Shown here: positions 1-63,689 of the stretch, in pieces
Layout of the letters: each line of letters begins with the position of its first letter
How positions within the stretch are numbered: the first letter of the stretch is position 1
NCBI GenBank assembly: GCA_017443465.1
Contig: JAFRXO010000021.1
Coordinates: 1-63,689, forward strand
Source of the DNA: Bacteroidales bacterium
Lineage (GTDB): Bacteria > Bacteroidota > Bacteroidia > Bacteroidales > UBA932
Direction of reading: 5' to 3'
DNA: 63,689 bases
Translations under genes and position numbers: made by a program
Notes under the pieces: generated by a model
Database searches by the model: none
Told to the model about the DNA's origin: nothing
The model's input: the letters and a program-made list of their open reading frames with translations, nothing else

Positions 1-19
1 AATTATTTATCAGAAAAGC

Positions 20-56
20 AATAGCTATCCGATTGAATTTCAAAAGGATAGCTATT
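20..56. terminator. Hairpin, possible terminator of a gene left of the window
   Basis: An 11-bp perfect inverted repeat (AATAGCTATCC at 20-30, its complement at 46-56) encloses a 15-nt loop. It is AT-rich and followed by TTATT on the plus strand. There is no gene in 1-249, so it most likely ends a transcript entering from the left. Confidence 0.4.
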
Positions 57-100
57 TATTTTAAATGCCCAGCCTTTATCTGGAAGAATTTGTACAAAAA

Positions 101-147
101 AGAGGATGACCTCAAGTCCTAAGACTTTTTAGTCACCCTCTCTTTTG
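101..147. terminator. Nested hairpin, probable terminator
   Basis: The outer arms AGAGGATGAC (101-110) and GTCACCCTCT (131-140/141) pair with one mismatch around an inner AAGTC/GACTT stem, and TCTTTTGT follows. The same nested arrangement with closely related sequence recurs at 21193-21240. In both places a GC-rich inverted-repeat element follows directly. Confidence 0.5.
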
Positions 148-162
148 TGTCTTGACAATCTG

Positions 163-237
163 CTCCCGGGACCGGTGAAGCTTCAGCTCATAAGTCGCAT
201 CCGCTCAAATCGCTGCAACCGCACCGGTCCCGGGGAG
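163..237. repeat. GC-rich inverted-repeat element E1
   Basis: The arms are CTCCCGGGACCGGTG (163-177) and CACCGGTCCCGGGGAG (222-237), complementary except for one extra base. They flank about 45 nt. The element sits 12 nt past the stop codon of the phosphoesterase gene at 250. The arm resembles the CCCCGGACCGGG arm of the element at 43432-43640. It could be a structured intergenic RNA, a strong terminator or a degraded mobile repeat. Confidence 0.6.
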
Positions 238-249
238 AAGTAACTATAA

Positions 250-1209
250 TCAGATAAATATCACCTCCCTGCCATGGAACAGGAAATTGCTCCCCGTCAC
301 ATATTCACGGCAGGTCGGCGAGAACCTGTCTTCGACTGAGATGTGCTCATGACCGGCGAGGATGCACTTGAGCAGAGGCTCTTTTTTCAGGTACTCCATG
401 AACTCCGAGGTGACCGGGTCTTCAAGCTGCCTCTTGAAGTCTCCGGTGACCTTCGGCAGGACACCGCTGGAAAGCGGGCCTTTCTCATTCCAGAACCGAT
501 GGGCGGCACGCCATATGTTGTCAGTGTAAAACGGGACGTGCATGCAGAGGACTATAGGCATCCCCTTCTTCACCTCCTCACGGAAACGCTTGACCTGCTG
601 TTTGGTAACATATCCGTAAACATCATCCAGGGTAACGAAGTTCACTCCGTTCACGACCTGGGAATTGAGGCTTATGTCGAAAGGATAGACGCTCTGGAGC
701 TTCTCCCGGGAATAGTCCTTGTATTTCTCTGTCTGTTCTTCCTTCGGTTCGCTGAGCCACATGTCCGAAGTGAACTCATGGTTGCCCAGGGAACCAGTCA
801 TTCCCTCACCGAAATATTTCCTTACAAGGTCGAAATTAGCTTCGCTCTGCCAGTCGATGAGGTCTCCCGTATGCAGCACATAGTCCACGTGCTGCTTCGC
901 CCATGCGAGTGAGTCCCTCAGGGCTTCTTCCTGCCTGCCACCGAAAGTCTGGGTGCGTCTCTTGTTCAGGGTCTGCTTCTTCTCGTTCTCTCCGGGGTAT
1001 GCCGCGGTCAGGTGGGTGTCGGAAATATGCAGGACCGAGAATGGCTTCTCGAGCCCGATTTCAACCGTAGAGTAGCACAATGCCAGCCTTTCGTACCCGC
1101 CACGCTCCGGGAACACCTCGGGTTTGTCTTCCGCCAGCAGAGGCAGCTTTGAAGTCGCGATCAAAGCACCGCCCCCAGCCAGGACCTTCATAAAATCTCT
1201 TCTTTCCAT
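250..1209 (-). CDS. Tat-exported calcineurin-like metallophosphoesterase
   Basis: A 319-residue predicted phosphoesterase of the calcineurin-like fold. The metal-binding motifs are in order: DTH (about residues 64-66), GDLID (115-119), GNHE (142-145), a histidine in MHVPF, and GHEH near the C terminus. I chose the start at MERRDFMK because it opens a twin-arginine signal (RRDFMK followed by a hydrophobic stretch); an in-frame extension of 21 residues upstream exists but would bury that signal. The enzyme is therefore probably exported folded, to hydrolyse phosphomono- or diesters in the periplasm; the substrate is unknown. It is divergent from a second Tat phosphoesterase at 1292. Confidence 0.85.
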   Translation of the reverse strand: MERRDFMKVLAGGGALIATSKLPLLAEDKPEVFPERGGYERLALCYSTVEIGLEKPFSVLHISDTHLTAAYPGENEKKQTLNKRRTQTFGGRQEEALRDSLAWAKQHVDYVLHTGDLIDWQSEANFDLVRKYFGEGMTGSLGNHEFTSDMWLSEPKEEQTEKYKDYSREKLQSVYPFDISLNSQVVNGVNFVTLDDVYGYVTKQQVKRFREEVKKGMPIVLCMHVPFYTDNIWRAAHRFWNEKGPLSSGVLPKVTGDFKRQLEDPVTSEFMEYLKKEPLLKCILAGHEHISVEDRFSPTCREYVTGSNFLFHGREVIFI

Positions 1210-1226
1210 GATATGTTTTATTTCTA

Positions 1227-1234
1227 CAAAAATA
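1227..1234 (-). promoter_or_regulatory. Candidate -7 element for the phosphoesterase at 250-1209
   Basis: TATTTTTG on the minus strand matches the Bacteroidota -7 consensus TAnnTTTG and lies 18 nt before the chosen ATG. No clear TTTG -33 box is present, so this is a partial match. Confidence 0.35.
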
Positions 1235-1291
1235 GGAAATAATAGAAAAACGCATATCTTTATAAGCACCAATTAAAAGCACTAAACACAT

Positions 1292-2389
1292 ATGGATAGG
1301 AGACAGTTCATAAAGGGTTCGGCGATTGCTATCGCTGCCGGCAGTACGATGTCAATTCCCGGTGCGGCCAGGTCGTCCAAGAAGTCAGCCGAGGACGCCG
1401 CATATCCATCCCCCCGCAAAGGTTCTGGCGTGGCAAAGGACTTCAAATACAACTCCGACGGCAAATTCAAGGTCCTTCAACTTACTGACACCCATGTAAT
1501 TTACGGCGATCCAAGAAGCGAAAGGGCATATGAAAACGTAGGGAAGATGCTAGACCTCGAAAAGCCTGACCTGGTAATACACACAGGGGACATCATTTTC
1601 GGAGAACCGGCAGAAGAAGGTGCCCGCAAGGTACTTGGACTGATCGCTGACCGGAAGATTCCATTTGCAGTAGCGCTCGGCAACCACGACAGCCAGTTCG
1701 GCCTTGACCGAAAAGGCATATATGACGTCATCAGGGCCATTCCGTACAACATCAACACTCCTGCAGACAAAGGGATCGCGAAAGCGTCAAACGACGTGAT
1801 AACCCTTTCCGGCGCAGAAGGGGTTGACAGGGTGCTTTACCTTTTCGACTCCGGAGACAGGATGGGAATAGCAGACGCAGGCTACGACAATGTCCATATC
1901 GACCAGATTGAGTGGTACGATGCGTACAGCAGGGAGTTCAAGGCCAAAAACGGAGGTAATCCGGTCAGTTCGCTGGCATTCTTCCATATACCTCCCGCCG
2001 AGTTTGACTATTGCCTCAGGCTTACTGATGACAAGGGTTGGAATTTCATCGGGCATATGGGCGAGCACATCGGATGTTCCAAACTCAATTCCGGTCTTTT
2101 CCAGGCAATGAAGATGAACGGAGACGTGCAGGCCATCGTATGCGGTCACGAGCACAATAACGATTTCGTGATGCAGTACAAAGGCATAATGCTGATCTAC
2201 GGTCGCTTCAGCGGATGCGACACCGTTTACAATGACCTCAAGCCCAATGGAGCAAGGGTCTTCGAGTTCAGCCGGGGAGAAAGAGGATTCTACACATGGG
2301 TACGGCTGAACAGCGGGGAGGTAGAGCACAGGATCTTCCTCGACCCGCCGATGGAGAACAATTTCAAGGCCCACAAAGAGCCGAAATAA
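1292..2389 (+). CDS. Tat-exported calcineurin-like metallophosphoesterase
   Basis: A 365-residue paralogue-type phosphoesterase. The N terminus MDRRQFIKGSAIAIAAG is a twin-arginine signal. The metal-binding motifs DTH (66-68), HTGDII (97-102), GNHD (130-133), FHIPP and GHEHNND match the purple acid phosphatase/Dcr2-like branch of calcineurin-like enzymes. The ATG lies inside a CATATG palindrome, as do several other starts in this window. It diverges from the phosphoesterase at 250-1209, with 82 bp between the start codons, so the two may share regulation. Its 3' end is 12 bp from the convergent GH9 gene. The substrate cannot be deduced. Confidence 0.87.
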   Translation: MDRRQFIKGSAIAIAAGSTMSIPGAARSSKKSAEDAAYPSPRKGSGVAKDFKYNSDGKFKVLQLTDTHVIYGDPRSERAYENVGKMLDLEKPDLVIHTGDIIFGEPAEEGARKVLGLIADRKIPFAVALGNHDSQFGLDRKGIYDVIRAIPYNINTPADKGIAKASNDVITLSGAEGVDRVLYLFDSGDRMGIADAGYDNVHIDQIEWYDAYSREFKAKNGGNPVSSLAFFHIPPAEFDYCLRLTDDKGWNFIGHMGEHIGCSKLNSGLFQAMKMNGDVQAIVCGHEHNNDFVMQYKGIMLIYGRFSGCDTVYNDLKPNGARVFEFSRGERGFYTWVRLNSGEVEHRIFLDPPMENNFKAHKEPK

Positions 2390-2401
2390 ATCCGCTCTTT
2401 T

Positions 2402-4921
2402 CTATTCCGACAGCAGCTTGCGGGAGGCAAGGACGAGGAACATATAGTGGCTGGAGCCACCCCCGAGCACGTATTCGACCTGCTGCCAGAGGTAGGGCCA
2501 CACCAGGAGTTCCGGGAAATCAGGACGGATGAGAGCCGTTCCTGAAACCACCCCGCCGGGGATGTAAGACCAGTCGGCCCTGTTCAGCCCGTATCCGACA
2601 GTGGCTGATTCAGAGCCCACTCCGGAGGCGAAGGACTGCTGGTTCGAGCCGGGATGGCATCCCAGCACGAAGTTCATGGCATTGACAAGGGGCTCGGCCG
2701 AGAATATGTCCGGGAAGGCATCTACGAGGAAATAATGGTTGTAACCGAATCTCTGTATCGTCCATCCGGCTCCCCATATGTCCGGGCGGTAAGGCACTCC
2801 GTACGGCGTCTCGGCGGTCTGGCGTGAAAGCTGGTCGCGGTACTCCAGAAGGGCCTCGCGGTAAGCCGCGAACTGCTTGCGGTACTTCTTGTCACCCTCG
2901 AGTGACTTTGCGAATGCGGCTGTGGACGAAGGATCCCTCCGGGCTCCGCTGACCACCTGGTCCCACCTGGACATCACGAAATCGAAATACTTCCGGTCCC
3001 CGGTAGTCCTGTAGAGCTCGATGGCCAGGTTGATCATCCCTCCGGCGTTGCGTTCATCGGCGGCAGTCCCCTCGAAAATCGTCCTGGCTATATCCAGGCA
3101 ATGCACTGAAAGAGTGTCATTATGGCCTTTCAGCGCCCTGGAAACGGCAGCGAGGGAAGTAGCCGAAGAGAGGTCGCGTCCGTGTCCATATGTAAAGACC
3201 CAACGGTCATCCGCAGTTCCCGGGATGTTGTCCGTCATCGCGGAGGCATCTCCGAGCATTACATATTGGCGGAGATTCCTGCATATGATTCCGCGGTAGA
3301 GCCGACCGAGGGCCAGATAGCCGTTGACTGCGGTCAGGGCCCCGTTTTCGATCTGCTGCAGGAAGTCATTCTTCCCGTCCGGCTGATGTATCTCGGTCAC
3401 ATGTTTGTCGAAATCGATGCTCGTAACGTCGATATCCGGATGGAAGGCCTCCCATGCGCGTGTAAGTATGTAGCTTTCACCTAGTTGCGACTCGATGCGA
3501 AGATCGAAATCCCCGGCATCATGCCAGCCGCCGTTGCTCAGCAGATGACTGTTCTTTCCCACCGGAAGCGCCGAGCCGTCCCCTTCAAGCTGCACATATC
3601 CGTCGATATAATTTCCGACTGCCGCCATCTTGGCATCGTCCATATGGCAGACGTCATGCCAGACGCGGTACTTCTCCGCAACGCGCATATGGCACATCTG
3701 CACCGGAAGGAAGTACTCGATGACAGGCTGCCAGACGCCGCGGTCATAGACATCCCCTGCAATCTGGAAAACCGGAGACTCGCTGCCGCCGTAGCGCAGC
3801 ACATATGCCCCAGGTTCCTTCACGTCCGTAAAATCCGCCTTTGCATATGTGTACCTCAGGAAGTTACCGTCCCATTTGCGGACGGCTACGGTTTTGACGA
3901 TCTCTTCTCCATTGTCGGTGAACTTGACAAGCTTGGCAGACGGAAGCACGCTGTCCCTGCGGTCAAGCTCGATGACGGCAACTTTCTGCTGCGAAGGCAT
4001 ATAACCCACCTGGGAGACCTGCACCACCGGCTTGTACCTCCAGTCCTCAACCACATTAGGCTCGATGAACCACTTCACCGCACCCTTTGTAGCCCCAGAA
4101 GGAATCTCGGAACGAAGCACGAACCAGCCGGTGTTATGGTTCATCCTGCCGTCGTAAAGTTTCAGCGGCGCGGTCTCGGAAGTAATTGTAAACCGCATAT
4201 ATGGATCATCCGGACGGGATGTGAAGCGATGTCCGACTGCATATGGCTCGGCGACTATCCTGTCGGCTGTGAACGGGCTGTAATCGGTCAGGGCGTTGAA
4301 GCCGTCGAAGTCGGAATACGGCCGGCCTTTGATGTAGAAATCACCGAGGTTGTCGGTGTACGAGGTGCCTTCTTTCACAGGTCCGTTGGCCTGCTGGGGG
4401 TATATGCCCGACTTTCCGTCCATCAGGTAGGGCTTTCCGAAGACCCATCCAGGGAAGATCTCAAGGTTGAATCCGGCCTTTCCTATGAACTTCTCCGGAA
4501 TGGGCTGGTCGAGATCTACGACTACCTCAAGTCCCTTTCCTTTCGGCGTGAGGGTCACAGAATAGGTGAGCTGGACATCCGGATAGAACATGGGGTTGAA
4601 ACCGGTGGCGTGCCTGCTGGAGTCGGGATAGGCCAGGCGGGTCACAAGGCTCCCACCCTCCTGACTGCTTGAAAGCTTCTTAGGCACCGGCTGCCACTGC
4701 CCGGGGGTCTCGTCGAAACGGATGTCGCCGTTGGTGAAGACGCGTTTCCCGTGCATGATCACGCTGACTCCTCCCTGATGGCCCTCGGGATAGTAGTCGT
4801 TGAACAGCATTGCATCGACTCCGCCGCAGGTGAAATAACCTGAGTCGTTGAGTTTGAACTGCTGACCGTACACGACGGTGGCAAGCAGCGCCAGGAGAGC
4901 GCTCAAGAATATGCGTTTCAT
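2402..4921 (-). CDS. Secreted glycoside hydrolase family 9 enzyme
   Basis: An 839-residue protein with a Sec signal peptide (MKRIFLSALLALLATVVYGQ). About 310 residues of unassigned N-terminal beta-rich sequence follow, then an Ig-like CelD N-terminal domain (from about VSQVGYMPSQQKVAV) and a GH9 (alpha/alpha)6 catalytic domain. The nucleophile-water activating motif GGWHDAGD lies at about 464-471. The C-terminal catalytic-acid region is the WQQVEYVLGGGSSHYMF segment. GH9 enzymes are mostly beta-1,4-glucanases, but Bacteroidota members also act on xyloglucan or mixed-linkage glucan, so the substrate is open. The size is normal for an Ig-GH9 with an extra N-terminal module. No SusC/SusD pair is nearby. 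Confidence 0.85.
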   Translation of the reverse strand: MKRIFLSALLALLATVVYGQQFKLNDSGYFTCGGVDAMLFNDYYPEGHQGGVSVIMHGKRVFTNGDIRFDETPGQWQPVPKKLSSSQEGGSLVTRLAYPDSSRHATGFNPMFYPDVQLTYSVTLTPKGKGLEVVVDLDQPIPEKFIGKAGFNLEIFPGWVFGKPYLMDGKSGIYPQQANGPVKEGTSYTDNLGDFYIKGRPYSDFDGFNALTDYSPFTADRIVAEPYAVGHRFTSRPDDPYMRFTITSETAPLKLYDGRMNHNTGWFVLRSEIPSGATKGAVKWFIEPNVVEDWRYKPVVQVSQVGYMPSQQKVAVIELDRRDSVLPSAKLVKFTDNGEEIVKTVAVRKWDGNFLRYTYAKADFTDVKEPGAYVLRYGGSESPVFQIAGDVYDRGVWQPVIEYFLPVQMCHMRVAEKYRVWHDVCHMDDAKMAAVGNYIDGYVQLEGDGSALPVGKNSHLLSNGGWHDAGDFDLRIESQLGESYILTRAWEAFHPDIDVTSIDFDKHVTEIHQPDGKNDFLQQIENGALTAVNGYLALGRLYRGIICRNLRQYVMLGDASAMTDNIPGTADDRWVFTYGHGRDLSSATSLAAVSRALKGHNDTLSVHCLDIARTIFEGTAADERNAGGMINLAIELYRTTGDRKYFDFVMSRWDQVVSGARRDPSSTAAFAKSLEGDKKYRKQFAAYREALLEYRDQLSRQTAETPYGVPYRPDIWGAGWTIQRFGYNHYFLVDAFPDIFSAEPLVNAMNFVLGCHPGSNQQSFASGVGSESATVGYGLNRADWSYIPGGVVSGTALIRPDFPELLVWPYLWQQVEYVLGGGSSHYMFLVLASRKLLSE

Positions 4922-4956
4922 CTTCGGAAATGATTAATTTTCCCAAAGATAAGCAT

Positions 4957-5769
4957 TTATATGACAATCTCGAAGGGGAGGGTTTTCTGCCAGAGGTCTA
5001 TCTTGACGGTAATGGATGTCGAGGCGTAGTCTATCTGCACCGGAAGATCCTCCAGGTTCTCAGCACCCCAGTCATAGCCGGACTCTGCAATGAACTCCCC
5101 CAGGGCGAAAGACCTGAGCACTCCGGAGGAGTTGGTAATGTCCAGGCGCAGCGAATTATCCACCTGCCTGGGCACGCTCACAGGGGCCTTTCCTTCCTTC
5201 GAAGGCCAGACCGAAGCCGCGAACCGTCCGAAGGAAGGGCTGCCTGAGGTATCGTATCCGTCCACTCCCCCGCTCACTTCCACCAGGAACGGCCATCCGA
5301 GAGTCTTGTTGCCGCTTTCGGATATCTTGATGTCCAGGAGGCAGTAATTCTTGTTAAGCCTCAGGGTGTCGCGGAACCTCTCCCCGTCCAGGTCAATCCT
5401 ATGGGCGCTCATCCAGACTTTGGGACACTGTGCCCCGGCAGTGATCTTCAGCCCGTATCCGGGAACGAAAAAGCCTTCCCCCGCATTTACGGCATATATC
5501 ATTGTCTCCCCTCTGGGCACCTCCAGGTAATAGTCAAACTCCGCATCCTCCTTCCAGAGTGTGTCAGTATAGAAAAAACCGCTATTCCCGGAAACGGCCA
5601 CTGTTACCGGGAAACGGCCCTGCCCGCGGAGATGGCCCAGGTCCAGTACCAGAAGACAAGGGCAGTCATCCCGGTCCTCCAGGACGCTGCAGCCTCCGCA
5701 TGCAAGACCAAGAAGGACCAGGAATCCCGCCAGAATAAAAAGAAGGTTTCCTCTCGTGTCAGAAGACAT
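4957..5769 (-). CDS. FimB/Mfa2-family fimbrial lipoprotein
   Basis: A 270-residue protein with a hydrophobic N terminus and a lipobox-like Cys (GLACGGCS), followed by the EDRDDCPC segment that typically opens the FimB/Mfa2 (minor fimbrial anchor) family. The C terminus (KIDLWQKTLPFEIVI) fits the family's last beta strand. In Porphyromonas such proteins anchor or terminate fimbriae at the outer membrane. It overlaps the upstream DUF3575 gene by 11 nt (its ATG, itself in a CATATG, lies before that gene's stop), so the two are translationally coupled. No major pilin gene is in the window. Confidence 0.75.
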   Translation of the reverse strand: MSSDTRGNLLFILAGFLVLLGLACGGCSVLEDRDDCPCLLVLDLGHLRGQGRFPVTVAVSGNSGFFYTDTLWKEDAEFDYYLEVPRGETMIYAVNAGEGFFVPGYGLKITAGAQCPKVWMSAHRIDLDGERFRDTLRLNKNYCLLDIKISESGNKTLGWPFLVEVSGGVDGYDTSGSPSFGRFAASVWPSKEGKAPVSVPRQVDNSLRLDITNSSGVLRSFALGEFIAESGYDWGAENLEDLPVQIDYASTSITVKIDLWQKTLPFEIVI

Positions 5770-6310
5770 ATGTCAAGGCGACTATCAGCTCATCCGGAAG
5801 GAAGAACACCTTCTCACCCTTGTCGATGGTAAGGCCGCAGACAGGGCAGCTGTACTTCGTAAACTTGTCATATCCTCCCCAGACCCCGGCACCGAAGGTC
5901 GCGTTCAAGTGCTTGTTGATCATGTAAGTATAACCTCCGGAGAGGCTTCCGCCATAGCGCATTCCCTCCCGGGTCTCCTTGGAAAGTATTCCGCCGGAAC
6001 TGTACTCCTCCAGCTGGGCCTTACCAGCGATCCACCATCCGGAATAGACATGCCATGGCCACCAGCGCATACCGGCGGACAGCCTTCTGCGCTTGTCCTG
6101 TTTCACGCCGTCGCCTTCCCCGAAGGTAAACGGATTGTACTTCCCTCCGGCCAGGACGCTCCAGTGCTGGGCCAATGCATATGACGCCTCGATGTTGATG
6201 GTCCCGAAATCCGCATAATCCGCCAGGTTAGTCGCAATCGAAACCTCCTGGGCTTGCATTCCGAACGTGGCCAGGAGGACCGCCGACACACAGAGAATCA
6301 ACTTCTTCAT
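5759..6310 (-). CDS. DUF3575 outer-membrane-type protein
   Basis: A 183-residue protein with a signal peptide (MKKLILCVSAVLLATFGMQAQ). Alternating hydrophobic strands and a C terminus ending in an aromatic residue (IVALTYVF) fit an outer-membrane beta barrel. The sequence matches DUF3575, a family common in Bacteroidota fimbrial loci. It is the middle gene of a three-gene operon: 17 nt after the HExxH lipoprotein gene and overlapping the Mfa2-like gene. Its role is unproven; assembly or anchoring of a surface fibre is the contextual guess. A CPVC motif near residue 153 is unusual for a barrel loop. Confidence 0.75.
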   Translation of the reverse strand: MKKLILCVSAVLLATFGMQAQEVSIATNLADYADFGTINIEASYALAQHWSVLAGGKYNPFTFGEGDGVKQDKRRRLSAGMRWWPWHVYSGWWIAGKAQLEEYSSGGILSKETREGMRYGGSLSGGYTYMINKHLNATFGAGVWGGYDKFTKYSCPVCGLTIDKGEKVFFLPDELIVALTYVF

Positions 6311-6327
6311 TTCCTTATCAACGTTGT

Positions 6328-7917
6328 TTAATATCTTTCAAATACCTGGTTTATTACAGCCTTGCGGCTTGGATAGAGCTCCAGCAGCTTGGCCCTGAGC
6401 TTGTTCTTGTCGGTCACCTCCGGAGTGAGAGCCTTGAATATCTCCCCGCATTTCATTCCCCTCTCGTCCAGATAGCGGAAGATCTGGGGATGGAACCAGA
6501 AACTGTTCCCGAAATTCGGCATAGTCCCGCCGTAACGGTCGTTGTAGGTCTTGTTCTCCATGTAATAACCCCACATTTCACCAACCTCACAATAGCCGGC
6601 CCCGCTGGTCGTTCCATCCCCGTATGTTGTAAATCCATTTTCCACGAAGGACCTGAGGATGTAGGATATGTACTTGTCCCAGAAGTCCTTCCCCACCTGG
6701 GAGAAATGGCTCGCATGCGCCAGTTCATGGCAGGCTGCGGAATAGACCTGCGAATAATCATCACGGTCTTTCAGGCCGAGGGTGATATCCGGAAGGATGC
6801 TCTTGATAAGTCCGGCATAGTCACCCAGGAAGCCGCGCACGAGGGCATTGTCAACGACGGCTCCGTGCTTGAGCATGCAAGCGCTGCTGCTGCCCATCTT
6901 CTGGAACAGCCATATGCGCAGACCTTTCGGAGGAGCGGGTATGCCCAGGTCACCTCCCTCTTCGCAACGGGAGTACCAGTCATATGCAGTGTTGTTCACC
7001 ACGCAGCGGGTAAAGAGTTTCCGGTCAGACTTACGTGTTATGGTCACGTCCTTCCCTTCGGCCGGACCGCCTCCCAGAGTAGAGAAAGAGGCGTGGGTCA
7101 GCACCATGTTGAAGCCTATGGAGAAGCCCTTTTCGTTCCTGAACAGAAGGCGGTAACGCAGTCTTGCCGAATATTTGACAGGGATCTCATAGTAGCCGTC
7201 ACGGTCGGTGTAGGTCGAAGAGAATTTCACGAAAGCATTGCATGAGACCTTCACTCCCGCGACTCCGAAAGGCTCCCCGCCGTTCGCATTTCCGTCCACA
7301 ATGGTTATCCTTCCTGATGGCTTGTGCCTTTCAGCCTTAGTCTGGGGTTCCAGAAAAGAGGTATTACCGGTCAGCCGGAAGGCTTCCCGTTCCACCTCCT
7401 GCCAGTCAACTCCGTCATCTGAACGCGTAACAGGGTCATTCTCTGTAATATAACACCTGTCCAGCGTTTCATAAACGAAGCCTGAGGGGAATTTGAAATC
7501 AGCCGGCACTACAGCGTACTGCCAGGTTATCTTCTCTTCAGGAAGGTCAGGATCGTGGTAGTAGTCCCCCTCCTTCAAGATCTCATAATCCATAGGATGG
7601 TCCAGAAGTTCCAGCCCCATGTCTTCCAGCACTTGGAGCTGGTCTTCATTCTTGGGCAGGAAACGTACATAGAGGTCCGTAGGTTCGAGGTCTACCCTGC
7701 CGGCCTTTGTCGGATAGAGGCTTTTCAAAGCCGCCTCCATGTTCTGCAGGGAATAAGGGTCATCGAGCTGCTTCCCTAGGACGATCTCCTCGTGGGCCAG
7801 CTCCTCAAGCCTGCCGTTCTCACCGGAGATAGAGGACAGAGAGTCCCCTTTCTCGCACGAGATCGCGATGACAGGCACAATCGCCAGAATTGGCAGAAAA
7901 TCCAGAAAGTTCTTCAT
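6328..7917 (-). CDS. Putative zinc-protease lipoprotein (HELAH motif)
   Basis: A 529-residue predicted lipoprotein (signal anchor, lipid-modified Cys about residue 21 in AISC). The centre carries a carboxypeptidase-regulatory-like beta sandwich (about ITIVDG through GYYEIPVKYS). The HELAH motif at 397-401 is a canonical HExxH zinc site, with downstream acidic residues in GYCEVGEMWGYY as possible third ligands. I do not recognise a named family. It is the first gene of an operon with DUF3575 and an Mfa2-like gene, so processing of a surface fibre subunit is a reasonable hypothesis. The upstream 7918-7996 stretch holds no gene. Confidence 0.65.
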   Translation of the reverse strand: MKNFLDFLPILAIVPVIAISCEKGDSLSSISGENGRLEELAHEEIVLGKQLDDPYSLQNMEAALKSLYPTKAGRVDLEPTDLYVRFLPKNEDQLQVLEDMGLELLDHPMDYEILKEGDYYHDPDLPEEKITWQYAVVPADFKFPSGFVYETLDRCYITENDPVTRSDDGVDWQEVEREAFRLTGNTSFLEPQTKAERHKPSGRITIVDGNANGGEPFGVAGVKVSCNAFVKFSSTYTDRDGYYEIPVKYSARLRYRLLFRNEKGFSIGFNMVLTHASFSTLGGGPAEGKDVTITRKSDRKLFTRCVVNNTAYDWYSRCEEGGDLGIPAPPKGLRIWLFQKMGSSSACMLKHGAVVDNALVRGFLGDYAGLIKSILPDITLGLKDRDDYSQVYSAACHELAHASHFSQVGKDFWDKYISYILRSFVENGFTTYGDGTTSGAGYCEVGEMWGYYMENKTYNDRYGGTMPNFGNSFWFHPQIFRYLDERGMKCGEIFKALTPEVTDKNKLRAKLLELYPSRKAVINQVFERY

Positions 7918-7996
7918 TTCGCGTACATTTTAAAGTCAGTCCGCGACAAAAGTAGAAGAGGCTTTCAGTTTAGGAAAAAAAGAAACGTTTATTTAC

Positions 7997-8032
7997 AAAA
8001 ACGCCATCTGAAGCGTGTCAGATGGCGTTTTT
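7997..8032. terminator. Strong bidirectional intrinsic terminator
   Basis: A 15-bp perfect stem (AAAAACGCCATCTGA, loop AGCGTG, then the complement) has a T run on both strands. On the minus strand it lies downstream of deoC; 8033-8125 between them holds no recognisable gene. It separates the deoC operon from the HELAH operon. Confidence 0.85.
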
Positions 8033-8125
8033 GATGGTCTGATGCCTCATGCAAATGTGTCATTCCAACCCGAAATATAGGCCCTGGATGCCACCGGAGG
8101 CAGATTATCCGTTTACAGATCCGGA

Positions 8126-9019
8126 CTAAAAATATGTCACAGTCTTCTGCTCCACAGCAGAGATGAGGCTGTTGGCCAGGCGGCTCACTCCGAGGCGGAA
8201 CAGATCGTTCCCGAGCCAATCCTTCCCGAGAACAGTGGAGACTATTGTGTAATAGCAGACTGCATCCATCGCGGAAGAGATACCGCCGGCAGCCTTGAAT
8301 CCCACCTTGCGCCCGGTCTTCTCATAGAACTTCTTGATGCATGAGCACATCACATATGCCGCGGTCGGGGTGGCATTTACGCTTACCTTTCCGGTAGATG
8401 TCTTAATGAAATCGGCGCCTTCTTCCATGGCGAGGAATGAAGCATTGGCGATATTCTCCACGCTCACCAGGAGTCCGGTCTCAAGGATGACCTTCATTAT
8501 GACCTTGCGGCCTTCTTTGGCAGCGGCAGCGTCAATAGCCTGGCGCATCTGGTGGATCTCGTTACGTGCAGCCAGGAAATCCCCTGCGAGGAAAGAGTTC
8601 AGGGCCAGCACTATATCGATTTCGTCCGCACCTGCCTCGACAGCCATCTCGCACTCCTTGACCTTCACTGCAAGGAAGCTCTGGGCTGAGGGGAAACAAC
8701 TGGAGACCGTAGTGACGTGGACGGCAGGATTCTTCCTCTCATCCCTTACCACGGATGCGAAATTCGGATACACGCATATGGATGCAGGAAGAGGGTAGGA
8801 AGGGAAATCGACAGCGAGGTTATTGACCTTCTGCACCAGGTTCTGCACAGAGGCAATGGTGTCATTGGTGTGAAGGGTAGTGACATCCATGGCGGAGAAA
8901 CAGCGCTTGAGCACTTCGGGGGAAGCGGCTCCTTCAACATTCGCCGCTATCACGTCGAGGCTGCGGCCAATCGCCTCGGCATCAGGAACATATCCGTACT
9001 TTGCAAAAATTTTATCCAT
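8126..9019 (-). CDS. deoC: Deoxyribose-phosphate aldolase
   Basis: A 297-residue class I aldolase that cleaves 2-deoxyribose 5-phosphate to glyceraldehyde 3-phosphate and acetaldehyde in deoxynucleoside breakdown. The Schiff-base lysine is K206 in DFIKTSTGK and the second active-site lysine is K242 in GFKAAGG; KVILETGLL precedes them. The length fits the longer DeoC subgroup. The start codon lies in CATATG. It is the last gene of the pheT-DUF4296-radical SAM-deoC run (28 nt after the radical SAM gene), followed by the terminator at 7997-8032. Confidence 0.93.
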   Translation of the reverse strand: MDKIFAKYGYVPDAEAIGRSLDVIAANVEGAASPEVLKRCFSAMDVTTLHTNDTIASVQNLVQKVNNLAVDFPSYPLPASICVYPNFASVVRDERKNPAVHVTTVSSCFPSAQSFLAVKVKECEMAVEAGADEIDIVLALNSFLAGDFLAARNEIHQMRQAIDAAAAKEGRKVIMKVILETGLLVSVENIANASFLAMEEGADFIKTSTGKVSVNATPTAAYVMCSCIKKFYEKTGRKVGFKAAGGISSAMDAVCYYTIVSTVLGKDWLGNDLFRLGVSRLANSLISAVEQKTVTYF

Positions 9020-9047
9020 ATGTTTTCTGTATTAGTTGTCTTAAAAC

Positions 9048-9803
9048 TTATCCTCGGACCTGTACTTTGAATCCCTCATCTATGAGTGGCTGCACAAGGG
9101 CAGTCATCTCCTCAACCGTAAACTTCTCAAGGTCGGAAGCCGGAGTCTCCCTGTCGATGGTATAGACCATGATCTCGCGGGGCGACACCCTACGCACAAT
9201 ATCCATCCACTGCGAAAGCATATGCGGATCGGAAGAGTCGAAATCAGGGCTCCTGAGGAACATCGTCTGTAGCACGAAATCCCCCTCGAACCTCAACATG
9301 CCTTCAACCGTCGCCTCGACACTGTAGCCCGGAGCAGGACAGTTGATCCTGCGCACGGCATCATCTGTGGGAGCATCCAGCTTGAGGATGGGATTATCCA
9401 CCTTCCTGAGGGCCTGGAAAACCTGTTCCCTTCCAATCATGGTCGCATTGGTCAGGACGGAGACCTTGGCCCCTGGGCAAAGGGCATCCCTCAGAGAAAG
9501 GGTTATGTCGATGATTTCAGGGAATTCCGGGTTCAAAGTCGGCTCCCCGTCGCCTGAGAATGTAATCGAATCTATGCGGATCCCGCCGGCAGCACACTCT
9601 TCGAGCTTGGCCTTCAAGGCGTCTTCAAGCTCCACGGCTGTAGGAAGCCTCCTGTCATTACGTCCGTCCTTGTTCCAGCCGCATTCGCAATAGATGCAGT
9701 CGAAATTGCACAGTTTCCCATATCTCGGCAAAAGGTTGATCCCGAGAGACGAGCCCAGACGGCGGGAGCGGATCGGGCCGAAAACTATGTCTTCCCTCAT
9801 CAT
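9048..9803 (-). CDS. Radical SAM enzyme, COG0731 family
   Basis: A 251-residue radical SAM protein opening with FGPIRSRRLGSSLGINLLP, the signature of COG0731 Fe-S oxidoreductases. The cluster ligands are C32, C36 and C39 (CNFDCIYC), followed by the SFSGDGEPTLNPEF segment. I chose the start MMREDIVF because its ATG overlaps the TGA of the upstream DUF4296 gene (translational coupling); a longer in-frame opening lies inside that gene. The family is related to TYW1-like enzymes, but bacterial members have no settled substrate. Confidence 0.8.
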   Translation of the reverse strand: MMREDIVFGPIRSRRLGSSLGINLLPRYGKLCNFDCIYCECGWNKDGRNDRRLPTAVELEDALKAKLEECAAGGIRIDSITFSGDGEPTLNPEFPEIIDITLSLRDALCPGAKVSVLTNATMIGREQVFQALRKVDNPILKLDAPTDDAVRRINCPAPGYSVEATVEGMLRFEGDFVLQTMFLRSPDFDSSDPHMLSQWMDIVRRVSPREIMVYTIDRETPASDLEKFTVEEMTALVQPLIDEGFKVQVRG

Positions 9804-10384
9804 GATGGCGATCCTGTTGTTTTTTCCGTGGTGGTCTTCAAGGTGTCGGGAGCGACTGTCATCCCGGGCCCTCTCCAAAGGGAGTCAGGGAGTACCGGTT
9901 CCGGGAATATGCGTCCGTATTTGTCGGTCTTCATGAATATGGTGTCCGGAAGCACTTCCTTCTCGAACAAGGTCTTGTACAGCAGCACATCGGGATTGTA
10001 CTCGCGGCGCCTTCGAAGAGCTTCCTCTTCTTCAGCCTCAATCAGGGCAGCCTTCCGGATAGCCCTTTCCTGCCGGTCGAGTATGACGCTGGCCTGCTTG
10101 AGGATCTTGGCATACCTGTCCGGGTCATTCAGGTAATAATCTACGCTCTTGAGATAGTCTTCAGTAGTGTAGCCCCTGTTATTCAGTACGTATTCATAAA
10201 ACTTCGAAGTGTCGGCTTTCGTCTTCGCATCCGGATTGAAAGTCATCCAGACGTCTGCCATGAAAAGGTCAGCATATACCTCGGCGAACTTGCCGCGCGG
10301 TATCACCTTCGCCCCGCGACCGCAGGACGCGACACCGGTCAGCAGGATGCCGAGCACTATGACATATGCCAGGGCCTTTTTCAT
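9800..10384 (-). CDS. DUF4296 lipoprotein
   Basis: A 194-residue lipoprotein: hydrophobic N terminus with the lipobox VASC (Cys about 21), then a helical domain (FAEVYADLFMADVWM onward) characteristic of DUF4296, and a long charged coiled-coil-like helix (QERAIRKAALIEAEEEEALRRRRE). The C-terminal tail is rich in Pro, Thr and Ser. It starts 3 nt after the pheT stop codon and overlaps the radical SAM gene, so it is part of the pheT operon. The function is unknown; the family is restricted to Bacteroidota. Confidence 0.75.
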   Translation of the reverse strand: MKKALAYVIVLGILLTGVASCGRGAKVIPRGKFAEVYADLFMADVWMTFNPDAKTKADTSKFYEYVLNNRGYTTEDYLKSVDYYLNDPDRYAKILKQASVILDRQERAIRKAALIEAEEEEALRRRREYNPDVLLYKTLFEKEVLPDTIFMKTDKYGRIFPEPVLPDSLWRGPGMTVAPDTLKTTTEKTTGSPS

Positions 10385-10387
10385 CAG

Positions 10388-12829
10388 CTACCTGAGCTCG
10401 GCTCCGAATTCCTTGCGGAATGTGGTCATTATGCGGTTGACAGCGTTCTCGGTGTCGGTGTCGGTCAAGGTCCTGTCCTTGTCCTGGAGCACGAAACTCA
10501 AGGCATACTGCTTCTTTCCTGAGGGAATCTTGTCTCCGCGATAGACGTCGAACAGGGTAACATCCTTCAGTAGGTTCCTGGCCGACTTGAAAGCGGCACG
10601 GCGGAGGCTGGCGTAATCCACTTCCTCGTCGAGGAGGATAGCCAGATCCCTGCGGACCTCCGGGAAACGGGGCAGTTCGGTGAATTTGACCTTGTCCCTG
10701 CGGACGAGTTCAAAGAGGGTGTTCCAGTTGATTTCGGCGGCGAAAACCGGCTGCCTGACGTCGAATTTCCTTGCCAGAGACGGTTTGACAGTTCCCATGA
10801 CTGCGAGTTGCGGCCCGTGTCCGGGAAGGCTGTAGACGACTCCCTCCGAGAATATGTCCGAAGGAGCCGGAGCCGTATTCATCTGCCATATGTCCGCTCC
10901 GAAGCGCCTGAGGAGAAGTTCTACATAACCCTTGAGGGCGAAATAGCTGCTCTTTCCGGGAGCCTCGCGCCATGTCTTGTCGGGAGTCCCGGAGATGAAC
11001 ATAGCATATGCAGGATGCTCTTCGTAGCCCTTCAAAGTGGTCCCGTCAGTTTCGGGAAGCCTCTGATAGACAGATCCGTACTCGAAGATCTTCATGTAAG
11101 TGACCTGACGGTTCAGGTTGTAGGCGATCACCTCGAGACCGCTCAGCAGCAGGGTCTGCCTCATAACGTTAAGGTCTGAGCTGAGGGGATTCACTATGTG
11201 GACGCAGCGCTCCGCCGGGAACGTGGTCAGTGAATCATATGCAGAAGCCTTGGTGAGCGAGTTGTTCATGGTTTCATTGAAACCGTTGGACACGAGGAAG
11301 TTGGAGATGCCGTTGCGGATGGCTTCGGGCTCCGGCTTGGGAGTCGCGTTGACGGACATCTTCATATGCATGGGCAGGTCGATGTTGTTGTAACCATATA
11401 TGCGCAGGATCTCTTCCACTACGTCGCACGGGCGCTGGACATCGACCATATATGTCGGGGCAGCTATCTTCGCTCCGCCTTCGCGTTTCTCGAGGAAATC
11501 GTACTGGAGGAAGGTCAGAATCTTCTCGATGGTGTCATGGCCTATCTTCTTGCCTATGAATTCTTCCACCCAGTTGTAATCGAGATCGATCTCTTTCTTC
11601 GCGATGGGCTGCGGATAGGATTCGCGTACCTTACCTTTCACGCATCCGCCTGCGAGTTCCTGGATGAGAAGAGCGGCGCGCTTGGCGCCCAGGATGGCCA
11701 TCTGCGGATCGCATCCCCTCTCGAACCTGTAGGATGCATCTGTCTGGAGGCCATGCTTCTTGGAGGTCTTGCGGATGGAACCCGGATCGAAATAAGCGCC
11801 TTCGATGAAGACGTTTTCGGTCTTGTCGGAAACGCCGGAATCTTCTCCGCCGAACACACCGGCGATGCACATCGGACCGCGGGCGTCGGCTATCACTATA
11901 TCCTCCGGAAGCAATTCCCTTTCAACGCCGTCGAGGGTGCGGATCTTTTCTCCTGCGGCCGCACGGCGTACGATGACCTTTCCTCCGGAAACCTTGTCTG
12001 CATCAAAGGTGTGGAGGGGCTGTCCCATCTCCATGAGCACATAATTGGAGATATCGACTATGTTGTCTATCGGCCTCAGGCCTACGGAATTGAGCCTCTT
12101 CTGCATCCAGTCCGGAGAAGGGCCTGTCTTTACACCGGTCATGGTAATACCGACGTAGCGGGGGGATGCGGTGATGTCCTGGACATCGATGGGCATGGAC
12201 TCCCCCTCACCCTCGGCAAACGCGGAAAGGTCGGGGAAATGAAGTTCGCAGGGGATGCCGCGGAGCTTCAGATAGGCATATAGGTCACGGGCGACTCCCC
12301 AGTGGGAGGCAACGTCGGCCCTGTTCGCGGTAATCTCGTACTCGATGACGGCTTCCGTCTTGATGCCGAGCCACTGCTTTGCGCTCATTCCCACAGGAGC
12401 GTCGGCTGGAAGGACCTTTATGCCTGAGTGGTCCGAGCCTATGCCCAGCTCATCGTCAGCGCAGATCATTCCATATGAATCGATTCCGCGAAGCTTGGAC
12501 TTCTTGAGGCGAAGTCCTCCGGGCAGGACTGCTCCGACCCTGGCGAAGAGCACCTTCTGTCCCTTGGCCACATTGGGGGCGCCGCAGACTACGTCCTGCA
12601 GCTCTCCGCTCCCGTCATCCACCTTGGTGACATGCAGGTGATCCGAATTCGGATGCGGCTCGCATTCAACGACCTCGGCCACGACGACTCCTTCGAGACC
12701 GCCGGGAATCTCTTCTATTTCCTCTACCGAGTCAACCTCGATTCCGATCGAAGTCATTGCCTCAGCTACCTGCTGGGGAGTAAGGTCGCAATCAATATAA
12801 TCCTTAAGCCATGAATAAGAGATTTTCAT
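10388..12829 (-). CDS. pheT: Phenylalanine-tRNA ligase beta subunit
   Basis: An 813-residue beta subunit of the heterotetrameric enzyme that charges tRNA-Phe. The domains are in family order: N-terminal EMAP/tRNA-binding OB fold (about 40-150, HPNSDHLHVTKV), B3/B4 editing domain (about 205-380), B5 domain (DLDYNWVEEFIGKKI), catalytic-like core (IRNGISNFLVSNGFNETMNNSL), and a C-terminal ferredoxin-fold anticodon-binding domain (FTELPRFPEVRRDLAILL). Full length. pheS is not in the window. Next gene upstream on the strand is ftsY, 12 nt away. Confidence 0.96.
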   Translation of the reverse strand: MKISYSWLKDYIDCDLTPQQVAEAMTSIGIEVDSVEEIEEIPGGLEGVVVAEVVECEPHPNSDHLHVTKVDDGSGELQDVVCGAPNVAKGQKVLFARVGAVLPGGLRLKKSKLRGIDSYGMICADDELGIGSDHSGIKVLPADAPVGMSAKQWLGIKTEAVIEYEITANRADVASHWGVARDLYAYLKLRGIPCELHFPDLSAFAEGEGESMPIDVQDITASPRYVGITMTGVKTGPSPDWMQKRLNSVGLRPIDNIVDISNYVLMEMGQPLHTFDADKVSGGKVIVRRAAAGEKIRTLDGVERELLPEDIVIADARGPMCIAGVFGGEDSGVSDKTENVFIEGAYFDPGSIRKTSKKHGLQTDASYRFERGCDPQMAILGAKRAALLIQELAGGCVKGKVRESYPQPIAKKEIDLDYNWVEEFIGKKIGHDTIEKILTFLQYDFLEKREGGAKIAAPTYMVDVQRPCDVVEEILRIYGYNNIDLPMHMKMSVNATPKPEPEAIRNGISNFLVSNGFNETMNNSLTKASAYDSLTTFPAERCVHIVNPLSSDLNVMRQTLLLSGLEVIAYNLNRQVTYMKIFEYGSVYQRLPETDGTTLKGYEEHPAYAMFISGTPDKTWREAPGKSSYFALKGYVELLLRRFGADIWQMNTAPAPSDIFSEGVVYSLPGHGPQLAVMGTVKPSLARKFDVRQPVFAAEINWNTLFELVRRDKVKFTELPRFPEVRRDLAILLDEEVDYASLRRAAFKSARNLLKDVTLFDVYRGDKIPSGKKQYALSFVLQDKDRTLTDTDTENAVNRIMTTFRKEFGAELR

Positions 12830-12841
12830 ATCTTGATGTGT

Positions 12842-13774
12842 TTATTTTCCAATATCTTCCCTGGTGAACAGGGACTCCACGAATTCTTTCTTGTCAAATA
12901 CCTTCAGGTCATCGATCCCCTCACCTATGCCTATGAACTTGATGGGGACCTTCATCTGGTCCACTATGCCGATGACGACTCCGCCCTTCGCGGTCCCGTC
13001 GAGCTTCGTGACGGCGAGCGAAGTAACGTCGGTAGCCCTGGAGAACTCCTTCGCCTGCTGGAAAGCGTTCTGCCCGGTAGAAGCGTCGAGGATCAGCAGC
13101 ACGTCATGGGGAGCGTCAGGAACTACCTTGCGCATGACGTTACGGATCTTCGTAAGTTCGTTCATCAGGTCTATGCGGTTGTGAAGGCGCCCCGCAGTGT
13201 CTATCAGCACTACATCGGCTCCCTTAGCCACCGCGGAGGAAACGGTGTCATATGCCACGGCGGCCGGGTCCGCACCCATCTTCTGCCTGACTATGTCAAC
13301 TCCGGCGCGGTCCGCCCATATCTGGAGCTGCTCCACTGCGGCGGCACGGAAAGTATCCGCAGCCCCCAGGACGACCTTCTTACCCTGGGCTTTCAGGGAG
13401 GAAGCGATCTTTCCTATGGTAGTGGTCTTTCCGACTCCGTTGACTCCAACGACAAGAATTACATATGGCTTCTTGGAGAAGTCGAAAGGCTGACCGGGTG
13501 AAGTTTCTCCTTCGACGTCGAGGAGTTTGCCGATCTCATCGCGAAGCACGTCCACGAGCTCATCCATGGACATATACTTGTCCCTCCGGATCCTGTCCTC
13601 GAGGTTGTCTATGACCTTCAGGGTAGTGTCTACGCCCATGTCAGAAGCCACAAGAGCCTCTTCAATAGCATCCAGGACGTCATCGTCAACCCTGGACTTC
13701 CCGGTGACGGCACGGGAAATCCTCTGGAAGAGATTCTCCCTGGTCTTCTTTACTCCTTTGTCGAAGATGCCCAT
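12842..13774 (-). CDS. ftsY: Signal recognition particle receptor FtsY
   Basis: A 310-residue SRP GTPase that receives ribosome-SRP complexes at the inner membrane. An N-terminal four-helix N domain (about 1-90) precedes the G domain: GVNGVGKTTT (110-119), DTFRAAAVEQL, DTAGRLHNR, TKLDGTAKGG and a final IGIGEGIDDLKVF. The acidic A domain found in E. coli is absent, which is usual in this phylum. It lies upstream of pheT and is preceded by the terminator at 13823-13863. Confidence 0.95.
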   Translation of the reverse strand: MGIFDKGVKKTRENLFQRISRAVTGKSRVDDDVLDAIEEALVASDMGVDTTLKVIDNLEDRIRRDKYMSMDELVDVLRDEIGKLLDVEGETSPGQPFDFSKKPYVILVVGVNGVGKTTTIGKIASSLKAQGKKVVLGAADTFRAAAVEQLQIWADRAGVDIVRQKMGADPAAVAYDTVSSAVAKGADVVLIDTAGRLHNRIDLMNELTKIRNVMRKVVPDAPHDVLLILDASTGQNAFQQAKEFSRATDVTSLAVTKLDGTAKGGVVIGIVDQMKVPIKFIGIGEGIDDLKVFDKKEFVESLFTREDIGK

Positions 13775-13822
13775 AATGCTGTATATGATGTTAATCTTGC
13801 AAATATAACTATTTGCAGCCGC

Positions 13823-13863
13823 AAAAAAAACGGCGCAGCAGGAATATTTCCTTGCTGCGCCGT
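13823..13863 (-). terminator. Intrinsic terminator after the rpmB-rpmG-DUF4295 genes
   Basis: On the minus strand a GC-rich stem of about 15 bp (ACGGCGCAGC arm, one bulged base) is followed by eight T residues. It lies 20 nt after the DUF4295 stop codon and before ftsY, so ftsY probably has its own promoter. Confidence 0.85.
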
Positions 13864-13882
13864 AATCCGATAACGGGGGGAA

Positions 13883-14044
13883 TTACTTCTTCGCTTCGAA
13901 AAAGTCCTTCTCTTTCCCGACCTCGATCAGCTGCTCTACGAAAACGTATGCGCCGGTCTTGGGGGATTTCTCCATACGTATGCACTTGACCATGCTCTTA
14001 GCACCGGCCTTGGCTGCGAATGTAGCGACTGCTTTTTTTGCCAT
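13883..14044 (-). CDS. DUF4295 small basic protein
   Basis: A 53-residue protein (MAKKAVATFAAKAGAKSMVK to DFFEAKK) too short for ordinary ORF cut-offs. It matches DUF4295, which in Bacteroidota almost always follows rpmB and rpmG. It starts 18 nt after the rpmG stop codon and is followed by a strong terminator. The lysine-rich composition and its position suggest a ribosome-associated protein; this is inference from context. Confidence 0.85.
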   Translation of the reverse strand: MAKKAVATFAAKAGAKSMVKCIRMEKSPKTGAYVFVEQLIEVGKEKDFFEAKK

Positions 14045-14062
14045 GAGTCTTTCCTCCTGTTA

Positions 14063-14251
14063 TTACTTGATCTCGCGGTGAACGGTCACCTTGTGGAGAT
14101 ACGGATTATACTTCTTGAGCTCCATGCGGCCCGGAGTATTCTTCTTGTTCTTTACGGTGATGTACCTGGACATTCCGGGAACACCGCTGTTCTTCTGTTC
14201 TGTGCACTCGAGGATGACCTGCACCCTGTTGCCTTTTGCTTTCTTTGCCAT
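14063..14251 (-). CDS. rpmG: 50S ribosomal protein L33
   Basis: A 62-residue basic protein ([20 protein letters not shown] to [12 protein letters not shown]) with the L33 core [20 protein letters not shown]. Only one Cys is present, so it is a zinc-independent form. It lies 11 nt after rpmB and upstream of DUF4295, the standard Bacteroidota order. Confidence 0.95.
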
Positions 14252-14262
14252 GATGCCTTAAT

Positions 14263-14505
14263 TTAAACGATGCCTACATAGCCCTTCTCCTGGGCCTTCT
14301 TGACACAGGCATCAAGCCCGTTCTTTTCAATGTCCCTGATACCCTTGGCCGAAACCCTGAGCGTCACGAACCTCTGTTCGCTCTCAGACCAGAACTTCTT
14401 GCGGCGAAGATTGATCTGGAAGGTGCGCTTAGTGCGGAGCTTGGAGTGGGCGACGTTGTTGCCGACCATCCTTTTCCTTCCGGTTATTTGACAAATCCTT
14501 GACAT
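14263..14505 (-). CDS. rpmB: 50S ribosomal protein L28
   Basis: An 80-residue protein, MSRICQITGRKRMVGNNVAH at the N terminus and the conserved VTLRVSAKGIRDIEKNG near the C terminus. I placed the start at this Met, although the frame is open for 57 further codons upstream, because the L28 family begins here. The 73-nt gap to lepB (14506-14578) probably carries its promoter; a weak ACGAAATTTG -7-like box is visible on the minus strand. Confidence 0.95.
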   Translation of the reverse strand: MSRICQITGRKRMVGNNVAHSKLRTKRTFQINLRRKKFWSESEQRFVTLRVSAKGIRDIEKNGLDACVKKAQEKGYVGIV

Positions 14506-14578
14506 AATATTCTGTTTTTTGTTTTTATTCTCTTTGGGGGTGCAAATTTCGTAAGAAAATTCCTTAATCGCAAGGATT

Positions 14579-15922
14579 TCAGAGGAATTTGAAAAATCTG
14601 CTCCACCTGATGTTGTTCGGGAACTTGCGATTCCTGTCTGTCGAAAGCCAGATGACAGCCGGTCTTCCGACCACATGGTCCTCGGGTACGAAACCCCAGT
14701 ACCTGGAATCCAGGGAGTTATGCCTGTTGTCCCCCATCATGAAATAATAATCTTGCTCAAATGTGTAACTGTCAGCCACTTTACCGTCGATGACAATCTG
14801 TCCGTCCTTGCGGGAGAGATCATGTCCTTCGTACACATCGATGATCCTTTCGTACAGCGGAAGGTTTTCCTCTGTAAGACTTACCGTTACGCCCTTCTTG
14901 GGAATCCATATCGGCCCGTACCAGTCACGCGTCCAACCTGTGCCCGACGTGAAGGGGAAGAGGGAAAGGTAGGTCTCCGGATAATCCGGCGGATATACAT
15001 CGATATTGGGTTCCACCTCGACTACCGAGGACATTCCGGCTATCTCGTCGACCGCTGAAGAGGTCAGGGGCATTGCCGGATAACCCGGGAGATTCGGATC
15101 GAACCAGAGCTCAGCAGTGTTGAGGCCCATCTTTTCGAGGATCCTGGGATTGATGTGCTGACCGCTTGTCTTCACGGTGTAGCTCAACTGCACTCCCGGC
15201 CACACTTCCTGCTGTTGCCCGTTCACCCAGACCAGTCCGTCCCTGACTTCCAGGGAATCGCCCGCCACTGCAACGCATCTCTTCACGTAGTGGTCCTTCT
15301 TGTCCATCGGACGTGAAATGACAGGACCGTAATTGGAGATTGCGTAATCCCGGCTCGTCTGCCTCACAAGTGAGTAATAGTCTTCTGCCGGAAATTTGCT
15401 CAGGACGGTGTCTCCGTTTGGAAAACCGAACACCACATAGTCGCCTCTGCGGACTTCGCGGAATCCCTTAAGCCTCCTGTAAGGTGTCTGGATCAGAGTC
15501 GAATAGGACTCGTGTCCGAAGATCACATTGTGAGTGAAAGGGATGGTGAGCGGCGTCATGTTGATGCGCGGTCCCCACGTAAGCTTGTCTACGAACAGAT
15601 GGTCTCCCGTGTAAAGGGAACTCTCCATCGACGATGAGGGAATCTTGAAGGCCTGGAAGAAGAAGGTGTTGATGAAAGTGACGACGATCACGGCGAAAAT
15701 GATGGCATCGAGCCAGTCATTGGCCACATCGCGTTTCTCCCCCTCTTTGTAGCGTTTTTTCCAGAATGTCCAGTTGACTTTCTTCGTCACGCAGGCGTCA
15801 AAGACAACTATCAGTCCGAAAAGCCACCACCAGTTTCCGAGCCAGGCTACCCACAACACATAGAGGACTGACCAGAAGGCAGCCCGGGTCCACTTGTTGC
15901 GGGTGAATTCCCTCAGGCTCAC
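14579..15922 (-). CDS. lepB: Signal peptidase I
   Basis: A 447-residue membrane serine protease that removes Sec signal peptides. Hydrophobic segments lie at about 13-45 and 72-90. The nucleophile is S98 in PSSSMESSL. The catalytic lysine is in YVKRCVAVAGDSLEV, and box E is MGDNRHNSLDSRYWG. The roughly 180-residue insertion between the lysine region and box E is typical of long Bacteroidota forms. The start is 6 nt after the rplT end, so it is probably co-transcribed with the thrS-infC-rpmI-rplT genes. Confidence 0.93.
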   Translation of the reverse strand: MSLREFTRNKWTRAAFWSVLYVLWVAWLGNWWWLFGLIVVFDACVTKKVNWTFWKKRYKEGEKRDVANDWLDAIIFAVIVVTFINTFFFQAFKIPSSSMESSLYTGDHLFVDKLTWGPRINMTPLTIPFTHNVIFGHESYSTLIQTPYRRLKGFREVRRGDYVVFGFPNGDTVLSKFPAEDYYSLVRQTSRDYAISNYGPVISRPMDKKDHYVKRCVAVAGDSLEVRDGLVWVNGQQQEVWPGVQLSYTVKTSGQHINPRILEKMGLNTAELWFDPNLPGYPAMPLTSSAVDEIAGMSSVVEVEPNIDVYPPDYPETYLSLFPFTSGTGWTRDWYGPIWIPKKGVTVSLTEENLPLYERIIDVYEGHDLSRKDGQIVIDGKVADSYTFEQDYYFMMGDNRHNSLDSRYWGFVPEDHVVGRPAVIWLSTDRNRKFPNNIRWSRFFKFL

Positions 15923-15928
15923 AACAAC

Positions 15929-16273
15929 TTATTTTACAGAGTTGATTATGGCCTCGAAAGCCTGGGGATTGTTCATCGCGAGGTCAGCAAGCACCTTACG
16001 GTTGAGACCGATGTTCTCCTTGGCAAGCCTTCCGATGAACTGGGAGTAATTCATACCATACTGACGTGCAGCGGCATTGATCCTCTGGATCCAGAGGGCA
16101 CGGAATTCGCCCTTCTTGCGCTTGCGGTCACGGTAAGCATAAGTAAGTCCTTTCTCGTAGGTGTTCTTTGCTACGGTCCAGACGTTCTTCCTCGAGAGGA
16201 AATTACCTTTGGTCCTCTTGAGAATCTTCTTGCGCCTCGCCCTGGAGGCGACTGAATTAACTGATCTTGGCAT
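15929..16273 (-). CDS. rplT: 50S ribosomal protein L20
   Basis: A 114-residue protein. The start is taken at [15 protein letters not shown], the standard L20 N terminus; an upstream in-frame Met adds 14 non-conserved residues. The basic helical N-terminal region and the core [20 protein letters not shown] are present. It follows rpmI by 78 nt. L20 feeds back on its own operon in other bacteria; I see no clear leader structure here. Confidence 0.96.
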
Positions 16274-16351
16274 TTTGTTTTTGATTCTGGAGGCAGTGGT
16301 GCCGCTGTGGGGCACACTTCTGACTGCGTTCCAAGTTTAACATTAATGAAT

Positions 16352-16546
16352 TTACAGGACCAGAAGTTCTTTTACCCTTCCGAGATCATCCTTGTCGAGG
16401 ATCGCGAAATGGTCAAGATTGCGTTTCTGCTTCTTGGTCTTCTTGGTGAGGATGTGGCTGTGATAAGCATGCTTCCTCTTGATCTTGCCCGTTCCGGTAA
16501 GCGTGAAACGCTTTTTGGCACCGGAGTTGGTCTTAAGCTTTGGCAT
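16352..16546 (-). CDS. rpmI: 50S ribosomal protein L35
   Basis: A 64-residue basic protein, [20 protein letters not shown], with the family core [20 protein letters not shown]. It sits between infC (44 nt away) and rplT in the conserved infC-rpmI-rplT order. Confidence 0.96.
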
Positions 16547-16590
16547 TTTGTTAAAATTTTAAAAATATTGAGCCCGCAACCACTGCGGAA

Positions 16591-17208
16591 TCATTTCTTC
16601 TTTATAGGAGCGATCATTATATTCATCCTCTTACCCTCGAGAACAGGCATATGTTCGGTCCTGCCATACTCTTCGAGTTCAACCGCAAAACGAAGGAGCT
16701 GCTTTTCTCCCTGGTCCTTGAACATGATCGACCTGCCCCTGAAAAAGATAGTGGCTTTCACCTTGGCTCCCTCCTGCAGGAATCCCCTTGCGTGGGCGAG
16801 CTTGAATTGGAAATCGTGTTCATCGGTGTTGGGACCGAAACGGATCTCCTTGATAACCACCTTGGAAGCATTGGCCTTCATCTCCTTCGCCTTCTTCTTC
16901 TGCTGATAGACGTACTTCTGGTAGTCAAGGATCTTGCACACGGGGGGATCTGCCTTGGCGCTGATCTCCACCAGATCAAGACCCTGTTCATCAGCCATCG
17001 CCTTCGCAGCAGAGAGCGGATAGATGCCGGGATTCTCGATGTTGTCTCCTACAAGGCGAACCTGGGGTGCCCTGATTTCATCATTGATCCTCGGTCCCTC
17101 ATCCCCGTTGGAATGGGCGTTGGTCCGGGCGCCGTTGTTACCGGCTGAAGGTCTGGTCGCATTAGACGGCTTGAAGCTGCTGAAATGCGGTTTGTAAGGT
17201 GTAGCGAT
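16591..17208 (-). CDS. infC: Translation initiation factor IF-3, AUC start codon
   Basis: A 205-residue IF-3. The N domain ([17 protein letters not shown]), the linker ([18 protein letters not shown]), [16 protein letters not shown] and the C domain ([19 protein letters not shown]) are all present. No ATG, GTG or TTG occurs in frame between the stop codon just upstream and the N domain. The frame opens TAA-TTT-ATC, and a GGAGG Shine-Dalgarno lies 7 nt before the ATC (plus-strand 17215-17220), so ATC at 17208 is the start. Non-AUG starts in infC let IF-3 repress its own synthesis. A 40-residue Asn/Ser/Pro-rich N-terminal extension precedes the N domain. Confidence 0.92.
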
Positions 17209-17214
17209 AAATTA

Positions 17215-17220
17215 TCCTCC
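17215..17220 (-). promoter_or_regulatory. Shine-Dalgarno for the infC AUC start
   Basis: GGAGGA on the minus strand, 7 nt (counted from GGAGG) before ATC at 17208. Such strong Shine-Dalgarno sequences are uncommon in Bacteroidota and here decide the start. Confidence 0.75.
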
Positions 17221-17242
17221 TTATTATTAATTAAACATATAA

Positions 17243-19213
17243 TCAGCCCTGAAGGTGAAGTTCTTCGTCGATCTTCGACTTGAACCACTTCAGGAAATCT
17301 TCTTTTTTCACGACTCCCGCATCTGCGCCTTCGTAACGGATCGACACGGTCCCGTCAGCAGCCTCTTTCTCTCCGATAATCAGCAGCACAGGCACCCTGA
17401 GCAAGGCAATCTCGCGGATCCTCTTTCCGAGGGTTTCGTTGCGGTCGTCTATGGAAGCGCGAATTTCGGAATTTTTCAGCAATTCGCAAACTTTTTCGGC
17501 ATATTCCGCATATTTTTCGCTGACTGGCAGCACTTTCACCTGGTCGGGCGACAACCACAGCGGAAGGTGTCCGGCAGTGTGCTCGAGCAGCACGGCAGTG
17601 AATCTTTCGATGGATCCGAAGGGGGCCCTGTGGATCATCACGGGACGCTTCTTGGAGCCGTCGGTATCGGTGTACTCAAGCTGGAAACGCTCCGGAAGAT
17701 TGTAGTCAACCTGGATAGTACCCAGCTGCCACTCCCTTCCGAGGGCATCTTTGACCATGAAGTCGAGCTTCGGGCCATAGAACGCGGCCTCGCCGTACTT
17801 CACTACTGCCGGGAGTCCCTTTTCAGCCGCGGACTCGATGATGGCCCTTTCAGCCTTCTCCCAGTTCTCTTCGCTGCCTATGTATTTGCTGCGGTCCTTC
17901 TTGTCGCGAAGCGAAATCTGCGCGGTGAACTTGTCGAACTTGAAGACGTCGAACACGTACTGTATCAGGTCGATAACCTTCTTGAACTCATCCTTGAGCT
18001 GGTCGGGACGGACGTACATATGCGCATCATCCTGGGTGAAGGAACGGACCCTGGTCAGTCCGTGGAGCTCTCCGCTCTGCTCGTAACGGTAAACGGTCCC
18101 GAACTCGGCCAGACGGATAGGAAGATCCTTGTAGGACCTGGGCTCAGAGGCGAATATCTCGCAGTGATGCGGGCAGTTCATAGGTTTGAGCATGTACTCC
18201 TCGCCTTCCTGCGGGGTCTTTATCGGCTGGAAGGAATCCTTCCCGTACTTGGCCCAGTGCCCTGAAGTGACATAAAGCTGCTTGCTGCCGATGTGCGGGG
18301 AAACTACCTGCAGATAGCCCTGCTCAAGGAGCTTCTTGCGGAGGAATGACTCGAGCTGATAACGCATGGAGGCGCCACGGGGAAGCCACAGCGGAAGTCC
18401 GAGGCCGACCTTCGAAGAGAAGGTGAACAGCTTCATCTCCTTGCCGAGCTTGCGGTGGTCCCTCTTCTTGGCCTCTTCGAGGAGGACGAGATATTCATCC
18501 AGCATCGACTTCTTCGGGAAGGTGATACCATATATCCTGGTAAGCTGGTCGCGGTTCTGGTCGCCACGCCAGTATGCTCCGGCGATGGAAGTCAGTTTCA
18601 CGGCCTTGATAGGAGCCGTGCTCATCAGGTGAGGACCGCGGCAAAGGTCGGTGAAAGATCCGTTCTCGTAGAAAGTAATGCTTCCGTCAGGAAGTTCCGA
18701 GATCAGTTCGCACTTGTACTGGTCGCCTTTGCCTGAGAAATATTCCATCGCATCGGCCTTGGAAACGCTGGTCCTCTTGAGGGTCTCGCCTGTCCTGGCC
18801 AGCTCAAGCATCTTCTTCTCGATCTTGGGAAGGTCTGCGTCGGTGATCTGTACGCCCTCCCCCGGATCGACATCGTAATAGAATCCATTGTCAACTGCGG
18901 GTCCGATCCCGAACTTGATGCCAGGATAGAAGAACTGCAGGGCTTCCGCCATCAGGTGTGACGAAGTGTGCCAGAAGACCCTCTTCGCTCCTTCATCCTC
19001 CCACTTGAGGAACTTGACGGAAGAATCAGCCGTGATGGGGCGGGTGAGGTCAACCACCTCGCCGTCTCCGGCAGAATCATCGTCAGCAGCCTTAACCTCG
19101 ACTGCAAGCACCTCACGAGCAAGTCCCTCACTGAGACTCTTCGCTATTTCATAACCGCTCACGCCTTCATTGTACTGGCGTACGCTTCCATCTGGAAAAG
19201 TAATGTCGATCAT
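17243..19213 (-). CDS. thrS: Threonine-tRNA ligase
   Basis: A 656-residue class II synthetase. The domains in order are TGS (1-65), the zinc-dependent editing domain ([12 protein letters not shown] through [10 protein letters not shown]), the catalytic core ([34 protein letters not shown]) and the C-terminal anticodon-binding domain ([17 protein letters not shown]). Full length. It is the first gene of the thrS-infC-rpmI-rplT cluster, with infC starting 34 nt downstream. A near-perfect promoter lies 42-73 nt upstream of its ATG. Confidence 0.97.
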
Positions 19214-19254
19214 AATCTCAAACCAAGATTGTCATATAATTATAGTCCAACTTG

Positions 19255-19286
19255 CAAATTTAGCTATTCAGCACGACCTGTGCAAA
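19255..19286 (-). promoter_or_regulatory. Promoter of thrS operon, full Bacteroidota consensus
   Basis: On the minus strand TTTG (19286-19283), a 20-nt spacer and TAAATTTG (19262-19255) match the phylum consensus TTTG-N19-21-TAnnTTTG exactly. Transcription should start about 6-8 nt further on, leaving a short leader of about 35 nt, too short for a T-box. Confidence 0.8.
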
Positions 19287-19387
19287 TCGAAGGCCCTTTT
19301 CATTTTTTTGTCCCTAAAAAAGCTGGATTCCGTGAATTTTGAGTATATTTAAAGACTGAAACAAAAAACACATTTAATCACAATAAC

Positions 19388-21166
19388 ATGTTTTCTAACA
19401 ACCACCCTAAAATAGGAATCAGGCCTATCATCGACGGACGCCGCATGGGTGTCCGCGAATCACTCGAAGACATGACCATGGGAATGGCCATACATTTAGC
19501 CGAACTCTACGCCAAGAACCTGAGGTACAGCGACGGCTGTCCGGTAGAATGCTGCATCGCAGACACCACTATCGGCGGCGTAGACGAATCCGCGGCCGCA
19601 GCTGAGAAATTCAAAGCCAACAACGTAGGCGCAGTCATATCCGTGACCCCATGCTGGTGCTACGGAGCCGAGACCACCGACATGGATCCCATGATGCCCA
19701 AAGCCATATGGGGCTTCAACGGCACTGAGCGTCCCGGTGCGGTCTATCTCGCATGCGCACTTGCCGTCCACAGCCAGCAAGGCACCCCGGCCTTCGGCAT
19801 ATATGGCCGTGATGTTCAGGACAATACCGCCACCGGCATCACCCCAGACGTGGAAGAGAAACTCCTCCGCTGGGGCCGCGCTGCAGTTGCGGTAATGCAG
19901 ATGAGGGGCAAATCCTACCTCTCCATCGGAACCGTGTCCATGGGTATCGCCGGCTCCATCCCGAACCCCGACTTTTTCCGCGAATGGCTCGGAATGAGGA
20001 ACGAATATGTCGACTGCTCCGAAATCATCCGCAGGGTGAATATGGGCATATATGACCATGAAGAATATGAGAAGGCCCTCGCATGGGTGAACAAATATTG
20101 CAAACCCAATGAGGGCGAAGACCATAACACACCCAAGCTGCAGTACAACAGGGAGGAATGCGAAGAAGTCTGGGCATATTCAATCAAGATGGCCCTGATT
20201 TTCCGCGACCTGATGCACGGCAATCCGAAACTGGCAGAAATGGGCTTCGTAGAAGAGTCCTGCGGCCACAACGCCATTACCGGTGGTTTCCAGGGACAGA
20301 GGCAGTGGACCGATTTTATGACCAACGGAGATTTCGCAGAGGCAATAATCAACACCTCCTTCGACTGGAACGGTCCCCGTGAGGCTATCCCGTTCGCCAC
20401 GGAGAATGACACCCTCAACGGCACCTCGATGATGCTCATGCACCTTCTGACCAACCGCGGACAGATGTTCTCGGACGTCAGGACCTATTGGTCACCTGAG
20501 GCCTATAAGAGGGTTACCGGCAAAGATCTTACCGGCATAGGTGCCCCAGGATTCCTGCACCTCCACAATTCAGGAGCCACTACCCTGGATGCTACCGGCG
20601 AGATGAAAGCAGCCGACGGAACTCCCGAGATGAAGCATTTCTGGGAAGTCGGAGAAAAGGACATGGAAGCCTGCCTCAAGGCCACCCACTGGTATCAGGC
20701 GGACCGCTTCTACTTCCACGGCGGCGGCTATTCCTCACAGTTCGTCTCCAAGGGCGGAATGCCCCTGACTATGTGCCGCCTCAACCTGGTCAAGGGCCTC
20801 GGTCCTGTTCTCCAGCTCGCAGAAGGATGGTCAGTGGACATCGACCCGGAAGCATTCGAGATCATCAACAAGCGCACCGACCCGACCTGGCCGACCACTT
20901 TCTTCACTCCGAGGCTCACCGGAAACGGTCCGTTCAAGGATGTCTATTCAGTGATGAACTGCTGGGGCGCCAACCACGGAGCCATTACATACGGACACAT
21001 CGGTGCCGACCTGATTACCCTGGCTTCGATGCTCAGGATTCCGGTCTGCATGCACAATGTGCCTGAGGACAAGATCTACCGTCCTTCTACTTGGGACGCC
21101 TTTGGAATGGACAAGGAAGGTGCTGATTACCGCGCCTGCCAGACTTTCGGCCCGCTCTACCGCTAA
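19388..21166 (+). CDS. fucI: L-fucose isomerase
   Basis: A 592-residue cytosolic ketol isomerase converting L-fucose to L-fuculose (also D-arabinose to ribulose). N-terminal [20 protein letters not shown] and the [22 protein letters not shown] and [14 protein letters not shown] segments are characteristic. Full family length. It stands alone: no fuculokinase or aldolase is adjacent, so downstream steps must be encoded elsewhere. The 174-bp gap to thrS carries the thrS promoter and a weak TGAATTTTG box at 19333-19341. A nested-hairpin terminator follows at 21193. Confidence 0.94.
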
Positions 21167-21192
21167 AAAGGCGGACACCCAATTCACTTTTA

Positions 21193-21240
21193 AAGGGATG
21201 ACTGATAAGTCCATCGGACTTCGAGGTCATCCCTTCTTTT
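21193..21240 (+). terminator. Nested-hairpin terminator after fucI
   Basis: Outer arms AAGGGATGAC (21193-21202) and GTCATCCCTT (21226-21235), and inner arms AAGTCC/GGACTT, all pair perfectly, followed by CTTTT. It is closely related in sequence and fold to the element at 101-147. Confidence 0.8.
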
Positions 21241-21284
21241 ATTCAGTCGTTCTCCGGCAGGTCATCCTGGCAAACCCGTGGCTT

Positions 21285-21441
21285 TTGGGAGGTGCATGGG
21301 GTGTCCGGGGGCGTGTCCACCCCCGGACACGGGTAGGGGGAGGGGCCCGACGGATACAAGTTCCCGCTTGCGGGGACGCAGGAAACGTTGGGAGGGGCCG
21401 GAGCGAAGCGGAGTTCCCCGGACACCCCATGCACCTCCCAA
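21285..21441. repeat. GC-rich inverted-repeat element E2
   Basis: Perfect 26-bp inverted arms (21285-21310 and 21416-21441) flank 105 nt. A third partial copy of the arm, CCCCCGGACAC at 21320-21330, can pair with the left arm instead. The core contains GGAGCGAAGCGGAG and GGGAGGGGCCC, whose complements also occur in the element at 50249-50423. It lies between two convergent genes, ending 20 nt from the tricorn-protease stop codon. No protein is credible here. Confidence 0.75.
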
Positions 21442-21461
21442 GGACCCTCAAGCTCCTACGG

Positions 21462-24400
21462 CTACTTGGAGTCGTCAGGCTGCGGGAGACCGAGGTCTTT
21501 GAATGTACGCGGTGCAGGGACTCCGGGAAGCGGCTTGCGGTCTTTGAGCTGCTCGAGAGCAACCTCTATGGCCTTCTCCAGCTGCTGGTCCTTCCCCGAA
21601 AACTCTTGGACAGGATCATTGTCGACATAGATGTCCGGTTCGACTCCATAGTTCTCCACTATCCACTCACCGGTCTTGGCGTCATAGTTCGTGAAGAAAG
21701 GAACGCGTACGTCAGTCCCGTCGATGTACGGCAGCGGGCCGCTGATTCCTACGATGCCTCCCCAAGTGCGGGTACCGATGACCGTTCCCAGGTTGTTGGC
21801 CTTGAAACGCCACGGGAAGAGGTCGCCGTCCGATGCCGAATACTTGTCGATAAGAAGCACTTTAGGACCTGTCTGGGTGCCTTCAGGAACCGGAGAAACC
21901 TTCGTGGAGCCACGACGCATGGTCATATTGTAAGCCGTCCTCTGAAGCCTCTCGATAATCATAGGTGAGACATTTCCGCCACCGTTGGACCTGTCATCTA
22001 TGATCAGGGCCTCCTTGGTAAGCTGAGGATAGTACAGGCGCACGAACTCATTGAGACCTTCGGGTCCCATGTCCGGGATGTAGATGTAGCCGACGCGGCC
22101 GCCGGATTTCTCCTCAACGGTCTTGAGATTCTTCATCACCCACTGGTTGTGATAAAGCATATACTCATCAGCTATAGGCTTGATTACCACTTTCTTCCCT
22201 CCCTTGGATGCTGAAGTGTTCACAGTCAGCTCGGTCAGGACGCCAGCCTTACCGCGGAGAAGTTCATATATGTTCGACACCGTGTTGACGGGAACTCCGT
22301 CTATGGCTGTGATGTAGTTCCCTTCTTTCACTCCTACGCCCGGCTCGGTGAGAGGAGAACGCAGTTCGCTCCTGTATGACTCGCCGGGGAGTATCTCGTC
22401 GATACGGAAGAAACCGCTCTTGTCCCGGCTGAGCTTCGCCCCAAGCAGGCCCATGGAAATCTTCTCGGGCTTAGGATAGGCACCCGGACTGACATATGCA
22501 TGGCCTGTAGCGACCTCGGAGATCATCTCGCCGATCACATAATTCAGGTCGAGCCTCGTCTTGACATATGGTACGAGCTGAGCATATTTAGCCTTGATTG
22601 CATTCCAGTCGCGTCCGTTCATATTCTTCAGATAATAACCGTCGCGGAAAGCCCTCCACACTTCGTCGAATATCTGGGCCCATTCCTCGCTCCAGTCCAC
22701 GATAGCGGTCAGATGGCTGATATCCACCGGATTCTCGAGATTCACCCGGTCGGCCGGGAAGTTCGCAACATAGTAATTGTTCCCTTTGTAGAACAGGGCT
22801 TTCTTGCTTCCGAACGATGCGGAGAAGGCAGCATCGGCCACCTTGGACTCCTTCTGGGTAGCGAAGTCGAAGACCATGGTAGAGCCGCGGGAGCTGAACC
22901 ACAGTTTCTTGCCGTCGCAGAACCATCCCCTCGAAGAACCATCGGAGAGTGGGAGTTTGATTATCCTGTCGACTATACCGTCGGCATCGACCTCGACCGA
23001 AGCCTTGCCGGCTTCAGAACCCTTGTCGCTCCCCTTGTCACCGGCCTTGTCTCCACCCTTTCCGGCGTCGGCCTTCTTCTCCGGTTCAGCCTGGACTTCC
23101 TGATCGGAAGGAAGCATCGGGGAAGGAGTGTCCTTGCCCAGAATGGCAAGATAAACCCCGCCCATATTACTATATGAATAATTCCATTCCACCTGGCTGT
23201 AAGTAGGACGCAGGTCGCGGTAGGAACCGAAAATCAAATACTTGCCATCAGAGGAGAAAACCGGGGAGTAGGAATCGTAGAGGTTCTCGGTGACCTGGAT
23301 CTCCTTTCCGGAAGCGATATTGTAAACGAACACTACGCTCATGTCGTTCTCCGAAGGCTTGGTGTAAGCGAGCCATTTCGAATCCGGGGAAACGGACACT
23401 CCGCGGAATTCAGCCTCGGGATTCTGCATCAGCACCTTCTTGGACTTCGAAGCGAAATCCAAAGCCACCAGCCTGTTCTCACGGTCGGTGTATAATATGG
23501 TCTTTCCGTCAGGAGTCCACTGCAGCGACCGGATATATGTGTCGTTATCCTTGGTCAGCTGAACCGGGTCACCCCCGTCGGAGGGGCTGGCCCAGACCTC
23601 AGTCTCCCCGGTAATGTCGCTGATGTAAGCTATCCACTTGCCGTCAGGGCTCCAGTCAGCGCCACGCTCGTTGGCTCCGGAAGTGCGGGTGATGTTCCTG
23701 GTGACACCCTGTCCTACCGGAACGTCGAAGACCTCGCCGCGGGCGGTAACGGCCATCCTCTTCCCGGAAGACGGGATGCTGACGGCGGTAATGTTCCTGG
23801 AAACATTTACCTGTGAGGGCCTTGCCTGCACATCCTCAGCCCCCAGGGTAATGCTGACCTTGGTCGACTTGCGGGTCGAAGGATCAAAGCGCCAGATCCA
23901 TCCGCCCTGCTCATAGACTATGGTCTTCCCGTCGGTGCTGGGGAACTTGACATCGTAATCGGTGTGGTCCGTCACCTTGGTAACCTTGCCGCTGGCGGGA
24001 TCAACGCTGAAGAGGTTCATGGTCATATCCCTGTCGGAGGCGAAAAAGATCTCCTTGCCGACCCACATAGGGAATATGTCCTGCGCATTGTTCTCCACTA
24101 TCCTCTTCACCTTCTTCGCCTTTGTGTCATATGTCCATATGTCGTCGGCCATTCCGCCGCGATAGTATTTCCAGGTACGGAACTCGCGCATCACCCTGTT
24201 GTAGGCCAGGGTTTTGCCGTCCGGTGACCATGAGCAGAAGCCTCCCTCCGGTAGGGGAATCTCCTCGGGCATGCCGCCTTCCGCCGGTACTATCCAGAGC
24301 TTTCCTTGGAAGCCGTCCCCGATACGGTTGCGGTAAACGATCCCGGAACCATCAGGAGTCCAGCACATTACGATGTTATTGGGTCCCATCCTGTCGCCCA

Positions 24401-24740
24401 TGTCGTCACGCGAGTTGGTGGATGTGAACGTCAGCCTCCTGGGCTCACCACCCTCAGACGGCATGACATAGACTTCACGGTTACCGTCGTACTCCGCGGT
24501 GAACGCTATTTTCTTCCCGTCAGGAGAATATCGGGCGAAAGCTTCGAAACCGATATGCGATGTGAGCCTCCGCGCCAGACCGCCTGAAACCGGGACCGTC
24601 CATATGTCTCCTGCATATGAAAATGCGATTTCACTGCCATTGGTAGAGGGGAACCTGAGAAGACGGGCTTCCTCCTGCGCGGATTTCGCGTCGATAACGG
24701 AGAAGAGAGCCGCAACGAGAATTATCAATATCTTTTTCAT
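21462..24740 (-). CDS. Tricorn-type S41 protease with beta-propeller
   Basis: A 1092-residue exported protein. The start at MKKILIILVAALFSVIDAKS gives a signal peptide; the frame extends 17 residues further but without one. Two runs of WD40/PD40 beta-propeller blades (SPDGKKIAF, SPDGKTLAY, SPDGKWIAY, TPDGKTILY, SSDGKYLIF) precede a Lys/Gly/Asp-rich linker near 590-620, then a tricorn core, a PDZ domain (GVKEGNYITAIDGVPVNTV) and an S41 domain whose nucleophile is the serine in YSASDGDLFPWRF. Tricorn relatives degrade peptides released by other proteases; here it would work in the periplasm. Confidence 0.88.
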   Translation of the reverse strand: MKKILIILVAALFSVIDAKSAQEEARLLRFPSTNGSEIAFSYAGDIWTVPVSGGLARRLTSHIGFEAFARYSPDGKKIAFTAEYDGNREVYVMPSEGGEPRRLTFTSTNSRDDMGDRMGPNNIVMCWTPDGSGIVYRNRIGDGFQGKLWIVPAEGGMPEEIPLPEGGFCSWSPDGKTLAYNRVMREFRTWKYYRGGMADDIWTYDTKAKKVKRIVENNAQDIFPMWVGKEIFFASDRDMTMNLFSVDPASGKVTKVTDHTDYDVKFPSTDGKTIVYEQGGWIWRFDPSTRKSTKVSITLGAEDVQARPSQVNVSRNITAVSIPSSGKRMAVTARGEVFDVPVGQGVTRNITRTSGANERGADWSPDGKWIAYISDITGETEVWASPSDGGDPVQLTKDNDTYIRSLQWTPDGKTILYTDRENRLVALDFASKSKKVLMQNPEAEFRGVSVSPDSKWLAYTKPSENDMSVVFVYNIASGKEIQVTENLYDSYSPVFSSDGKYLIFGSYRDLRPTYSQVEWNYSYSNMGGVYLAILGKDTPSPMLPSDQEVQAEPEKKADAGKGGDKAGDKGSDKGSEAGKASVEVDADGIVDRIIKLPLSDGSSRGWFCDGKKLWFSSRGSTMVFDFATQKESKVADAAFSASFGSKKALFYKGNNYYVANFPADRVNLENPVDISHLTAIVDWSEEWAQIFDEVWRAFRDGYYLKNMNGRDWNAIKAKYAQLVPYVKTRLDLNYVIGEMISEVATGHAYVSPGAYPKPEKISMGLLGAKLSRDKSGFFRIDEILPGESYRSELRSPLTEPGVGVKEGNYITAIDGVPVNTVSNIYELLRGKAGVLTELTVNTSASKGGKKVVIKPIADEYMLYHNQWVMKNLKTVEEKSGGRVGYIYIPDMGPEGLNEFVRLYYPQLTKEALIIDDRSNGGGNVSPMIIERLQRTAYNMTMRRGSTKVSPVPEGTQTGPKVLLIDKYSASDGDLFPWRFKANNLGTVIGTRTWGGIVGISGPLPYIDGTDVRVPFFTNYDAKTGEWIVENYGVEPDIYVDNDPVQEFSGKDQQLEKAIEVALEQLKDRKPLPGVPAPRTFKDLGLPQPDDSK

Positions 24741-24762
24741 GCCTAAATATAAGACTTTTTTG

Positions 24763-24770
24763 TAACTTTG
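24763..24770 (+). promoter_or_regulatory. Candidate -7 element for the DUF4199-GT2 operon
   Basis: TAACTTTG fits TAnnTTTG and lies 30 nt before the ATG at 24801. No clear TTTG -33 box is seen. Confidence 0.45.
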
Positions 24771-24800
24771 TAATTCACAAAACCTATTCACTGACTCTAA

Positions 24801-25361
24801 ATGGAAAAGATCAACAACAGTATAATCAGGAACGAAGCCGGAAAGGACGGGCTCATCCTGGGGCTGGTAACTATTTTATTCATGCTTGCTTCCCAGTTTG
24901 CAGGGAAGATAGACAGTCCCGCCCTCACCGGAGTCCTGGGATTCTTCCTCTGGCTCGCCAAATTCCTGGGATGCATATTCCTGATGCGTTTCTTCATGAA
25001 AAAGCTTGTGGCCGGATATGACGGCGTGATCGGTGCAGATACCTTCCGTCTGGGAGTCTGGATCGCCCTTTTCTCCGCAATCATCTGCTCCGCCTTCACC
25101 CTGATAAATATGCTTTACATATCTCCGGACTCCCTTTCGGAGACATTCGACCAGCTCTTCGAGCAGATGGGCCCGATGCTGGATTCCAACTCCCAGGAGG
25201 CCCTTACCGCCATGGAGCCCAAGATGCCGGTCATATCTTTCTTCACCACCATTATATACTGCTTCCTTTTCGGAGTAATCCTCTCCGCCATCCTCTCGAA
25301 GAACATTCCGAAGGCCGACCCCTTCGCCGAGGTAGAAGCAGATGACGACGACGATATTTAG
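24801..25361 (+). CDS. DUF4199 membrane protein
   Basis: A 186-residue inner-membrane protein with four predicted helices (about 17-35, 42-65, 82-105 and 143-165) and an acidic tail (EVEADDDDDI). It matches DUF4199. The gene directly precedes a polyprenol-type glycosyltransferase (6 nt), a pairing common in Bacteroidota. It may assist in handling the lipid-linked sugar; this is inference. Confidence 0.75.
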   Translation: MEKINNSIIRNEAGKDGLILGLVTILFMLASQFAGKIDSPALTGVLGFFLWLAKFLGCIFLMRFFMKKLVAGYDGVIGADTFRLGVWIALFSAIICSAFTLINMLYISPDSLSETFDQLFEQMGPMLDSNSQEALTAMEPKMPVISFFTTIIYCFLFGVILSAILSKNIPKADPFAEVEADDDDDI

Positions 25362-25367
25362 CAGCAT

Positions 25368-26330
25368 ATGACTTATCCACTCGATATTTCCATCATAGTA
25401 CCTTTCCTCAACGAGAACGAGTCGCTTCCCGAGCTTACGCAGTGGATAGCGAAGGTAATGTCCGGGGAAGGATACACATATGAGATCATAATGGTCGATG
25501 ACGGGAGCCGCGACGGGTCCTGGGACACTGTAAAGGCCCTTTCAGCGGAGAATCCGGCCATTCACGGCATCCGCTTCAGGCGCAATTACGGAAAGTCCGC
25601 AGCCCTGTACGAGGGGTTCAAGATGGCGCAGGGCGAAATAGTCGTGACAATGGATGCCGACCTTCAGGACTCCCCCGAAGAGATCCCCGAAATGCGCAGG
25701 ATGATCCTGGAGGAAGGTTACGACCTGGTGTCGGGCTGGAAGCAGCACCGTCAGGACAACAAGCTCACCAAGAACCTGCCGTCAAAGCTCTACAACGCTA
25801 CCGCAAGGCTGGTCACGGGAATATCCCTTCACGATATGAACTGCGGGCTGAAGGCCTACAGGAACGAGGTGGTGAAAAACATAGAGGTTTACAGCGAGAT
25901 GCACCGCTATATCCCCTACCTCGCCAAAAACGCCGGGTTCGACAAGATCGGGGAGAAGCCGGTTTTCCACCAGAAACGGAAATACGGCAAGAGCAAGTTC
26001 GGGATGAACCGCTTCGTGAACGGGCTGCTGGACCTGATTTCCCTCTCATTTCTGAGCACCTTCGGGAAGAAGCCTATGCATTTCTTCGGCTATCCGGGCC
26101 TGCTGATGTTCGTAGTGGGATTCATCATGACCATATGGATAATCGTAGCGAAGCTGGTGCACCAGGCGCAGGGCGTCCACTACAGGGCGGTCACTGACCA
26201 ACCGCTGTTCTACCTGGCCCTTGTGGCCGTAGTGCTGGGATTCCTCCTCTTCCTCGCCGGATTCATATGCGAGATGATCTCCCGCTCCTCCTCAGGCCGC
26301 AACGACTACCAGATCAAGGAGACGTTCTAA
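25368..26330 (+). CDS. Polyprenyl-phosphate glycosyltransferase, GT2 family
   Basis: A 320-residue GT-A glycosyltransferase. VDDGSRDGSWD (about 43-53) and DADLQDSPEE (DxD-type metal site) are the nucleotide-sugar binding motifs. GKSKFGMNRFVNGLLDL and two C-terminal transmembrane helices (about 240-265 and 277-300) place it in the DPM1/GtrB/ArnC-like group that loads a sugar onto undecaprenyl phosphate. The start codon is in CATATG. It overlaps the convergent radical SAM gene by 4 nt. Confidence 0.88.
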   Translation: MTYPLDISIIVPFLNENESLPELTQWIAKVMSGEGYTYEIIMVDDGSRDGSWDTVKALSAENPAIHGIRFRRNYGKSAALYEGFKMAQGEIVVTMDADLQDSPEEIPEMRRMILEEGYDLVSGWKQHRQDNKLTKNLPSKLYNATARLVTGISLHDMNCGLKAYRNEVVKNIEVYSEMHRYIPYLAKNAGFDKIGEKPVFHQKRKYGKSKFGMNRFVNGLLDLISLSFLSTFGKKPMHFFGYPGLLMFVVGFIMTIWIIVAKLVHQAQGVHYRAVTDQPLFYLALVAVVLGFLLFLAGFICEMISRSSSGRNDYQIKETF

Positions 26331-27607
26331 AGTCCTCTCGCCCAAGGCATGACGAGAGCGGGAGGAAGCTGCTTTTCGAGGAGGCTTTTCATATAATCCA
26401 TATATGGGGCTACATGGTTGAAGAACATGTAGTAGCCGTCGCACAGGGCGTTCAGGCCGGTCTCGCCGGAATCCGTCTTGTTGAAACGGTGCTTCGGGCA
26501 TTCCCCGGAGCAGGCGAAGAGATACTTGCAGCCGCGGCATTTGCGGGGAAGGGTGTTGCGCTTGTCTATGCCGAACTTGACCTGCGCAGGGGACGCCATC
26601 ATCTCCCTTATGCTTGATTCACATATGTTTCCAAGGCTCATTCCGGAATACACGAAGTGGTCGCAGGGGTAAAGGTCCCCGTTGTGCTCTATCACCGAGT
26701 TGCCTCCGCAGGTCTGCGCGAAAACACAGGTTCCGCACTGGACTCCACACCAGTTCGCAAGCGCCGCGTCGAAAGTGATTACGAAGCACCTGCCAACGTC
26801 ATTGCGCACCCAGTAATCGAATATGTCGCACAGGAATTTCCCGAATGCAACGGAGCTGACCGACCAGGGCGCCAGCAGGGCGTTTTCTTCATATGGACTG
26901 ACAATGTGGGGGCGGGCGCGTTTGTCGGGCTTACCGTCCGCGCGGAGCGGATACTTCACATGCTCGACCACGGGCATGAACTGCATATAATTGCTGCCCA
27001 GCGACTTGAGGAACTGGTAGATCTCCAGTCCCCTGCCCTCCGATGCGCTGTTTACGGTCGACATCGTGTTGAACTGCGCTCCGGCATCCTGAAGCATATG
27101 CAAACCGCGGATTACCTTGTCGAAAGTCGGGGCGCCACCCTTGTCTTTCCGGAACCGGTCATGGACGTCCCTGGGACCGTCTATGGAAATTCCTGTCAGG
27201 AATCCGTTTTCTGCGAGGAACCTGGCCCATTCCCTGGTAATGAGCGTGCCGTTGGTCTGGATGGTGTTGAGGACCTTTTTTCCTCCGGCATATCGCTTCT
27301 GGAACTCCAGGGCCTTCCGGTAGAAGTCCAGGCCGAGAATCAGGGGCTCCCCTCCGTGCCAGTTGAAAGAGACCTCTTCCACATCATTCGCATTGATATA
27401 CTCCCTCACCACGGTCTCGAGCATCTCCTCGGTCATCCTGGGCTCACGCCCTCCGTATATGCTGGATTTGTCGAGATAGTAGCAGTAACTGCAGTCCAGG
27501 TTGCACAGCGAACCGGCCGGCTTGAGCATGATGTTGAACGCCATCGGGCCTGAAAGCCTGACGGCGTCCTGAAGGGTAATGGTCTTATTGAAACTGTCTG
27601 AGCGCAC
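26327..27607 (-). CDS. Anaerobic sulfatase-maturase-type radical SAM/SPASM enzyme
   Basis: A 426-residue radical SAM protein. The SAM cluster is CNLDCSYC (C35, C39, C42). The C-terminal SPASM domain carries two more cluster-ligand sets (CGVQCGTCVFAQTCGGN...LYPCDHFVY and CRGCKYLFACSGECPKHRF). This is the anSME architecture, which oxidises an active-site Ser or Cys of sulfatases to formylglycine without oxygen. No sulfatase gene is in the window, so the client must lie elsewhere. The start at 27607 is 10 nt after recQ; an internal Met (MAFNIMLKP) is an alternative. Confidence 0.88.
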   Translation of the reverse strand: MRSDSFNKTITLQDAVRLSGPMAFNIMLKPAGSLCNLDCSYCYYLDKSSIYGGREPRMTEEMLETVVREYINANDVEEVSFNWHGGEPLILGLDFYRKALEFQKRYAGGKKVLNTIQTNGTLITREWARFLAENGFLTGISIDGPRDVHDRFRKDKGGAPTFDKVIRGLHMLQDAGAQFNTMSTVNSASEGRGLEIYQFLKSLGSNYMQFMPVVEHVKYPLRADGKPDKRARPHIVSPYEENALLAPWSVSSVAFGKFLCDIFDYWVRNDVGRCFVITFDAALANWCGVQCGTCVFAQTCGGNSVIEHNGDLYPCDHFVYSGMSLGNICESSIREMMASPAQVKFGIDKRNTLPRKCRGCKYLFACSGECPKHRFNKTDSGETGLNALCDGYYMFFNHVAPYMDYMKSLLEKQLPPALVMPWARGL

Positions 27608-27616
27608 CTCCGGACG

Positions 27617-29821
27617 TCAGTTTGCGACTTCACAGAGGAACTTGATCCTGACCAGGCGGATCTCCTCTTCCGTAAAGTCCCCTCCAAGGGCGGCGACCGC
27701 CTCTTCCACAGAATCAGAGGCTGCTTCATCGCGGAAATAGGCGTAGATCTCGTCCACCACATCCTCGTCCAGGTTCTCCTCAATATAATAATTGATGTCA
27801 AGTTTGGCCCCGGCGGAAACTATGGCTTCGATCTCACTGATCAGTTCATCCATGTCAAGGTCCTTGGCGGCAGCAATGTCCTCCAACTCCATCCTTCTGT
27901 CTATACTTTGGATGATGAAGATCTTGTTGGCGGACTTCTTGGGAGGAGCCTTAAGGACAAAGTCCTCAGGACGCTCTATCTCATTCTCCTCCACATATTT
28001 CGCTATGAGCTTGATGAACTCTTCCCCGAATTTCTGGGCCTTTCCGGCGCCGACTCCCTGGCAGCGCCTGAGCTCCTCGAGGGTTATCGGATACATTATG
28101 CTCATATCCGCGAGTGACGGATCGGAGAATATGATCCAAGGCTGGAGATGAAGCTTCCTGGACATGTCGCGGCGGAGATCCTTCAGCATCGAAAGGAGGA
28201 TCTGGTCTCCCCCGGCGGAACCGCTCTTGGCCACCGACTCCATTGCGGCATCATCGTCATCATCCCCGCTTCCGGCCTCCACCTTTGTGGCATCAGGGAG
28301 CATGAGAGGGCTTGGAGCCGCCCTGAAACCACGGCCGCTGTCGGTGACATGGATCAGCCCGAATTTCTCTATCTCCTTGTAAATGAAATGGAGGATAAGT
28401 CCCTGGTGCATGAGCATGCACCAGAATTTGGCATCATGCTCCTTTCCGGCTCCAAAGAACGGCAACTGGTCATGGTGGTAGGACTTGATCAGGGAATTGG
28501 AATTCCCCGCCAGGATGGCCGCCAGGTGTTCCATCTTGAAATGCTCGGGAAGGGACTCCACAAGGTCTATGAGAAGGCACATCTCCTTGCTCCTGTCCAC
28601 CTTCTTCTTAGGATAGAGGCAGTTGTCGCACGCCCCGCAGTTGTCCTCCGGATAATCTTCTCCGAAATAATTGAGAAGCACCTTGCGGCGGCAGTCGGAT
28701 GTCTCGGCATATGCTATGGTCTCATTGAGGAGCTGCTGTCCGATTTCCTGCTCGGCAACCTGCTTCCCCTGCATGAATTTCTCGAGTTTCTGGATGTCCT
28801 TGTAACTGTAAAAAGTTATGCACTGCCCGTCCTGTCCGTCGCGTCCGGCACGTCCGGTTTCCTGGTAATAGCCTTCCAGGCTCTTTGGAATGTCATAGTG
28901 GATGACGAAACGGACATCCGGCTTGTCGATTCCCATTCCGAAGGCGATCGTAGCCACTATAACGTCCACGTCCTCCATCAGGAACCGGTCCTGGTTGTCG
29001 GCCCTGGTCTTGGCATCGAGACCGGCGTGGTAAGGAAGGGCTTTGATTCCGTTAAGACACAAGAGATCAGCCAGTTCCTCCACCTTCTTCCTGGAGAGGC
29101 AATAGATGATTCCGGACTTCCCGGGATTCTGCTTTATGTACTTGACTATCTGTTTCTCCGGATCGACCTTCTCCCTTACTTCATAGTAGAGGTTCGGCCT
29201 GTTGAAGGAGGACTTGAACACCGTGGCATCCTCTATCCCGAGGTTCTTCAGGATGTCATGCTGCACCTTCGGCGTAGCTGTAGCAGTGAGTGCTATCACC
29301 GGGGCATTCCCGATGACACTGATGATCTCCCTGATACGCCTGTATTCAGGCCTGAAGTCATGCCCCCACTCGGAGATACAATGCGCCTCGTCAACTGCAT
29401 AGAACGAGATCTTTATCTCCTTGAGCAAGGCTATGTTCTCGTCTTTCGTGAGGGACTCGGGAGCAACGTAGAGAAGCCTCGTAACCCCGGTGACAAGGTC
29501 CTGTCTGACGGCGCTTATGGCTGCCTTGTTGAGAGAGGAGTTCAGGAAGTGGGCAATGCCTTCATTTCCGGAAACGAAACCGCGTATCGCATCCACCTGG
29601 TTCTTCATAAGGGAGATGAGCGGGGATATGACGATCGCAGTCCCTTCCATAAGAAGGGCCGGCAGCTGATAGCACAAGGATTTACCACCCCCAGTAGGCA
29701 TCAGCACGAAAGAGTTCTTTCCTTCGAGCAGGTTGTCGATGATTGCCTTCTGGTTTCCCTTGAAAGAATCGTAGCCGAAAAATTCTTTCAACTTGGAATG
29801 GATGGCAGATGAGTCGGTCAT
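27617..29821 (-). CDS. recQ: ATP-dependent DNA helicase RecQ
   Basis: A 734-residue helicase with start at MTDSSAIHSKLKEFFGY (20 non-conserved residues upstream excluded). Walker A is MPTGGGKSLCYQLPA (41-55). DEAHCISEWGHDFRPEY, the arginine-finger motif QETGRAGRDG, the RQC zinc site (CRRKVLLNYFGE...CGACDNC) and an HRDC domain (LEELRRCQGVGAGKAQKFGEEF region) follow. The last roughly 110 residues form an acidic extra helical domain seen in Bacteroidota RecQ. It acts in recombination and fork repair. Confidence 0.95.
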   Translation of the reverse strand: MTDSSAIHSKLKEFFGYDSFKGNQKAIIDNLLEGKNSFVLMPTGGGKSLCYQLPALLMEGTAIVISPLISLMKNQVDAIRGFVSGNEGIAHFLNSSLNKAAISAVRQDLVTGVTRLLYVAPESLTKDENIALLKEIKISFYAVDEAHCISEWGHDFRPEYRRIREIISVIGNAPVIALTATATPKVQHDILKNLGIEDATVFKSSFNRPNLYYEVREKVDPEKQIVKYIKQNPGKSGIIYCLSRKKVEELADLLCLNGIKALPYHAGLDAKTRADNQDRFLMEDVDVIVATIAFGMGIDKPDVRFVIHYDIPKSLEGYYQETGRAGRDGQDGQCITFYSYKDIQKLEKFMQGKQVAEQEIGQQLLNETIAYAETSDCRRKVLLNYFGEDYPEDNCGACDNCLYPKKKVDRSKEMCLLIDLVESLPEHFKMEHLAAILAGNSNSLIKSYHHDQLPFFGAGKEHDAKFWCMLMHQGLILHFIYKEIEKFGLIHVTDSGRGFRAAPSPLMLPDATKVEAGSGDDDDDAAMESVAKSGSAGGDQILLSMLKDLRRDMSRKLHLQPWIIFSDPSLADMSIMYPITLEELRRCQGVGAGKAQKFGEEFIKLIAKYVEENEIERPEDFVLKAPPKKSANKIFIIQSIDRRMELEDIAAAKDLDMDELISEIEAIVSAGAKLDINYYIEENLDEDVVDEIYAYFRDEAASDSVEEAVAALGGDFTEEEIRLVRIKFLCEVAN

Positions 29822-29839
29822 ATCAATCAGTTTGGTAGC

Positions 29840-29870
29840 TAAATTTAAGACGTTTTTTTGACATTTCAAA
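29840..29870 (-). promoter_or_regulatory. Promoter of recQ
   Basis: On the minus strand TTTG (29870-29867), 19 nt, and TAAATTTA (29847-29840) fit the phylum consensus with one mismatch in the -7 box, 18 nt before the recQ ATG. Confidence 0.6.
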
Positions 29871-29989
29871 ATCCCCGGCAAATTAAAATGGGGTTTTTAT
29901 AGCCTATTACAATAAAAATTGCGATATTTGCAAGACGGCCCGCGTTGGGTCAATGACTTGATTAGTATTTGTTTAAAAAACGTTTTTAT

Positions 29990-30775
29990 ATGAAATTCAT
30001 CAAATTGACAGCGGCAGTGCTCATTTTCTCTGTCGCAGTTGCTTGCAACTCAGCTAAAAACAACGAAGCAGCACCCAGTGGGGACGATGCAGCGGTAGCG
30101 GAAGGAAATATCAATCCCAAGAGCCTTCTCCCATCCAAAAAGCAGGTTGATTCCGTATCATATCTCGTCGGTATCAACTTCGGAAGCTTTATCAAGGGAT
30201 ACGATTTCGGCGACCTGGATTTCGCGCAGGTAAAGAAGGGAATGATGGACTTCATCAATGCCAAAGGCGACCAGCAGGACACCAACTTCGTTAAGCAGTT
30301 CAAGATCGATCCCAACAAGATGAATGAACTCTTCAACGACTATCTCCAGAAACGCCGCCTTTACAGGAGCGCGCTCAACATTGAGAAAGAGGACAAGTTC
30401 CTCGCAGAGTTCAAGACCAAGGAAGGATACCAGACCAGTGAGACCGGCCTCATCTATTCCATCGTCACTCCCGGCGACGATGTAAAGGCTGTCGACTCCA
30501 GGGACACCGTGCTTGTCAAGTACGTTGGCACCCGTCCTGATGGAACCGTATTCGACCAGACCACAGACGAGCCCATCAGCTTCGCTCTCAACCAGGTCAT
30601 CCCCGGCTGGACCGAGGGTCTGAAGCTCATCGGACAGGGCGGAAAGGCCATCCTGGTCATTCCCTCCAACCTTGCATATGGCGAAATGGGAAATGCAGGC
30701 ATCGAGCCCAACACTCCCCTCAAGTTCGAGGTCGATCTCGTAAAGGTCAGCCCCTTCGTAGAGCCTGAAAAGTAA
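29990..30775 (+). CDS. FKBP-type peptidyl-prolyl isomerase lipoprotein
   Basis: A 261-residue lipoprotein with start at MKFIKLTAAVLIFSVAVACN (lipobox Cys about residue 19). An N-terminal dimerisation domain like FkpA/Mip (SLLPSKKQVDSVSYLVGINFG to about 140) precedes the FKBP fold (VLVKYVGTRPDGTVFDQT, VIPGWTEGLKLIGQGGKAILVIPSNLAYGE). It probably assists folding of exported proteins. It is 8 nt upstream of the DUF3127 gene. The 168-bp gap to recQ holds the recQ promoter and an imperfect GATATTTG box at 29923. Confidence 0.9.
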   Translation: MKFIKLTAAVLIFSVAVACNSAKNNEAAPSGDDAAVAEGNINPKSLLPSKKQVDSVSYLVGINFGSFIKGYDFGDLDFAQVKKGMMDFINAKGDQQDTNFVKQFKIDPNKMNELFNDYLQKRRLYRSALNIEKEDKFLAEFKTKEGYQTSETGLIYSIVTPGDDVKAVDSRDTVLVKYVGTRPDGTVFDQTTDEPISFALNQVIPGWTEGLKLIGQGGKAILVIPSNLAYGEMGNAGIEPNTPLKFEVDLVKVSPFVEPEK

Positions 30776-30783
30776 GGACCGAG

Positions 30784-31203
30784 ATGCCGAACTTTGAGAT
30801 AGAAGGTACACTGCGGCGGAAACTCCAGGCTCAATCCGGGAGATCCGCCCGCGGCGACTGGGCAAAACAGGAATTCGTCCTGGAATACCCGGACGGGAAC
30901 TTCAATTCCGAGGTATGCATCACAGCCTGGGGACAGGACAAAGTCTCCGAGCTCGACCGGTTCAATGAGGGCGACCTCCTGAAGGTGTCGTTCAACATCC
31001 GCGCCCGCGAATACAACGGACGCTGGTACAACGACCTCCGCGCATGGAAGATAAGCCCCGCACAACCCCAGGTCCAGGCGGCTCCGGCACAAGCATATGC
31101 CGCGCCTGCCCCATCATATGACAATCCCGCACCTTCCGCTCCGGCTCCTTCATATGAAGACATGCCGGCGGAAGATACGAGCGTGGACGACCTCCCGTTC
31201 TAG
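30784..31203 (+). CDS. DUF3127 protein with SSB-like C-terminal tip
   Basis: A 139-residue protein. The first about 95 residues match DUF3127, a predicted OB fold (FEIEGTLRRKL, WAKQEFVLEYP, ITAWGQDKV, VSFNIRAREYNGRWYNDLRAWKI). A Pro/Ala-rich disordered linker leads to an acidic, hydrophobic-ended tail, SVDDLPF. This layout (OB fold, flexible linker, acidic tip ending in PF) is that of single-stranded DNA-binding protein, whose last residues recruit repair proteins. A DNA-binding role is inference; recQ is 1 kb away. Confidence 0.75.
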   Translation: MPNFEIEGTLRRKLQAQSGRSARGDWAKQEFVLEYPDGNFNSEVCITAWGQDKVSELDRFNEGDLLKVSFNIRAREYNGRWYNDLRAWKISPAQPQVQAAPAQAYAAPAPSYDNPAPSAPAPSYEDMPAEDTSVDDLPF

Positions 31204-31236
31204 CAGAATAATACTCACAATCAAAAACCACATAAA

Positions 31237-32523
31237 ATGGCAGAAAAGAAAAACGGAAACATCGTTGGTATCATCACGATGATTTTCTTGTTCGGAATGA
31301 TCGCATTCGTTACGAACCTCGCAGCTCCTATCGGCAACATCTGGAAAATGCAGCCCCAGATCGCCGGCTCCAACACCCTCGGAATGATGGGTAACGCGAT
31401 GAACTTCCTCGCTTACCTCTTCATGGGTATCCCGGCAGGAAACATGCTCAAGAAGTTCGGGTACAAGAAGACGGCCCTCATCGCTATCGCAGTCGGCCTC
31501 CTCGGAGTATTCGTACAGTTCCTCTCCGGAGTTGTCGGAGCATGGCCGACCAACTTCATCACCTATCTCCTCGGTGCGTTCATCTCCGGATTCTCCGTCT
31601 GCATGCTCAACACCGTGGTCAACCCGATGCTCAACCTGCTCGGCGGCGGTGGAAAGAAGGGCAACCAGTACATCCAGTACGGTGGAACTTTCAACTCCCT
31701 CATGGCTACCCTTACTCCTATGCTCGTAGGTATGATGATCGGCACCCTCACCCCGAAGACCGCCATCACTGACGTGAACCCGGTTCTCTTCCTCGCAATG
31801 GGTGTATTCGCGCTTGCATTCCTCATCCTCCTCTTCATCCCGATCAGCGATCCTGAGCAGAACGAAGAAGGTGAGGCTGTCAGCCCCATGAAATTCAAAC
31901 ACTTCATCTGGGGAATCATCGCCATCTTCGTCTATGTAGGTGTCGAGGTAGGTATTCCCGGAACCCTCAATTTCTATCTGGCCGACAGTTCAGCCAAGGG
32001 CGCGGGCCTGCTGCCCGAGGTAGCCGTCAGGACAGCCGGATTCGTCGCAGGTACCTACTGGCTCCTCATGCTCGTAGGTCGTCTGGTCTCCAGCTTCATC
32101 TCCGGAAAGGTATCCAGCAAGACCCAGCTCACCTGCGTAGCTTCCGTAGCTATCATCCTCGTGCTCTGCGCAATGTTCATCAGCCCGAGCGTACAGACCA
32201 AGTTCCCGGCCTTCACCGGTAACGGCTTCGCAATGGTCACCGTTCCCCTCTCGGCCCTCCTTCTCGTCCTCTGCGGTCTTTGCACCTCTGTCATGTGGGG
32301 CGCAATCTTCAACCTTGCAGTTGAAGGCCTCGGCAAATCTACCGCTCAGGCTTCAGGTATCTTCATGATGATGGTAGTCGGCGGAGGTATCCTCCCCGTC
32401 ATCCAGAACGCCATCGCTGACAAGGCCGGCTACATGCCCAGCTACTGGGTGATCGTCGCAGGTCTCGCACTTATCCTCTACTTCGCCGCCATCGGCTCCA
32501 AGGTAAACAAACCCAGGGCATAA
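31237..32523 (+). CDS. Sugar MFS permease (FHS/FucP-like)
   Basis: A 428-residue protein with about 12 hydrophobic segments, from GIITMIFLFGMIAFVTNLA to YWVIVAGLALILYFAAIGS. The sequence resembles FucP-type sugar:proton symporters, a family close to the permease at 60606. It is 4 nt upstream of a ROK kinase gene, so the pair most likely imports and phosphorylates a hexose such as glucose. The short gap after DUF3127 (33 bp) shows no consensus promoter. Confidence 0.8.
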   Translation: MAEKKNGNIVGIITMIFLFGMIAFVTNLAAPIGNIWKMQPQIAGSNTLGMMGNAMNFLAYLFMGIPAGNMLKKFGYKKTALIAIAVGLLGVFVQFLSGVVGAWPTNFITYLLGAFISGFSVCMLNTVVNPMLNLLGGGGKKGNQYIQYGGTFNSLMATLTPMLVGMMIGTLTPKTAITDVNPVLFLAMGVFALAFLILLFIPISDPEQNEEGEAVSPMKFKHFIWGIIAIFVYVGVEVGIPGTLNFYLADSSAKGAGLLPEVAVRTAGFVAGTYWLLMLVGRLVSSFISGKVSSKTQLTCVASVAIILVLCAMFISPSVQTKFPAFTGNGFAMVTVPLSALLLVLCGLCTSVMWGAIFNLAVEGLGKSTAQASGIFMMMVVGGGILPVIQNAIADKAGYMPSYWVIVAGLALILYFAAIGSKVNKPRA

Positions 32524-32527
32524 GCAT

Positions 32528-33487
32528 ATGAATGAGCAAGTCGTTATAGGAATAGATATAGGCGGACAGACCTCCAAATGCGGCATCGTTGATGCACGCG
32601 GAACTGTCCTCGCACAGACTGTTGTACGTTCCGACAACCACACTGACGTAAAGGACTACATCGCCGAACTGGCTTCTGCACTTCGCAAGCTCATCGCCGA
32701 TGCAGACGCTGAAGGTTCCATCCGCGGAATCGGAGTAGGCGCTCCCAATGCCAACTACTACACCGGTGAGATTGAGAATGCAGTCAACCTGACCTGGGGC
32801 GTCAACGGACACATTCCGTTTGCAAAGTTGCTTTCAAAGGCCATGGGAGGCCTTCCGGTAGCACTTACCAATGATGCAAACGCCGCAGCCATGGGTGAGA
32901 TGACCTATGGCGCCGCAAAGGGAATGAAGAACTTCATCATGATCACCCTCGGCACCGGAGTCGGCAGCGGAATCGTAATCGACGGCAAAATGGTTTATGG
33001 CCATGACGGATTCGCAGGAGAGCTCGGACACACTTGTGTCGTACGCCACAACGGACGTCCCTGCAACTGCGGCAAGACCGGTTGCCTCGAGGCTTACTGC
33101 TCAGCAATGGGAGTAGCCCGCACCGCACGCGAATGGCTCGACATGAGCGATGAGCCCTCCGAGCTCCGCAGCCTGGACAAGATCACCTCCAAGGACGTCT
33201 TTGACGCAGCCAAGAACGGAGACAAACTGGCAATCAGGATCTTCGAGTACACCGGCACCATCCTCGGACAGGCTTTCGCAGATTTCATCCAGTTCTCTTC
33301 ACCCGAGGCCATAGTCCTCTTCGGCGGTCTTGCACATGCCAAGGAGTTCCTCACGGACCCGATCCAGAAGGCTATGAACGCCAATGTACTCCCACTGTGG
33401 AGAGACAAGATCAGGCTTATCTACTCACAGCTGAAAGAGTCCGACGCAGCCATCCTGGGTGCATCGGCCCTCGCCTGGGAACTGTAA
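32528..33487 (+). CDS. ROK-family sugar kinase
   Basis: A 319-residue ROK kinase, probably a glucokinase. The phosphate loop is GIDIGGQTSKCGIVD. The active-site region is LTNDANAAAMGE, then GTGVGSGIVIDG. The ROK zinc motif is HTCVVRHNGRPCNCGKTGCLE. No helix-turn-helix is present, so it is an enzyme, not a NagC-type repressor. The ATG lies in CATATG, directly after the permease. Sugar specificity is not provable; mannose or GlcNAc are alternatives. Confidence 0.87.
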   Translation: MNEQVVIGIDIGGQTSKCGIVDARGTVLAQTVVRSDNHTDVKDYIAELASALRKLIADADAEGSIRGIGVGAPNANYYTGEIENAVNLTWGVNGHIPFAKLLSKAMGGLPVALTNDANAAAMGEMTYGAAKGMKNFIMITLGTGVGSGIVIDGKMVYGHDGFAGELGHTCVVRHNGRPCNCGKTGCLEAYCSAMGVARTAREWLDMSDEPSELRSLDKITSKDVFDAAKNGDKLAIRIFEYTGTILGQAFADFIQFSSPEAIVLFGGLAHAKEFLTDPIQKAMNANVLPLWRDKIRLIYSQLKESDAAILGASALAWEL

Positions 33488-33505
33488 TAAGAGTTCTTTA
33501 TCGGA

Positions 33506-33553
33506 GAATGACTCCCCGCGGTCAGGAATTCCTGTACTCGCTGGGAGTCATTC
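33506..33553. terminator. Shared terminator hairpin overlapping the araC 3' end
   Basis: GAATGACTCCC (33506-33516) and its complement (33543-33553) enclose a second palindrome CAGGAATTCCTG (33523-33534). It lies between the convergent ROK kinase gene and the AraC gene, and its right arm is coding for the last AraC residues (GMTPSEYRNS). Confidence 0.6.
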
Positions 33554-34448
33554 CCGTATGTGCCTTGAAGAATTTGTAGAAGACGCTCTGGTTCGGGAAA
33601 TTCAGCCTGTAGACTATTTCCTTTATGTTGGAACCTGAATACTTCAACATGTTCTTGGCCTCAAGGATGACAAATGCGTCGATCCAGTCAGGACCGGAAC
33701 GGCCACTCACCTGCTTGACCAGTTTGGAAAGGTATTTCGGAGTGAGGTTCAGCTTCTGGGCATAGAACCCCATCCCCCTTTCTGAAGCATGATACTCAGT
33801 CACCAGGTCAAGGAAATTCCTGAACACCCTGTGGGCACGGGAGGAGTCCCCGGTTATCACATCCACCCTGGCAACTGCCAGCTTGTCAGTCCAGAGAGAA
33901 GCAATCAGGTAGAAGATCGATGAAAGGAGGGACCCCATGATGTCCTTCTTATGAACGAGGTCTCGCCCAAGGACTTCCCTGATTGTCAGGAGATACCTTG
34001 ACAGGATCTGGATGTCAGACCATGACAACTCCACATATGGATGATTCAGGATGGACAGGCTCTCCACGACGAGCTTGTTGAAATCGAAGTGGATGTTGCC
34101 GACATAATCTTTGGACATGGCGACAACTACGATCTTGGTGTCTTTCTCTTCCTCCAGGTCCTTGATGCTGTCATCGATCCTGATAATGTTGCCGGGAGTG
34201 AAGAAAATCATCGCATTGCCGGTGATATCATAATGGTTTAGGTCTATGTCGACACCGAGTCCCGCCTTGGCAGATACGACGAACATAGCCATATATCCGT
34301 CAAAACGGAAAGGAAACTGGAAGGTAGTGTGATCTCCGGAGTACTGGATTTCAGCCACGAAGAAATCATCGCCCAAACCGGAAGAATCCGCGAATGACAA
34401 TGCGGATCTCAGTTCGGGTATGCTGACATAATGTAAAGAAGAATCCAT
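33522..34448 (-). CDS. AraC-family transcriptional regulator
   Basis: A 308-residue regulator, start at MDSSLHYVSIPELRSAL (12 upstream residues excluded). The N-terminal cupin-like sensor domain (about 1-170) has FRFDGYMAMFVVSAKAGL. The C-terminal double helix-turn-helix (about 210-308) has LTPKYLSKLVKQVSG and IVYRLNFPNQSVFYKFFKAHTGMTPSEYR. It is divergent from the TolC-HlyD-ABC2 exporter operon across a 198-bp gap, so it is probably that operon's activator. The ligand is unknown. Confidence 0.88.
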   Translation of the reverse strand: MDSSLHYVSIPELRSALSFADSSGLGDDFFVAEIQYSGDHTTFQFPFRFDGYMAMFVVSAKAGLGVDIDLNHYDITGNAMIFFTPGNIIRIDDSIKDLEEEKDTKIVVVAMSKDYVGNIHFDFNKLVVESLSILNHPYVELSWSDIQILSRYLLTIREVLGRDLVHKKDIMGSLLSSIFYLIASLWTDKLAVARVDVITGDSSRAHRVFRNFLDLVTEYHASERGMGFYAQKLNLTPKYLSKLVKQVSGRSGPDWIDAFVILEAKNMLKYSGSNIKEIVYRLNFPNQSVFYKFFKAHTGMTPSEYRNS

Positions 34449-34473
34449 TTTGAATAGCCTGGTTAAAACATTA

Positions 34474-34481
34474 CAAAAATA
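34474..34481 (-). promoter_or_regulatory. -7 element of the araC promoter
   Basis: TATTTTTG on the minus strand matches TAnnTTTG, 25 nt before the araC ATG. A degenerate ATTG stands at the -33 position. Confidence 0.45.
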
Positions 34482-34525
34482 CAAAAAGTTTTCAATTTAT
34501 CGCAATCTTTCGCAAAATTCTACCT

Positions 34526-34560
34526 TTTGACAATAAATGCATGAAAAATGCTAACTTTTG
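34526..34560 (+). promoter_or_regulatory. Promoter of the exporter operon
   Basis: TTTG (34526-34529), 22 nt, and TAACTTTTG (34552-34560) are near the phylum consensus. The box is 86 nt before the tolC-like ATG, leaving room for an AraC-type operator and a leader. Confidence 0.5.
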
Positions 34561-34646
34561 AGCGAATAATGGCAATTATTTTGCAGTGGAAGCGTCGCGC
34601 AAACAAAGAATGAAAATTAGACCAAATGATAATAACTATACAGCAT

Positions 34647-36197
34647 ATGATTTCAAAAAGATTGTTGATTTCTCTTCTGGTTCTTTCGCTTCTGCCCCTC
34701 CGTTCGGGAGCACAGCGCACACTGACCCTCGAGGAGTGCAGGCAGATGGCGATCCAGGAAGATGAGAACCTGAAGCAGGCCAGGACGAAGTACGAAATGG
34801 CGGGGTATGACAAGAAGATAGCCCTCGCGAATTATTTCCCGAACATCAGCGCAACCGGCGCTTACATGTATAACAGCCACGACATCTCGCTGATCAGCGA
34901 CGAGGCCTCAATGAAGCTTCAGAACCTGGGAACAGCGATGTCGGAGCAGCTCGGCACGGCGATGCAGAATTTCCAGCAGGGACTGACCCAGGCCATTATG
35001 TCGAATCCGGCTGCGGCAATGGAGTTCGCATCCAGCCCGATGTGGCAGACAGTTGCTGGAGCTATATCTTCTCTGTCCACTGACGAAATGGCAGCGGCGG
35101 TGAATGCCTTGGGCACCAAAATGGATGACGCCCTTCATCTGGACATCACGAATGTCTGGCTGGCAGGCGTTTCCCTCCAGCAACCCGTATTCATGGGAGG
35201 AAAGATAATCGCGGCCAACAAGATCGCCGCCCTGGCACAGGAGCTCCAGCGCTCCCAGTATGACCAGAAATACGAAGAGACCCTCGTAACCCTTGACCAG
35301 AGTTACTGGCAGGTCGTTTCCCTCGCAAATAAGCTGAAACTCGCCCAGGCATATGCAGACCTTCTCCATGACATGGAGCACAATGTACGCATATCCATAA
35401 ACGAGGGCGTAGCTACCGAGTCCGACGGACTCCAGATAAAGGTGAAGGCCAACGAAGCCGACATGCTCAAGACACGTGCACAGAACGGACTCACCCTCTC
35501 CAAGATGCTTCTCTGCAAACAGATCGGACTCGACCTTAACACCCCGGTCACACTTGCCGACGAGAATCTCGACAAGATCCCCGCCCCGCAGATGACTCCT
35601 GAAAAAGACATGGAAAGCATATACTCCGACAGGCCCGAGACAAGAAGCCTCGAACTGGCATCACAGATATATGAAAAGAAAGTGGACGTAGCCAGGGCCG
35701 ACATGCTGCCTCAGGTAGCCCTCGTCGCTAACTATATGTGGACTAATCCAAACTCAGTCAACGGATTCCAGAACAAGTTCGGAGGAATGTTCAGCGCCGG
35801 AGTGATGCTCAAGGTCCCCATCTTCCACGGCTTCGAAGCCCTTCAGAAGACCAGGAAGGCCAAGGCTGAGGCTACCCTTTACCAAAGCCAGCTCGAGGAC
35901 GCGAAGAATCTCATAAACCTCCAGGTAAACCAACTCCGCAAGCAGCAGGGAGAGGCATATGAAAAACTCATCATGGCCGAGAGCAACCTGGAAAATGCAG
36001 AAGAGAACCTGCGCAAGGCAACGGTAGGATTCAATGAAGGTGTCGTGGAGACCCTTGTAACCCTTCAGGCGCAGACCGCATGGCTCCAGGCACAGTCAGA
36101 GTACATAGACGCAGGCATAGAACTCCAGATGAACAATGTCAATCTCATGAAGGCGGAAGGAAACTACACATCCGACCTCGAGCCTGCAACAAAGTAG
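34647..36197 (+). CDS. TolC-family outer-membrane efflux protein
   Basis: A 516-residue protein with start at MISKRLLISLLVLSLLPLRSGAQ (signal peptide); the ATG is in CATATG. LTLEECRQMAIQEDENLKQA opens the TolC repeat. Two copies of the helical hairpin domain follow (about 20-250 and 260-516), with LPQVALVANYMWTNPN at the second beta hairpin. It forms the outer-membrane duct for the HlyD and ABC-2 proteins encoded directly downstream (21-nt gap). It is longer than average because of an Ala/Met/Gln-rich stretch at about 85-150. Confidence 0.9.
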   Translation: MISKRLLISLLVLSLLPLRSGAQRTLTLEECRQMAIQEDENLKQARTKYEMAGYDKKIALANYFPNISATGAYMYNSHDISLISDEASMKLQNLGTAMSEQLGTAMQNFQQGLTQAIMSNPAAAMEFASSPMWQTVAGAISSLSTDEMAAAVNALGTKMDDALHLDITNVWLAGVSLQQPVFMGGKIIAANKIAALAQELQRSQYDQKYEETLVTLDQSYWQVVSLANKLKLAQAYADLLHDMEHNVRISINEGVATESDGLQIKVKANEADMLKTRAQNGLTLSKMLLCKQIGLDLNTPVTLADENLDKIPAPQMTPEKDMESIYSDRPETRSLELASQIYEKKVDVARADMLPQVALVANYMWTNPNSVNGFQNKFGGMFSAGVMLKVPIFHGFEALQKTRKAKAEATLYQSQLEDAKNLINLQVNQLRKQQGEAYEKLIMAESNLENAEENLRKATVGFNEGVVETLVTLQAQTAWLQAQSEYIDAGIELQMNNVNLMKAEGNYTSDLEPATK

Positions 36198-36218
36198 AAT
36201 TATAAAAGAACAAACGAT

Positions 36219-37220
36219 ATGTCAGAGAAAAAACAAAACTACAACCTGGTAATCGGCGTTATCGCCCTGCTGAGCATCATAGTGCTCATCGCACTTATAG
36301 GTTATTTCGTCTCCAAGCCCAAGCCCCTGATCATCCAGGGTGAGGCCGAGGCCTCCGAATACCGGGTATCCGGGAAAGTCCCCGGAAGGATTGAGGAACT
36401 GTATGTCAAAGAAGGCCAGATGGTCCGCAAAGGCGACACCATCGCATTCATAGACTCCCCCGAAGTAAGGGCCAAGATGGCCCAGGCACAGGGCGCAGTC
36501 AAGTCTGCCGAGGCGCAGAACCTCAAGGCCCGCAACGGAGCCCGCAAGGAGCAGATCCAGGGAGCCTATGAACTCTGGCAGCAGGCTCAGGTCCAGGAAG
36601 ACGTCATGCGCAAATCCTTCGAAAGGGTGAAGAACCTCTACGACCAGAAGGTAATCTCCGCGCAGAAATATGACGAGACAAAGGCAAAGTACGACGCTTC
36701 AGTTGCCCAGACCAGGGCCGCCAAGAGCCAGTACGACATGGCCGTAGAAGGCGCCAGGGTTGAAGACCGCATGGCTGCCCAGGGTCTGGTTGACAGAGCC
36801 ATGGGTGCTATGCAGGAAGTTGAAGGCTATATGGGTGAGCTTTACCTCACATCCCCTGCTGACGGAATCGTCTCCGAAGTCTACCCAAAGGTCGGAGAAC
36901 TGGTAGGAACCGGCTCTCCTGTCATCTCCGTGACCGACCTCGCAGACTCCTGGTTCACCTTCAATGTCCGCGAAGACTACCTCCACGGTCTTTCACAGGG
37001 TGACGAGATTACGGTTATAGTTCCCGCCCTCGACGGCACCGAGGTTACCGCCACAGTCAACTATCTTGCAGTCCGCGAGTCCTACGCCACCTGGAAAGCC
37101 ACAAAAGAAACCGGAATGTATGACGCCAAGACTTTCGAAGTACGGGCTGTTCCCAACACTGAAGTCAAGGGCCTGCGCCCTGGCATGACAGCGATAGTAA
37201 AGGCTACTAAGAAGAAATAA
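36219..37220 (+). CDS. HlyD/EmrA-type periplasmic adaptor
   Basis: A 333-residue adaptor with one N-terminal transmembrane helix (about 9-31), a lipoyl half (EYRVSGKVPGRIEELYVKEG), an alpha-helical hairpin (about 85-195), the second lipoyl half (LTSPADGIVSEVYPKVGELV) and a beta barrel (FTFNVREDYLHGLSQGDEI). It bridges the inner-membrane ABC-2 proteins and the TolC-like duct. Gaps of 21 and 3 nt to its neighbours show one transcript. Confidence 0.9.
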   Translation: MSEKKQNYNLVIGVIALLSIIVLIALIGYFVSKPKPLIIQGEAEASEYRVSGKVPGRIEELYVKEGQMVRKGDTIAFIDSPEVRAKMAQAQGAVKSAEAQNLKARNGARKEQIQGAYELWQQAQVQEDVMRKSFERVKNLYDQKVISAQKYDETKAKYDASVAQTRAAKSQYDMAVEGARVEDRMAAQGLVDRAMGAMQEVEGYMGELYLTSPADGIVSEVYPKVGELVGTGSPVISVTDLADSWFTFNVREDYLHGLSQGDEITVIVPALDGTEVTATVNYLAVRESYATWKATKETGMYDAKTFEVRAVPNTEVKGLRPGMTAIVKATKKK

Positions 37221-37223
37221 TCC

Positions 37224-38393
37224 ATGGGAGTATGGAATTACATATGGGCAGTAATCCGCCGCGAATTCCGCATCATACAGGAGCATCCGATCTATATCTT
37301 CGGATCCGTCGGCGTGATGCTGTTCATCGCCCTGTTTTTCTTCACCTTTTTTAAAGGTGGCCTCCCACAGGACCTGCCCATCGGAGTCGTAGATAATGAC
37401 AACTCCTCGGTTTCCAGGAATTTCCGCAGGCAGCTCGACGCTACGCAGCTTGGAAGGGTAATCGAATTCGACGATTTCTCCCAGGCAAGGCTGGAGATGC
37501 AGAAAGGGAAGATCGCAGGATTCTGCGTTATTCCCAAGAACATGTATTCAGACCTGCTTTCCAACCGCCAGCCCTCGATCACATTCTACGTGAACGGACT
37601 CTACTTCGTCAGCGGGGCACTGGCCTACAAGGATCTCCTGACAATGGTAAACCTCACCAACGGAGCTGTCCAGAGGGAGGTACTCAGGGCCAGGGGCGTC
37701 CCTGACAACCAGATAATGGGGCTCATCCGCCCAATAGACATCGACACTCACCAGATAGGGAACGTTTACACCAACTACGGCTATTACCTGTCAAACATAA
37801 TGATCCCTGGCACCCTTGAGCTGGTGATCATAATAATGATCATCTACACTCTGGGAATGGAACTCAAGTACGAGACTTCCAGGCATCTGGTAAAGACAGC
37901 GGGAGATTCCATCTTCAACGTGCTTGCAGGAAAGCTGGCCATATACACCGTCCTGTTCTCTGCGATAGGGCTGCTCCTGATCCTGGCGATGTACGACTGG
38001 CTGAAATTCCCGATGCAAGGCTCAATCTGGAACATGTTCCTGGCCATCATCCTCCTGGTCCTTTCCAGCGAAGCGGTAGCTGTGTTCCTCTTCGGATGCC
38101 TTCCCGTACCGCGTCTCGCCCTCTCCGTAGGAGCACTCTACAGCGTCCTGGGATTCTCGCTTTCAGGATTCACCCTGCCCCTCGAAGCCATGGTTCCATG
38201 GATCAGGGGACTCGCAGAAGCCTTCCCGCTTAGGCATTACTACCTGTTCTACGTCCAGGAGGACATTTTCGGGGCCGGATTCGCAGGATGGTGGCCTGAG
38301 GCGATCCATATGCTTTTATTCCTCTTGGTGCCTCTCGTGATACTGCCAAGGCTCAAAGGAGCGTTCATCAACCAGAATTTCCCGAAAGAGTAA
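37224..38393 (+). CDS. ABC-2 type transport permease
   Basis: A 389-residue YhhJ/YbhR-like membrane protein. An N-terminal helix (about 23-45) is followed by a large periplasmic domain (to about 185), then five helices. LPVGVVD-type start of the soluble domain reads LPIGVVDNDNSSVSRNFRRQ, and the GFTLPLEAMVPWIRGLAEAFPLRHY segment before the last helix is a family hallmark. It is 3 nt from both neighbours. There is no ATP-binding domain in it or in the operon. Confidence 0.87.
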   Translation: MGVWNYIWAVIRREFRIIQEHPIYIFGSVGVMLFIALFFFTFFKGGLPQDLPIGVVDNDNSSVSRNFRRQLDATQLGRVIEFDDFSQARLEMQKGKIAGFCVIPKNMYSDLLSNRQPSITFYVNGLYFVSGALAYKDLLTMVNLTNGAVQREVLRARGVPDNQIMGLIRPIDIDTHQIGNVYTNYGYYLSNIMIPGTLELVIIIMIIYTLGMELKYETSRHLVKTAGDSIFNVLAGKLAIYTVLFSAIGLLLILAMYDWLKFPMQGSIWNMFLAIILLVLSSEAVAVFLFGCLPVPRLALSVGALYSVLGFSLSGFTLPLEAMVPWIRGLAEAFPLRHYYLFYVQEDIFGAGFAGWWPEAIHMLLFLLVPLVILPRLKGAFINQNFPKE

Positions 38394-38396
38394 AAG

Positions 38397-39740
38397 ATGA
38401 AAGAGAAAAAGACATTTTTCGGGCAATGGCTCCAGGATTTCTGGGGCATATGCACACATGAACTCCGGCAGATATTCAGCGACTGGGGCGTGATGCTCAT
38501 ATTCTTCGTGGCAGGACTTGCATATCCTCTCCTGTACAACGTGCTCTACATGCGCGGAGTCCTCAACGAGACTCCGATAGCCATTGTGGATGAAGCCGCG
38601 TGCCCTGAAAGCAGGAGATATATACGTGAGCTGGATGCCACCAGAGAGGTGAAGGTCGCCTGGAAATGCATCAATATGGCTGAAGCGCAGAAGCTCATGC
38701 AGGAGCGCAAAGTAAAGGGCGTAGTCCTCTTCCCGTCGGATTTCGGACAGAAACTGGCGCACAATGAGACCGCCGTCCTTTCAATCTACGCGGACATGAG
38801 TTCCTTCCTGTACTACAAGAATCTGCTCATGGCGTCCAACTTCGTGATGCTCAATGAAGTAGGTTCGATACAGATTGAGCGCTACAATGCCTTGGGCTAC
38901 ACCGGACAGGAATCCTTCCAGCTGACAAAGCCACTCCTGTACGAAGAAAACAACCCGTACAACAGGGCATTCTCATACAACTTCTTCCTGGTAACGGCAA
39001 TCCTCCTGCTCATCATCCAGCAGACCATGTTCTACGGAATGTCAATGCTGGTCGGCACTCAGAGGGAGAAGAACCTCAGCTTTGCCTCACTTCCAGACAG
39101 GCTCTCAGGACATGGAGTCGGAAGGGTCGTCCTGGGACGTGGAGCCGCCTACTGGCTGGTCTATATGGCAGTGTCCCTGTACATCGTGTTCATCGTTCCC
39201 GCCATATTCGGCCTGCCTCAGAGAGGAAACTACTGGGATGTAATCCTGCTGATCCTCTTCTTCGTGACCGACTGCGTCTTCTTCAGCGAGACATGGAGCA
39301 CATTGATATCCCGCAGGGAAACCGTATTCGTCCTCTTCCTGGTAGTCTCCCCTGTCTGCCTCTTCCTTACCGGAACATCCTGGCCGACAACGAGTTTCAC
39401 TAAGTTCTGGAAACTGGTTTCCTACATTTTCCCGGGGACATTCGGCGTCCAGGCCTTCCTCAACATGAACACCGCAGGAGGAGATCTCAGTGCCGCATTC
39501 ACCCAGATGTTCTACATGACCATCCAGACAGTCGTTTACTACTTCCTGGCAACCAACTGCCTCTACCTCGAGAACTGGGTCATCAACCACAAGAGGGAAC
39601 TCCTGGAACTCAGGGAGAAGATTGACGAGAAACGCGGACTGGACAGGGAAGAAAACGCTTACATAATCGGAGGAGAGAAGTCCCTGAAAAGAGTCAGGGC
39701 CGAAAGACAGAAATTACTTTCCGAAGAGACCGATGATTAG
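38397..39740 (+). CDS. ABC-2 type transport permease
   Basis: A 447-residue second YhhJ/YbhR-like membrane protein, similar to the preceding one: N-terminal helix (about 30-52), periplasmic domain with TPIAIVDEAACPESRRYIRE, then several helices from about 195, and FTKFWKLVSYIFPGTFGVQAFLNMN before the last one. The cytosolic C terminus is highly charged (about 395-447) and probably helical. It likely heterodimerises with the upstream permease. Confidence 0.85.
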   Translation: MKEKKTFFGQWLQDFWGICTHELRQIFSDWGVMLIFFVAGLAYPLLYNVLYMRGVLNETPIAIVDEAACPESRRYIRELDATREVKVAWKCINMAEAQKLMQERKVKGVVLFPSDFGQKLAHNETAVLSIYADMSSFLYYKNLLMASNFVMLNEVGSIQIERYNALGYTGQESFQLTKPLLYEENNPYNRAFSYNFFLVTAILLLIIQQTMFYGMSMLVGTQREKNLSFASLPDRLSGHGVGRVVLGRGAAYWLVYMAVSLYIVFIVPAIFGLPQRGNYWDVILLILFFVTDCVFFSETWSTLISRRETVFVLFLVVSPVCLFLTGTSWPTTSFTKFWKLVSYIFPGTFGVQAFLNMNTAGGDLSAAFTQMFYMTIQTVVYYFLATNCLYLENWVINHKRELLELREKIDEKRGLDREENAYIIGGEKSLKRVRAERQKLLSEETDD

Positions 39741-39760
39741 GAAAACTGCCGCAGTTCAAT

Positions 39761-39768
39761 TACTTTTG
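39761..39768 (+). promoter_or_regulatory. Candidate -7 element for the GH2 gene
   Basis: TACTTTTG matches TAnnTTTG, 19 nt before the ATG at 39788, suggesting transcription independent of the exporter operon. No -33 box is evident. Confidence 0.4.
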
Positions 39769-39787
39769 CAATCAAAGCAAATAAGAT

Positions 39788-42700
39788 ATGAACCTGCGGC
39801 ATTTTTTCCTGACCGGACTTTCCGCCATCCTTCTGGCGGCATGCACATCTGACAATCATTCACAAACAAGGGGCGCCGGCATCTACCCCGGATCGCCCGA
39901 TGAATATGACGGTCCGCTTCCGGCCAACGCCGGCAATGATTTGAGGAACCTCGCTCTCATGCGCGCAGCATGGGCCTCATCGAGCATCGACTACAATCTT
40001 ACCGCCCAGCTCGCGACTGACGGAATCCTCTCCGAGACAAGGCCTTACATTCTTGAGACCATTACTTCGAACGGCATTGTTCCCAAGAATATGAGGGAGA
40101 AACTCCTGGACAATCACAGGAACACCCGGGTGGACCTCAGGGGTAACCCACCCTTCGTTATATTCCATTTCATCAACGGAATGCCTCCTCAGGCAGACAG
40201 GATGACCGCAGATGCCACATTCTTATCTGGCCCCGACGGAAGACGCAGCCCTGCCCAGGCTGTTTTCGAAGCATCGCAGGACGGACAGGAATGGTTCCCC
40301 TTCGAAGGCGGTTCGTATCCATGGTACAAGGCCACTTTTCCTGAAACAGGACTCGTAAATGTCCGCGAAGTGAACTTCATCAAGGACGGACATTCGCTTC
40401 AGTTCGCATATGACAACAGGCACGAGAACTCCTACCGGAACGATGACGAGGTCGAAATCCTCACTTCGAAACACTTCAACAGCTGCTGGATGAGCGAGGG
40501 GAACAGCGATGAATGGCTCTACATCGACCTCGGAAAGAAATCCTCACTCGAGAAGGTCATCCTCCGCTGGATCAACAAGGCAGTCGAAGGACGTATCCTC
40601 ATCTCTGACGATGCAGCTTCATGGAATGAAGCGGCCAGCCTTCCCGGAGGAGATGACCTCACCGATGAAATCGCCCTCAAGGGCAAAGCCCGTTACGTGA
40701 AAGTCGAAATGAAGAGCAGCGCCGACGGGAACAACTTCATCCTCAGTGAGATGGAGGTTCTCGGACGCGGAGGTATGGCATATGCGGCACAGGAGGCCCC
40801 GAAGGCATGTAACGGCACTCTTGAGCTCCGCAGGGGCGCCTGGATGCTCCGTCGGGCAGAAGGCAACGAGGCCGGAGAAAACATCTCCACCACAGCATAT
40901 GACCCCAAGGGATGGCTTCCCGCAACGGTCCCCGGCACGGTGACCGCATCATATGAAAACATCGGAGCCATTCCGAGGATCAACTATGACATGGACCAGC
41001 TCCAGATTTCGGAGTCTTACTTCCTGAGTGATTTCTGGTACAGGGACACTTTCACCGTCCCTGAGGATTTCGGAGGCAGGACTGTAATGCTGGAGTTCGA
41101 CGGAATCAACTGGAAAGCAGACATATACCTCAACGGGACATATGTCGGGAGCATCGACGGATGCTTCACTGACGCCAAGTTCGACGTCACCGGCCTGGTA
41201 CGCAAAGGAGAGGAGAACGCACTCGCGGTCCTGATCCACCAGAACGCCAACCCGGGCGCGGTGAAAGAGACCGGCTATGACAAGTCCGAGACCAACGGAG
41301 GCATCCTGGGTGCCGACAACCCGACCTTCCACGCCACGATCGGCTGGGACTGGATACCTACCGTTCGCGGACGCGACATAGGCATATGGAATGATGTCCG
41401 CCTCACGTCGCATGAAAGCGGAGTCACAATCGATGACGTATTCATAGACACTGACCTACCGCTCCCCTCAACGGCATATGCCGACCTCTCCACCCGCGTA
41501 AGCCTCACGAATCACTCAGCAGAGGACCGCAGCGGCAAAATCTCCGTCAGCTACGGGCCGCTTTCATATGCGAAAGATGTAGTACTCAAAGGTGGGGAAT
41601 CCGTGACATATGAGCTTGAGACCCAGAGATTTGACAATCCAAAGCTTTGGTGGCCGGCCGGCTACGGGGAACCATCGCTCTACGATGTGACAGTTTCTTT
41701 CTTCGCCGATGGCAAGAGCCCTGAGACCTTCTGCTTCAAGTCCGGAGTCAGGGAGATGTCCTACACCATCGAGAACGGCATCCTGGACATGTTCATTAAC
41801 GGGAGGCGTTTCATAGGTAACGGCGGCAACTGGGGATTCCCGGAGATCTACCAGAATTACCGTGCCCGCGAATACGATGCGGCTGTGGCCTATCATGCCG
41901 ACATGGGCTTCAACATGATCCGCAACTGGGTCGGAATGACCGGAGACAAGGAATTCTATGAAGCCTGTGACCGCCACGGAGTGACCGTCTGGCAGGATTT
42001 CTGGCTGGCGAACCCGGCTGACGGTCCAGATCCTGACAGGCGCACACCATTTATGACAGCAGCTGCCTCTATGGTGAAGATGGCTCACACCCATCCGAGC
42101 ATAGCCCTCTATTGCGGGCGCAACGAGGGCTTCCCGCCGACTGACCTCAACGGCAGCCTTAAGGAACTGGTGGATTCCCTCCACCCTGGAATCATCTACA
42201 TCCCAAGTTCAGCAGACGAGGTGGTTACGGGTCACGGGCCTTACAGGGCGCTTTCCGCGAAAGAGTACTTTACTTTCAAGAACGGCGCCGACCATTTCCA
42301 CAGCGAGAGGGGCATGCCGAATGTCCCGAATCCGGAAAGCCTGGCAATGATGCTACGTGAGGAGAACCAGTGGCCGCAGGGAGAAGCCTGGGGACACCAT
42401 GATTACATACGAAGCGGCGCACAGAGCTGCGGGTCCTTCAATCAACTGATCGAAGATGCTTTCGGCCCGTCTTCCAGCATGGAGGAGTTCGCGGCCAGGG
42501 CACAGTGGCTCAACTATGATGGCTACAGGGCGATGTTCGAGTCCCGCAGCGCCCACAGGATGGGACTCCTGCTGTGGATGAGCCATCCGACATGGCCGTC
42601 CATGGTCTGGCAGACATATGATTATTACCTCGACCCGACAGCGGCGTACTTCGGCTCCAAGAAGGGCTGTGCTCCGCTGAGGATCCAGTTCAATCCGGTC

Positions 42701-43261
42701 AGCTCGAAGGTGGAGGTCGTGAACCTCAGCGCCGGTGACCGTACAGGCCTCACCGCCCGCGCCAAGCTCCTGAACTGCGACGGTTCGGTTGCATATGAGA
42801 CTTCCGCCTCGCTTGACAGCCGTGAGGACAGCACCGTAGAGCTGATGGAACTCAAGCCTGTTGACGGGCTTTCAAGGAACTATTACATCCAGTTGGAACT
42901 GCTTTCAGGTGACGAGCTCCTGGCGGACAATTTCTACTGGCAGGACCTGAGCGGGAAGGGCGACTTCAAGGAGATAGCCTCCCTGCCGAAGGCTGAGATT
43001 AAGGTAAGTACTTCGCGAGAAGCTGATTCCGAGGGGATGCACGTGATCAAGGCACGGATCAGCAACATTTCGCAGTCCCCTGCACCGATGGTCAGGCTGT
43101 GCCTCAAAGACGGGAAGGACAAGGAAAGAATACTCCCGGTCTTCTACCAGGACAACTACTTCCACCTCCTCGCAGGAGAGTCTAAAGAAGTCCTGATCCG
43201 CTACAAAGAGGAAGACGCACATGGCGGCCGGCCTCTCGTAGAAGCCTCTGTCCTGCTCTGA
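39788..43261 (+). CDS. GH2 glycosidase lipoprotein with discoidin domain
   Basis: A 1157-residue lipoprotein (lipobox LLAACTS, Cys about 19). An F5/8-type C (discoidin/CBM32-like) region covers about 50-330, ending YVKVEMKSSADGNNFILSEMEV. The GH2 sugar-binding beta sandwich (about 345-545), Ig-like domain and TIM barrel follow. E780 in GRNEG is the likely acid/base and E840 in FHSERGMPN the likely nucleophile, an arrangement like exo-beta-D-glucosaminidase or mannosylglycoprotein endo-beta-mannosidase. It probably works at the cell surface; the sugar specificity is undecided. It is followed by a repeat-rich region. Confidence 0.85.
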   Translation: MNLRHFFLTGLSAILLAACTSDNHSQTRGAGIYPGSPDEYDGPLPANAGNDLRNLALMRAAWASSSIDYNLTAQLATDGILSETRPYILETITSNGIVPKNMREKLLDNHRNTRVDLRGNPPFVIFHFINGMPPQADRMTADATFLSGPDGRRSPAQAVFEASQDGQEWFPFEGGSYPWYKATFPETGLVNVREVNFIKDGHSLQFAYDNRHENSYRNDDEVEILTSKHFNSCWMSEGNSDEWLYIDLGKKSSLEKVILRWINKAVEGRILISDDAASWNEAASLPGGDDLTDEIALKGKARYVKVEMKSSADGNNFILSEMEVLGRGGMAYAAQEAPKACNGTLELRRGAWMLRRAEGNEAGENISTTAYDPKGWLPATVPGTVTASYENIGAIPRINYDMDQLQISESYFLSDFWYRDTFTVPEDFGGRTVMLEFDGINWKADIYLNGTYVGSIDGCFTDAKFDVTGLVRKGEENALAVLIHQNANPGAVKETGYDKSETNGGILGADNPTFHATIGWDWIPTVRGRDIGIWNDVRLTSHESGVTIDDVFIDTDLPLPSTAYADLSTRVSLTNHSAEDRSGKISVSYGPLSYAKDVVLKGGESVTYELETQRFDNPKLWWPAGYGEPSLYDVTVSFFADGKSPETFCFKSGVREMSYTIENGILDMFINGRRFIGNGGNWGFPEIYQNYRAREYDAAVAYHADMGFNMIRNWVGMTGDKEFYEACDRHGVTVWQDFWLANPADGPDPDRRTPFMTAAASMVKMAHTHPSIALYCGRNEGFPPTDLNGSLKELVDSLHPGIIYIPSSADEVVTGHGPYRALSAKEYFTFKNGADHFHSERGMPNVPNPESLAMMLREENQWPQGEAWGHHDYIRSGAQSCGSFNQLIEDAFGPSSSMEEFAARAQWLNYDGYRAMFESRSAHRMGLLLWMSHPTWPSMVWQTYDYYLDPTAAYFGSKKGCAPLRIQFNPVSSKVEVVNLSAGDRTGLTARAKLLNCDGSVAYETSASLDSREDSTVELMELKPVDGLSRNYYIQLELLSGDELLADNFYWQDLSGKGDFKEIASLPKAEIKVSTSREADSEGMHVIKARISNISQSPAPMVRLCLKDGKDKERILPVFYQDNYFHLLAGESKEVLIRYKEEDAHGGRPLVEASVLL

Positions 43262-43298
43262 CGAAGGGTTTTCGAGGCTTATTCCAGCTGTCTCCTAT

Positions 43299-43426
43299 GC
43301 GCGTCCCCCGTATTTTCCCTGTTTTACGGGGGGGCGTGAAGTCATTTCTTTCCAAAACAGTGTTTTTAGCTGCGCGACCCCTCTGAATCGCTAAATCTAC
43401 AGGGGTCGTGAAGTCATTTCTTTCCA
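43299..43426. repeat. Two tandem hairpin-plus-tail repeat units
   Basis: Two units about 72 nt apart each consist of GCGCG, a G/C-arm hairpin (CCCCCGTA/TACGGGGG in the first, CGACCCCT/AGGGGTCG in the second) and an identical 20-nt tail, CGTGAAGTCATTTCTTTCCA (43335-43354 and 43407-43426). Hairpin loops and stem sequences differ but pairing is kept. On the other strand the tails read as a repeated ERNDFT peptide, not a credible gene. Confidence 0.7.
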
Positions 43427-43431
43427 GGGCC

Positions 43432-43640
43432 GCTGCTCCCCGGACCGGGCGCGCCTCATGCGTCGCCGGCAGGGCAGGACTTCGCTCCGCCGGCTCGACG
43501 GCGGACTCCTCCTTTTTGGCCCGCTCCTGATGGAGCAGTCCAACAGTCGTCAGACAAACGCCGTCGCGGGACACCGACTCCGCTCGTCCTGCCGGGAACC
43601 TGCCGTCTCCAAATCGGCGCGTCCCGGTCCGGGGAGCAGC
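43432..43640. repeat. GC-rich inverted-repeat element E3
   Basis: A 24-nt left arm (43432-43455) and 25-nt right arm (43616-43640) are complementary except for one extra base. Inside are smaller nested arms (CAGGAC/GTCCTG) and CTTCGCTCCG, resembling the core of the elements at 21285 and 50249. The arm core CCCCGGACCGGGCGC recurs at 44967-44981, on the far side of the AT-rich genes. Confidence 0.65.
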
Positions 43641-43673
43641 AATTAAAAAGCGGTCTTCCCCTCACCCTTTGCC

Positions 43674-43787
43674 ATAGAATGGCTCTAGGGAGTAAAATTC
43701 TCATTCCGTCGCAATCCTGCCAGGTCGAAGGGGCATTTCCGTGCGACAGAATGGCCCTAGAGTGGAAATCCTCATTCTGTCGCATTC
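43674..43787. repeat. Two tandem copies of an AGAATG/CATTCT hairpin repeat
   Basis: Two imperfect 43-nt copies start 72 nt apart (43674 and 43746). The second forms a perfect 11-bp stem, GCGACAGAATG with its complement (43744-43783). The first is degenerate. They lie directly upstream of the AT-rich gene pair. Read on the minus strand they give a repeated RQNEDFHSRAIL-like peptide that I do not accept as a gene. Confidence 0.65.
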
Positions 43788-43870
43788 GACCATTTTCATA
43801 TGAAGACAATGATGTATTGAATTTCACATAACTATTTTATAGTTTTGGAAGTTGTTAACCACTTCAAGTC

Positions 43871-44152
43871 ATGAAATTCAGACAACTGAGACGCACAATA
43901 AAAAGGCAACTCCCTTATTTTAAACGCAGTATTATAATTAATAAATCTTCACTAATAATAAATATTTTTTATAAGAAACATCTTTTCTATTGGGGGATAC
44001 TACCTGCTCTGGAGTATGCTGGATGGAATATTGAGAAACTTGAAAATGGACAATGGCGAGTTTTTTATTCAGAGCGAGGAGAAATAACGAATTTGTGTTT
44101 TTACTCGACAGAAGAAGAAGCCTGCTCTGCATTCTTTGATAGAATTAAATGA
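43871..44152 (+). CDS. Small AT-rich gene, possible immunity-type protein
   Basis: A 93-residue protein of strikingly lower GC than its neighbours. The N terminus is very basic and Ile/Tyr/Phe-rich. The C-terminal half (WNIEKLENGQWRVFYSERGE, then FYSTEEEACSAFFDRIK) has the look of small immunity proteins of polymorphic toxin systems (W-x-V-x-Y-x-E-R-G, then a Glu-Ala-Cys helix). I cannot name a family. Its stop is 1 nt before the next gene's ATG. No toxin gene is adjacent, so it would be an orphan. The N-terminal start is uncertain. Confidence 0.55.
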   Translation: MKFRQLRRTIKRQLPYFKRSIIINKSSLIINIFYKKHLFYWGILPALEYAGWNIEKLENGQWRVFYSERGEITNLCFYSTEEEACSAFFDRIK

Positions 44153-44153
44153 T

Positions 44154-44951
44154 ATGTCTGTAAATAAAACAATTATCATCCTATTCCTTTTTCTTTGCAC
44201 ACGAATGTATTCGCAGGATGTTTCTGCCCAATTAGCATTCAGTTACAAAGGATCCACACCGATTTTGACTATAAAGTACCAGAACAATACTGACCAGGAC
44301 ATTTACTTTCTATCATACTTTACTCCAATCCAAAATTATCCGGGATTCTATATGGAAAAGATATTGGTGGACTATGCAGACAACCCGGGCAAGATGGTGT
44401 ATGTATATGAGGATATAACAGATCAAATTGTTGAAAGATTAGCTGATTCACATAAGGATGATTGGTTTTCAGTGTCTTTCTCTCCTCCGGAAATACTGTT
44501 ACCTGAATATTGTTTATTGGATGTTAAAGATATTGATAATGCCGGATCATCAGATGATGAATTATATTCTGGTATTAATTACGATTTGAATGCCGTTTAT
44601 GACTACTTGAGAGCAGTGGACGGCACTCCATGGAAAAAAGAATGTATGGAGACATTTCATCCAGAACAGGAGAAAACATATTTTACTGCTGAGTACGTGA
44701 TGGAAAAACAGCAGTATTTCATTTTCATTGCTAAAAGAGGAATCATTAATCAAGAAATCGATCTTCGTGGTTTCAAGATTCTTGGTGGGTCTTTCCTTTT
44801 CAATTTCTCGCCTGGGGACTTACCAGCGTCAATTATTTCAGGTTTAAACGTTGGCATTCCTGTCTCCGCCCAACTCCCTGAGATAGTTAATGGGTACAAG
44901 CTTTACCATGGCCCTGTTAAACACAACACTATACAGTTAATATTCCAATAA
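44154..44951 (+). CDS. AT-rich hypothetical secreted protein
   Basis: A 265-residue protein with start at MSVNKTIIILFLFLCTRMYSQD, a signal peptide ending SQ/D. The mature part looks beta-rich (AFSYKGSTPILTIKYQNNTDQDIYFLSY). I recognise no family. It directly follows the small gene at 43871 and shares its AT-rich composition and lack of CATATG sites, so both probably arrived together by transfer. A copy of the E3 arm follows at 44961-44981. Confidence 0.6.
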   Translation: MSVNKTIIILFLFLCTRMYSQDVSAQLAFSYKGSTPILTIKYQNNTDQDIYFLSYFTPIQNYPGFYMEKILVDYADNPGKMVYVYEDITDQIVERLADSHKDDWFSVSFSPPEILLPEYCLLDVKDIDNAGSSDDELYSGINYDLNAVYDYLRAVDGTPWKKECMETFHPEQEKTYFTAEYVMEKQQYFIFIAKRGIINQEIDLRGFKILGGSFLFNFSPGDLPASIISGLNVGIPVSAQLPEIVNGYKLYHGPVKHNTIQLIFQ

Positions 44952-44960
44952 AGTGAAGCC

Positions 44961-44981
44961 GCCGCACCCCGGACCGGGCGC
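44961..44981. repeat. Solo copy of the E3 arm
   Basis: GCCGC-A-CCCCGGACCGGGCGC matches the left arm region of the element at 43432 apart from a 3-nt gap. It lies between the AT-rich gene pair and the malQ stop codon, so the transferred genes are bracketed by the same sequence. Confidence 0.55.
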
Positions 44982-44985
44982 AGAG

Positions 44986-47409
44986 CTAGATTCCTCTGCC
45001 GGATTCGCGGATTGCGGTGCGAAGACGGGAATTGAATTCTGAGGCTGCTGAAAGGGCCTCGAGCGTGAGGTGCATCCGCCATCTCCAGTAATGCCGCGGC
45101 ACGGAAGGATCGTTTATCCTTTCGTCAGCGGGGTTCCCGGCGTACGCGAGCCCTGCATCAGTTGAAAGCCAGTCCTGGAGAGGGAGTATGGCCAGCATTG
45201 AAGGCGATTCGAGGTGCTGCCCGACAATCTCCCTGCAGAGCTGAGGCCCGCATTGAACAGGAGCCTCCCCTTCATGGTGAAGGACATCGCACCAGAATGA
45301 TTCCGCTACCCGGGAATTTTCTTCCCACCAACCCCTGAGGGTAGATGTGTCATGGGTTCCGGTAGCACAGACTGAGTAATAAGGATAGGCCGATGTATCA
45401 CCGAAGGCTTCTCCGAACTTCTTCGGCATCCTCTGGATCTCCAGTGAGAGGATATTCATCGAACGCATTACCTCAGGCACGCATCCGGGCACCATTCCGA
45501 GATCCTCCCCGCACGCGAGCATATGCGTGGAATCAACAAGGGCGGGAAGCTTTTCCAGGGCCGACCGTTTCCAGAAGTCTTCATGCCTGTGATAGAAAAA
45601 GTCTTCATGGAGCCTGTCATATGCCTGACGCATCTCCGGAGAGAGAGCCTTGTATCCCTCTGAGTCCTGTCCGCATATGCAGGGGTGGTAGCATCCTTTG
45701 CGGCGGGGATCCTCAATGAAGAGTTCCCTATCCCGCACGACGTCAAAGCCCATGGCCGCGAGTTCTTTCCCGCTGTAAGGCAGGGCCGGGGTAAAATGTC
45801 CCAGAAGGGCATCACCGCAGGACGCGGGAATGTCCCATATGCGGAAAAATCCCAGGATGTGGTCGATCCTGAAAGCGTCGAAATACTCCTGCATCTTTGC
45901 CAGACGGGCCTTCCACCAGGCATATCCGTCCTGGGCCATCTTCTCCCAGTTATATATGGGGAAGCCCCAGTTCTGGCCCTTCCGTGAGAAACTGTCAGGA
46001 GGTGCGCCCGTCAGGGAATCCTGCAGGAAGAGAGAGGGGTGCTGCCAGACATCCACACTGTCCATGCAGACTCCTATCGGGATGTCTCCCTTGAGCGCGA
46101 CCCCGCGGGAATGGGCATATGCTGCAGCTTCTTTCAGCTGGGAATCCGCCACGAACTGCTCGAAGCAATAGAATTCGTAGTCGAAGACATTCTTCCTGCA
46201 GTAATTGTCTATCTTACGGGCACCATATGTACTGTAATTACCCCACTTGCGGAAATCGGGAGTCCCGAACTCATCCCGGAGCATACACCAGGCCGCATAT
46301 GGCTTGAGCCAGGCCGCATTCACCTTGCAGAAGTCCCGGAATTCCGGCATCTCCGCTATCTTGCGCCCGTGTTCCCTGAACCAGGATTTCAGGAGCCTCC
46401 TCTTTTCCTGGTTCACTCGCTCGTAATCAAGCGTTTCCAGTGAATTAAGCTCCTTACGGAGTTCCTTGTACTCCTTGTTGATCCTGACCCCGGCGGCGGG
46501 CAGGTTGATGTACTGGGGATGAAGGGCGAAAGAGGATATCGCGTTGTAAGGATAGGAATCTTTCCATGTGCCCGAGGCGGATGTGTCGTTTACAGGAAGG
46601 AGCTGGATCACGTCCTGTCCTGTCTCGGCAGCCCAGTCGGCCAGTTTCTTTATGTCCAGGAACTCTCCTACCCCGAAACTGTCTTCGCTCCTGAGCGAGA
46701 AAACGGGGACGGATGTACCGGTACCCCTCCAGCGTGGCACATCGAACCGGGGAGCTATATCCGAAACTATCAGGCGCACATCCCGGGGCGGGACATATGC
46801 CAAACAATGGTTATCTCCCTTCTCCCAGGCTTTCACTGCCTTGGTCTCCTTGTCGATGATTACGAACTTATATTCGAACGGACGGCTGACATTGAGTGTC
46901 AAGTCCCATACAGGGAAACGCACGTCTCCCAGCGGCATTGCCTTCTTCCAGTCATTGAAAAGTGGTCCGCTTCCAGTGATGGCAAGGCATTCGTCCTGCC
47001 TTACTACGGGAAAAGGCACGATGAATGTTACATTGCCCGCCCCGGTCATGAATCCCGGCTTTCGCGCTGACCGTGTAGCAGGACGGCGGAAGACCACATC
47101 AGTGAACATAGAAGACCAGAACGGAGATTCCGCAGGCCTGTCCTGCCATTTTGCACGGACGTCAAGCACCTTTGGAACGGATACTGACGGCACAAGCAGC
47201 CTGTGTTTCCCCCAGTCCCTGCGGACAGGCACTCCGTCCTTCAGGACCTCGAAACAGAATGAGTGAAGACGGCCGAAATCCAGTCCATCTATATCCACAC
47301 TCCATCTTCCCGGAGAAACGCATTCCATCGGATAGGATACCTTTCCGAAATTTACGGCAAGGGTCTCCCGGGGCTGGGTATAGTATTCAAGGGAAATGCG
47401 AAGTATCAT
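44986..47409 (-). CDS. malQ: 4-alpha-glucanotransferase (amylomaltase) with CBM20 domains
   Basis: An 807-residue GH77 enzyme that transfers alpha-1,4-glucan chains and releases glucose. Two N-terminal starch-binding CBM20-type domains lie at about 1-110 and 125-240 (NVTFIVPFPVVRQDECLAITG). The GH77 core has SPYNA-equivalent DSYPYNAISSFALHPQYINL, the nucleophile Asp in FDAFRIDHILGFFRIW, the acid Glu in ACGEDLGMVPGCVPEVM and THDTSTLRGWW. The domain layout matches the DPE2-like long form. It is 7 nt after the MFS gene, so they form an operon. Confidence 0.92.
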   Translation of the reverse strand: MILRISLEYYTQPRETLAVNFGKVSYPMECVSPGRWSVDIDGLDFGRLHSFCFEVLKDGVPVRRDWGKHRLLVPSVSVPKVLDVRAKWQDRPAESPFWSSMFTDVVFRRPATRSARKPGFMTGAGNVTFIVPFPVVRQDECLAITGSGPLFNDWKKAMPLGDVRFPVWDLTLNVSRPFEYKFVIIDKETKAVKAWEKGDNHCLAYVPPRDVRLIVSDIAPRFDVPRWRGTGTSVPVFSLRSEDSFGVGEFLDIKKLADWAAETGQDVIQLLPVNDTSASGTWKDSYPYNAISSFALHPQYINLPAAGVRINKEYKELRKELNSLETLDYERVNQEKRRLLKSWFREHGRKIAEMPEFRDFCKVNAAWLKPYAAWCMLRDEFGTPDFRKWGNYSTYGARKIDNYCRKNVFDYEFYCFEQFVADSQLKEAAAYAHSRGVALKGDIPIGVCMDSVDVWQHPSLFLQDSLTGAPPDSFSRKGQNWGFPIYNWEKMAQDGYAWWKARLAKMQEYFDAFRIDHILGFFRIWDIPASCGDALLGHFTPALPYSGKELAAMGFDVVRDRELFIEDPRRKGCYHPCICGQDSEGYKALSPEMRQAYDRLHEDFFYHRHEDFWKRSALEKLPALVDSTHMLACGEDLGMVPGCVPEVMRSMNILSLEIQRMPKKFGEAFGDTSAYPYYSVCATGTHDTSTLRGWWEENSRVAESFWCDVLHHEGEAPVQCGPQLCREIVGQHLESPSMLAILPLQDWLSTDAGLAYAGNPADERINDPSVPRHYWRWRMHLTLEALSAASEFNSRLRTAIRESGRGI

Positions 47410-47416
47410 GGCCGGC

Positions 47417-48778
47417 TCAGACTATCTTCTCCCTGAGATACTTCCAGGCAACTACAGGTACTACTACCGACACTATGCATGCAGCAATCCAGAACAGGGC
47501 AACTGCAGTGAAGTTGTACTCGACTCCGTCCGATCCGCCCTGGATCAGGAATCCGCTGATAATGTCCTGAAGTCCCGCTGCCACATAGCTGGAGATGCCG
47601 ACTATGCCAAGGGCAGCTCCGGTGGCCTTTCTGGGCACTATATCAAGAGCCATCAGTCCTCCCACTATGCAATAGACCACACCGATCGCCAGGCTGAAGA
47701 CACCGACGTAAACTATGTTCATCACCGCAGATCCGCCCAGGAACATGAACGCGCACAGGGCAGCGAGGCAGACTGCACCGGAAAGGGCCACAGGCAGGGC
47801 GCGGTTACCATGGAAGACCTTGTCGGAAAGCCATCCGGAAAGGACCGTCCCGGCGATTCCGAATGACTCCGAGAACCCGATTATCCAGGCCGCCTGGGTC
47901 AGGGAGAATCCTTTCGCTTTCTGAAGGAAAAGCACTCCCCAGTTGGACAGGCCGTATTGGGTGATATAGACGAAGGAGCACGAAAGGGCGATTATCCATA
48001 TGCCCGGATGCCTGATTACGTGCTTCTGGAGCTCCTTGGTCGGCATGGAGTCGGATTTGCGCATCTTCTCGCCGGAGAGTTCCTGTACCGATGGAAGACC
48101 GCAGCTTTCAGGAGTGTCGCTTACGAAGATATATATCACAGCGGCGCCTGCGAGTCCTCCCAACATGGCGAATAAGAATCCATACTGCCATCCGAATGCC
48201 GCGACTACGGCTCCGGTAAGGACCATCGACAGGAATTTGCCGAGATATGGAGTGGAACATACTATGCTGTAGAAAGTTCCCCTGGTACGCAGCGGGAACC
48301 AGCGGGACAGGCTTATGACGGCTGGAGGTGCCCCCATGGACTGGACCCAGCCGTTGGCGCACCACGTCACTGTGAACAATATGAAGAGCACCAGGGAGGA
48401 TATCCCCAGCGTACTCTGTGTGAGTCCCAAAATGCCCATCACCAGATTCAGCAGGGCGGAAATGACCAGTCCTGCTCCCATGAAACGGCGGATGTTGCAA
48501 TAATCGGCCAGAAAGCCGTTCATGAATTTGCCTACTGCATATGCGAAGAGAAGGGCTGAGCCGATCACTCCGAGCTGTGATGCGGTGAGGATCCCGCCGT
48601 CGATTACCGGCTGTTTGACGACGCTGAGGGTCATCCGGCAGATATAATACAGGCTGTAAGCAACTGTGATGCCCCAGAAAGTCTTGTTCCTCAGACTCTT
48701 GTAAGTCTGGTCAACCTGATCCGCGGGGACCTTTGCCTCTGACGGCTTGCTGATCCTGAAGTAATTGTATAACCTCAT
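47417..48778 (-). CDS. Organophosphate:phosphate antiporter family MFS permease
   Basis: A 453-residue 12-helix permease. SLYYICRMTLSVVKQPVIDGG and GKFMNGFLADYCNIRRFM match the GlpT/UhpT/PgtP group, which exchanges sugar phosphates or glycerol 3-phosphate for phosphate. Co-transcription with malQ makes a hexose phosphate or maltose-related substrate possible; the true substrate is not shown. It is divergent from the MATE gene. Confidence 0.8.
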   Translation of the reverse strand: MRLYNYFRISKPSEAKVPADQVDQTYKSLRNKTFWGITVAYSLYYICRMTLSVVKQPVIDGGILTASQLGVIGSALLFAYAVGKFMNGFLADYCNIRRFMGAGLVISALLNLVMGILGLTQSTLGISSLVLFILFTVTWCANGWVQSMGAPPAVISLSRWFPLRTRGTFYSIVCSTPYLGKFLSMVLTGAVVAAFGWQYGFLFAMLGGLAGAAVIYIFVSDTPESCGLPSVQELSGEKMRKSDSMPTKELQKHVIRHPGIWIIALSCSFVYITQYGLSNWGVLFLQKAKGFSLTQAAWIIGFSESFGIAGTVLSGWLSDKVFHGNRALPVALSGAVCLAALCAFMFLGGSAVMNIVYVGVFSLAIGVVYCIVGGLMALDIVPRKATGAALGIVGISSYVAAGLQDIISGFLIQGGSDGVEYNFTAVALFWIAACIVSVVVPVVAWKYLREKIV

Positions 48779-48803
48779 TCGGGCGCTATTACATATGAAC
48801 GTA

Positions 48804-48811
48804 CAAATTTA
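48804..48811 (-). promoter_or_regulatory. -7 element for the MFS-malQ operon
   Basis: TAAATTTG on the minus strand matches TAnnTTTG, 25 nt before the ATG at 48778. No clear -33 box is visible. Confidence 0.5.
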
Positions 48812-48845
48812 GAAAAGATGCAGGAATTATACTAACTTAGCAACT

Positions 48846-50252
48846 GTGAAAGCACTGAACAGGGAAATCCTCAGGCTCGCCCTTCCGAGCATCCTGGCCA
48901 ACATCAGCATCCCGCTGGTGGGAATGGTGGACATGGCCGTAGCCGGTCACCTGGGAGGCGCCGCTGCCGTCCTGATAGGTGCTCTTACAGTCGGATCCAC
49001 CCTCTTCGACCTCCTCTACTGGAACTTCGCTTTCCTGAGGGCAGGGACAGGTGGAAGCACCGCCCAGGCCTTCGGAAGGGGCGACAAGGCAGAGCAGGCA
49101 GCCATCTTCATCAGGGCAGCCATAACCGGACTGCTCGCCGGCCTGCTCCTGGTAGCCATCCAATGGCCCTTCCTCAAACTGGCTTTCGCAGTGATCCACT
49201 GCACTCCTGAGGTACAGGAACTCGCCACCCGGTATTTCATGATCAGGATATGGGCCGCTCCGGCTGCTCTCTCCCTGATGGCTTTCAAAGGCTGGTTCAT
49301 CGGGATGCAGGACAGCGTCAGTCCCATGATCGCGGACCTCCTGGTCCTCTCCGTAAATGCGGCGGCAAGCATATGCATGGCTTTCGGCGTTCCGGCTCTC
49401 GGAATACCTGCAATGGGGTTTGACGGCATCGCGGCCGGTACTATTTTCGCCCAATACACCACTCTGGCTTTCAGCATCCTGGTGGTAGCGTTCAAATACA
49501 AGAAAGTATTCAGGGATATAGACTTCGAGGATGTGAGGCGGGCTTTCGCCCCGAGAGCGATGAAGGAATTCTTCTCCCTCAACGGGGACCTCCTGGTGCG
49601 CAGTCTGTGCTTCATGGTGGTCTATACCGGATTCACGGCCATATCCGCCCGCTACGGGGACGTACTCTTAGCTTCCGGGGCGCTAATCATGAAGATAATG
49701 ATGCTCTTCAGTTTCTTCACCGACGGCTTCGCATATGCAGGAGAGGCCCTGACCGGACGCTTCATAGGCGAGGAACAACGCGAAATGGTCAGCAAGACGA
49801 TACGGAACGTATTCATATGGAGCATGTCCATAGCCGCCCTGTTCATGGTGATGAACGCCTGCCTGAGCGTCCCGATGTTCCGGATATTCACTTCCGACGT
49901 TACGGTGATTGAGGCCTCAAGCAAGTTCGTGCCGTGGATTGTCCTGATGCCCCTGCTGGGATGCCCGGCATTCACATGGGACGGGATTTACGTAGGTGCG
50001 ACCCTGACACGCCCGCTGAGAAACTCTTCCCTCTTCTTTGTCGCGATTTCAGTAATAGTCTGGATAGCAGGAATTTCCATAATGAACTCTTCCTTCGGAC
50101 TCCCGGCCCTGTCCTTCGGGCCGGATCCCGGACCGGGTGAGCCGGGACACTACGGTTTCATGGCCATGCACGTCTTGTTCATCGCGTACATGGTCCATCT
50201 CCTGGTCCGCTGTATCTATCTGACTGTCTACTGGAGGAGACGCCGGATGTAG
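48846..50252 (+). CDS. MATE-family efflux transporter, GTG start
   Basis: A 468-residue multidrug and toxin extrusion protein with 12 predicted helices in two similar halves. LPSILANISIPLVGMVDMAVAGHLGG is the family start. The initiation codon at 48846 is GTG. The loop before the last helix is unusually Gly/Pro-rich (SFGPDPGPGEPGHYG) and is encoded by a GC-rich stretch (50120-50150) containing CCCGGACCGGG, the core of the E3 arm. The stop codon lies within the left arm of element E4. Confidence 0.88.
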   Translation: MKALNREILRLALPSILANISIPLVGMVDMAVAGHLGGAAAVLIGALTVGSTLFDLLYWNFAFLRAGTGGSTAQAFGRGDKAEQAAIFIRAAITGLLAGLLLVAIQWPFLKLAFAVIHCTPEVQELATRYFMIRIWAAPAALSLMAFKGWFIGMQDSVSPMIADLLVLSVNAAASICMAFGVPALGIPAMGFDGIAAGTIFAQYTTLAFSILVVAFKYKKVFRDIDFEDVRRAFAPRAMKEFFSLNGDLLVRSLCFMVVYTGFTAISARYGDVLLASGALIMKIMMLFSFFTDGFAYAGEALTGRFIGEEQREMVSKTIRNVFIWSMSIAALFMVMNACLSVPMFRIFTSDVTVIEASSKFVPWIVLMPLLGCPAFTWDGIYVGATLTRPLRNSSLFFVAISVIVWIAGISIMNSSFGLPALSFGPDPGPGEPGHYGFMAMHVLFIAYMVHLLVRCIYLTVYWRRRRM

Positions 50253-50423
50253 TCTGAGGGCAGGTCGCACCGACAAACCTTCCGCTTCGCTCCATCCTTC
50301 CCACGGGATGTCGAGACGTCATACTAACAAGTTTGTCCTCCGCTCTCCATCCCGTGGGCCCCTCCCTCTCAACGAAGCCGAGGGCGGCTACGGGTTTGTC
50401 GTTGCGACCTGCCCTCGGACTAC
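50249..50423. repeat. GC-rich inverted-repeat element E4
   Basis: Arms of 31 nt (50249-50279 and 50393-50423) pair with two mismatches. The inner stem CCCACGGGATG (50300-50310) pairs perfectly with 50348-50358. The core has TCCGCTTCGCTCC and GGGCCCCTCCC, matching the complement of element E2. It fills the gap between two convergent genes: the left arm overlaps the MATE stop codon and the right arm ends 4 nt before the serine hydrolase stop. Confidence 0.75.
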
Positions 50424-50426
50424 CAA

Positions 50427-51482
50427 CTATTTTTCCAGTTCCGGAAGAATGAGGTCCCAGACGGCATCCAGAACCTTCTGAAGGTTCCTGGCGCTCTCCG
50501 TGACTATTACGACCGCATCCTGGTCAGGCATGACAATGATGTACTGGCCCTGGGCTCCGTCTGCACGGACAGCATTGTGACGGCAGCGCCACATCTGGTA
50601 GCAATAACCCTGCACCCAGTCGGAATTGTCCTTGTTAAGCCTGGAATTCGGGACATCCTCGGGACGGATGCCTGAAGGCTGGCACGGAACCTTGTACGTG
50701 GTCATCTGTTCCACCCAGTCGGCAGGAATGACCTGGCGTCCCTTGTATTTGCCGCCATTCAGCAGGGTCTGGCCCATCTTGGCCATGTCCTCAGTCTTGA
50801 GGAACAGTCCCCAGCCGCCACAGTTGATACCCTCGGGACTCTCGTCGAAACGGGGCTTCTCTATCCCCAGCGGTTCCCAGAGCCTCGGAGTCAGGTAATC
50901 GTTCACCTTCTCCCCGGTGACCTTCTGGACTATAGCCGAAAGCATATAGGTCGCCATGCTGTTGTAGATGTAATAGGTGCCAGGTTTCCTCGGAACCGGT
51001 GCGGAAAGGAAACCTTCGACCCAGGAACCGTTTCCGTCCCTGGTCTGAGCCCTGGGCTCTTTTTCCATTCCGACGTTCATCGTAAGCAAGTCCTTCACCT
51101 TCACTTCCTTCATATTCTCGTCGATATTCTCGGGAAGACGGTCAGGGAAGAAGGAAATGAGTTTATCCTCTACGGTCAGTTTGCCCTCGGAAATGGCGAA
51201 ACCGACAGCCGTCGCCGTAAAAGTCTTACTGACGGAGAACATCACATGCGGCTTGTCGGGAGCGCCTTCTCCCATCCATTTCTCGGCAAGGACCTTTCCA
51301 TGCTGGAGTACCATCACACTGTGGAGATGCCAGTTGGTGTCCTTTTCGGATTCAGCCACGAACTTTTCAACGGCATCGGTAAGACTCGCGGAAGCCTTTC
51401 CCCTGGGGAGGTCAAGGCTGGAGGGCTTGCAGGCGGCCGACAGAACCAGAACCGCCAGGGCAAGGAATAGTCTCGATTTCAT
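50427..51482 (-). CDS. Serine hydrolase lipoprotein, beta-lactamase/PBP-like
   Basis: A 351-residue lipoprotein (lipobox LSAACK, Cys about 18). The class C-like motifs are SxxK in FSVSKTFTATAVG, YxN-equivalent YIYNSMATYMLS, and a late RADGAQGQYIIV in place of KTG. This belongs to the broad beta-lactamase-related esterase/peptidase group (COG1680). A true antibiotic-hydrolysing role is unlikely. It lies 21 nt after the prenyl synthase gene on the same strand. Confidence 0.82.
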   Translation of the reverse strand: MKSRLFLALAVLVLSAACKPSSLDLPRGKASASLTDAVEKFVAESEKDTNWHLHSVMVLQHGKVLAEKWMGEGAPDKPHVMFSVSKTFTATAVGFAISEGKLTVEDKLISFFPDRLPENIDENMKEVKVKDLLTMNVGMEKEPRAQTRDGNGSWVEGFLSAPVPRKPGTYYIYNSMATYMLSAIVQKVTGEKVNDYLTPRLWEPLGIEKPRFDESPEGINCGGWGLFLKTEDMAKMGQTLLNGGKYKGRQVIPADWVEQMTTYKVPCQPSGIRPEDVPNSRLNKDNSDWVQGYCYQMWRCRHNAVRADGAQGQYIIVMPDQDAVVIVTESARNLQKVLDAVWDLILPELEK

Positions 51483-51503
51483 ATTATTCTTTCTTAGAAG
51501 TGA

Positions 51504-52514
51504 TTACTTGGCACGGCCGACCAGTTTCATCGTAAAGCGGCGGAGCATTTCATATGCCACCCCATCGCAGGACTTCGAAGCAGAGGCGAGTCCTTTTTCA
51601 CATAGGCTGAGAATCTCGCGCTCCGCATCCTGCGGGATCTCCAGCAAATCATATATGCTTTTGACGCGGGCGATCTTGGCAGCACGCCGCGCGGAAGCTT
51701 CCGGAGAAGGATCCGCAATCACATCCTCCGCAGGCATATGCATGGCATCCAGGAAGTCAGCCCTGATCTCGGGAGAGGCTTTCTCCATGGCACGGGTGAC
51801 GAGCCAGGTCTTCTTTCCCATTATGATGTCCCCGCCGATAGGCTTCCCGAATTCCTCCACATTGCCATATGTGTCCAGCAGGTCATCGGTTATCTGGAAG
51901 GCCAGTCCGGTCTGGAAAGCATAATCGTAGAGATTGGCCACATCCTTTTCGGAGGCGCCGCCGATGATGGCTCCCACTGCCGCAGAGCACCCCAGGAGAA
52001 CTGCAGTCTTGAGGGATATCATCTTCATGTATTCCTCCATGGTAACATCGTCACGGCCTTCGAAATCAGTGTCCATCTGCTGCCCGTCGCAGACCTCCCG
52101 TGCAGTGCGGGTAAATACGTCGAGCACGGTGGGAAGGACCTTCGGAGGTGCCATCGCAATCCTCCTGAAGCTCTCGATACAGAGTTCGTCGCCGGAGAGG
52201 ATTCCGGTGACTTCAGACCACTTCTTCCAGACTGTCTCCTTACCCCTGCGCAACGGGGAATTGTCCATTATGTCATCGTGGATGAGGGTGAAATTGTGGA
52301 AGAACTCCAGTCCTATGGCAGGCTCGGTAACGCTTTCATCGAAATCGTGTTTCCAAAGGGAATATATGAGAAGGCAGAGCTTCGGACGGAGTCTCTTGCC
52401 TCCAAGTGAAATCATATATCTCAAAGGATCATACAGCCCCTTCGGTTCCTCGGGGAATGTGGCATCCGAAAAAATCCGGTCGACAATCGCTTCTATCTTC
52501 GCATCGGGAATCAT
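51504..52514 (-). CDS. Polyprenyl diphosphate synthase
   Basis: A 336-residue trans-isoprenyl diphosphate synthase. The first aspartate-rich motif is LIHDDIMDNSPLRRG and the second is ITDDLLDTYG; GGKRLRPKLCLL is the diphosphate-binding start. It makes geranylgeranyl or longer prenyl diphosphates, for example for menaquinone side chains. Product length cannot be fixed from sequence. Confidence 0.9.
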   Translation of the reverse strand: MIPDAKIEAIVDRIFSDATFPEEPKGLYDPLRYMISLGGKRLRPKLCLLIYSLWKHDFDESVTEPAIGLEFFHNFTLIHDDIMDNSPLRRGKETVWKKWSEVTGILSGDELCIESFRRIAMAPPKVLPTVLDVFTRTAREVCDGQQMDTDFEGRDDVTMEEYMKMISLKTAVLLGCSAAVGAIIGGASEKDVANLYDYAFQTGLAFQITDDLLDTYGNVEEFGKPIGGDIIMGKKTWLVTRAMEKASPEIRADFLDAMHMPAEDVIADPSPEASARRAAKIARVKSIYDLLEIPQDAEREILSLCEKGLASASKSCDGVAYEMLRRFTMKLVGRAK

Positions 52515-52534
52515 TGGCTCAGTGTTTTAGTAAA

Positions 52535-52542
52535 CAAATATA
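52535..52542 (-). promoter_or_regulatory. -7 element for the prenyl synthase gene
   Basis: TATATTTG on the minus strand matches TAnnTTTG, 20 nt before the ATG at 52514. Confidence 0.45.
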
Positions 52543-52553
52543 ACTCTTTTTAT

Positions 52554-52561
52554 TAACTTTG
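52554..52561 (+). promoter_or_regulatory. -7 element for rsgA
   Basis: TAACTTTG matches TAnnTTTG, 17 nt before the ATG at 52579. The two divergent -7 boxes lie 11 bp apart. Confidence 0.5.
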
Positions 52562-52578
52562 CCACCTAATCAGCTTTT

Positions 52579-53529
52579 ATGGGGGTAAAGATTGAAGGCA
52601 CAGCGACTGTAGTCAAAAATGCGGGAAGCCATTTCTTGCTTTCCGAGCTGCCTGCATGGAATCCATTTCCCGCCCTCCTTAAAGGCAAAGTGAGGCTCAG
52701 GGGATCCGACTCCACCAACCCGGTAGCCGTAGGCGACAAGGTAAGGTACAGCTATGACCAGGATCCCACTGTGGAAAATCCCGCATCGATTGTCGAAGTG
52801 CTGGACAGGAAGAACTACCTGGTGAGGCGCTCCACCAACCTGTCGAGGCAGACCCACGTTGTCGCGGCCAATATCGACATGGCATATGTCATTGTCTCCC
52901 TGTTCTTTCCGGAGATCAAGCTCCCCTTCCTGGACCGCATCCTGGTCACCTGCGAAGTATATGGGGTGCCTGTGACGATAGTCCTCAACAAGATTGACCT
53001 GTACGCAGGAGAAGTGCCCGAAGCGATAGAGCATTTCATGGAAATCTACCGTGGAGCCGGCTACGAAGTAATCGCCACTTCATGCAAGGACGGAAGCGGG
53101 ATCGACATGGTCAGGGAAAGATGCAAGGACAGGATCAATCTCTTCTGCGGGGAATCCGGAGTCGGGAAATCATCGCTTATCAAGGCCATCGACCCGGCCC
53201 TGTCCCCTAAGATCGGAAAGATTTCAGCAGCACACCTCCAGGGACGCCACACCACATCCCTTTACGAGATGTACAACATCTCGACGGGCGGATGCATAAT
53301 AGACAGCCCCGGTCTCAGGGGATTCGGCCTAGTGGACCTGAAGAAAGAAGAGATAGCCACCTACTTCCCGGAGATGCTGAAAGTGGCGGACGGCTGCCGC
53401 TTCACTCCCTGCACCCACACCCACGAACCCGGATGTGCAGTAAAGGCCGCTCTCGAAGCGGGGACCATCTCCCCCGAGAGGTACTCATCCTACATGGGAA
53501 TGCTTGAAGACGACCGCAAATTCAGATAG
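52579..53529 (+). CDS. rsgA: Ribosome small subunit GTPase RsgA
   Basis: A 316-residue circularly permuted GTPase that checks late 30S assembly. The order is OB fold (about 1-70), G4 NKIDLY, G1 GESGVGKSSL, G3 DSPGLRGFG, and a C-terminal zinc knuckle (CRFTPCTHTHEPGCAV). Full length. It is 5 nt upstream of the U32 peptidase gene. Confidence 0.95.
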   Translation: MGVKIEGTATVVKNAGSHFLLSELPAWNPFPALLKGKVRLRGSDSTNPVAVGDKVRYSYDQDPTVENPASIVEVLDRKNYLVRRSTNLSRQTHVVAANIDMAYVIVSLFFPEIKLPFLDRILVTCEVYGVPVTIVLNKIDLYAGEVPEAIEHFMEIYRGAGYEVIATSCKDGSGIDMVRERCKDRINLFCGESGVGKSSLIKAIDPALSPKIGKISAAHLQGRHTTSLYEMYNISTGGCIIDSPGLRGFGLVDLKKEEIATYFPEMLKVADGCRFTPCTHTHEPGCAVKAALEAGTISPERYSSYMGMLEDDRKFR

Positions 53530-53534
53530 GACAT

Positions 53535-54809
53535 ATGGACAGCAAGGAACTGGAAATAATGGCTCCGGCCGGCAATTTCGAATGCCTCGCGGCAGCGATC
53601 GAAGGAGGTGCGGACTCCGTGTATTTCGGGGTCGGGAACCTCAATATGCGCTCAGGATCGGCGAAGAATTTCGCTCCGGAGGACCTCGATGAGGTCGTAA
53701 GCAAATGCCACCGCAATTCAGTAAAGGCCTATATGACCCTGAACATCACTCTTTACCAGAGCGACCTGGAGAGCATGCGGAGAACTCTGGATGCCGCCAA
53801 GGCTGCCGGAGTGGATGCGATTATAGCATCGGACATGGCCTGCATCGCATATTGCCGCAAGATCGGACTCGAGGTCCACATCTCCACCCAGCTGAGCATA
53901 TCCAATGCCGAGTCCCTGAGATTCTATTCGCAGTTCGCAGATGTCGTGGTACTGGCCCGCGAGGTTTCGCTCGCACAGGTCAAGGAAATCCACCGGACGA
54001 TAGAAGAAGAAAACATATGCGGTCCTTCCGGACGACAGGTCAGGCTCGAGATGTTCGCCCACGGTGCCTTTTGCATGGCGGTGTCAGGCAAATGCTACCT
54101 ATCCCTGATGACATATGGAAAGTCTTCGAACCGGGGCGAATGCATGCAGGTCTGCAGGCACGGCTACATGGTCACCGACATTAAAAGCGGGAACCAGCTC
54201 AACATAGACAACGAGTACATAATGTCTCCGAAGGACCTGTGTACCATAGAGTTCATGGACAGGTTCATAGACGCCGGGGTAAAGGTCTTCAAGATAGAGG
54301 GAAGGGCGCGCAGTGCCGAGTACGTACGCAGGACTGCTGAATGCTACCGTGCCGCGGCGGATGCAGTCTGCAACGGCACCTACACCCGGGAACTCAAGAG
54401 CAGCCTGAAAGGAAAACTGGCCGAAGTGTTCAACAGGGGCTTCTGGGACGGCTATTATCTCGGCGCAAAGCTCGGGGAATGGTCGGAGGTCTATGGCAGC
54501 CAGGCTACCCGCAAGAAAATCTATTGCGGCCTGATAACCAATTGGTTCGACCGGATCAAAGTAGCCGAAATCGAGGTTACCGCCACTCCCCTCCGCAAAG
54601 GGGACGAGATTATGGTGACAGGCGCCACCACAGGAGCGATACTGATGAAAGTCGAGGACCTGAGGGTCAACCTGAAAGATGCGGACATATGCCCGCAAGG
54701 CACCCCGTGCTCCGTACGCATTCCGCCTGAAATGCTGGAAAAAATCCCCGGAGGAAGGTTCCGCCGGGGAGATAAAGTCTTCATATGGACGAAGCAGGAA
54801 GAGGAGTAA
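53535..54809 (+). CDS. U32-family peptidase-like protein (TrhP/RlhA type)
   Basis: A 424-residue U32 protein. ELEIMAPAGNFECLAAAIEGG and ADSVYFGVGNLNMRSGSAKNF begin the TIM barrel, and HGAFCMAVSGKCYLS and NRGECMQVCRHGY carry the cluster-type cysteines. Family members TrhP and RlhA hydroxylate tRNA or 23S rRNA, so this is probably an RNA hydroxylase and not a protease. The start is in CATATG. Its pairing with rsgA supports a ribosome-related role. Confidence 0.85.
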   Translation: MDSKELEIMAPAGNFECLAAAIEGGADSVYFGVGNLNMRSGSAKNFAPEDLDEVVSKCHRNSVKAYMTLNITLYQSDLESMRRTLDAAKAAGVDAIIASDMACIAYCRKIGLEVHISTQLSISNAESLRFYSQFADVVVLAREVSLAQVKEIHRTIEEENICGPSGRQVRLEMFAHGAFCMAVSGKCYLSLMTYGKSSNRGECMQVCRHGYMVTDIKSGNQLNIDNEYIMSPKDLCTIEFMDRFIDAGVKVFKIEGRARSAEYVRRTAECYRAAADAVCNGTYTRELKSSLKGKLAEVFNRGFWDGYYLGAKLGEWSEVYGSQATRKKIYCGLITNWFDRIKVAEIEVTATPLRKGDEIMVTGATTGAILMKVEDLRVNLKDADICPQGTPCSVRIPPEMLEKIPGGRFRRGDKVFIWTKQEEE

Positions 54810-54813
54810 TCCC

Positions 54814-55665
54814 CTACTGCTCGTCAACGGAGTTGTCGCCGTCTTTGTAGTAATACTCTATGTCGCGGCCGAAAAGGTCCCGGCCTCCGAAGATGAATCC
54901 ACCTCCGTCATTGCGCCTCCTGGAATCCGCATAGAAATCCCTATGGTCGGCATAATAGCCTGAACCTGAGGCATTGTCCGCTGCCTCGGCTATGATGCGG
55001 TTGCGTGTGTGGCGGAAAAGCCTCCAGCAGAACCAGAGAAGGCAGAAGGTCAGGATAAGGTTGAGCGATTCGCTCAGGCCGCTGACGAAACAGATAGTGT
55101 CATATGCCCCGTGAAGCAAGACGGGATAAAGCCACATCTTCCATCTGGCGGAGGATTTCTCCTTCTCATCCCAGCTGAAATGCTGGCGGGAGTAGTAATA
55201 ACCCATCACTATGGCAAAGGCGAAATGGCCGGGGACGGCCAGGAATGCCCTGCTGACACTTACCGCGAACCAGCCTGCACCTGCGCTCAGCACGTAGAGA
55301 AGGTTTTCGAAGGTAGCGAAGCCCAGTCCTACCGAAGCGGCATAGACCAGACCGTCATAACGCTCGTCAAAGTCCCTGCAGTTACGGAGCAGGAGCCAGA
55401 GCATTATCAGCTTGGCCGACTCCTCGGGGATTGCCGCACCGAAAAACGCAGTCTTGATGGATTCGAGGATGGTCGTTGGTTCCTGGGTGAATGCTCCGAG
55501 GGTCATCAGCGGCCCGGAGATCATCGTCGAAACGAAGGTGGAGATTCCGCCGAAGAGGAAACCCTTGAATACCAGATTGGTAGGCTCAGGGGTGATGTCC
55601 CTGGAGTAAACGTACCAGAACAGGATCAGAGCCGGCAGGACGGCTGCGAGGAAAATCGTAAACAT
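54814..55665 (-). CDS. PrsW-family intramembrane metalloprotease
   Basis: A 283-residue membrane protein with about seven to eight hydrophobic segments. The PrsW motifs are EESAKLIMLWLL, HFAFAIVMGYYYS and LLHGAYDT (glutamates and histidines as zinc ligands). Family members cut anti-sigma factors or work with other type II CAAX-like proteases. The start is in CATATG. The tail after the last helix is Asp/Arg/Tyr-rich (NASGSGYYADHRDFYADSRR). Confidence 0.83.
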   Translation of the reverse strand: MFTIFLAAVLPALILFWYVYSRDITPEPTNLVFKGFLFGGISTFVSTMISGPLMTLGAFTQEPTTILESIKTAFFGAAIPEESAKLIMLWLLLRNCRDFDERYDGLVYAASVGLGFATFENLLYVLSAGAGWFAVSVSRAFLAVPGHFAFAIVMGYYYSRQHFSWDEKEKSSARWKMWLYPVLLHGAYDTICFVSGLSESLNLILTFCLLWFCWRLFRHTRNRIIAEAADNASGSGYYADHRDFYADSRRRNDGGGFIFGGRDLFGRDIEYYYKDGDNSVDEQ

Positions 55666-55696
55666 ATGCTAGAATAAGAAACGAGAGGAAATCATT

Positions 55697-57352
55697 TCAA
55701 AACAGCCTCTGTTTGGTGAGGGCTTCCCTCAGGGCATCGTCGTAGCGAAGGCGGACCTGGATTCCGGCAGTCTGCCAGAAATAGCGTACCGCAATCTCTT
55801 CTTCTATGAATGGGATTATTTCATCCTTTTTCAGTAGCAGGAACTGTTCCTTGTCCATCTCCAGAGCCTTGCGGAGAGCCTCCAGCTCAGATGACATATT
55901 CTCTGCAAGTCCGTCTTTCTCAAGCTGTTCCTTCATCTGGTCGAACAGTGCCCTGGCGCTGGAACGGTAATCGAAGTCCCGGCCCTTGGCGTACTGGACG
56001 AAGTCGCTGTACTCTTCATCGCCGAAACGGAACCACGTCGAAGGCGAGTTGTCATATGCCTTGAGACTGGATTCGACAGGGGTGATGCTCCGGTGGGCGC
56101 TGACATATTTCATGGCGTACTGCTCGATGATGCCGTTCACAACGAGAGAGTAGGTCAGGCGGCTGTAAGAATGTGCCTTGAGGGTGTCGTCAGGAGTGAT
56201 TCCTCCTCCGTCGCGGACCTTCCTTCCTCCGACAGTGGTGAATTCATGGGTAAGCGAATCCGGGATGTGCCCCACGCTTCCGTCCTCGTTGCGGTGGGCA
56301 TAGTCAATGGCCTGGACGCACCGTCCGCTCGGGGTGTAATATTTTGCAATGGTAACCTTGAGCTGTCCGTTGTAGGGAAGGGGCTGGATGCCCTGGACAA
56401 GGCCTTTCCCGAAGGTCCTCTGTCCCATAATGGTCGCCCTGTCGAGGTCCTGGAGGGCTCCGGAAACGATCTCGGAAGCCGAAGCTGTACCGGAATTGAC
56501 CAGGACTACTATAGGCATCCTGGTGTCAACGGGATCCATTACAGTCTTGTAGACCATCTCTCGGGAGTTGTTATTCCCCTTCTGGCTTACTACCGTGGAT
56601 CCCTTCGGGACGAACAGGGAGACTATCTTTACAGCCTCGGAAAGCAGTCCTCCGCCATTGCCCCTGAGGTCATAATAAAGAACCTTCATTCCCTTGGACT
56701 TCAGGTCAAGGAATGCACTCCGAACATCTTCGGCGACGTTTTCAGTGAACCCTGTCTGGAGGATGTAGCCGGTTGTGTCATTCAGCATGCCGTAGTACTC
56801 CACATCCGGAAGATGGATCCTCTCACGGAGCACTACCACATCCACAGTGTCCCCCGTCCAGACCTTCTTGACCTTGAATGTCACCTTGGTTCCGGGCTTG
56901 CCCTTCATCCTGTCACTCGACTCCGACGCCGTGAGGCCATGGGTCGAGACCCCGTCTATGGCGAGGATCTCATCGCCGCATCTGAGTCCGTATTTCTCCG
57001 CCGGGGAGCCCTTGTACGGCTCATTGATAAGCACGTTTCCGTTCTTGTCAGGCTTGTAGATGATCGCGCCGATTCCTCCATATGACTTGTTAAGCATCAT
57101 CTGGAGGTCTTCATTCTCTTCCTCAGGGATATATACCGTGTAGGGGTCCAGATTCTCCAGCATAGCATCTATCCCCGCGCGCTCGATCCTGTCGATCGGA
57201 AGGGAGTCCACATAATTCATGTTAAGCTGCTGGAGCAGGGCCGTCTGGATCTCAATCCACTTCCCCATCCTGAAGCCCTTGCTCTGGGCTCCCGAAGGGA
57301 TGATCCAAAGGAGCATAAGGGCCGCTATAACCGTATATTTTGCCGTTTTCAT
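55697..57352 (-). CDS. S41 C-terminal processing peptidase
   Basis: A 551-residue exported protease with a signal peptide (MKTAKYTVIAALMLLWIIPSGAQS). A helical N domain, a PDZ domain (KYGLRCGDEILAIDGVSTHG), and the S41 domain (LRGNGGGLLSEAVKIVSLF; nucleophile Ser in GTASASEIVSGALQD; Lys in GKGLVQ) follow. It trims C termini of periplasmic proteins. It is divergent from rdgB with 43 bp between. Confidence 0.92.
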   Translation of the reverse strand: MKTAKYTVIAALMLLWIIPSGAQSKGFRMGKWIEIQTALLQQLNMNYVDSLPIDRIERAGIDAMLENLDPYTVYIPEEENEDLQMMLNKSYGGIGAIIYKPDKNGNVLINEPYKGSPAEKYGLRCGDEILAIDGVSTHGLTASESSDRMKGKPGTKVTFKVKKVWTGDTVDVVVLRERIHLPDVEYYGMLNDTTGYILQTGFTENVAEDVRSAFLDLKSKGMKVLYYDLRGNGGGLLSEAVKIVSLFVPKGSTVVSQKGNNNSREMVYKTVMDPVDTRMPIVVLVNSGTASASEIVSGALQDLDRATIMGQRTFGKGLVQGIQPLPYNGQLKVTIAKYYTPSGRCVQAIDYAHRNEDGSVGHIPDSLTHEFTTVGGRKVRDGGGITPDDTLKAHSYSRLTYSLVVNGIIEQYAMKYVSAHRSITPVESSLKAYDNSPSTWFRFGDEEYSDFVQYAKGRDFDYRSSARALFDQMKEQLEKDGLAENMSSELEALRKALEMDKEQFLLLKKDEIIPFIEEEIAVRYFWQTAGIQVRLRYDDALREALTKQRLF

Positions 57353-57370
57353 GACTTTTCGTATATTTCA

Positions 57371-57378
57371 CAAAGTTA
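57371..57378 (-). promoter_or_regulatory. -7 element for the S41 peptidase gene
   Basis: TAACTTTG on the minus strand matches TAnnTTTG, 18 nt before the ATG at 57352. Confidence 0.45.
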
Positions 57379-57395
57379 AATAAAATTGGACATTA

Positions 57396-58043
57396 ATGAA
57401 AATTACGTTCGCTACGGCAAACCTCGGGAAACTCCGCGAAGCCGGTGAGATCCTGGGAGAGGGATGGGAGCTTCTAAGCAGTGCAGAGGCCGGCGTAACC
57501 GAAGATATCCCGGAAAACGGACAGACCTTGAAGGAAAATTCCCTGGCTAAGGCCGAATATCTCTACAAGGCTACCGGGCTGGACTGCTTTGCAGATGACA
57601 CCGGACTGGAAGTCGATATGCTGGATGGCGCGCCCGGAGTGCATACAGCGAGATATGCCGGAGGGGAAGGTCATGATTTCCAGGCAAATATGGACAAACT
57701 GCTCCAGGATATGGCTGCCAAGGAGCGCCTGGCCGCAGAGAAAGGTAAGGCCGCTCCTTCACGCACAGCCCGTTTCCACAGCATTGTGACCCTGATCCTG
57801 GGAGGAAAGACTTATTTCTTTGAGGGGACACTCGAGGGGTTGATAGCGGACGCCAAGGCAGGATGCGGAGGTTTCGGGTATGACCCTGTCTTCATCCCAT
57901 TCGCCATTCCGGACCCGGAGGGCATCCTGGTACCCAACACCCGTAATCTCACCCTTGCGGAAATCCCTGAAGAGGACAAGAATGCCATTTCACACAGAGG
58001 GAGCGCACTGCGCGCCATGGCAGCCTTCCTCCAGGACAAATAA
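57396..58043 (+). CDS. rdgB: Non-canonical purine NTP pyrophosphatase
   Basis: A 215-residue HAM1/RdgB enzyme that hydrolyses ITP, XTP and dITP to keep them out of DNA. FATANLGKLREAGEIL is the substrate loop, ADDTGLEVDMLDGAPGVHTARYAG the active site and GFGYDPVFIP the base-binding motif. The middle contains a Lys/Ala-rich insertion. recO follows after 1 nt. Confidence 0.94.
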   Translation: MKITFATANLGKLREAGEILGEGWELLSSAEAGVTEDIPENGQTLKENSLAKAEYLYKATGLDCFADDTGLEVDMLDGAPGVHTARYAGGEGHDFQANMDKLLQDMAAKERLAAEKGKAAPSRTARFHSIVTLILGGKTYFFEGTLEGLIADAKAGCGGFGYDPVFIPFAIPDPEGILVPNTRNLTLAEIPEEDKNAISHRGSALRAMAAFLQDK

Positions 58044-58044
58044 A

Positions 58045-58698
58045 ATGACTGTTAACTCGGAACTCATTGTCCTGAATGTCACCAGATTCAGGGAAAATTC
58101 GATAGTCCTTCACGGCCTGACCAAGGAGTGGGGACGGGTCGGGCTCATGGTCAGCACAAAGGGGCACAACAGCTATTTCCAACCCATGAACATCCTGGAG
58201 GCCGATGTGACGGTGAACCCCAGGACGACCCTGTGGCATGCAAGGAATTTCAGCATATGCTCTCCCCTGGTCGGGATACGCAGCGACCTGAAGAAGAACA
58301 GCATCACAATGTTCATGAGCGAAGTCCTGTTCAAGACCGTGAAAGAGACCGGAAGGGACAATGGCATATATGACTTGTGCCGGCAGTCGGTTTTCACCCT
58401 GGATGCGCTCGAGACGGATTTCTCGAACTTCCACCTGTACTTCCTCCTGGAACTGGCGGCGGCACTCGGCTTCTCCCCGGATTTCGACAGCCTGGCCCCA
58501 TTCGCGGGGGACAACCTGATGAAACTGGAAGCCATGATGCAATGCAATCTGGCGGAATCCCTCCTCATCCCGATGAACGGGACGGAGAGATCCGAAATAG
58601 CCGAGAGCATTATCCGCTACATAGCCTTCCACTCAGAATCACCGGTGAACATCAAGTCCCTGGCCGTCCTGAGGGAGCTGTCTGCATCTGCATATTAA
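58045..58698 (+). CDS. recO: DNA repair protein RecO
   Basis: A 217-residue RecO, start at MTVNSELIVLNVTRFRENS (1 nt after the rdgB stop). The N-terminal OB fold (about 1-80, IVLHGLTKEWGRVGLMVSTKG) and helical C domain are visible, but no zinc-cysteine cluster. RecO loads RecA onto SSB-coated DNA in the RecFOR pathway. The protein is at the short end for the family. It ends 13 nt from a convergent hypothetical gene. Confidence 0.88.
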   Translation: MTVNSELIVLNVTRFRENSIVLHGLTKEWGRVGLMVSTKGHNSYFQPMNILEADVTVNPRTTLWHARNFSICSPLVGIRSDLKKNSITMFMSEVLFKTVKETGRDNGIYDLCRQSVFTLDALETDFSNFHLYFLLELAAALGFSPDFDSLAPFAGDNLMKLEAMMQCNLAESLLIPMNGTERSEIAESIIRYIAFHSESPVNIKSLAVLRELSASAY

Positions 58699-58711
58699 CG
58701 CTCCCGAACCG

Positions 58712-59428
58712 CTAAAGGTCGTCGATGGGATTCCGGCCGGATGTGCTGGTGGAACCGATCAGAGAAGCTGTGTACTTGAGGATTACGTGCCAGGTGGCCT
58801 GCTCTTTCACGTCAGCGTCCAGGGAAATCCTCCCGTTAGGAAGGTCATAGACCGCCAGGTTGCTTCCCGGGGTTGTCTTCGGCTCGATACCGTATTTCTG
58901 GGTAAGGGAAGCCTGAAGATTGTCATATGATTTCTCAAGGGCGTTCCAGTCAGTAATTACCGGGAAATCCACCCTGACCTCCTGGACGGAATTGTACCCT
59001 GTGGGAGTCACTTTGCAGCCGCTGTAACCTGCGAAGTCTCCGACATATGAGCCGCTCCCGGAATTCCTGAATCCGGCCTTGACCAGCTCGTCTCCGAAAG
59101 CCGAAAGCGTCCCGGTAATCGGGATCCCCTTGAATGTGAGAGGAGTAGTGGGAGTCGCAGAAGGGACGGTAGTGGAAGGGGCCGTGGACGTAGTCTCCTT
59201 TTTATCCTTTCCGATTCCAAGTTCATTCTCAATCTCGGAAACAATATCCTTGAGGTCCTTGTCAGAGCCATTGTCCTTCGGAGAGAGCCAGCCCCCCGAT
59301 TCAGAGGATGATGACGAACCACCCATTCCTCCGGGGAGTTTGATGACACTCCCCATCTGGCTCGTACAAAGCCTTACAAGCAGGAAAACGATAACAAGGA
59401 CAAACAGTAACCTTAAAATCTTTTTCAT
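58712..59428 (-). CDS. Hypothetical membrane-anchored protein
   Basis: A 238-residue protein that I do not recognise. One N-terminal hydrophobic helix (about 5-22) is followed by a Gly/Ser-rich and then Thr/Pro-rich linker (to about 95). A compact C-terminal domain with FKGIPITGTLSAFGDELVKAGF follows, reading like a small alpha/beta fold that acts on a fixed ligand or polymer. It is 19 nt downstream of nagX on the same strand and may be the last gene of that operon. Confidence 0.6.
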   Translation of the reverse strand: MKKILRLLFVLVIVFLLVRLCTSQMGSVIKLPGGMGGSSSSSESGGWLSPKDNGSDKDLKDIVSEIENELGIGKDKKETTSTAPSTTVPSATPTTPLTFKGIPITGTLSAFGDELVKAGFRNSGSGSYVGDFAGYSGCKVTPTGYNSVQEVRVDFPVITDWNALEKSYDNLQASLTQKYGIEPKTTPGSNLAVYDLPNGRISLDADVKEQATWHVILKYTASLIGSTSTSGRNPIDDL

Positions 59429-59447
59429 CGCAGTATGTTATTAATTA

Positions 59448-60593
59448 TCAGATCCTTAGTTTGATTCCAATCTTGGATATCAGCCAGGTGATGAATATCA
59501 CTATGGCGGTAAGCACCAATGCATTCAACAGCCCGAGGCCACCGTGGTACAGAGGTTTTATATACAGGCCAAGCATCCCTTGGACCGGAAGCATTATATA
59601 TGGAATCAGGTAGCATGTAAGCGTCGCGGTTCCCGCAGGCTTGATCGGACCGAGCCAGTCAGTACGCCTGGCTACATCGCATATGTAGTACAAGAGGGCG
59701 AAGAACGGGAAGTACATCGCAGTGCATACGAAGAACCACGTCGGAGTCGCCTTGATCTTGGATATGATCCAGAATTTGTGGCTCACGAAGAAGGCGGCAA
59801 GCATCACCAGGCCTGCGATCAGGCAGAACAGGATCAGGTCACCCGGTTTTTTGCTCTTCTGCATTACCACTGTCAGCAGGACTCCCGAAAAGCACAAGGC
59901 ATTGCTGGTCCATCCGAACAGGGGGAAATCGCCCAGGAAACCGCCCGGGATAGCCCAGTTAAGCACGCAGGCGGTCACTACAAAGAACCACATTGCGGCC
60001 ACTATCTCGAGTTTCCTAAAGGAAAGCAGGTAGAGTAAGGCACAGAAGAGATAAGCCCAGCCGATGAGTCCAAGGATGCCCCACCAATGGAATGCGAAAG
60101 GCTCCTTTCCGTTGAAAACGAAATAGAGGAAAACCAGCAGCCCGACGCCCAGGGCCCTCAGGATATAGAACGGCCAGCGCTTGGGATAATCATTCCATAT
60201 CAGGATGAAAGCCACCGCCATGAGGATCTCGTACCAGCGGTATGAGAGCATAGCTCCGTCCGAACTGTAATACGACAGGTTGACCATGAAGACTCCCATC
60301 ACCAGGAGGGCCAGGCTCCGCATTAAAATATGTCCGACGATGGACATGATGCTGTCGCCCCTGTCAATCCTCTTCCCTATCGCCAGGGGGATGGAAAGGC
60401 CGACGGCGAAAAGGAAGGCCGGGAAGACTATGTCAGCCAGACCGAGCATATCCTCCTTCGCAGCGGCATGATGCATCCAATGGGGTATGCCGGACATCCC
60501 GGCATAAAAATTCACGAAGAGCATCATTACCATTGTAATGGCCCTGAATGCGTCAACCGAGGCAACGCGGCTTTTGTTTATAGCTGTTTCCAT
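59448..60593 (-). CDS. DUF5009/NagX-like membrane protein
   Basis: A 381-residue protein with about ten hydrophobic segments. SVDAFRAITMVMMLFVNFYAG and WMHHAAAKEDMLGLADIVFPAFLFAVGLSIPLAIG define COG4299 (HGSNAT-like, DUF5009). In other bacteria the NagX members sit in N-acetylglucosamine loci, as here, behind a FucP-like MFS gene (12 nt) and a NagB-like gene. It may transacetylate sugars across the membrane. The start codon is in CATATATG. Confidence 0.8.
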   Translation of the reverse strand: METAINKSRVASVDAFRAITMVMMLFVNFYAGMSGIPHWMHHAAAKEDMLGLADIVFPAFLFAVGLSIPLAIGKRIDRGDSIMSIVGHILMRSLALLVMGVFMVNLSYYSSDGAMLSYRWYEILMAVAFILIWNDYPKRWPFYILRALGVGLLVFLYFVFNGKEPFAFHWWGILGLIGWAYLFCALLYLLSFRKLEIVAAMWFFVVTACVLNWAIPGGFLGDFPLFGWTSNALCFSGVLLTVVMQKSKKPGDLILFCLIAGLVMLAAFFVSHKFWIISKIKATPTWFFVCTAMYFPFFALLYYICDVARRTDWLGPIKPAGTATLTCYLIPYIMLPVQGMLGLYIKPLYHGGLGLLNALVLTAIVIFITWLISKIGIKLRI

Positions 60594-60605
60594 ATATGTG
60601 TTTAT

Positions 60606-61865
60606 TTAAAGCCCGTCGGACGAAGTCCTGACCTTGGATCCGACCTGGGCATATAAAAGCATAAGTATTTCTCCCGCAAGTACAAGATACCATGCAATGC
60701 GCCATGAGCCGAGCGTGTCTGCCAGCAGCCCCTGCAGAAGGGGAAGCACGGCACCACCCAGGACTCCTATCATGAAGACTCCCGAAGCGGCAGAGGTGTA
60801 TTTCCCGAGGCGGGCAGTTGACAAGGTGAAGATCGCGCCCCACATTATCGAGTGGAAGAGTCCCACGGCTGTGAGCACCCACGGATTGTCAAGCAGGATG
60901 GCCGCCACAACCAGCACGGCTGCGGAACAGGTAGTGAAGGTGAGCTGCGTCCTGGGGCTGATCCTGCTAAGCAGGCTGCCTGTAGTACGGCCTATCAGCA
61001 TTCCTCCCCAGTAAAGGGTCGCGAGGAGCGCCGGACTGGCAATTCCCTTGTCTATCGCGTACATATTGATATTCGCACCTACACAGGTCTCGACTCCTAC
61101 ATAGAAGAAAATCGCCACGACTCCGAGAGTCAGATGGCTGAAGGACCATATGCTCTTCTCCAGTTTCTTTCCGGTGTCGTTCCTCGTCCCCTCTATGTCA
61201 GGAAGGGCCAGGCGCGACAGGATGACCAGGACTGTCGCCATAATGGCTGCAAGGCATATGAACGGAATTGTTAGCTGGCTGATCTTAACGTCAGACATCG
61301 CCACTCCGCTGAACACCACTCCGGTCACGAAGTACGGGGCTATGGTAGTTCCTACCGAATTGGCGGTTCCTCCTATTGCCAGACGCTGTACAGACTGGGT
61401 CCCGGGAATCGAGCAGGCGCAAAGATATGGATTGATAACTACCTGGAGGACAGTCGCTGAACCGCCTGTAACGAATGATCCGACAAGGAAGATCAGGAAG
61501 CCCAGCGGGATGACGAATTTCCCGGCATTCATCACCGAATCGGGAAAATGCACTGTGTACCAGGAAGAGAGGAAGAAGAGGGTAAGTCCTGCGGCCATCA
61601 TTCCGACTCCGCGCAGGAGAGTCACCTTGTAACCTTTGGAATTCACCCAGGAAGACCCCACCGGACCGAATATCGGATAAGCGAGGAACCAGCTGAATGT
61701 AATCAGGGTAGCAAAGGTGTTCCTGAAATTGCCGGCATTCTTGAGGAATGCTTCTTTCAAGGGGGCCTGGAACTGGGAGTTGACGGTCGTCAGGAATCCT
61801 ATTACGAAGAACAGGAACACCATCGACACGAACGGGCCGACGTAACTTGTTTTCTTTACTGACAT
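60606..61865 (-). CDS. Sugar MFS permease, NagP/FucP-like
   Basis: A 419-residue 12-helix permease (GPFVSMVFLFFVIGFLTTVNSQFQAPL start; GGSATVLQVVINPYLCACSIPG; GAIFTLSTARLGKYTSAASG). It belongs with the sugar symporter at 31237. Its position between nagX and a nagB-like gene supports GlcNAc (NagP) import. Its ATG overlaps the nagB-like 3' end by 10 nt, which couples translation. Confidence 0.8.
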   Translation of the reverse strand: MSVKKTSYVGPFVSMVFLFFVIGFLTTVNSQFQAPLKEAFLKNAGNFRNTFATLITFSWFLAYPIFGPVGSSWVNSKGYKVTLLRGVGMMAAGLTLFFLSSWYTVHFPDSVMNAGKFVIPLGFLIFLVGSFVTGGSATVLQVVINPYLCACSIPGTQSVQRLAIGGTANSVGTTIAPYFVTGVVFSGVAMSDVKISQLTIPFICLAAIMATVLVILSRLALPDIEGTRNDTGKKLEKSIWSFSHLTLGVVAIFFYVGVETCVGANINMYAIDKGIASPALLATLYWGGMLIGRTTGSLLSRISPRTQLTFTTCSAAVLVVAAILLDNPWVLTAVGLFHSIMWGAIFTLSTARLGKYTSAASGVFMIGVLGGAVLPLLQGLLADTLGSWRIAWYLVLAGEILMLLYAQVGSKVRTSSDGL

Positions 61866-62599
61866 GACTCAGGTTTTAAAAGTGATGCTGCCTCTTTGTC
61901 CAATATGATGGTAGTGTCCGGATGAAGCTGAAGAGCGGAAGCGGGAACCCCCTCTGTAGCAGGGCCTTCCACCATGGCTTTAACAGCCTCTGCCTTGGAG
62001 CGGCCTTTGGCTGCAAGGACCAGTTTCCGGGCTGCGAGGATGTCGGCGATACCTATAGTCACGCCGCCCAGCCTCACGTCGTCCGGAGTCCCGGTCTCCC
62101 TGCGGATCCTCTCTTCCAGTTCTGGCGACATGTCTGACACCCTGCATCCGGATTCAAAAGAGGAACCCGGCTGGTTGAAGCCCAGATGGGCGTTTTCACC
62201 CAGGCCCAGAAGGATGAAATCCATCCCTCCCCTACGGATTATCTCCTCCATGAAACGGTCACAGTCCCGGGAGAAATCATCGGAGACTGTGGGGAGCATA
62301 AGGAAGTTCCGATCGTCTATGTCCAACGGGTCGATTACCTGGGTCTTCAGCATTGTGTAACAGGCCCCTGAATAATCCCTGGGGACATTGACTACCTCAT
62401 CTATCCCGAAAAAAGTAACCTCGGAAAGAACAGGAGCCGAAACTCGGCACCGGTTCACAAGGCACCTGTGCACCTCCAGTGTGGTACGGCCTGTAGAAAG
62501 CCCGATCACGGAATCAGGTTTCGAGACTATCTGCCCGAGGATAGCTTCAGCGGCCATCCTGTCCACATCACCCGGGGAATTCAAGACAATTACTTTCAT
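61856..62599 (-). CDS. NagB-like glucosamine-6-phosphate deaminase/isomerase homologue
   Basis: A 247-residue NagB/RpiA-type protein. GLSTGRTTLEVHRCL is the phosphate loop and GIDEVVNVPRDYSGACY carries the catalytic DE pair. The ring-opening segment reads LGLGENAHLGFNQPGSS. Compared with E. coli NagB (NDGHIAFNEP), the triad His is kept but the Asp is Asn and the Glu is Gln. So the fold is clear but the usual deaminase reaction is in doubt; a related amino-sugar isomerase is possible. First intact gene of the operon. Confidence 0.78.
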   Translation of the reverse strand: MKVIVLNSPGDVDRMAAEAILGQIVSKPDSVIGLSTGRTTLEVHRCLVNRCRVSAPVLSEVTFFGIDEVVNVPRDYSGACYTMLKTQVIDPLDIDDRNFLMLPTVSDDFSRDCDRFMEEIIRRGGMDFILLGLGENAHLGFNQPGSSFESGCRVSDMSPELEERIRRETGTPDDVRLGGVTIGIADILAARKLVLAAKGRSKAEAVKAMVEGPATEGVPASALQLHPDTTIILDKEAASLLKPESCQ

Positions 62600-62601
62600 G
62601 G

Positions 62602-62709
62602 CTATTTATCCATTGCGACTGCAGCAGCGCCGAGCAGTCCGGCAAAACGGGGATCCAAGGCGGTGATTACAACTCCGCCGGTAACGAAGCGCATTGTGTC
62701 ACGGTTCAT
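62602..62709 (-). pseudogene. 3' remnant of a sugar kinase gene (nagK-like), cut by an IS
   Basis: The last 35 codons of a kinase-like gene remain: RFVTGGVVITALDPRFAGLL then GAAAVAMDK-stop. This resembles the C terminus of BadF/BadG or ROK-type sugar kinases (gaxxGAAxxA). It ends 2 nt before the NagB-like ATG. Upstream the sequence passes directly into the transposase 3' region, so the insertion removed the rest from this window. In GlcNAc loci the expected partner would be GlcNAc kinase NagK. The exact break point is approximate. Confidence 0.6.
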
Positions 62710-62710
62710 C

Positions 62711-63689
62711 TGAGTTTTGCACGTTTTTGTACTAAGAAGTCTCGACCTGCGGCTTAGGCGGGCGTCCGCGCTTGCCCTTGGTTGACTTCCTGGAAGTGTA
62801 GGTGGGGCGGCAGCCCTCCGGAATCTCGAAGCCGAAGGCATCGCAGATGGTCACTTGGTCTCCGACGAACGGCGTGATGAACTTGCGGTGTCCGTCATGC
62901 TCGATGCAGCGGATGGTCTGCATCTCCTCGAGGATGGATGCCATTGACGGGAAGGCCTTTGTCAGTTCCGGTTTGGTGTCTCGGATGTGCCGGATGTATG
63001 ATGCAAGTATCAGGGCCACGAAGCAAATGAACATCCTTCCGTGCTTTGATGACTCGGTGCAGACCCTCAAACGGTCCTCTCCCAAGGGTCCCTTCTGCAA
63101 CATGAAGGTCTTCTCCTGCTCGTCCCTCATCCCGTACCGGCTCTTCGCCTCCATCGGGTCAAGGTCAAGGCCAAGGGTCTTGCTGGCGAAGAAGCCGCTC
63201 GTGAGCGTAGCTTTCTTGACGGCGTCCTTGTCAACCTCGAAGGAACGCACCTTGCCGCTCTTCCAGAAGGCAATCTTGATGAAGTTGTTCTCCTTGCGGA
63301 AGGTGTCCCGGTCTTCCTTGGGAACCGGCTTGCCGGCCTCGTAGACAGCCTGGACAACCTCTGACTGCGTGGTGATGGCCATCTGCACCCTCGCGAGGTC
63401 ATCCGCGCGCTTGTGGATGTCGAAGTACAGGTTGAGCTTCAGGCGGTCGGCCTTGATGACATGCCCGCCGTTGCCCTGCACCTGATAGTCAAGGTCGTAC
63501 TGCTTGTAGAACAGGTTGGTGTCCTTCGAGAAGGTCATCCCTTCCGGAACACCCGTGGAGAGGTCTATGGACTTGATGGCCTTCAGAGCCTCCCCCTGGC
63601 CGCACTTGACACTGGATATGACCTTCTGGTTCTTGGCGATATACACCTCGAGGTTCTTCAGCGACTCGTATCCGCGGTCTGTGATGAGG
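62711..63689 (-). mobile_element. IS1634-type insertion sequence, partial
   Basis: The element runs from the nagK remnant to the right edge of the window and carries one transposase gene. A possible terminal repeat is TGAGTTTTGCACGTTTTTGT (62711-62730); I cannot verify it because the other end is outside. No CATATG sites occur in it, unlike the host DNA. Confidence 0.65.
62732..63689 (-). CDS. IS1634-family transposase, 5' partial
   Basis: 319 C-terminal residues are visible; the frame is open to the window edge. It begins LITDRGYESLKNLEVYIAKN, whose D is expected to be the second acidic residue of a DDE catalytic core. YVQGNGGHV-type region, then KRADDLARVQMAITTQSEVV, KSRYGMRDEQEKTFMLQKG, RLRVCTESSKHGRMFICFVALILASYIR fit the IS1634/IS4-like group, with the final Glu in this segment. 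The tail is basic (STKGKRGRPPKP, AT-hook-like). An internal GTG at 63646 is not the start. Confidence 0.78.
   Translation of the reverse strand, partial: LITDRGYESLKNLEVYIAKNQKVISSVKCGQGEALKAIKSIDLSTGVPEGMTFSKDTNLFYKQYDLDYQVQGNGGHVIKADRLKLNLYFDIHKRADDLARVQMAITTQSEVVQAVYEAGKPVPKEDRDTFRKENNFIKIAFWKSGKVRSFEVDKDAVKKATLTSGFFASKTLGLDLDPMEAKSRYGMRDEQEKTFMLQKGPLGEDRLRVCTESSKHGRMFICFVALILASYIRHIRDTKPELTKAFPSMASILEEMQTIRCIEHDGHRKFITPFVGDQVTICDAFGFEIPEGCRPTYTSRKSTKGKRGRPPKPQVETS

Follow-up and report, generated by a model that had tools for sequence, protein, structure and literature searches.

CATATG in the window

The window, i.e. the whole stretch of 63,689 nt analysed here, carries a large number of copies of the palindrome CATATG (Table 1). 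Genes were predicted with our own simple script, which scores long frames by codon use, in place of a standard gene finder; the start positions are therefore approximate. A sequence-only reading of the window had estimated about 100 sites by eye against 13-16 expected from base composition, and both estimates agree with the exact count of 102 and the order 0 expectation of 13.2. Markov models of order 1, 2, 3 and 4 predict 11.9, 27.5, 50.2 and 87.2 sites, respectively, the last value being high because the word itself raises its five-letter parts CATAT and ATATG. GATATC, put at about ten, was slightly underestimated and occurs 12 times; GTATAC occurs 0 times. Sites inside genes fall into all three codon phases, as had been claimed, with 12 CAT.ATG, 54 nCA.TAT.Gnn and 26 nnC.ATA.TGn.

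Table 1. Occurrences of CATATG and CATATATG and related features of the window.
Feature	Coordinates	Strand	Remarks
All CATATG	512..61260	.	102 sites spread over the window (first 512, last 61255-61260): 92 in predicted genes, 7 at start codons, 3 outside
pheT-like gene (phenylalanyl-tRNA synthetase beta)	10388..12829	-	Pfam; 5 CATATG: 10887, 11005, 11236, 11363, 12472
Glycoside hydrolase family 2-like gene	39788..43261	+	Pfam; 11 CATATG, maximum per predicted gene in the window
CATATG at start codon	1289..1294	.	ATG is the predicted start codon of gene 1292-2389 (+)
CATATG at start codon	5767..5772	.	Minus-strand ATG is the predicted start codon of gene 4957-5769 (-)
CATATG at start codon	9017..9022	.	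Predicted start codon of gene 8126-9019 (-)
CATATG at start codon	25365..25370	.	Predicted start codon of gene 25368-26330 (+)
CATATG at start codon	32525..32530	.	Predicted start codon of gene 32528-33487 (+)
CATATG at start codon	53532..53537	.	Predicted start codon of gene 53535-54809 (+)
CATATG at start codon	55663..55668	.	Predicted start codon of gene 54814-55665 (-)
CATATG outside predicted genes	9219..9224	.	Within unpredicted frame 9048-9878 (-), may be coding
CATATG outside predicted genes	43797..43802	.	
CATATG between divergent genes	48792..48797	.	Genes 47417-48778 (-) and 48846-50252 (+)
CATATATG, 11 sites	1717..60598	.	1717, 4196, 11395, 11447, 19798, 20047, 22265, 26399, 51650, 58365, 60591

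Genome-wide density and relatives

The source genome of the window (G000) and its sister species (G423) are both from the rumen and share 87.6% identity over aligned DNA. The excess extends genome-wide: 4230 CATATG were counted in the 2.65 Mb of G000 (1.60 per kb), the top value in samples of 300 genomes from the genus and 294 from the order. G423 shares the enrichment (1.50 per kb). The reversed control GTATAC occurs 79 times in the G000 genome, but the ratio 4230:79 exaggerates the effect, since GTATAC is itself depleted (7 vs. 108 expected in the genes of 690 kb).

In pheT, all synonymous opportunities read CATATG in G000 (5/5) and G423 (5/5), compared to 9/32 in ten relatives of 71-73% PheT identity. 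The PheT search covered its best matches. The relatives nearest by PheT among these matches do not have the enrichment. As it is missing in the sampled relatives, it arose on the branch leading to G000 and G423. Several relatives show a mild rise of ATAT words (G115: CATATG 3.9-fold, ATATAT 3.2-fold; G211: CATATG 2.3-fold).

Filling of synonymous opportunities in genes

Over 938 kb of G000, the genes offer 1636 places where CATATG could be written synonymously; 1353 of them (82.7%) carry the word, and the filled places include all three codon phases. The sequence-only reading had argued that this is no protein or simple codon effect, which was borne out by 20 shuffles of synonymous codons over the same 938 kb (1357 coding sites observed vs. 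252.8 expected, sd 9.7). Each codon phase is enriched on its own (65, 274 and 119 observed vs. 32.2, 25.9 and 24.0 in 50 shuffles of 313 kb). The codon pair NCA.TAT is chosen in 78% of 1047 cases when G follows and in 12.8% of 1527 cases when another base does. A codon or translation effect is thus ruled out by the shuffles, the three phases and the noncoding sites described below.

Empty opportunities lie partly in runs and on small contigs, and some unfilled gene runs look like recent arrivals which the force has probably not yet reached. Some empty runs fall in SusC/SusD-type outer-membrane-like genes, as read from the protein starts. A 'core' set was defined post hoc by dropping low-fill runs and contigs < 8 kb (105 of the 1636 opportunities). 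Its fill of 0.867 is biased upward because the set was chosen after the fact, and 0.827 is the unselected figure.

Noncoding DNA, start codons and dipeptides

An early impression that intergenic DNA is hardly enriched (31 vs. 11, 40 kb) was revised once start-codon sites and true gaps had been separated. Gene gaps hold 36 CATATG, with 8.8, 5.7 and 8.4 expected for orders 0, 1 and 2; for GATATC, 4 were found vs. 8.8 expected. After this separation, the strength in noncoding DNA is still lower than in coding DNA, the excess being 4 to 6-fold and clearly lower than the odds ratios at synonymous sites. The unselected five-of-six odds ratios are 3.8, 8.3 and 4.6 between genes and 4.4, 12.8 and 10.3 in genes. 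Functional constraint may account for the weaker noncoding excess.

CAT precedes the ATG start in 92 of 512 cases in G000 and 35 of 211 in G423, compared to 7 of 206 in five relatives. Among the dipeptides, His-Met (198 vs. 124 expected) and Ile-Cys (316 vs. 215) are raised, neither of them in the pooled relatives, and Ile-Trp is not raised in the proteins (251 vs. 252). In G423, the reversed dipeptide Cys-Ile is raised too (113 vs. 91). The force overrides codon preference, alters the base context of start codons and raises two of the three dipeptides which allow the word.

Specificity, symmetry and spacing

Comparisons of near-match words and codon contexts gave a specificity which is almost all-or-none. 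Half-sites are raised weakly and nearly equally in both orientations (AATATG 1.55 and CATATT 1.54; GATATG and CATATC 1.19; TATATG 1.56 and CATATA 1.36). Neighbour words differing at the two middle positions are unequal between orientations, e.g. CCTATG 0.46 vs. CATAGG 1.22, which we put down to synonymous competition. Flank effects are dyad-symmetric: in the core set, fill is 0.766 with a 5' C and 0.790 with a 3' G, and 0.909 with a 5' G and 0.904 with a 3' C. An apparent strand asymmetry of ATATG half-sites, suggested by the codon contexts, was not borne out by the hexamer comparison. With half-sites missing one end base raised alike on the coding strand and dyad-symmetric flanks, an RNA-level word is disfavoured rather than strictly refuted, because gene gaps are often transcribed.

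Fill is 0.85-0.88 wherever between 6 and 500 bp the next site lies; it is 0.87 with at least 6 other sites within 1 kb and 0.84 and 0.88 with two or three. Spacing is near random (CV 1.11; 8.1% of the spacings < 50 bp vs. 8.7% expected). A function of spacing or density, such as a repair distance or an even spread, finds no support: fill falls at isolated sites, i.e. in the opposite direction, alongside the empty runs.

The word had been proposed to be CA(TA)2-3TG. Its shorter form stands, while the extension to CATATATG is weakly supported. The count of about 11 CATATATG in the window was exact (11 vs. 0.7 expected, order 0), and CATATATG is 4.1-fold above synonymous shuffles (75 vs. 18.2). 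It is common to G000 and G423 at 7 of 10 aligned places, and at Ile-Tyr in the right context it is filled in 51/113 cases vs. 10/29 in relatives. However, where His-Ile-Cys/Trp allows either word, CAC.ATA, giving CATATG, is used in 13/16 cases and CAT.ATA, giving CATATATG, in 1/16. ATATATAT and TATATATA are below expectation (0.74 and 0.67). The enrichment of CATATATG amounts to a weak side effect at best.

Conservation between the sister species

CATATG is conserved at 0.861 between G000 and G423, which is rank 1 of 3276 hexamers; fourfold sites are 65% identical. The conserved opportunities are filled in both species in 169 cases, in G000 only in 15, in G423 only in 3 and in neither in 30. 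From the 169 shared sites and the 18 present in one species we calculate that CATATG is kept at 0.95, compared to 138/218 for control codon pairs. Both genomes leave the same 30 of the 217 conserved opportunities unfilled, which is above chance, so that some sites lie out of reach of the force. The 35 one-mismatch differences between the two genomes fall into nine word classes, transversions among them.

Search for methyltransferases and repair enzymes

In a Pfam profile search of G000, no match over the cut-off was obtained for PF01555, PF02086, PF00145, PF02384 and PF07669, which are matched in 4, 7, 6, 6 and 7 of 14 genomes tested, respectively. G000 is 96.4% complete, so a gene may be missing and the absence of a match is no proof. 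The MT-A70 profile gave zero matches in G000, G423 and every control genome and hence has no discriminating power. The motif [DNS]PP[YFWL] was found in 13 of the 665 proteins predicted from 938 kb of G000, none of these 13 being DNA methyltransferase-like by our own reading, and in 2 of 310 predicted proteins of G423. The Vsr family PF03852 gave no match in either G000 or G423, while it is represented in 5 of 12 genomes tested.

Explanations

CATATG is written into most of the tested protein-permitted places in G000 and G423, and in both species each place where it can be written synonymously is pushed toward this precise word. At the DNA level, the force works site by site, regardless of neighbours up to 500 bp and with a symmetric flank preference. 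The original proposal, that the target of the force is the DNA word rather than codons or proteins, is well supported by the enrichment in three phases, in noncoding DNA and at start codons, by the dyad symmetry of the flanks and by the two-species conservation.

Our tentative preference, held at somewhat below even chances, is a dimeric protein reading CATATG combined with selection for each occupied site. The putative agent would read duplex CATATG as a symmetric dimer, as strictly as type II restriction-modification proteins or very selective nucleoid proteins do, and would need no known DNA methyltransferase. Every occupied site would confer a tiny additive benefit (2Ns ~3 by our own arithmetic from odds ratios of ~21 to 24), so that synonymous and tolerant sites would have been filled singly by selection. 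No protein of this kind was pinpointed, which counts against this preference, as do the weaker noncoding excess, the unequal words differing at the middle positions, the normal level of Ile-Trp, the raised Cys-Ile of G423 and the 30 opportunities left empty by both species.

The nearest rival, possible but doubtful, is biased repair or gene conversion, in which a dimeric CATATG-reading enzyme corrects mismatches in near-matches to CATATG without benefit to the cell, in the manner of very short patch repair, which favours the word it recognizes. Selection and biased repair predict alike in these data. Biased repair would explain why each site is filled locally, regardless of other sites, why specificity is near all-or-none and why the word is kept so much better than control codon pairs. 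The nine mismatch classes including transversions, however, require an enzyme accepting nearly every mismatch, a Vsr-family match is absent from both genomes, and noncoding DNA, expected to be free to convert, has fewer sites than predicted. A form of biased repair that is likewise doubtful is a methylation-independent sequence drive, in which a dimeric enzyme with type II-like specificity would rewrite near-matches into its own word one site at a time, altering start-codon context, codon choice and certain amino acids across the genome in one young clade. In searches of the open-licence PMC literature, no description of such a drive for a six-letter word was found.

It is rather unlikely that CATATG is a methyltransferase-linked highly iterated palindrome (HIP), the specific enzyme having been missed in the unassembled part or in another family, with methylation being useful or biasing repair in the way proposed for cyanobacteria. 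A six-base palindrome is a typical recognition word, and the incompleteness of G000 leaves room for a missing gene. Cyanobacterial HIP words are reported alongside a matching methyltransferase in the abstract of Elhai 2015 (PMC4390886). Against this stand the five Pfam families unmatched in G000 and the lack of methyltransferase-like proteins among the 13 with the motif.

Very unlikely is a word for DNA uptake or recombination (an uptake sequence or Chi-like), by which CATATG-bearing DNA is taken up or recombined more often. Uptake words tend to an even spread and Chi words are non-palindromic, whereas CATATG is only six bases long, is spaced near-randomly, shows no drop of fill near other sites and is not enriched in the nearest relatives among the matches listed. 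Short, very abundant and clade-specific words are indeed found in such systems (excerpts of PMC4390886).

That the signal is an artefact of the assembly, of codon use, of protein composition or of a mutation bias to AT alternation, as the mild ATAT rise in several relatives (G115, G211) might suggest, is hardly credible; as main cause, this was refuted by the shuffles, which preserve codons and protein, by codon pairs responding only if the next base is G, by the deficit of ATATATAT and TATATATA and by the second genome.

The cause is mappable, because a sister species shares CATATG and relatives of the same genus are unaffected; the gene responsible is expected in both G000 and G423 but not in relatives with 73% PheT identity. 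A DNA word can outweigh codon preference and start-codon context and even shift dipeptides, which is relevant to interpreting codon bias and selection tests in such genomes.

Comparison with known systems

No comparable word of the CATATG type was found for Bacteroidota in a literature search confined to open-licence PMC articles, in which work on cyanobacterial HIPs was the only close match. Selection on HIP1 was reportedly the subject of a 2018 study.

Very short patch repair (Dcm/Vsr) is comparable in that a repair bias for a given sequence can enrich the enzyme's word without selection on it. That effect is modest and confined to T:G mismatches in methylated words, whereas many substitution types are seen at CATATG and G000 and G423 have no Vsr match. 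CATATG is also the recognition word of the type II restriction-modification systems NdeI and FauNDI, the latter from a Flavobacterium. Where restriction acts, genomes usually avoid the word and protect it with a methyltransferase; CATATG is enriched here, and the five-family search of G000 found no protecting methyltransferase. DNA uptake sequences are longer, non-palindromic and more evenly spread, compared to six bases, a palindrome and spacing close to random for CATATG. In Pasteurellaceae and Neisseriaceae (cf. PMC1939737), thousands of copies of a short word are likewise kept in one clade.

The likeness to HIP1 suggested by the sequence-only reading holds in how the word works, but not as membership, given the AT-rich core, a filling that shows no density limit and the negative methyltransferase search of G000. 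HIP1 is GCGATCGC in cyanobacteria, which also have alternate HIPs, and differs from CATATG in sequence. The strings CATATG and Bacteroid- are absent from the text of Elhai 2015 (PMC4390886). According to the same excerpts, cyanobacterial HIPs are GC-rich and have a matching methyltransferase, while CATATG has two G/C of six and none was found in G000. The origin of HIPs is an open question, hitherto linked to DNA methylation in cyanobacteria, and CATATG adds a near-saturated case in a different phylum without a methyltransferase found among five Pfam families in G000. Common to both are a short palindrome far over expectation genome-wide, a density in the order of 1 per kb and sharp variation among relatives (excerpts of PMC4390886). 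The repair ratchet proposed for HIPs halts near one site per 1000 bases (same excerpts), a limit which CATATG passes with 1.6 per kb and a fill independent of other sites within 500 bp.

Enrichment and filling of synonymous opportunities

CATATG occurs 102 times in the window, between 512 and 61260, where base composition predicts 13.2 copies and a second-order model 27.5. The sequence-only reading had counted about 102 by eye against 13-16 expected, and its figures for the longer palindrome CATATATG (about 11) and for GATATC (about ten) compare with exact counts of 11 and 12. The enrichment is genome-wide, with 4230 copies in 2,645,555 bases in the whole genome (G000). The reversed word GTATAC is absent from the window and occurs 79 times in G000; it makes a poor control, since the genes of G000 (7 vs 108 expected) and of several relatives (G211, 0 vs 23.7; G254, 1 vs 16.6; G228, 0 vs 10.5) are themselves depleted of it. 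This avoidance reaches wider than the drive towards CATATG.

Shuffles preserving protein and codon use gave 82.0 coding sites (sd 6.9, 50 shuffles) against 458 observed in 313 kb of G000, and 252.8 (sd 9.7, 20 shuffles) against 1357 in 938 kb. All three codon phases are enriched (65/274/119 observed vs 32.2/25.9/24.0 in the 313 kb), so that the earlier exclusion of a protein or simple codon effect is borne out. Opportunities, i.e. places where CATATG can be written synonymously, were defined as His-Met, as Tyr between an NCN codon (Ala, Ser, Pro or Thr) and a codon that begins with G, or as Ile-Cys or Ile-Trp preceded by a codon ending in C. In 938 kb of G000, CATATG was read at 1353 of 1636 opportunities (82.7%), in the window at 93 of 108, and the fill-over-baseline odds ratios, obtained by arithmetic, are about 21 to 24 across the phases. 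Before G, 78% of 1047 cases have NCA.TAT, vs 12.8% of 1527 before other bases; thus, the choice of the codon pair depends on whether the full word results.

CATATATG is also raised (75 vs 18.2 in synonymous shuffles), but Ile-Tyr pairs in a suitable context carry it in 51 of 113 cases, not clearly more often than in relatives (10/29). Where His-Ile-Cys/Trp peptides permit a choice, CATATG is written in 13 of 16 cases and CATATATG in one. The driven word is CATATG, and an extension to CA(TA)2-3TG, as suggested before, is at most a weak secondary effect.

Maintenance between two species

The sister species from rumen (G423) and G000 align over 137,010 bases with 87.6% identity. In this alignment both species carry CATATG at 189 places, and a further 61 places have it in just one of them (G423 17, G000 44). 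The resulting conservation of 0.861 exceeds that of every other hexamer among the 3276 that occur at least 25 times (mean 0.50). Opportunities with conserved peptide and flanking base are filled in both species in 169 cases, in G000 only in 15, in G423 only in 3 and in neither in 30; identity is 65% at fourfold sites, and 138 of 218 control codon pairs are the same in both species. Noncoding (11/13) and start-overlapping (10/13) sites of G000 in aligned DNA are likewise kept in G423.

Symmetry, gene gaps and proteins

Words without one of the end bases show a weak rise of almost the same size in both coding-strand orientations (AATATG 1.55-fold, CATATT 1.54; GATATG 1.19, CATATC 1.19; TATATG 1.56, CATATA 1.36). 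Inner-position variants are unequal (CCTATG 0.46, CATAGG 1.22; CACATG 0.60, CATGTG 1.10), which is put down to synonymous competition, since the losers are direct synonymous alternatives of CATATG. The flank effect is dyad-symmetric, fill being lowered by C before (0.766) or G after (0.790) and high with G before (0.909) or C after (0.904), in a core set defined after the fact.

Gene gaps (29,382 bases) contain 36 copies, where models of order 0, 1 and 2 predict 8.8, 5.7 and 8.4, and the five-of-six odds ratio of 5.26 is the top of 64 palindromes (next 2.76, median 0.94), so that intergenic DNA is enriched too; the strength favouring CATATG is lower there. The next raised palindromes between genes are GGGCCC (12 copies, odds ratio 2.76) and TTGCAA (34 copies, 2.74), possibly promoter or terminator parts.

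In G000, 92 of 512 ATG starts directly follow a CAT, where independence of the three columns would give 37.6; the figure is 35 of 211 in G423, vs 7 of 206 in five relatives. Protein composition itself is shifted in G000: His-Met stands at 198 vs 124 expected (123 in the opposite order) and Ile-Cys at 316 vs 215 (opposite order 222), and no rise of Ile-Trp was found (251 vs 252). In G423, His-Met (85 vs 57), Ile-Cys (145 vs 91) and also the reverse Cys-Ile (113) are raised; pooled relatives show no such rise (38 vs 46 and 97 vs 94).

Distribution among relatives

G000 ranks first (1.60 per kb) among 300 genus genomes, itself included, sampled from a larger group; the next by count is G211 (2028 in 2.8 Mb). 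In a set of 294 order genomes from 177 genera (each at least 80% complete, G000 included), all others have at most about 0.43 per kb, e.g. G576 with the highest count (2314 in 5.6 Mb) and G040 (1237 in 2.9 Mb). PheT was searched in 400 genus genomes, of which 378 gave a match; among the matches listed, G423 is the single close relative (94% protein identity), followed by matches of 73% or less. G423 has 610 CATATG in 405,509 bases (1.50 per kb) and seven GTATAC in the same bases. The PheT gene is filled at 5/5 opportunities in both species and at 9/32 in ten relatives of 71-73% identity, whose PheT loci have 0.20 CATATG per kb.

CATATG exceeds synonymous shuffles 5.7-fold in G000, 3.9-fold in G115, 2.3-fold in G211, 2.0-fold in G228 and 1.5-fold in G254, and is outside the top six palindromes in G097. 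Near-saturation is therefore seen only in the pair, with a mild preference elsewhere in the genus. TCCGGA is up 1.6 to 2.6-fold against synonymous shuffles and among the top six palindromes in five of the six genomes compared (G000, G211, G228, G254 and G097). Two words appear to be avoided in G115: within genes of its stretches L076-L078, hardly any CATG is present (0.06 of the expected count) and GATC is low at 0.40.

Spacing and unfilled runs

Spacing is near random. Fill is 0.854, 0.854, 0.878, 0.863 and 0.866 at 6-30, 30-60, 60-120, 120-250 and 250-500 bp from the nearest other site, then 0.813 (500-1000 bp), 0.519 (1-2 kb) and 0.20 (beyond). Some of the isolated empty opportunities cluster in runs and on small contigs, and we read these as recent arrivals of DNA; sites do not substitute for one another. 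A function needing only a certain site density is disfavoured by this, one example being the repair ratchet that has been proposed to explain HIP1 (PMC4390886), in which accumulation should halt at about 1 site per kb.

Several genes in the unfilled runs are long and outer-membrane- or lipoprotein-like. The runs look like recent arrivals beyond the drive's reach so far; assembly contamination (2.9%) is another possibility.

Sites, unfilled stretches and paired methyltransferases
Feature	Location	Property
CATATG in predicted genes	window	n=92, phases 12/54/26
CATATG overlapping predicted ATG starts	window	n=7
CATATG outside predicted genes	window	n=3
Unfilled run, G000	C12:47916-51218	
Unfilled run, G000	C29:15025-18928	
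Unfilled run, G000	L117:10760-12613	
Unfilled run, G000	L123:5190-9831	
Further unfilled stretch, G000	L102 (C66), first part	
Part of L102	L102:4958-6832	GC 62%
Further unfilled small contigs, G000	C8, C16, C18, C22	
D12-type and N6_N4-type methyltransferase	G097:C6:119334-122320	close together
D12-type and N6_N4-type methyltransferase	G314:C89:2698-5186	close together

Interpretation and comparison with known palindromes

A per-site, DNA-level, dyad-symmetric and nearly all-or-none force acts towards CATATG and is maintained in two species; that selection or a mutational process seems to act on the DNA word had been supposed in the sequence-only reading. A dimeric protein would read the word. 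Our tentative first choice is that the sites may be kept by tiny additive selection, in which case the odds ratios would correspond to a 2Ns of about 3 for each site. Writing of the sites by biased repair is the nearest alternative and somewhat less likely; the very short patch repair endonuclease Vsr was looked for in G000 and G423 and not found, and the 35 differences of one mismatch are spread over nine word classes, transversions among them.

A missed methyltransferase is improbable. No METHYLTRANSFERASE was found, PF01555, PF02086, PF00145, PF02384 and PF07669 all being without an over-cut-off match in G000, with members in 4, 7, 6, 6 and 7 genomes, respectively, of a set of 14 genus genomes excluding G423. 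Two sub-threshold PF07669 matches in G000, in frames with an NPPY motif, look like release-factor and tRNA methylases; MT-A70 gave no match anywhere, control genomes included, so that its silence in G000 carries no weight. Completeness is 96.4% for G000 and 79% for G423, hence a missing gene is possible. The paired methyltransferases of G097 and G314 are arranged as in a restriction-modification cluster.

The nearest known kind are the highly iterated palindromes (HIPs) of cyanobacteria, so the resemblance to HIP1 noted earlier holds in part. A matching methyltransferase, a GC-rich word and a density limit mark that class, and none of the three was found here, for which reason CATATG is called HIP-like and not a HIP; a methyltransferase, if one was missed, would turn it into a HIP as that class is understood.
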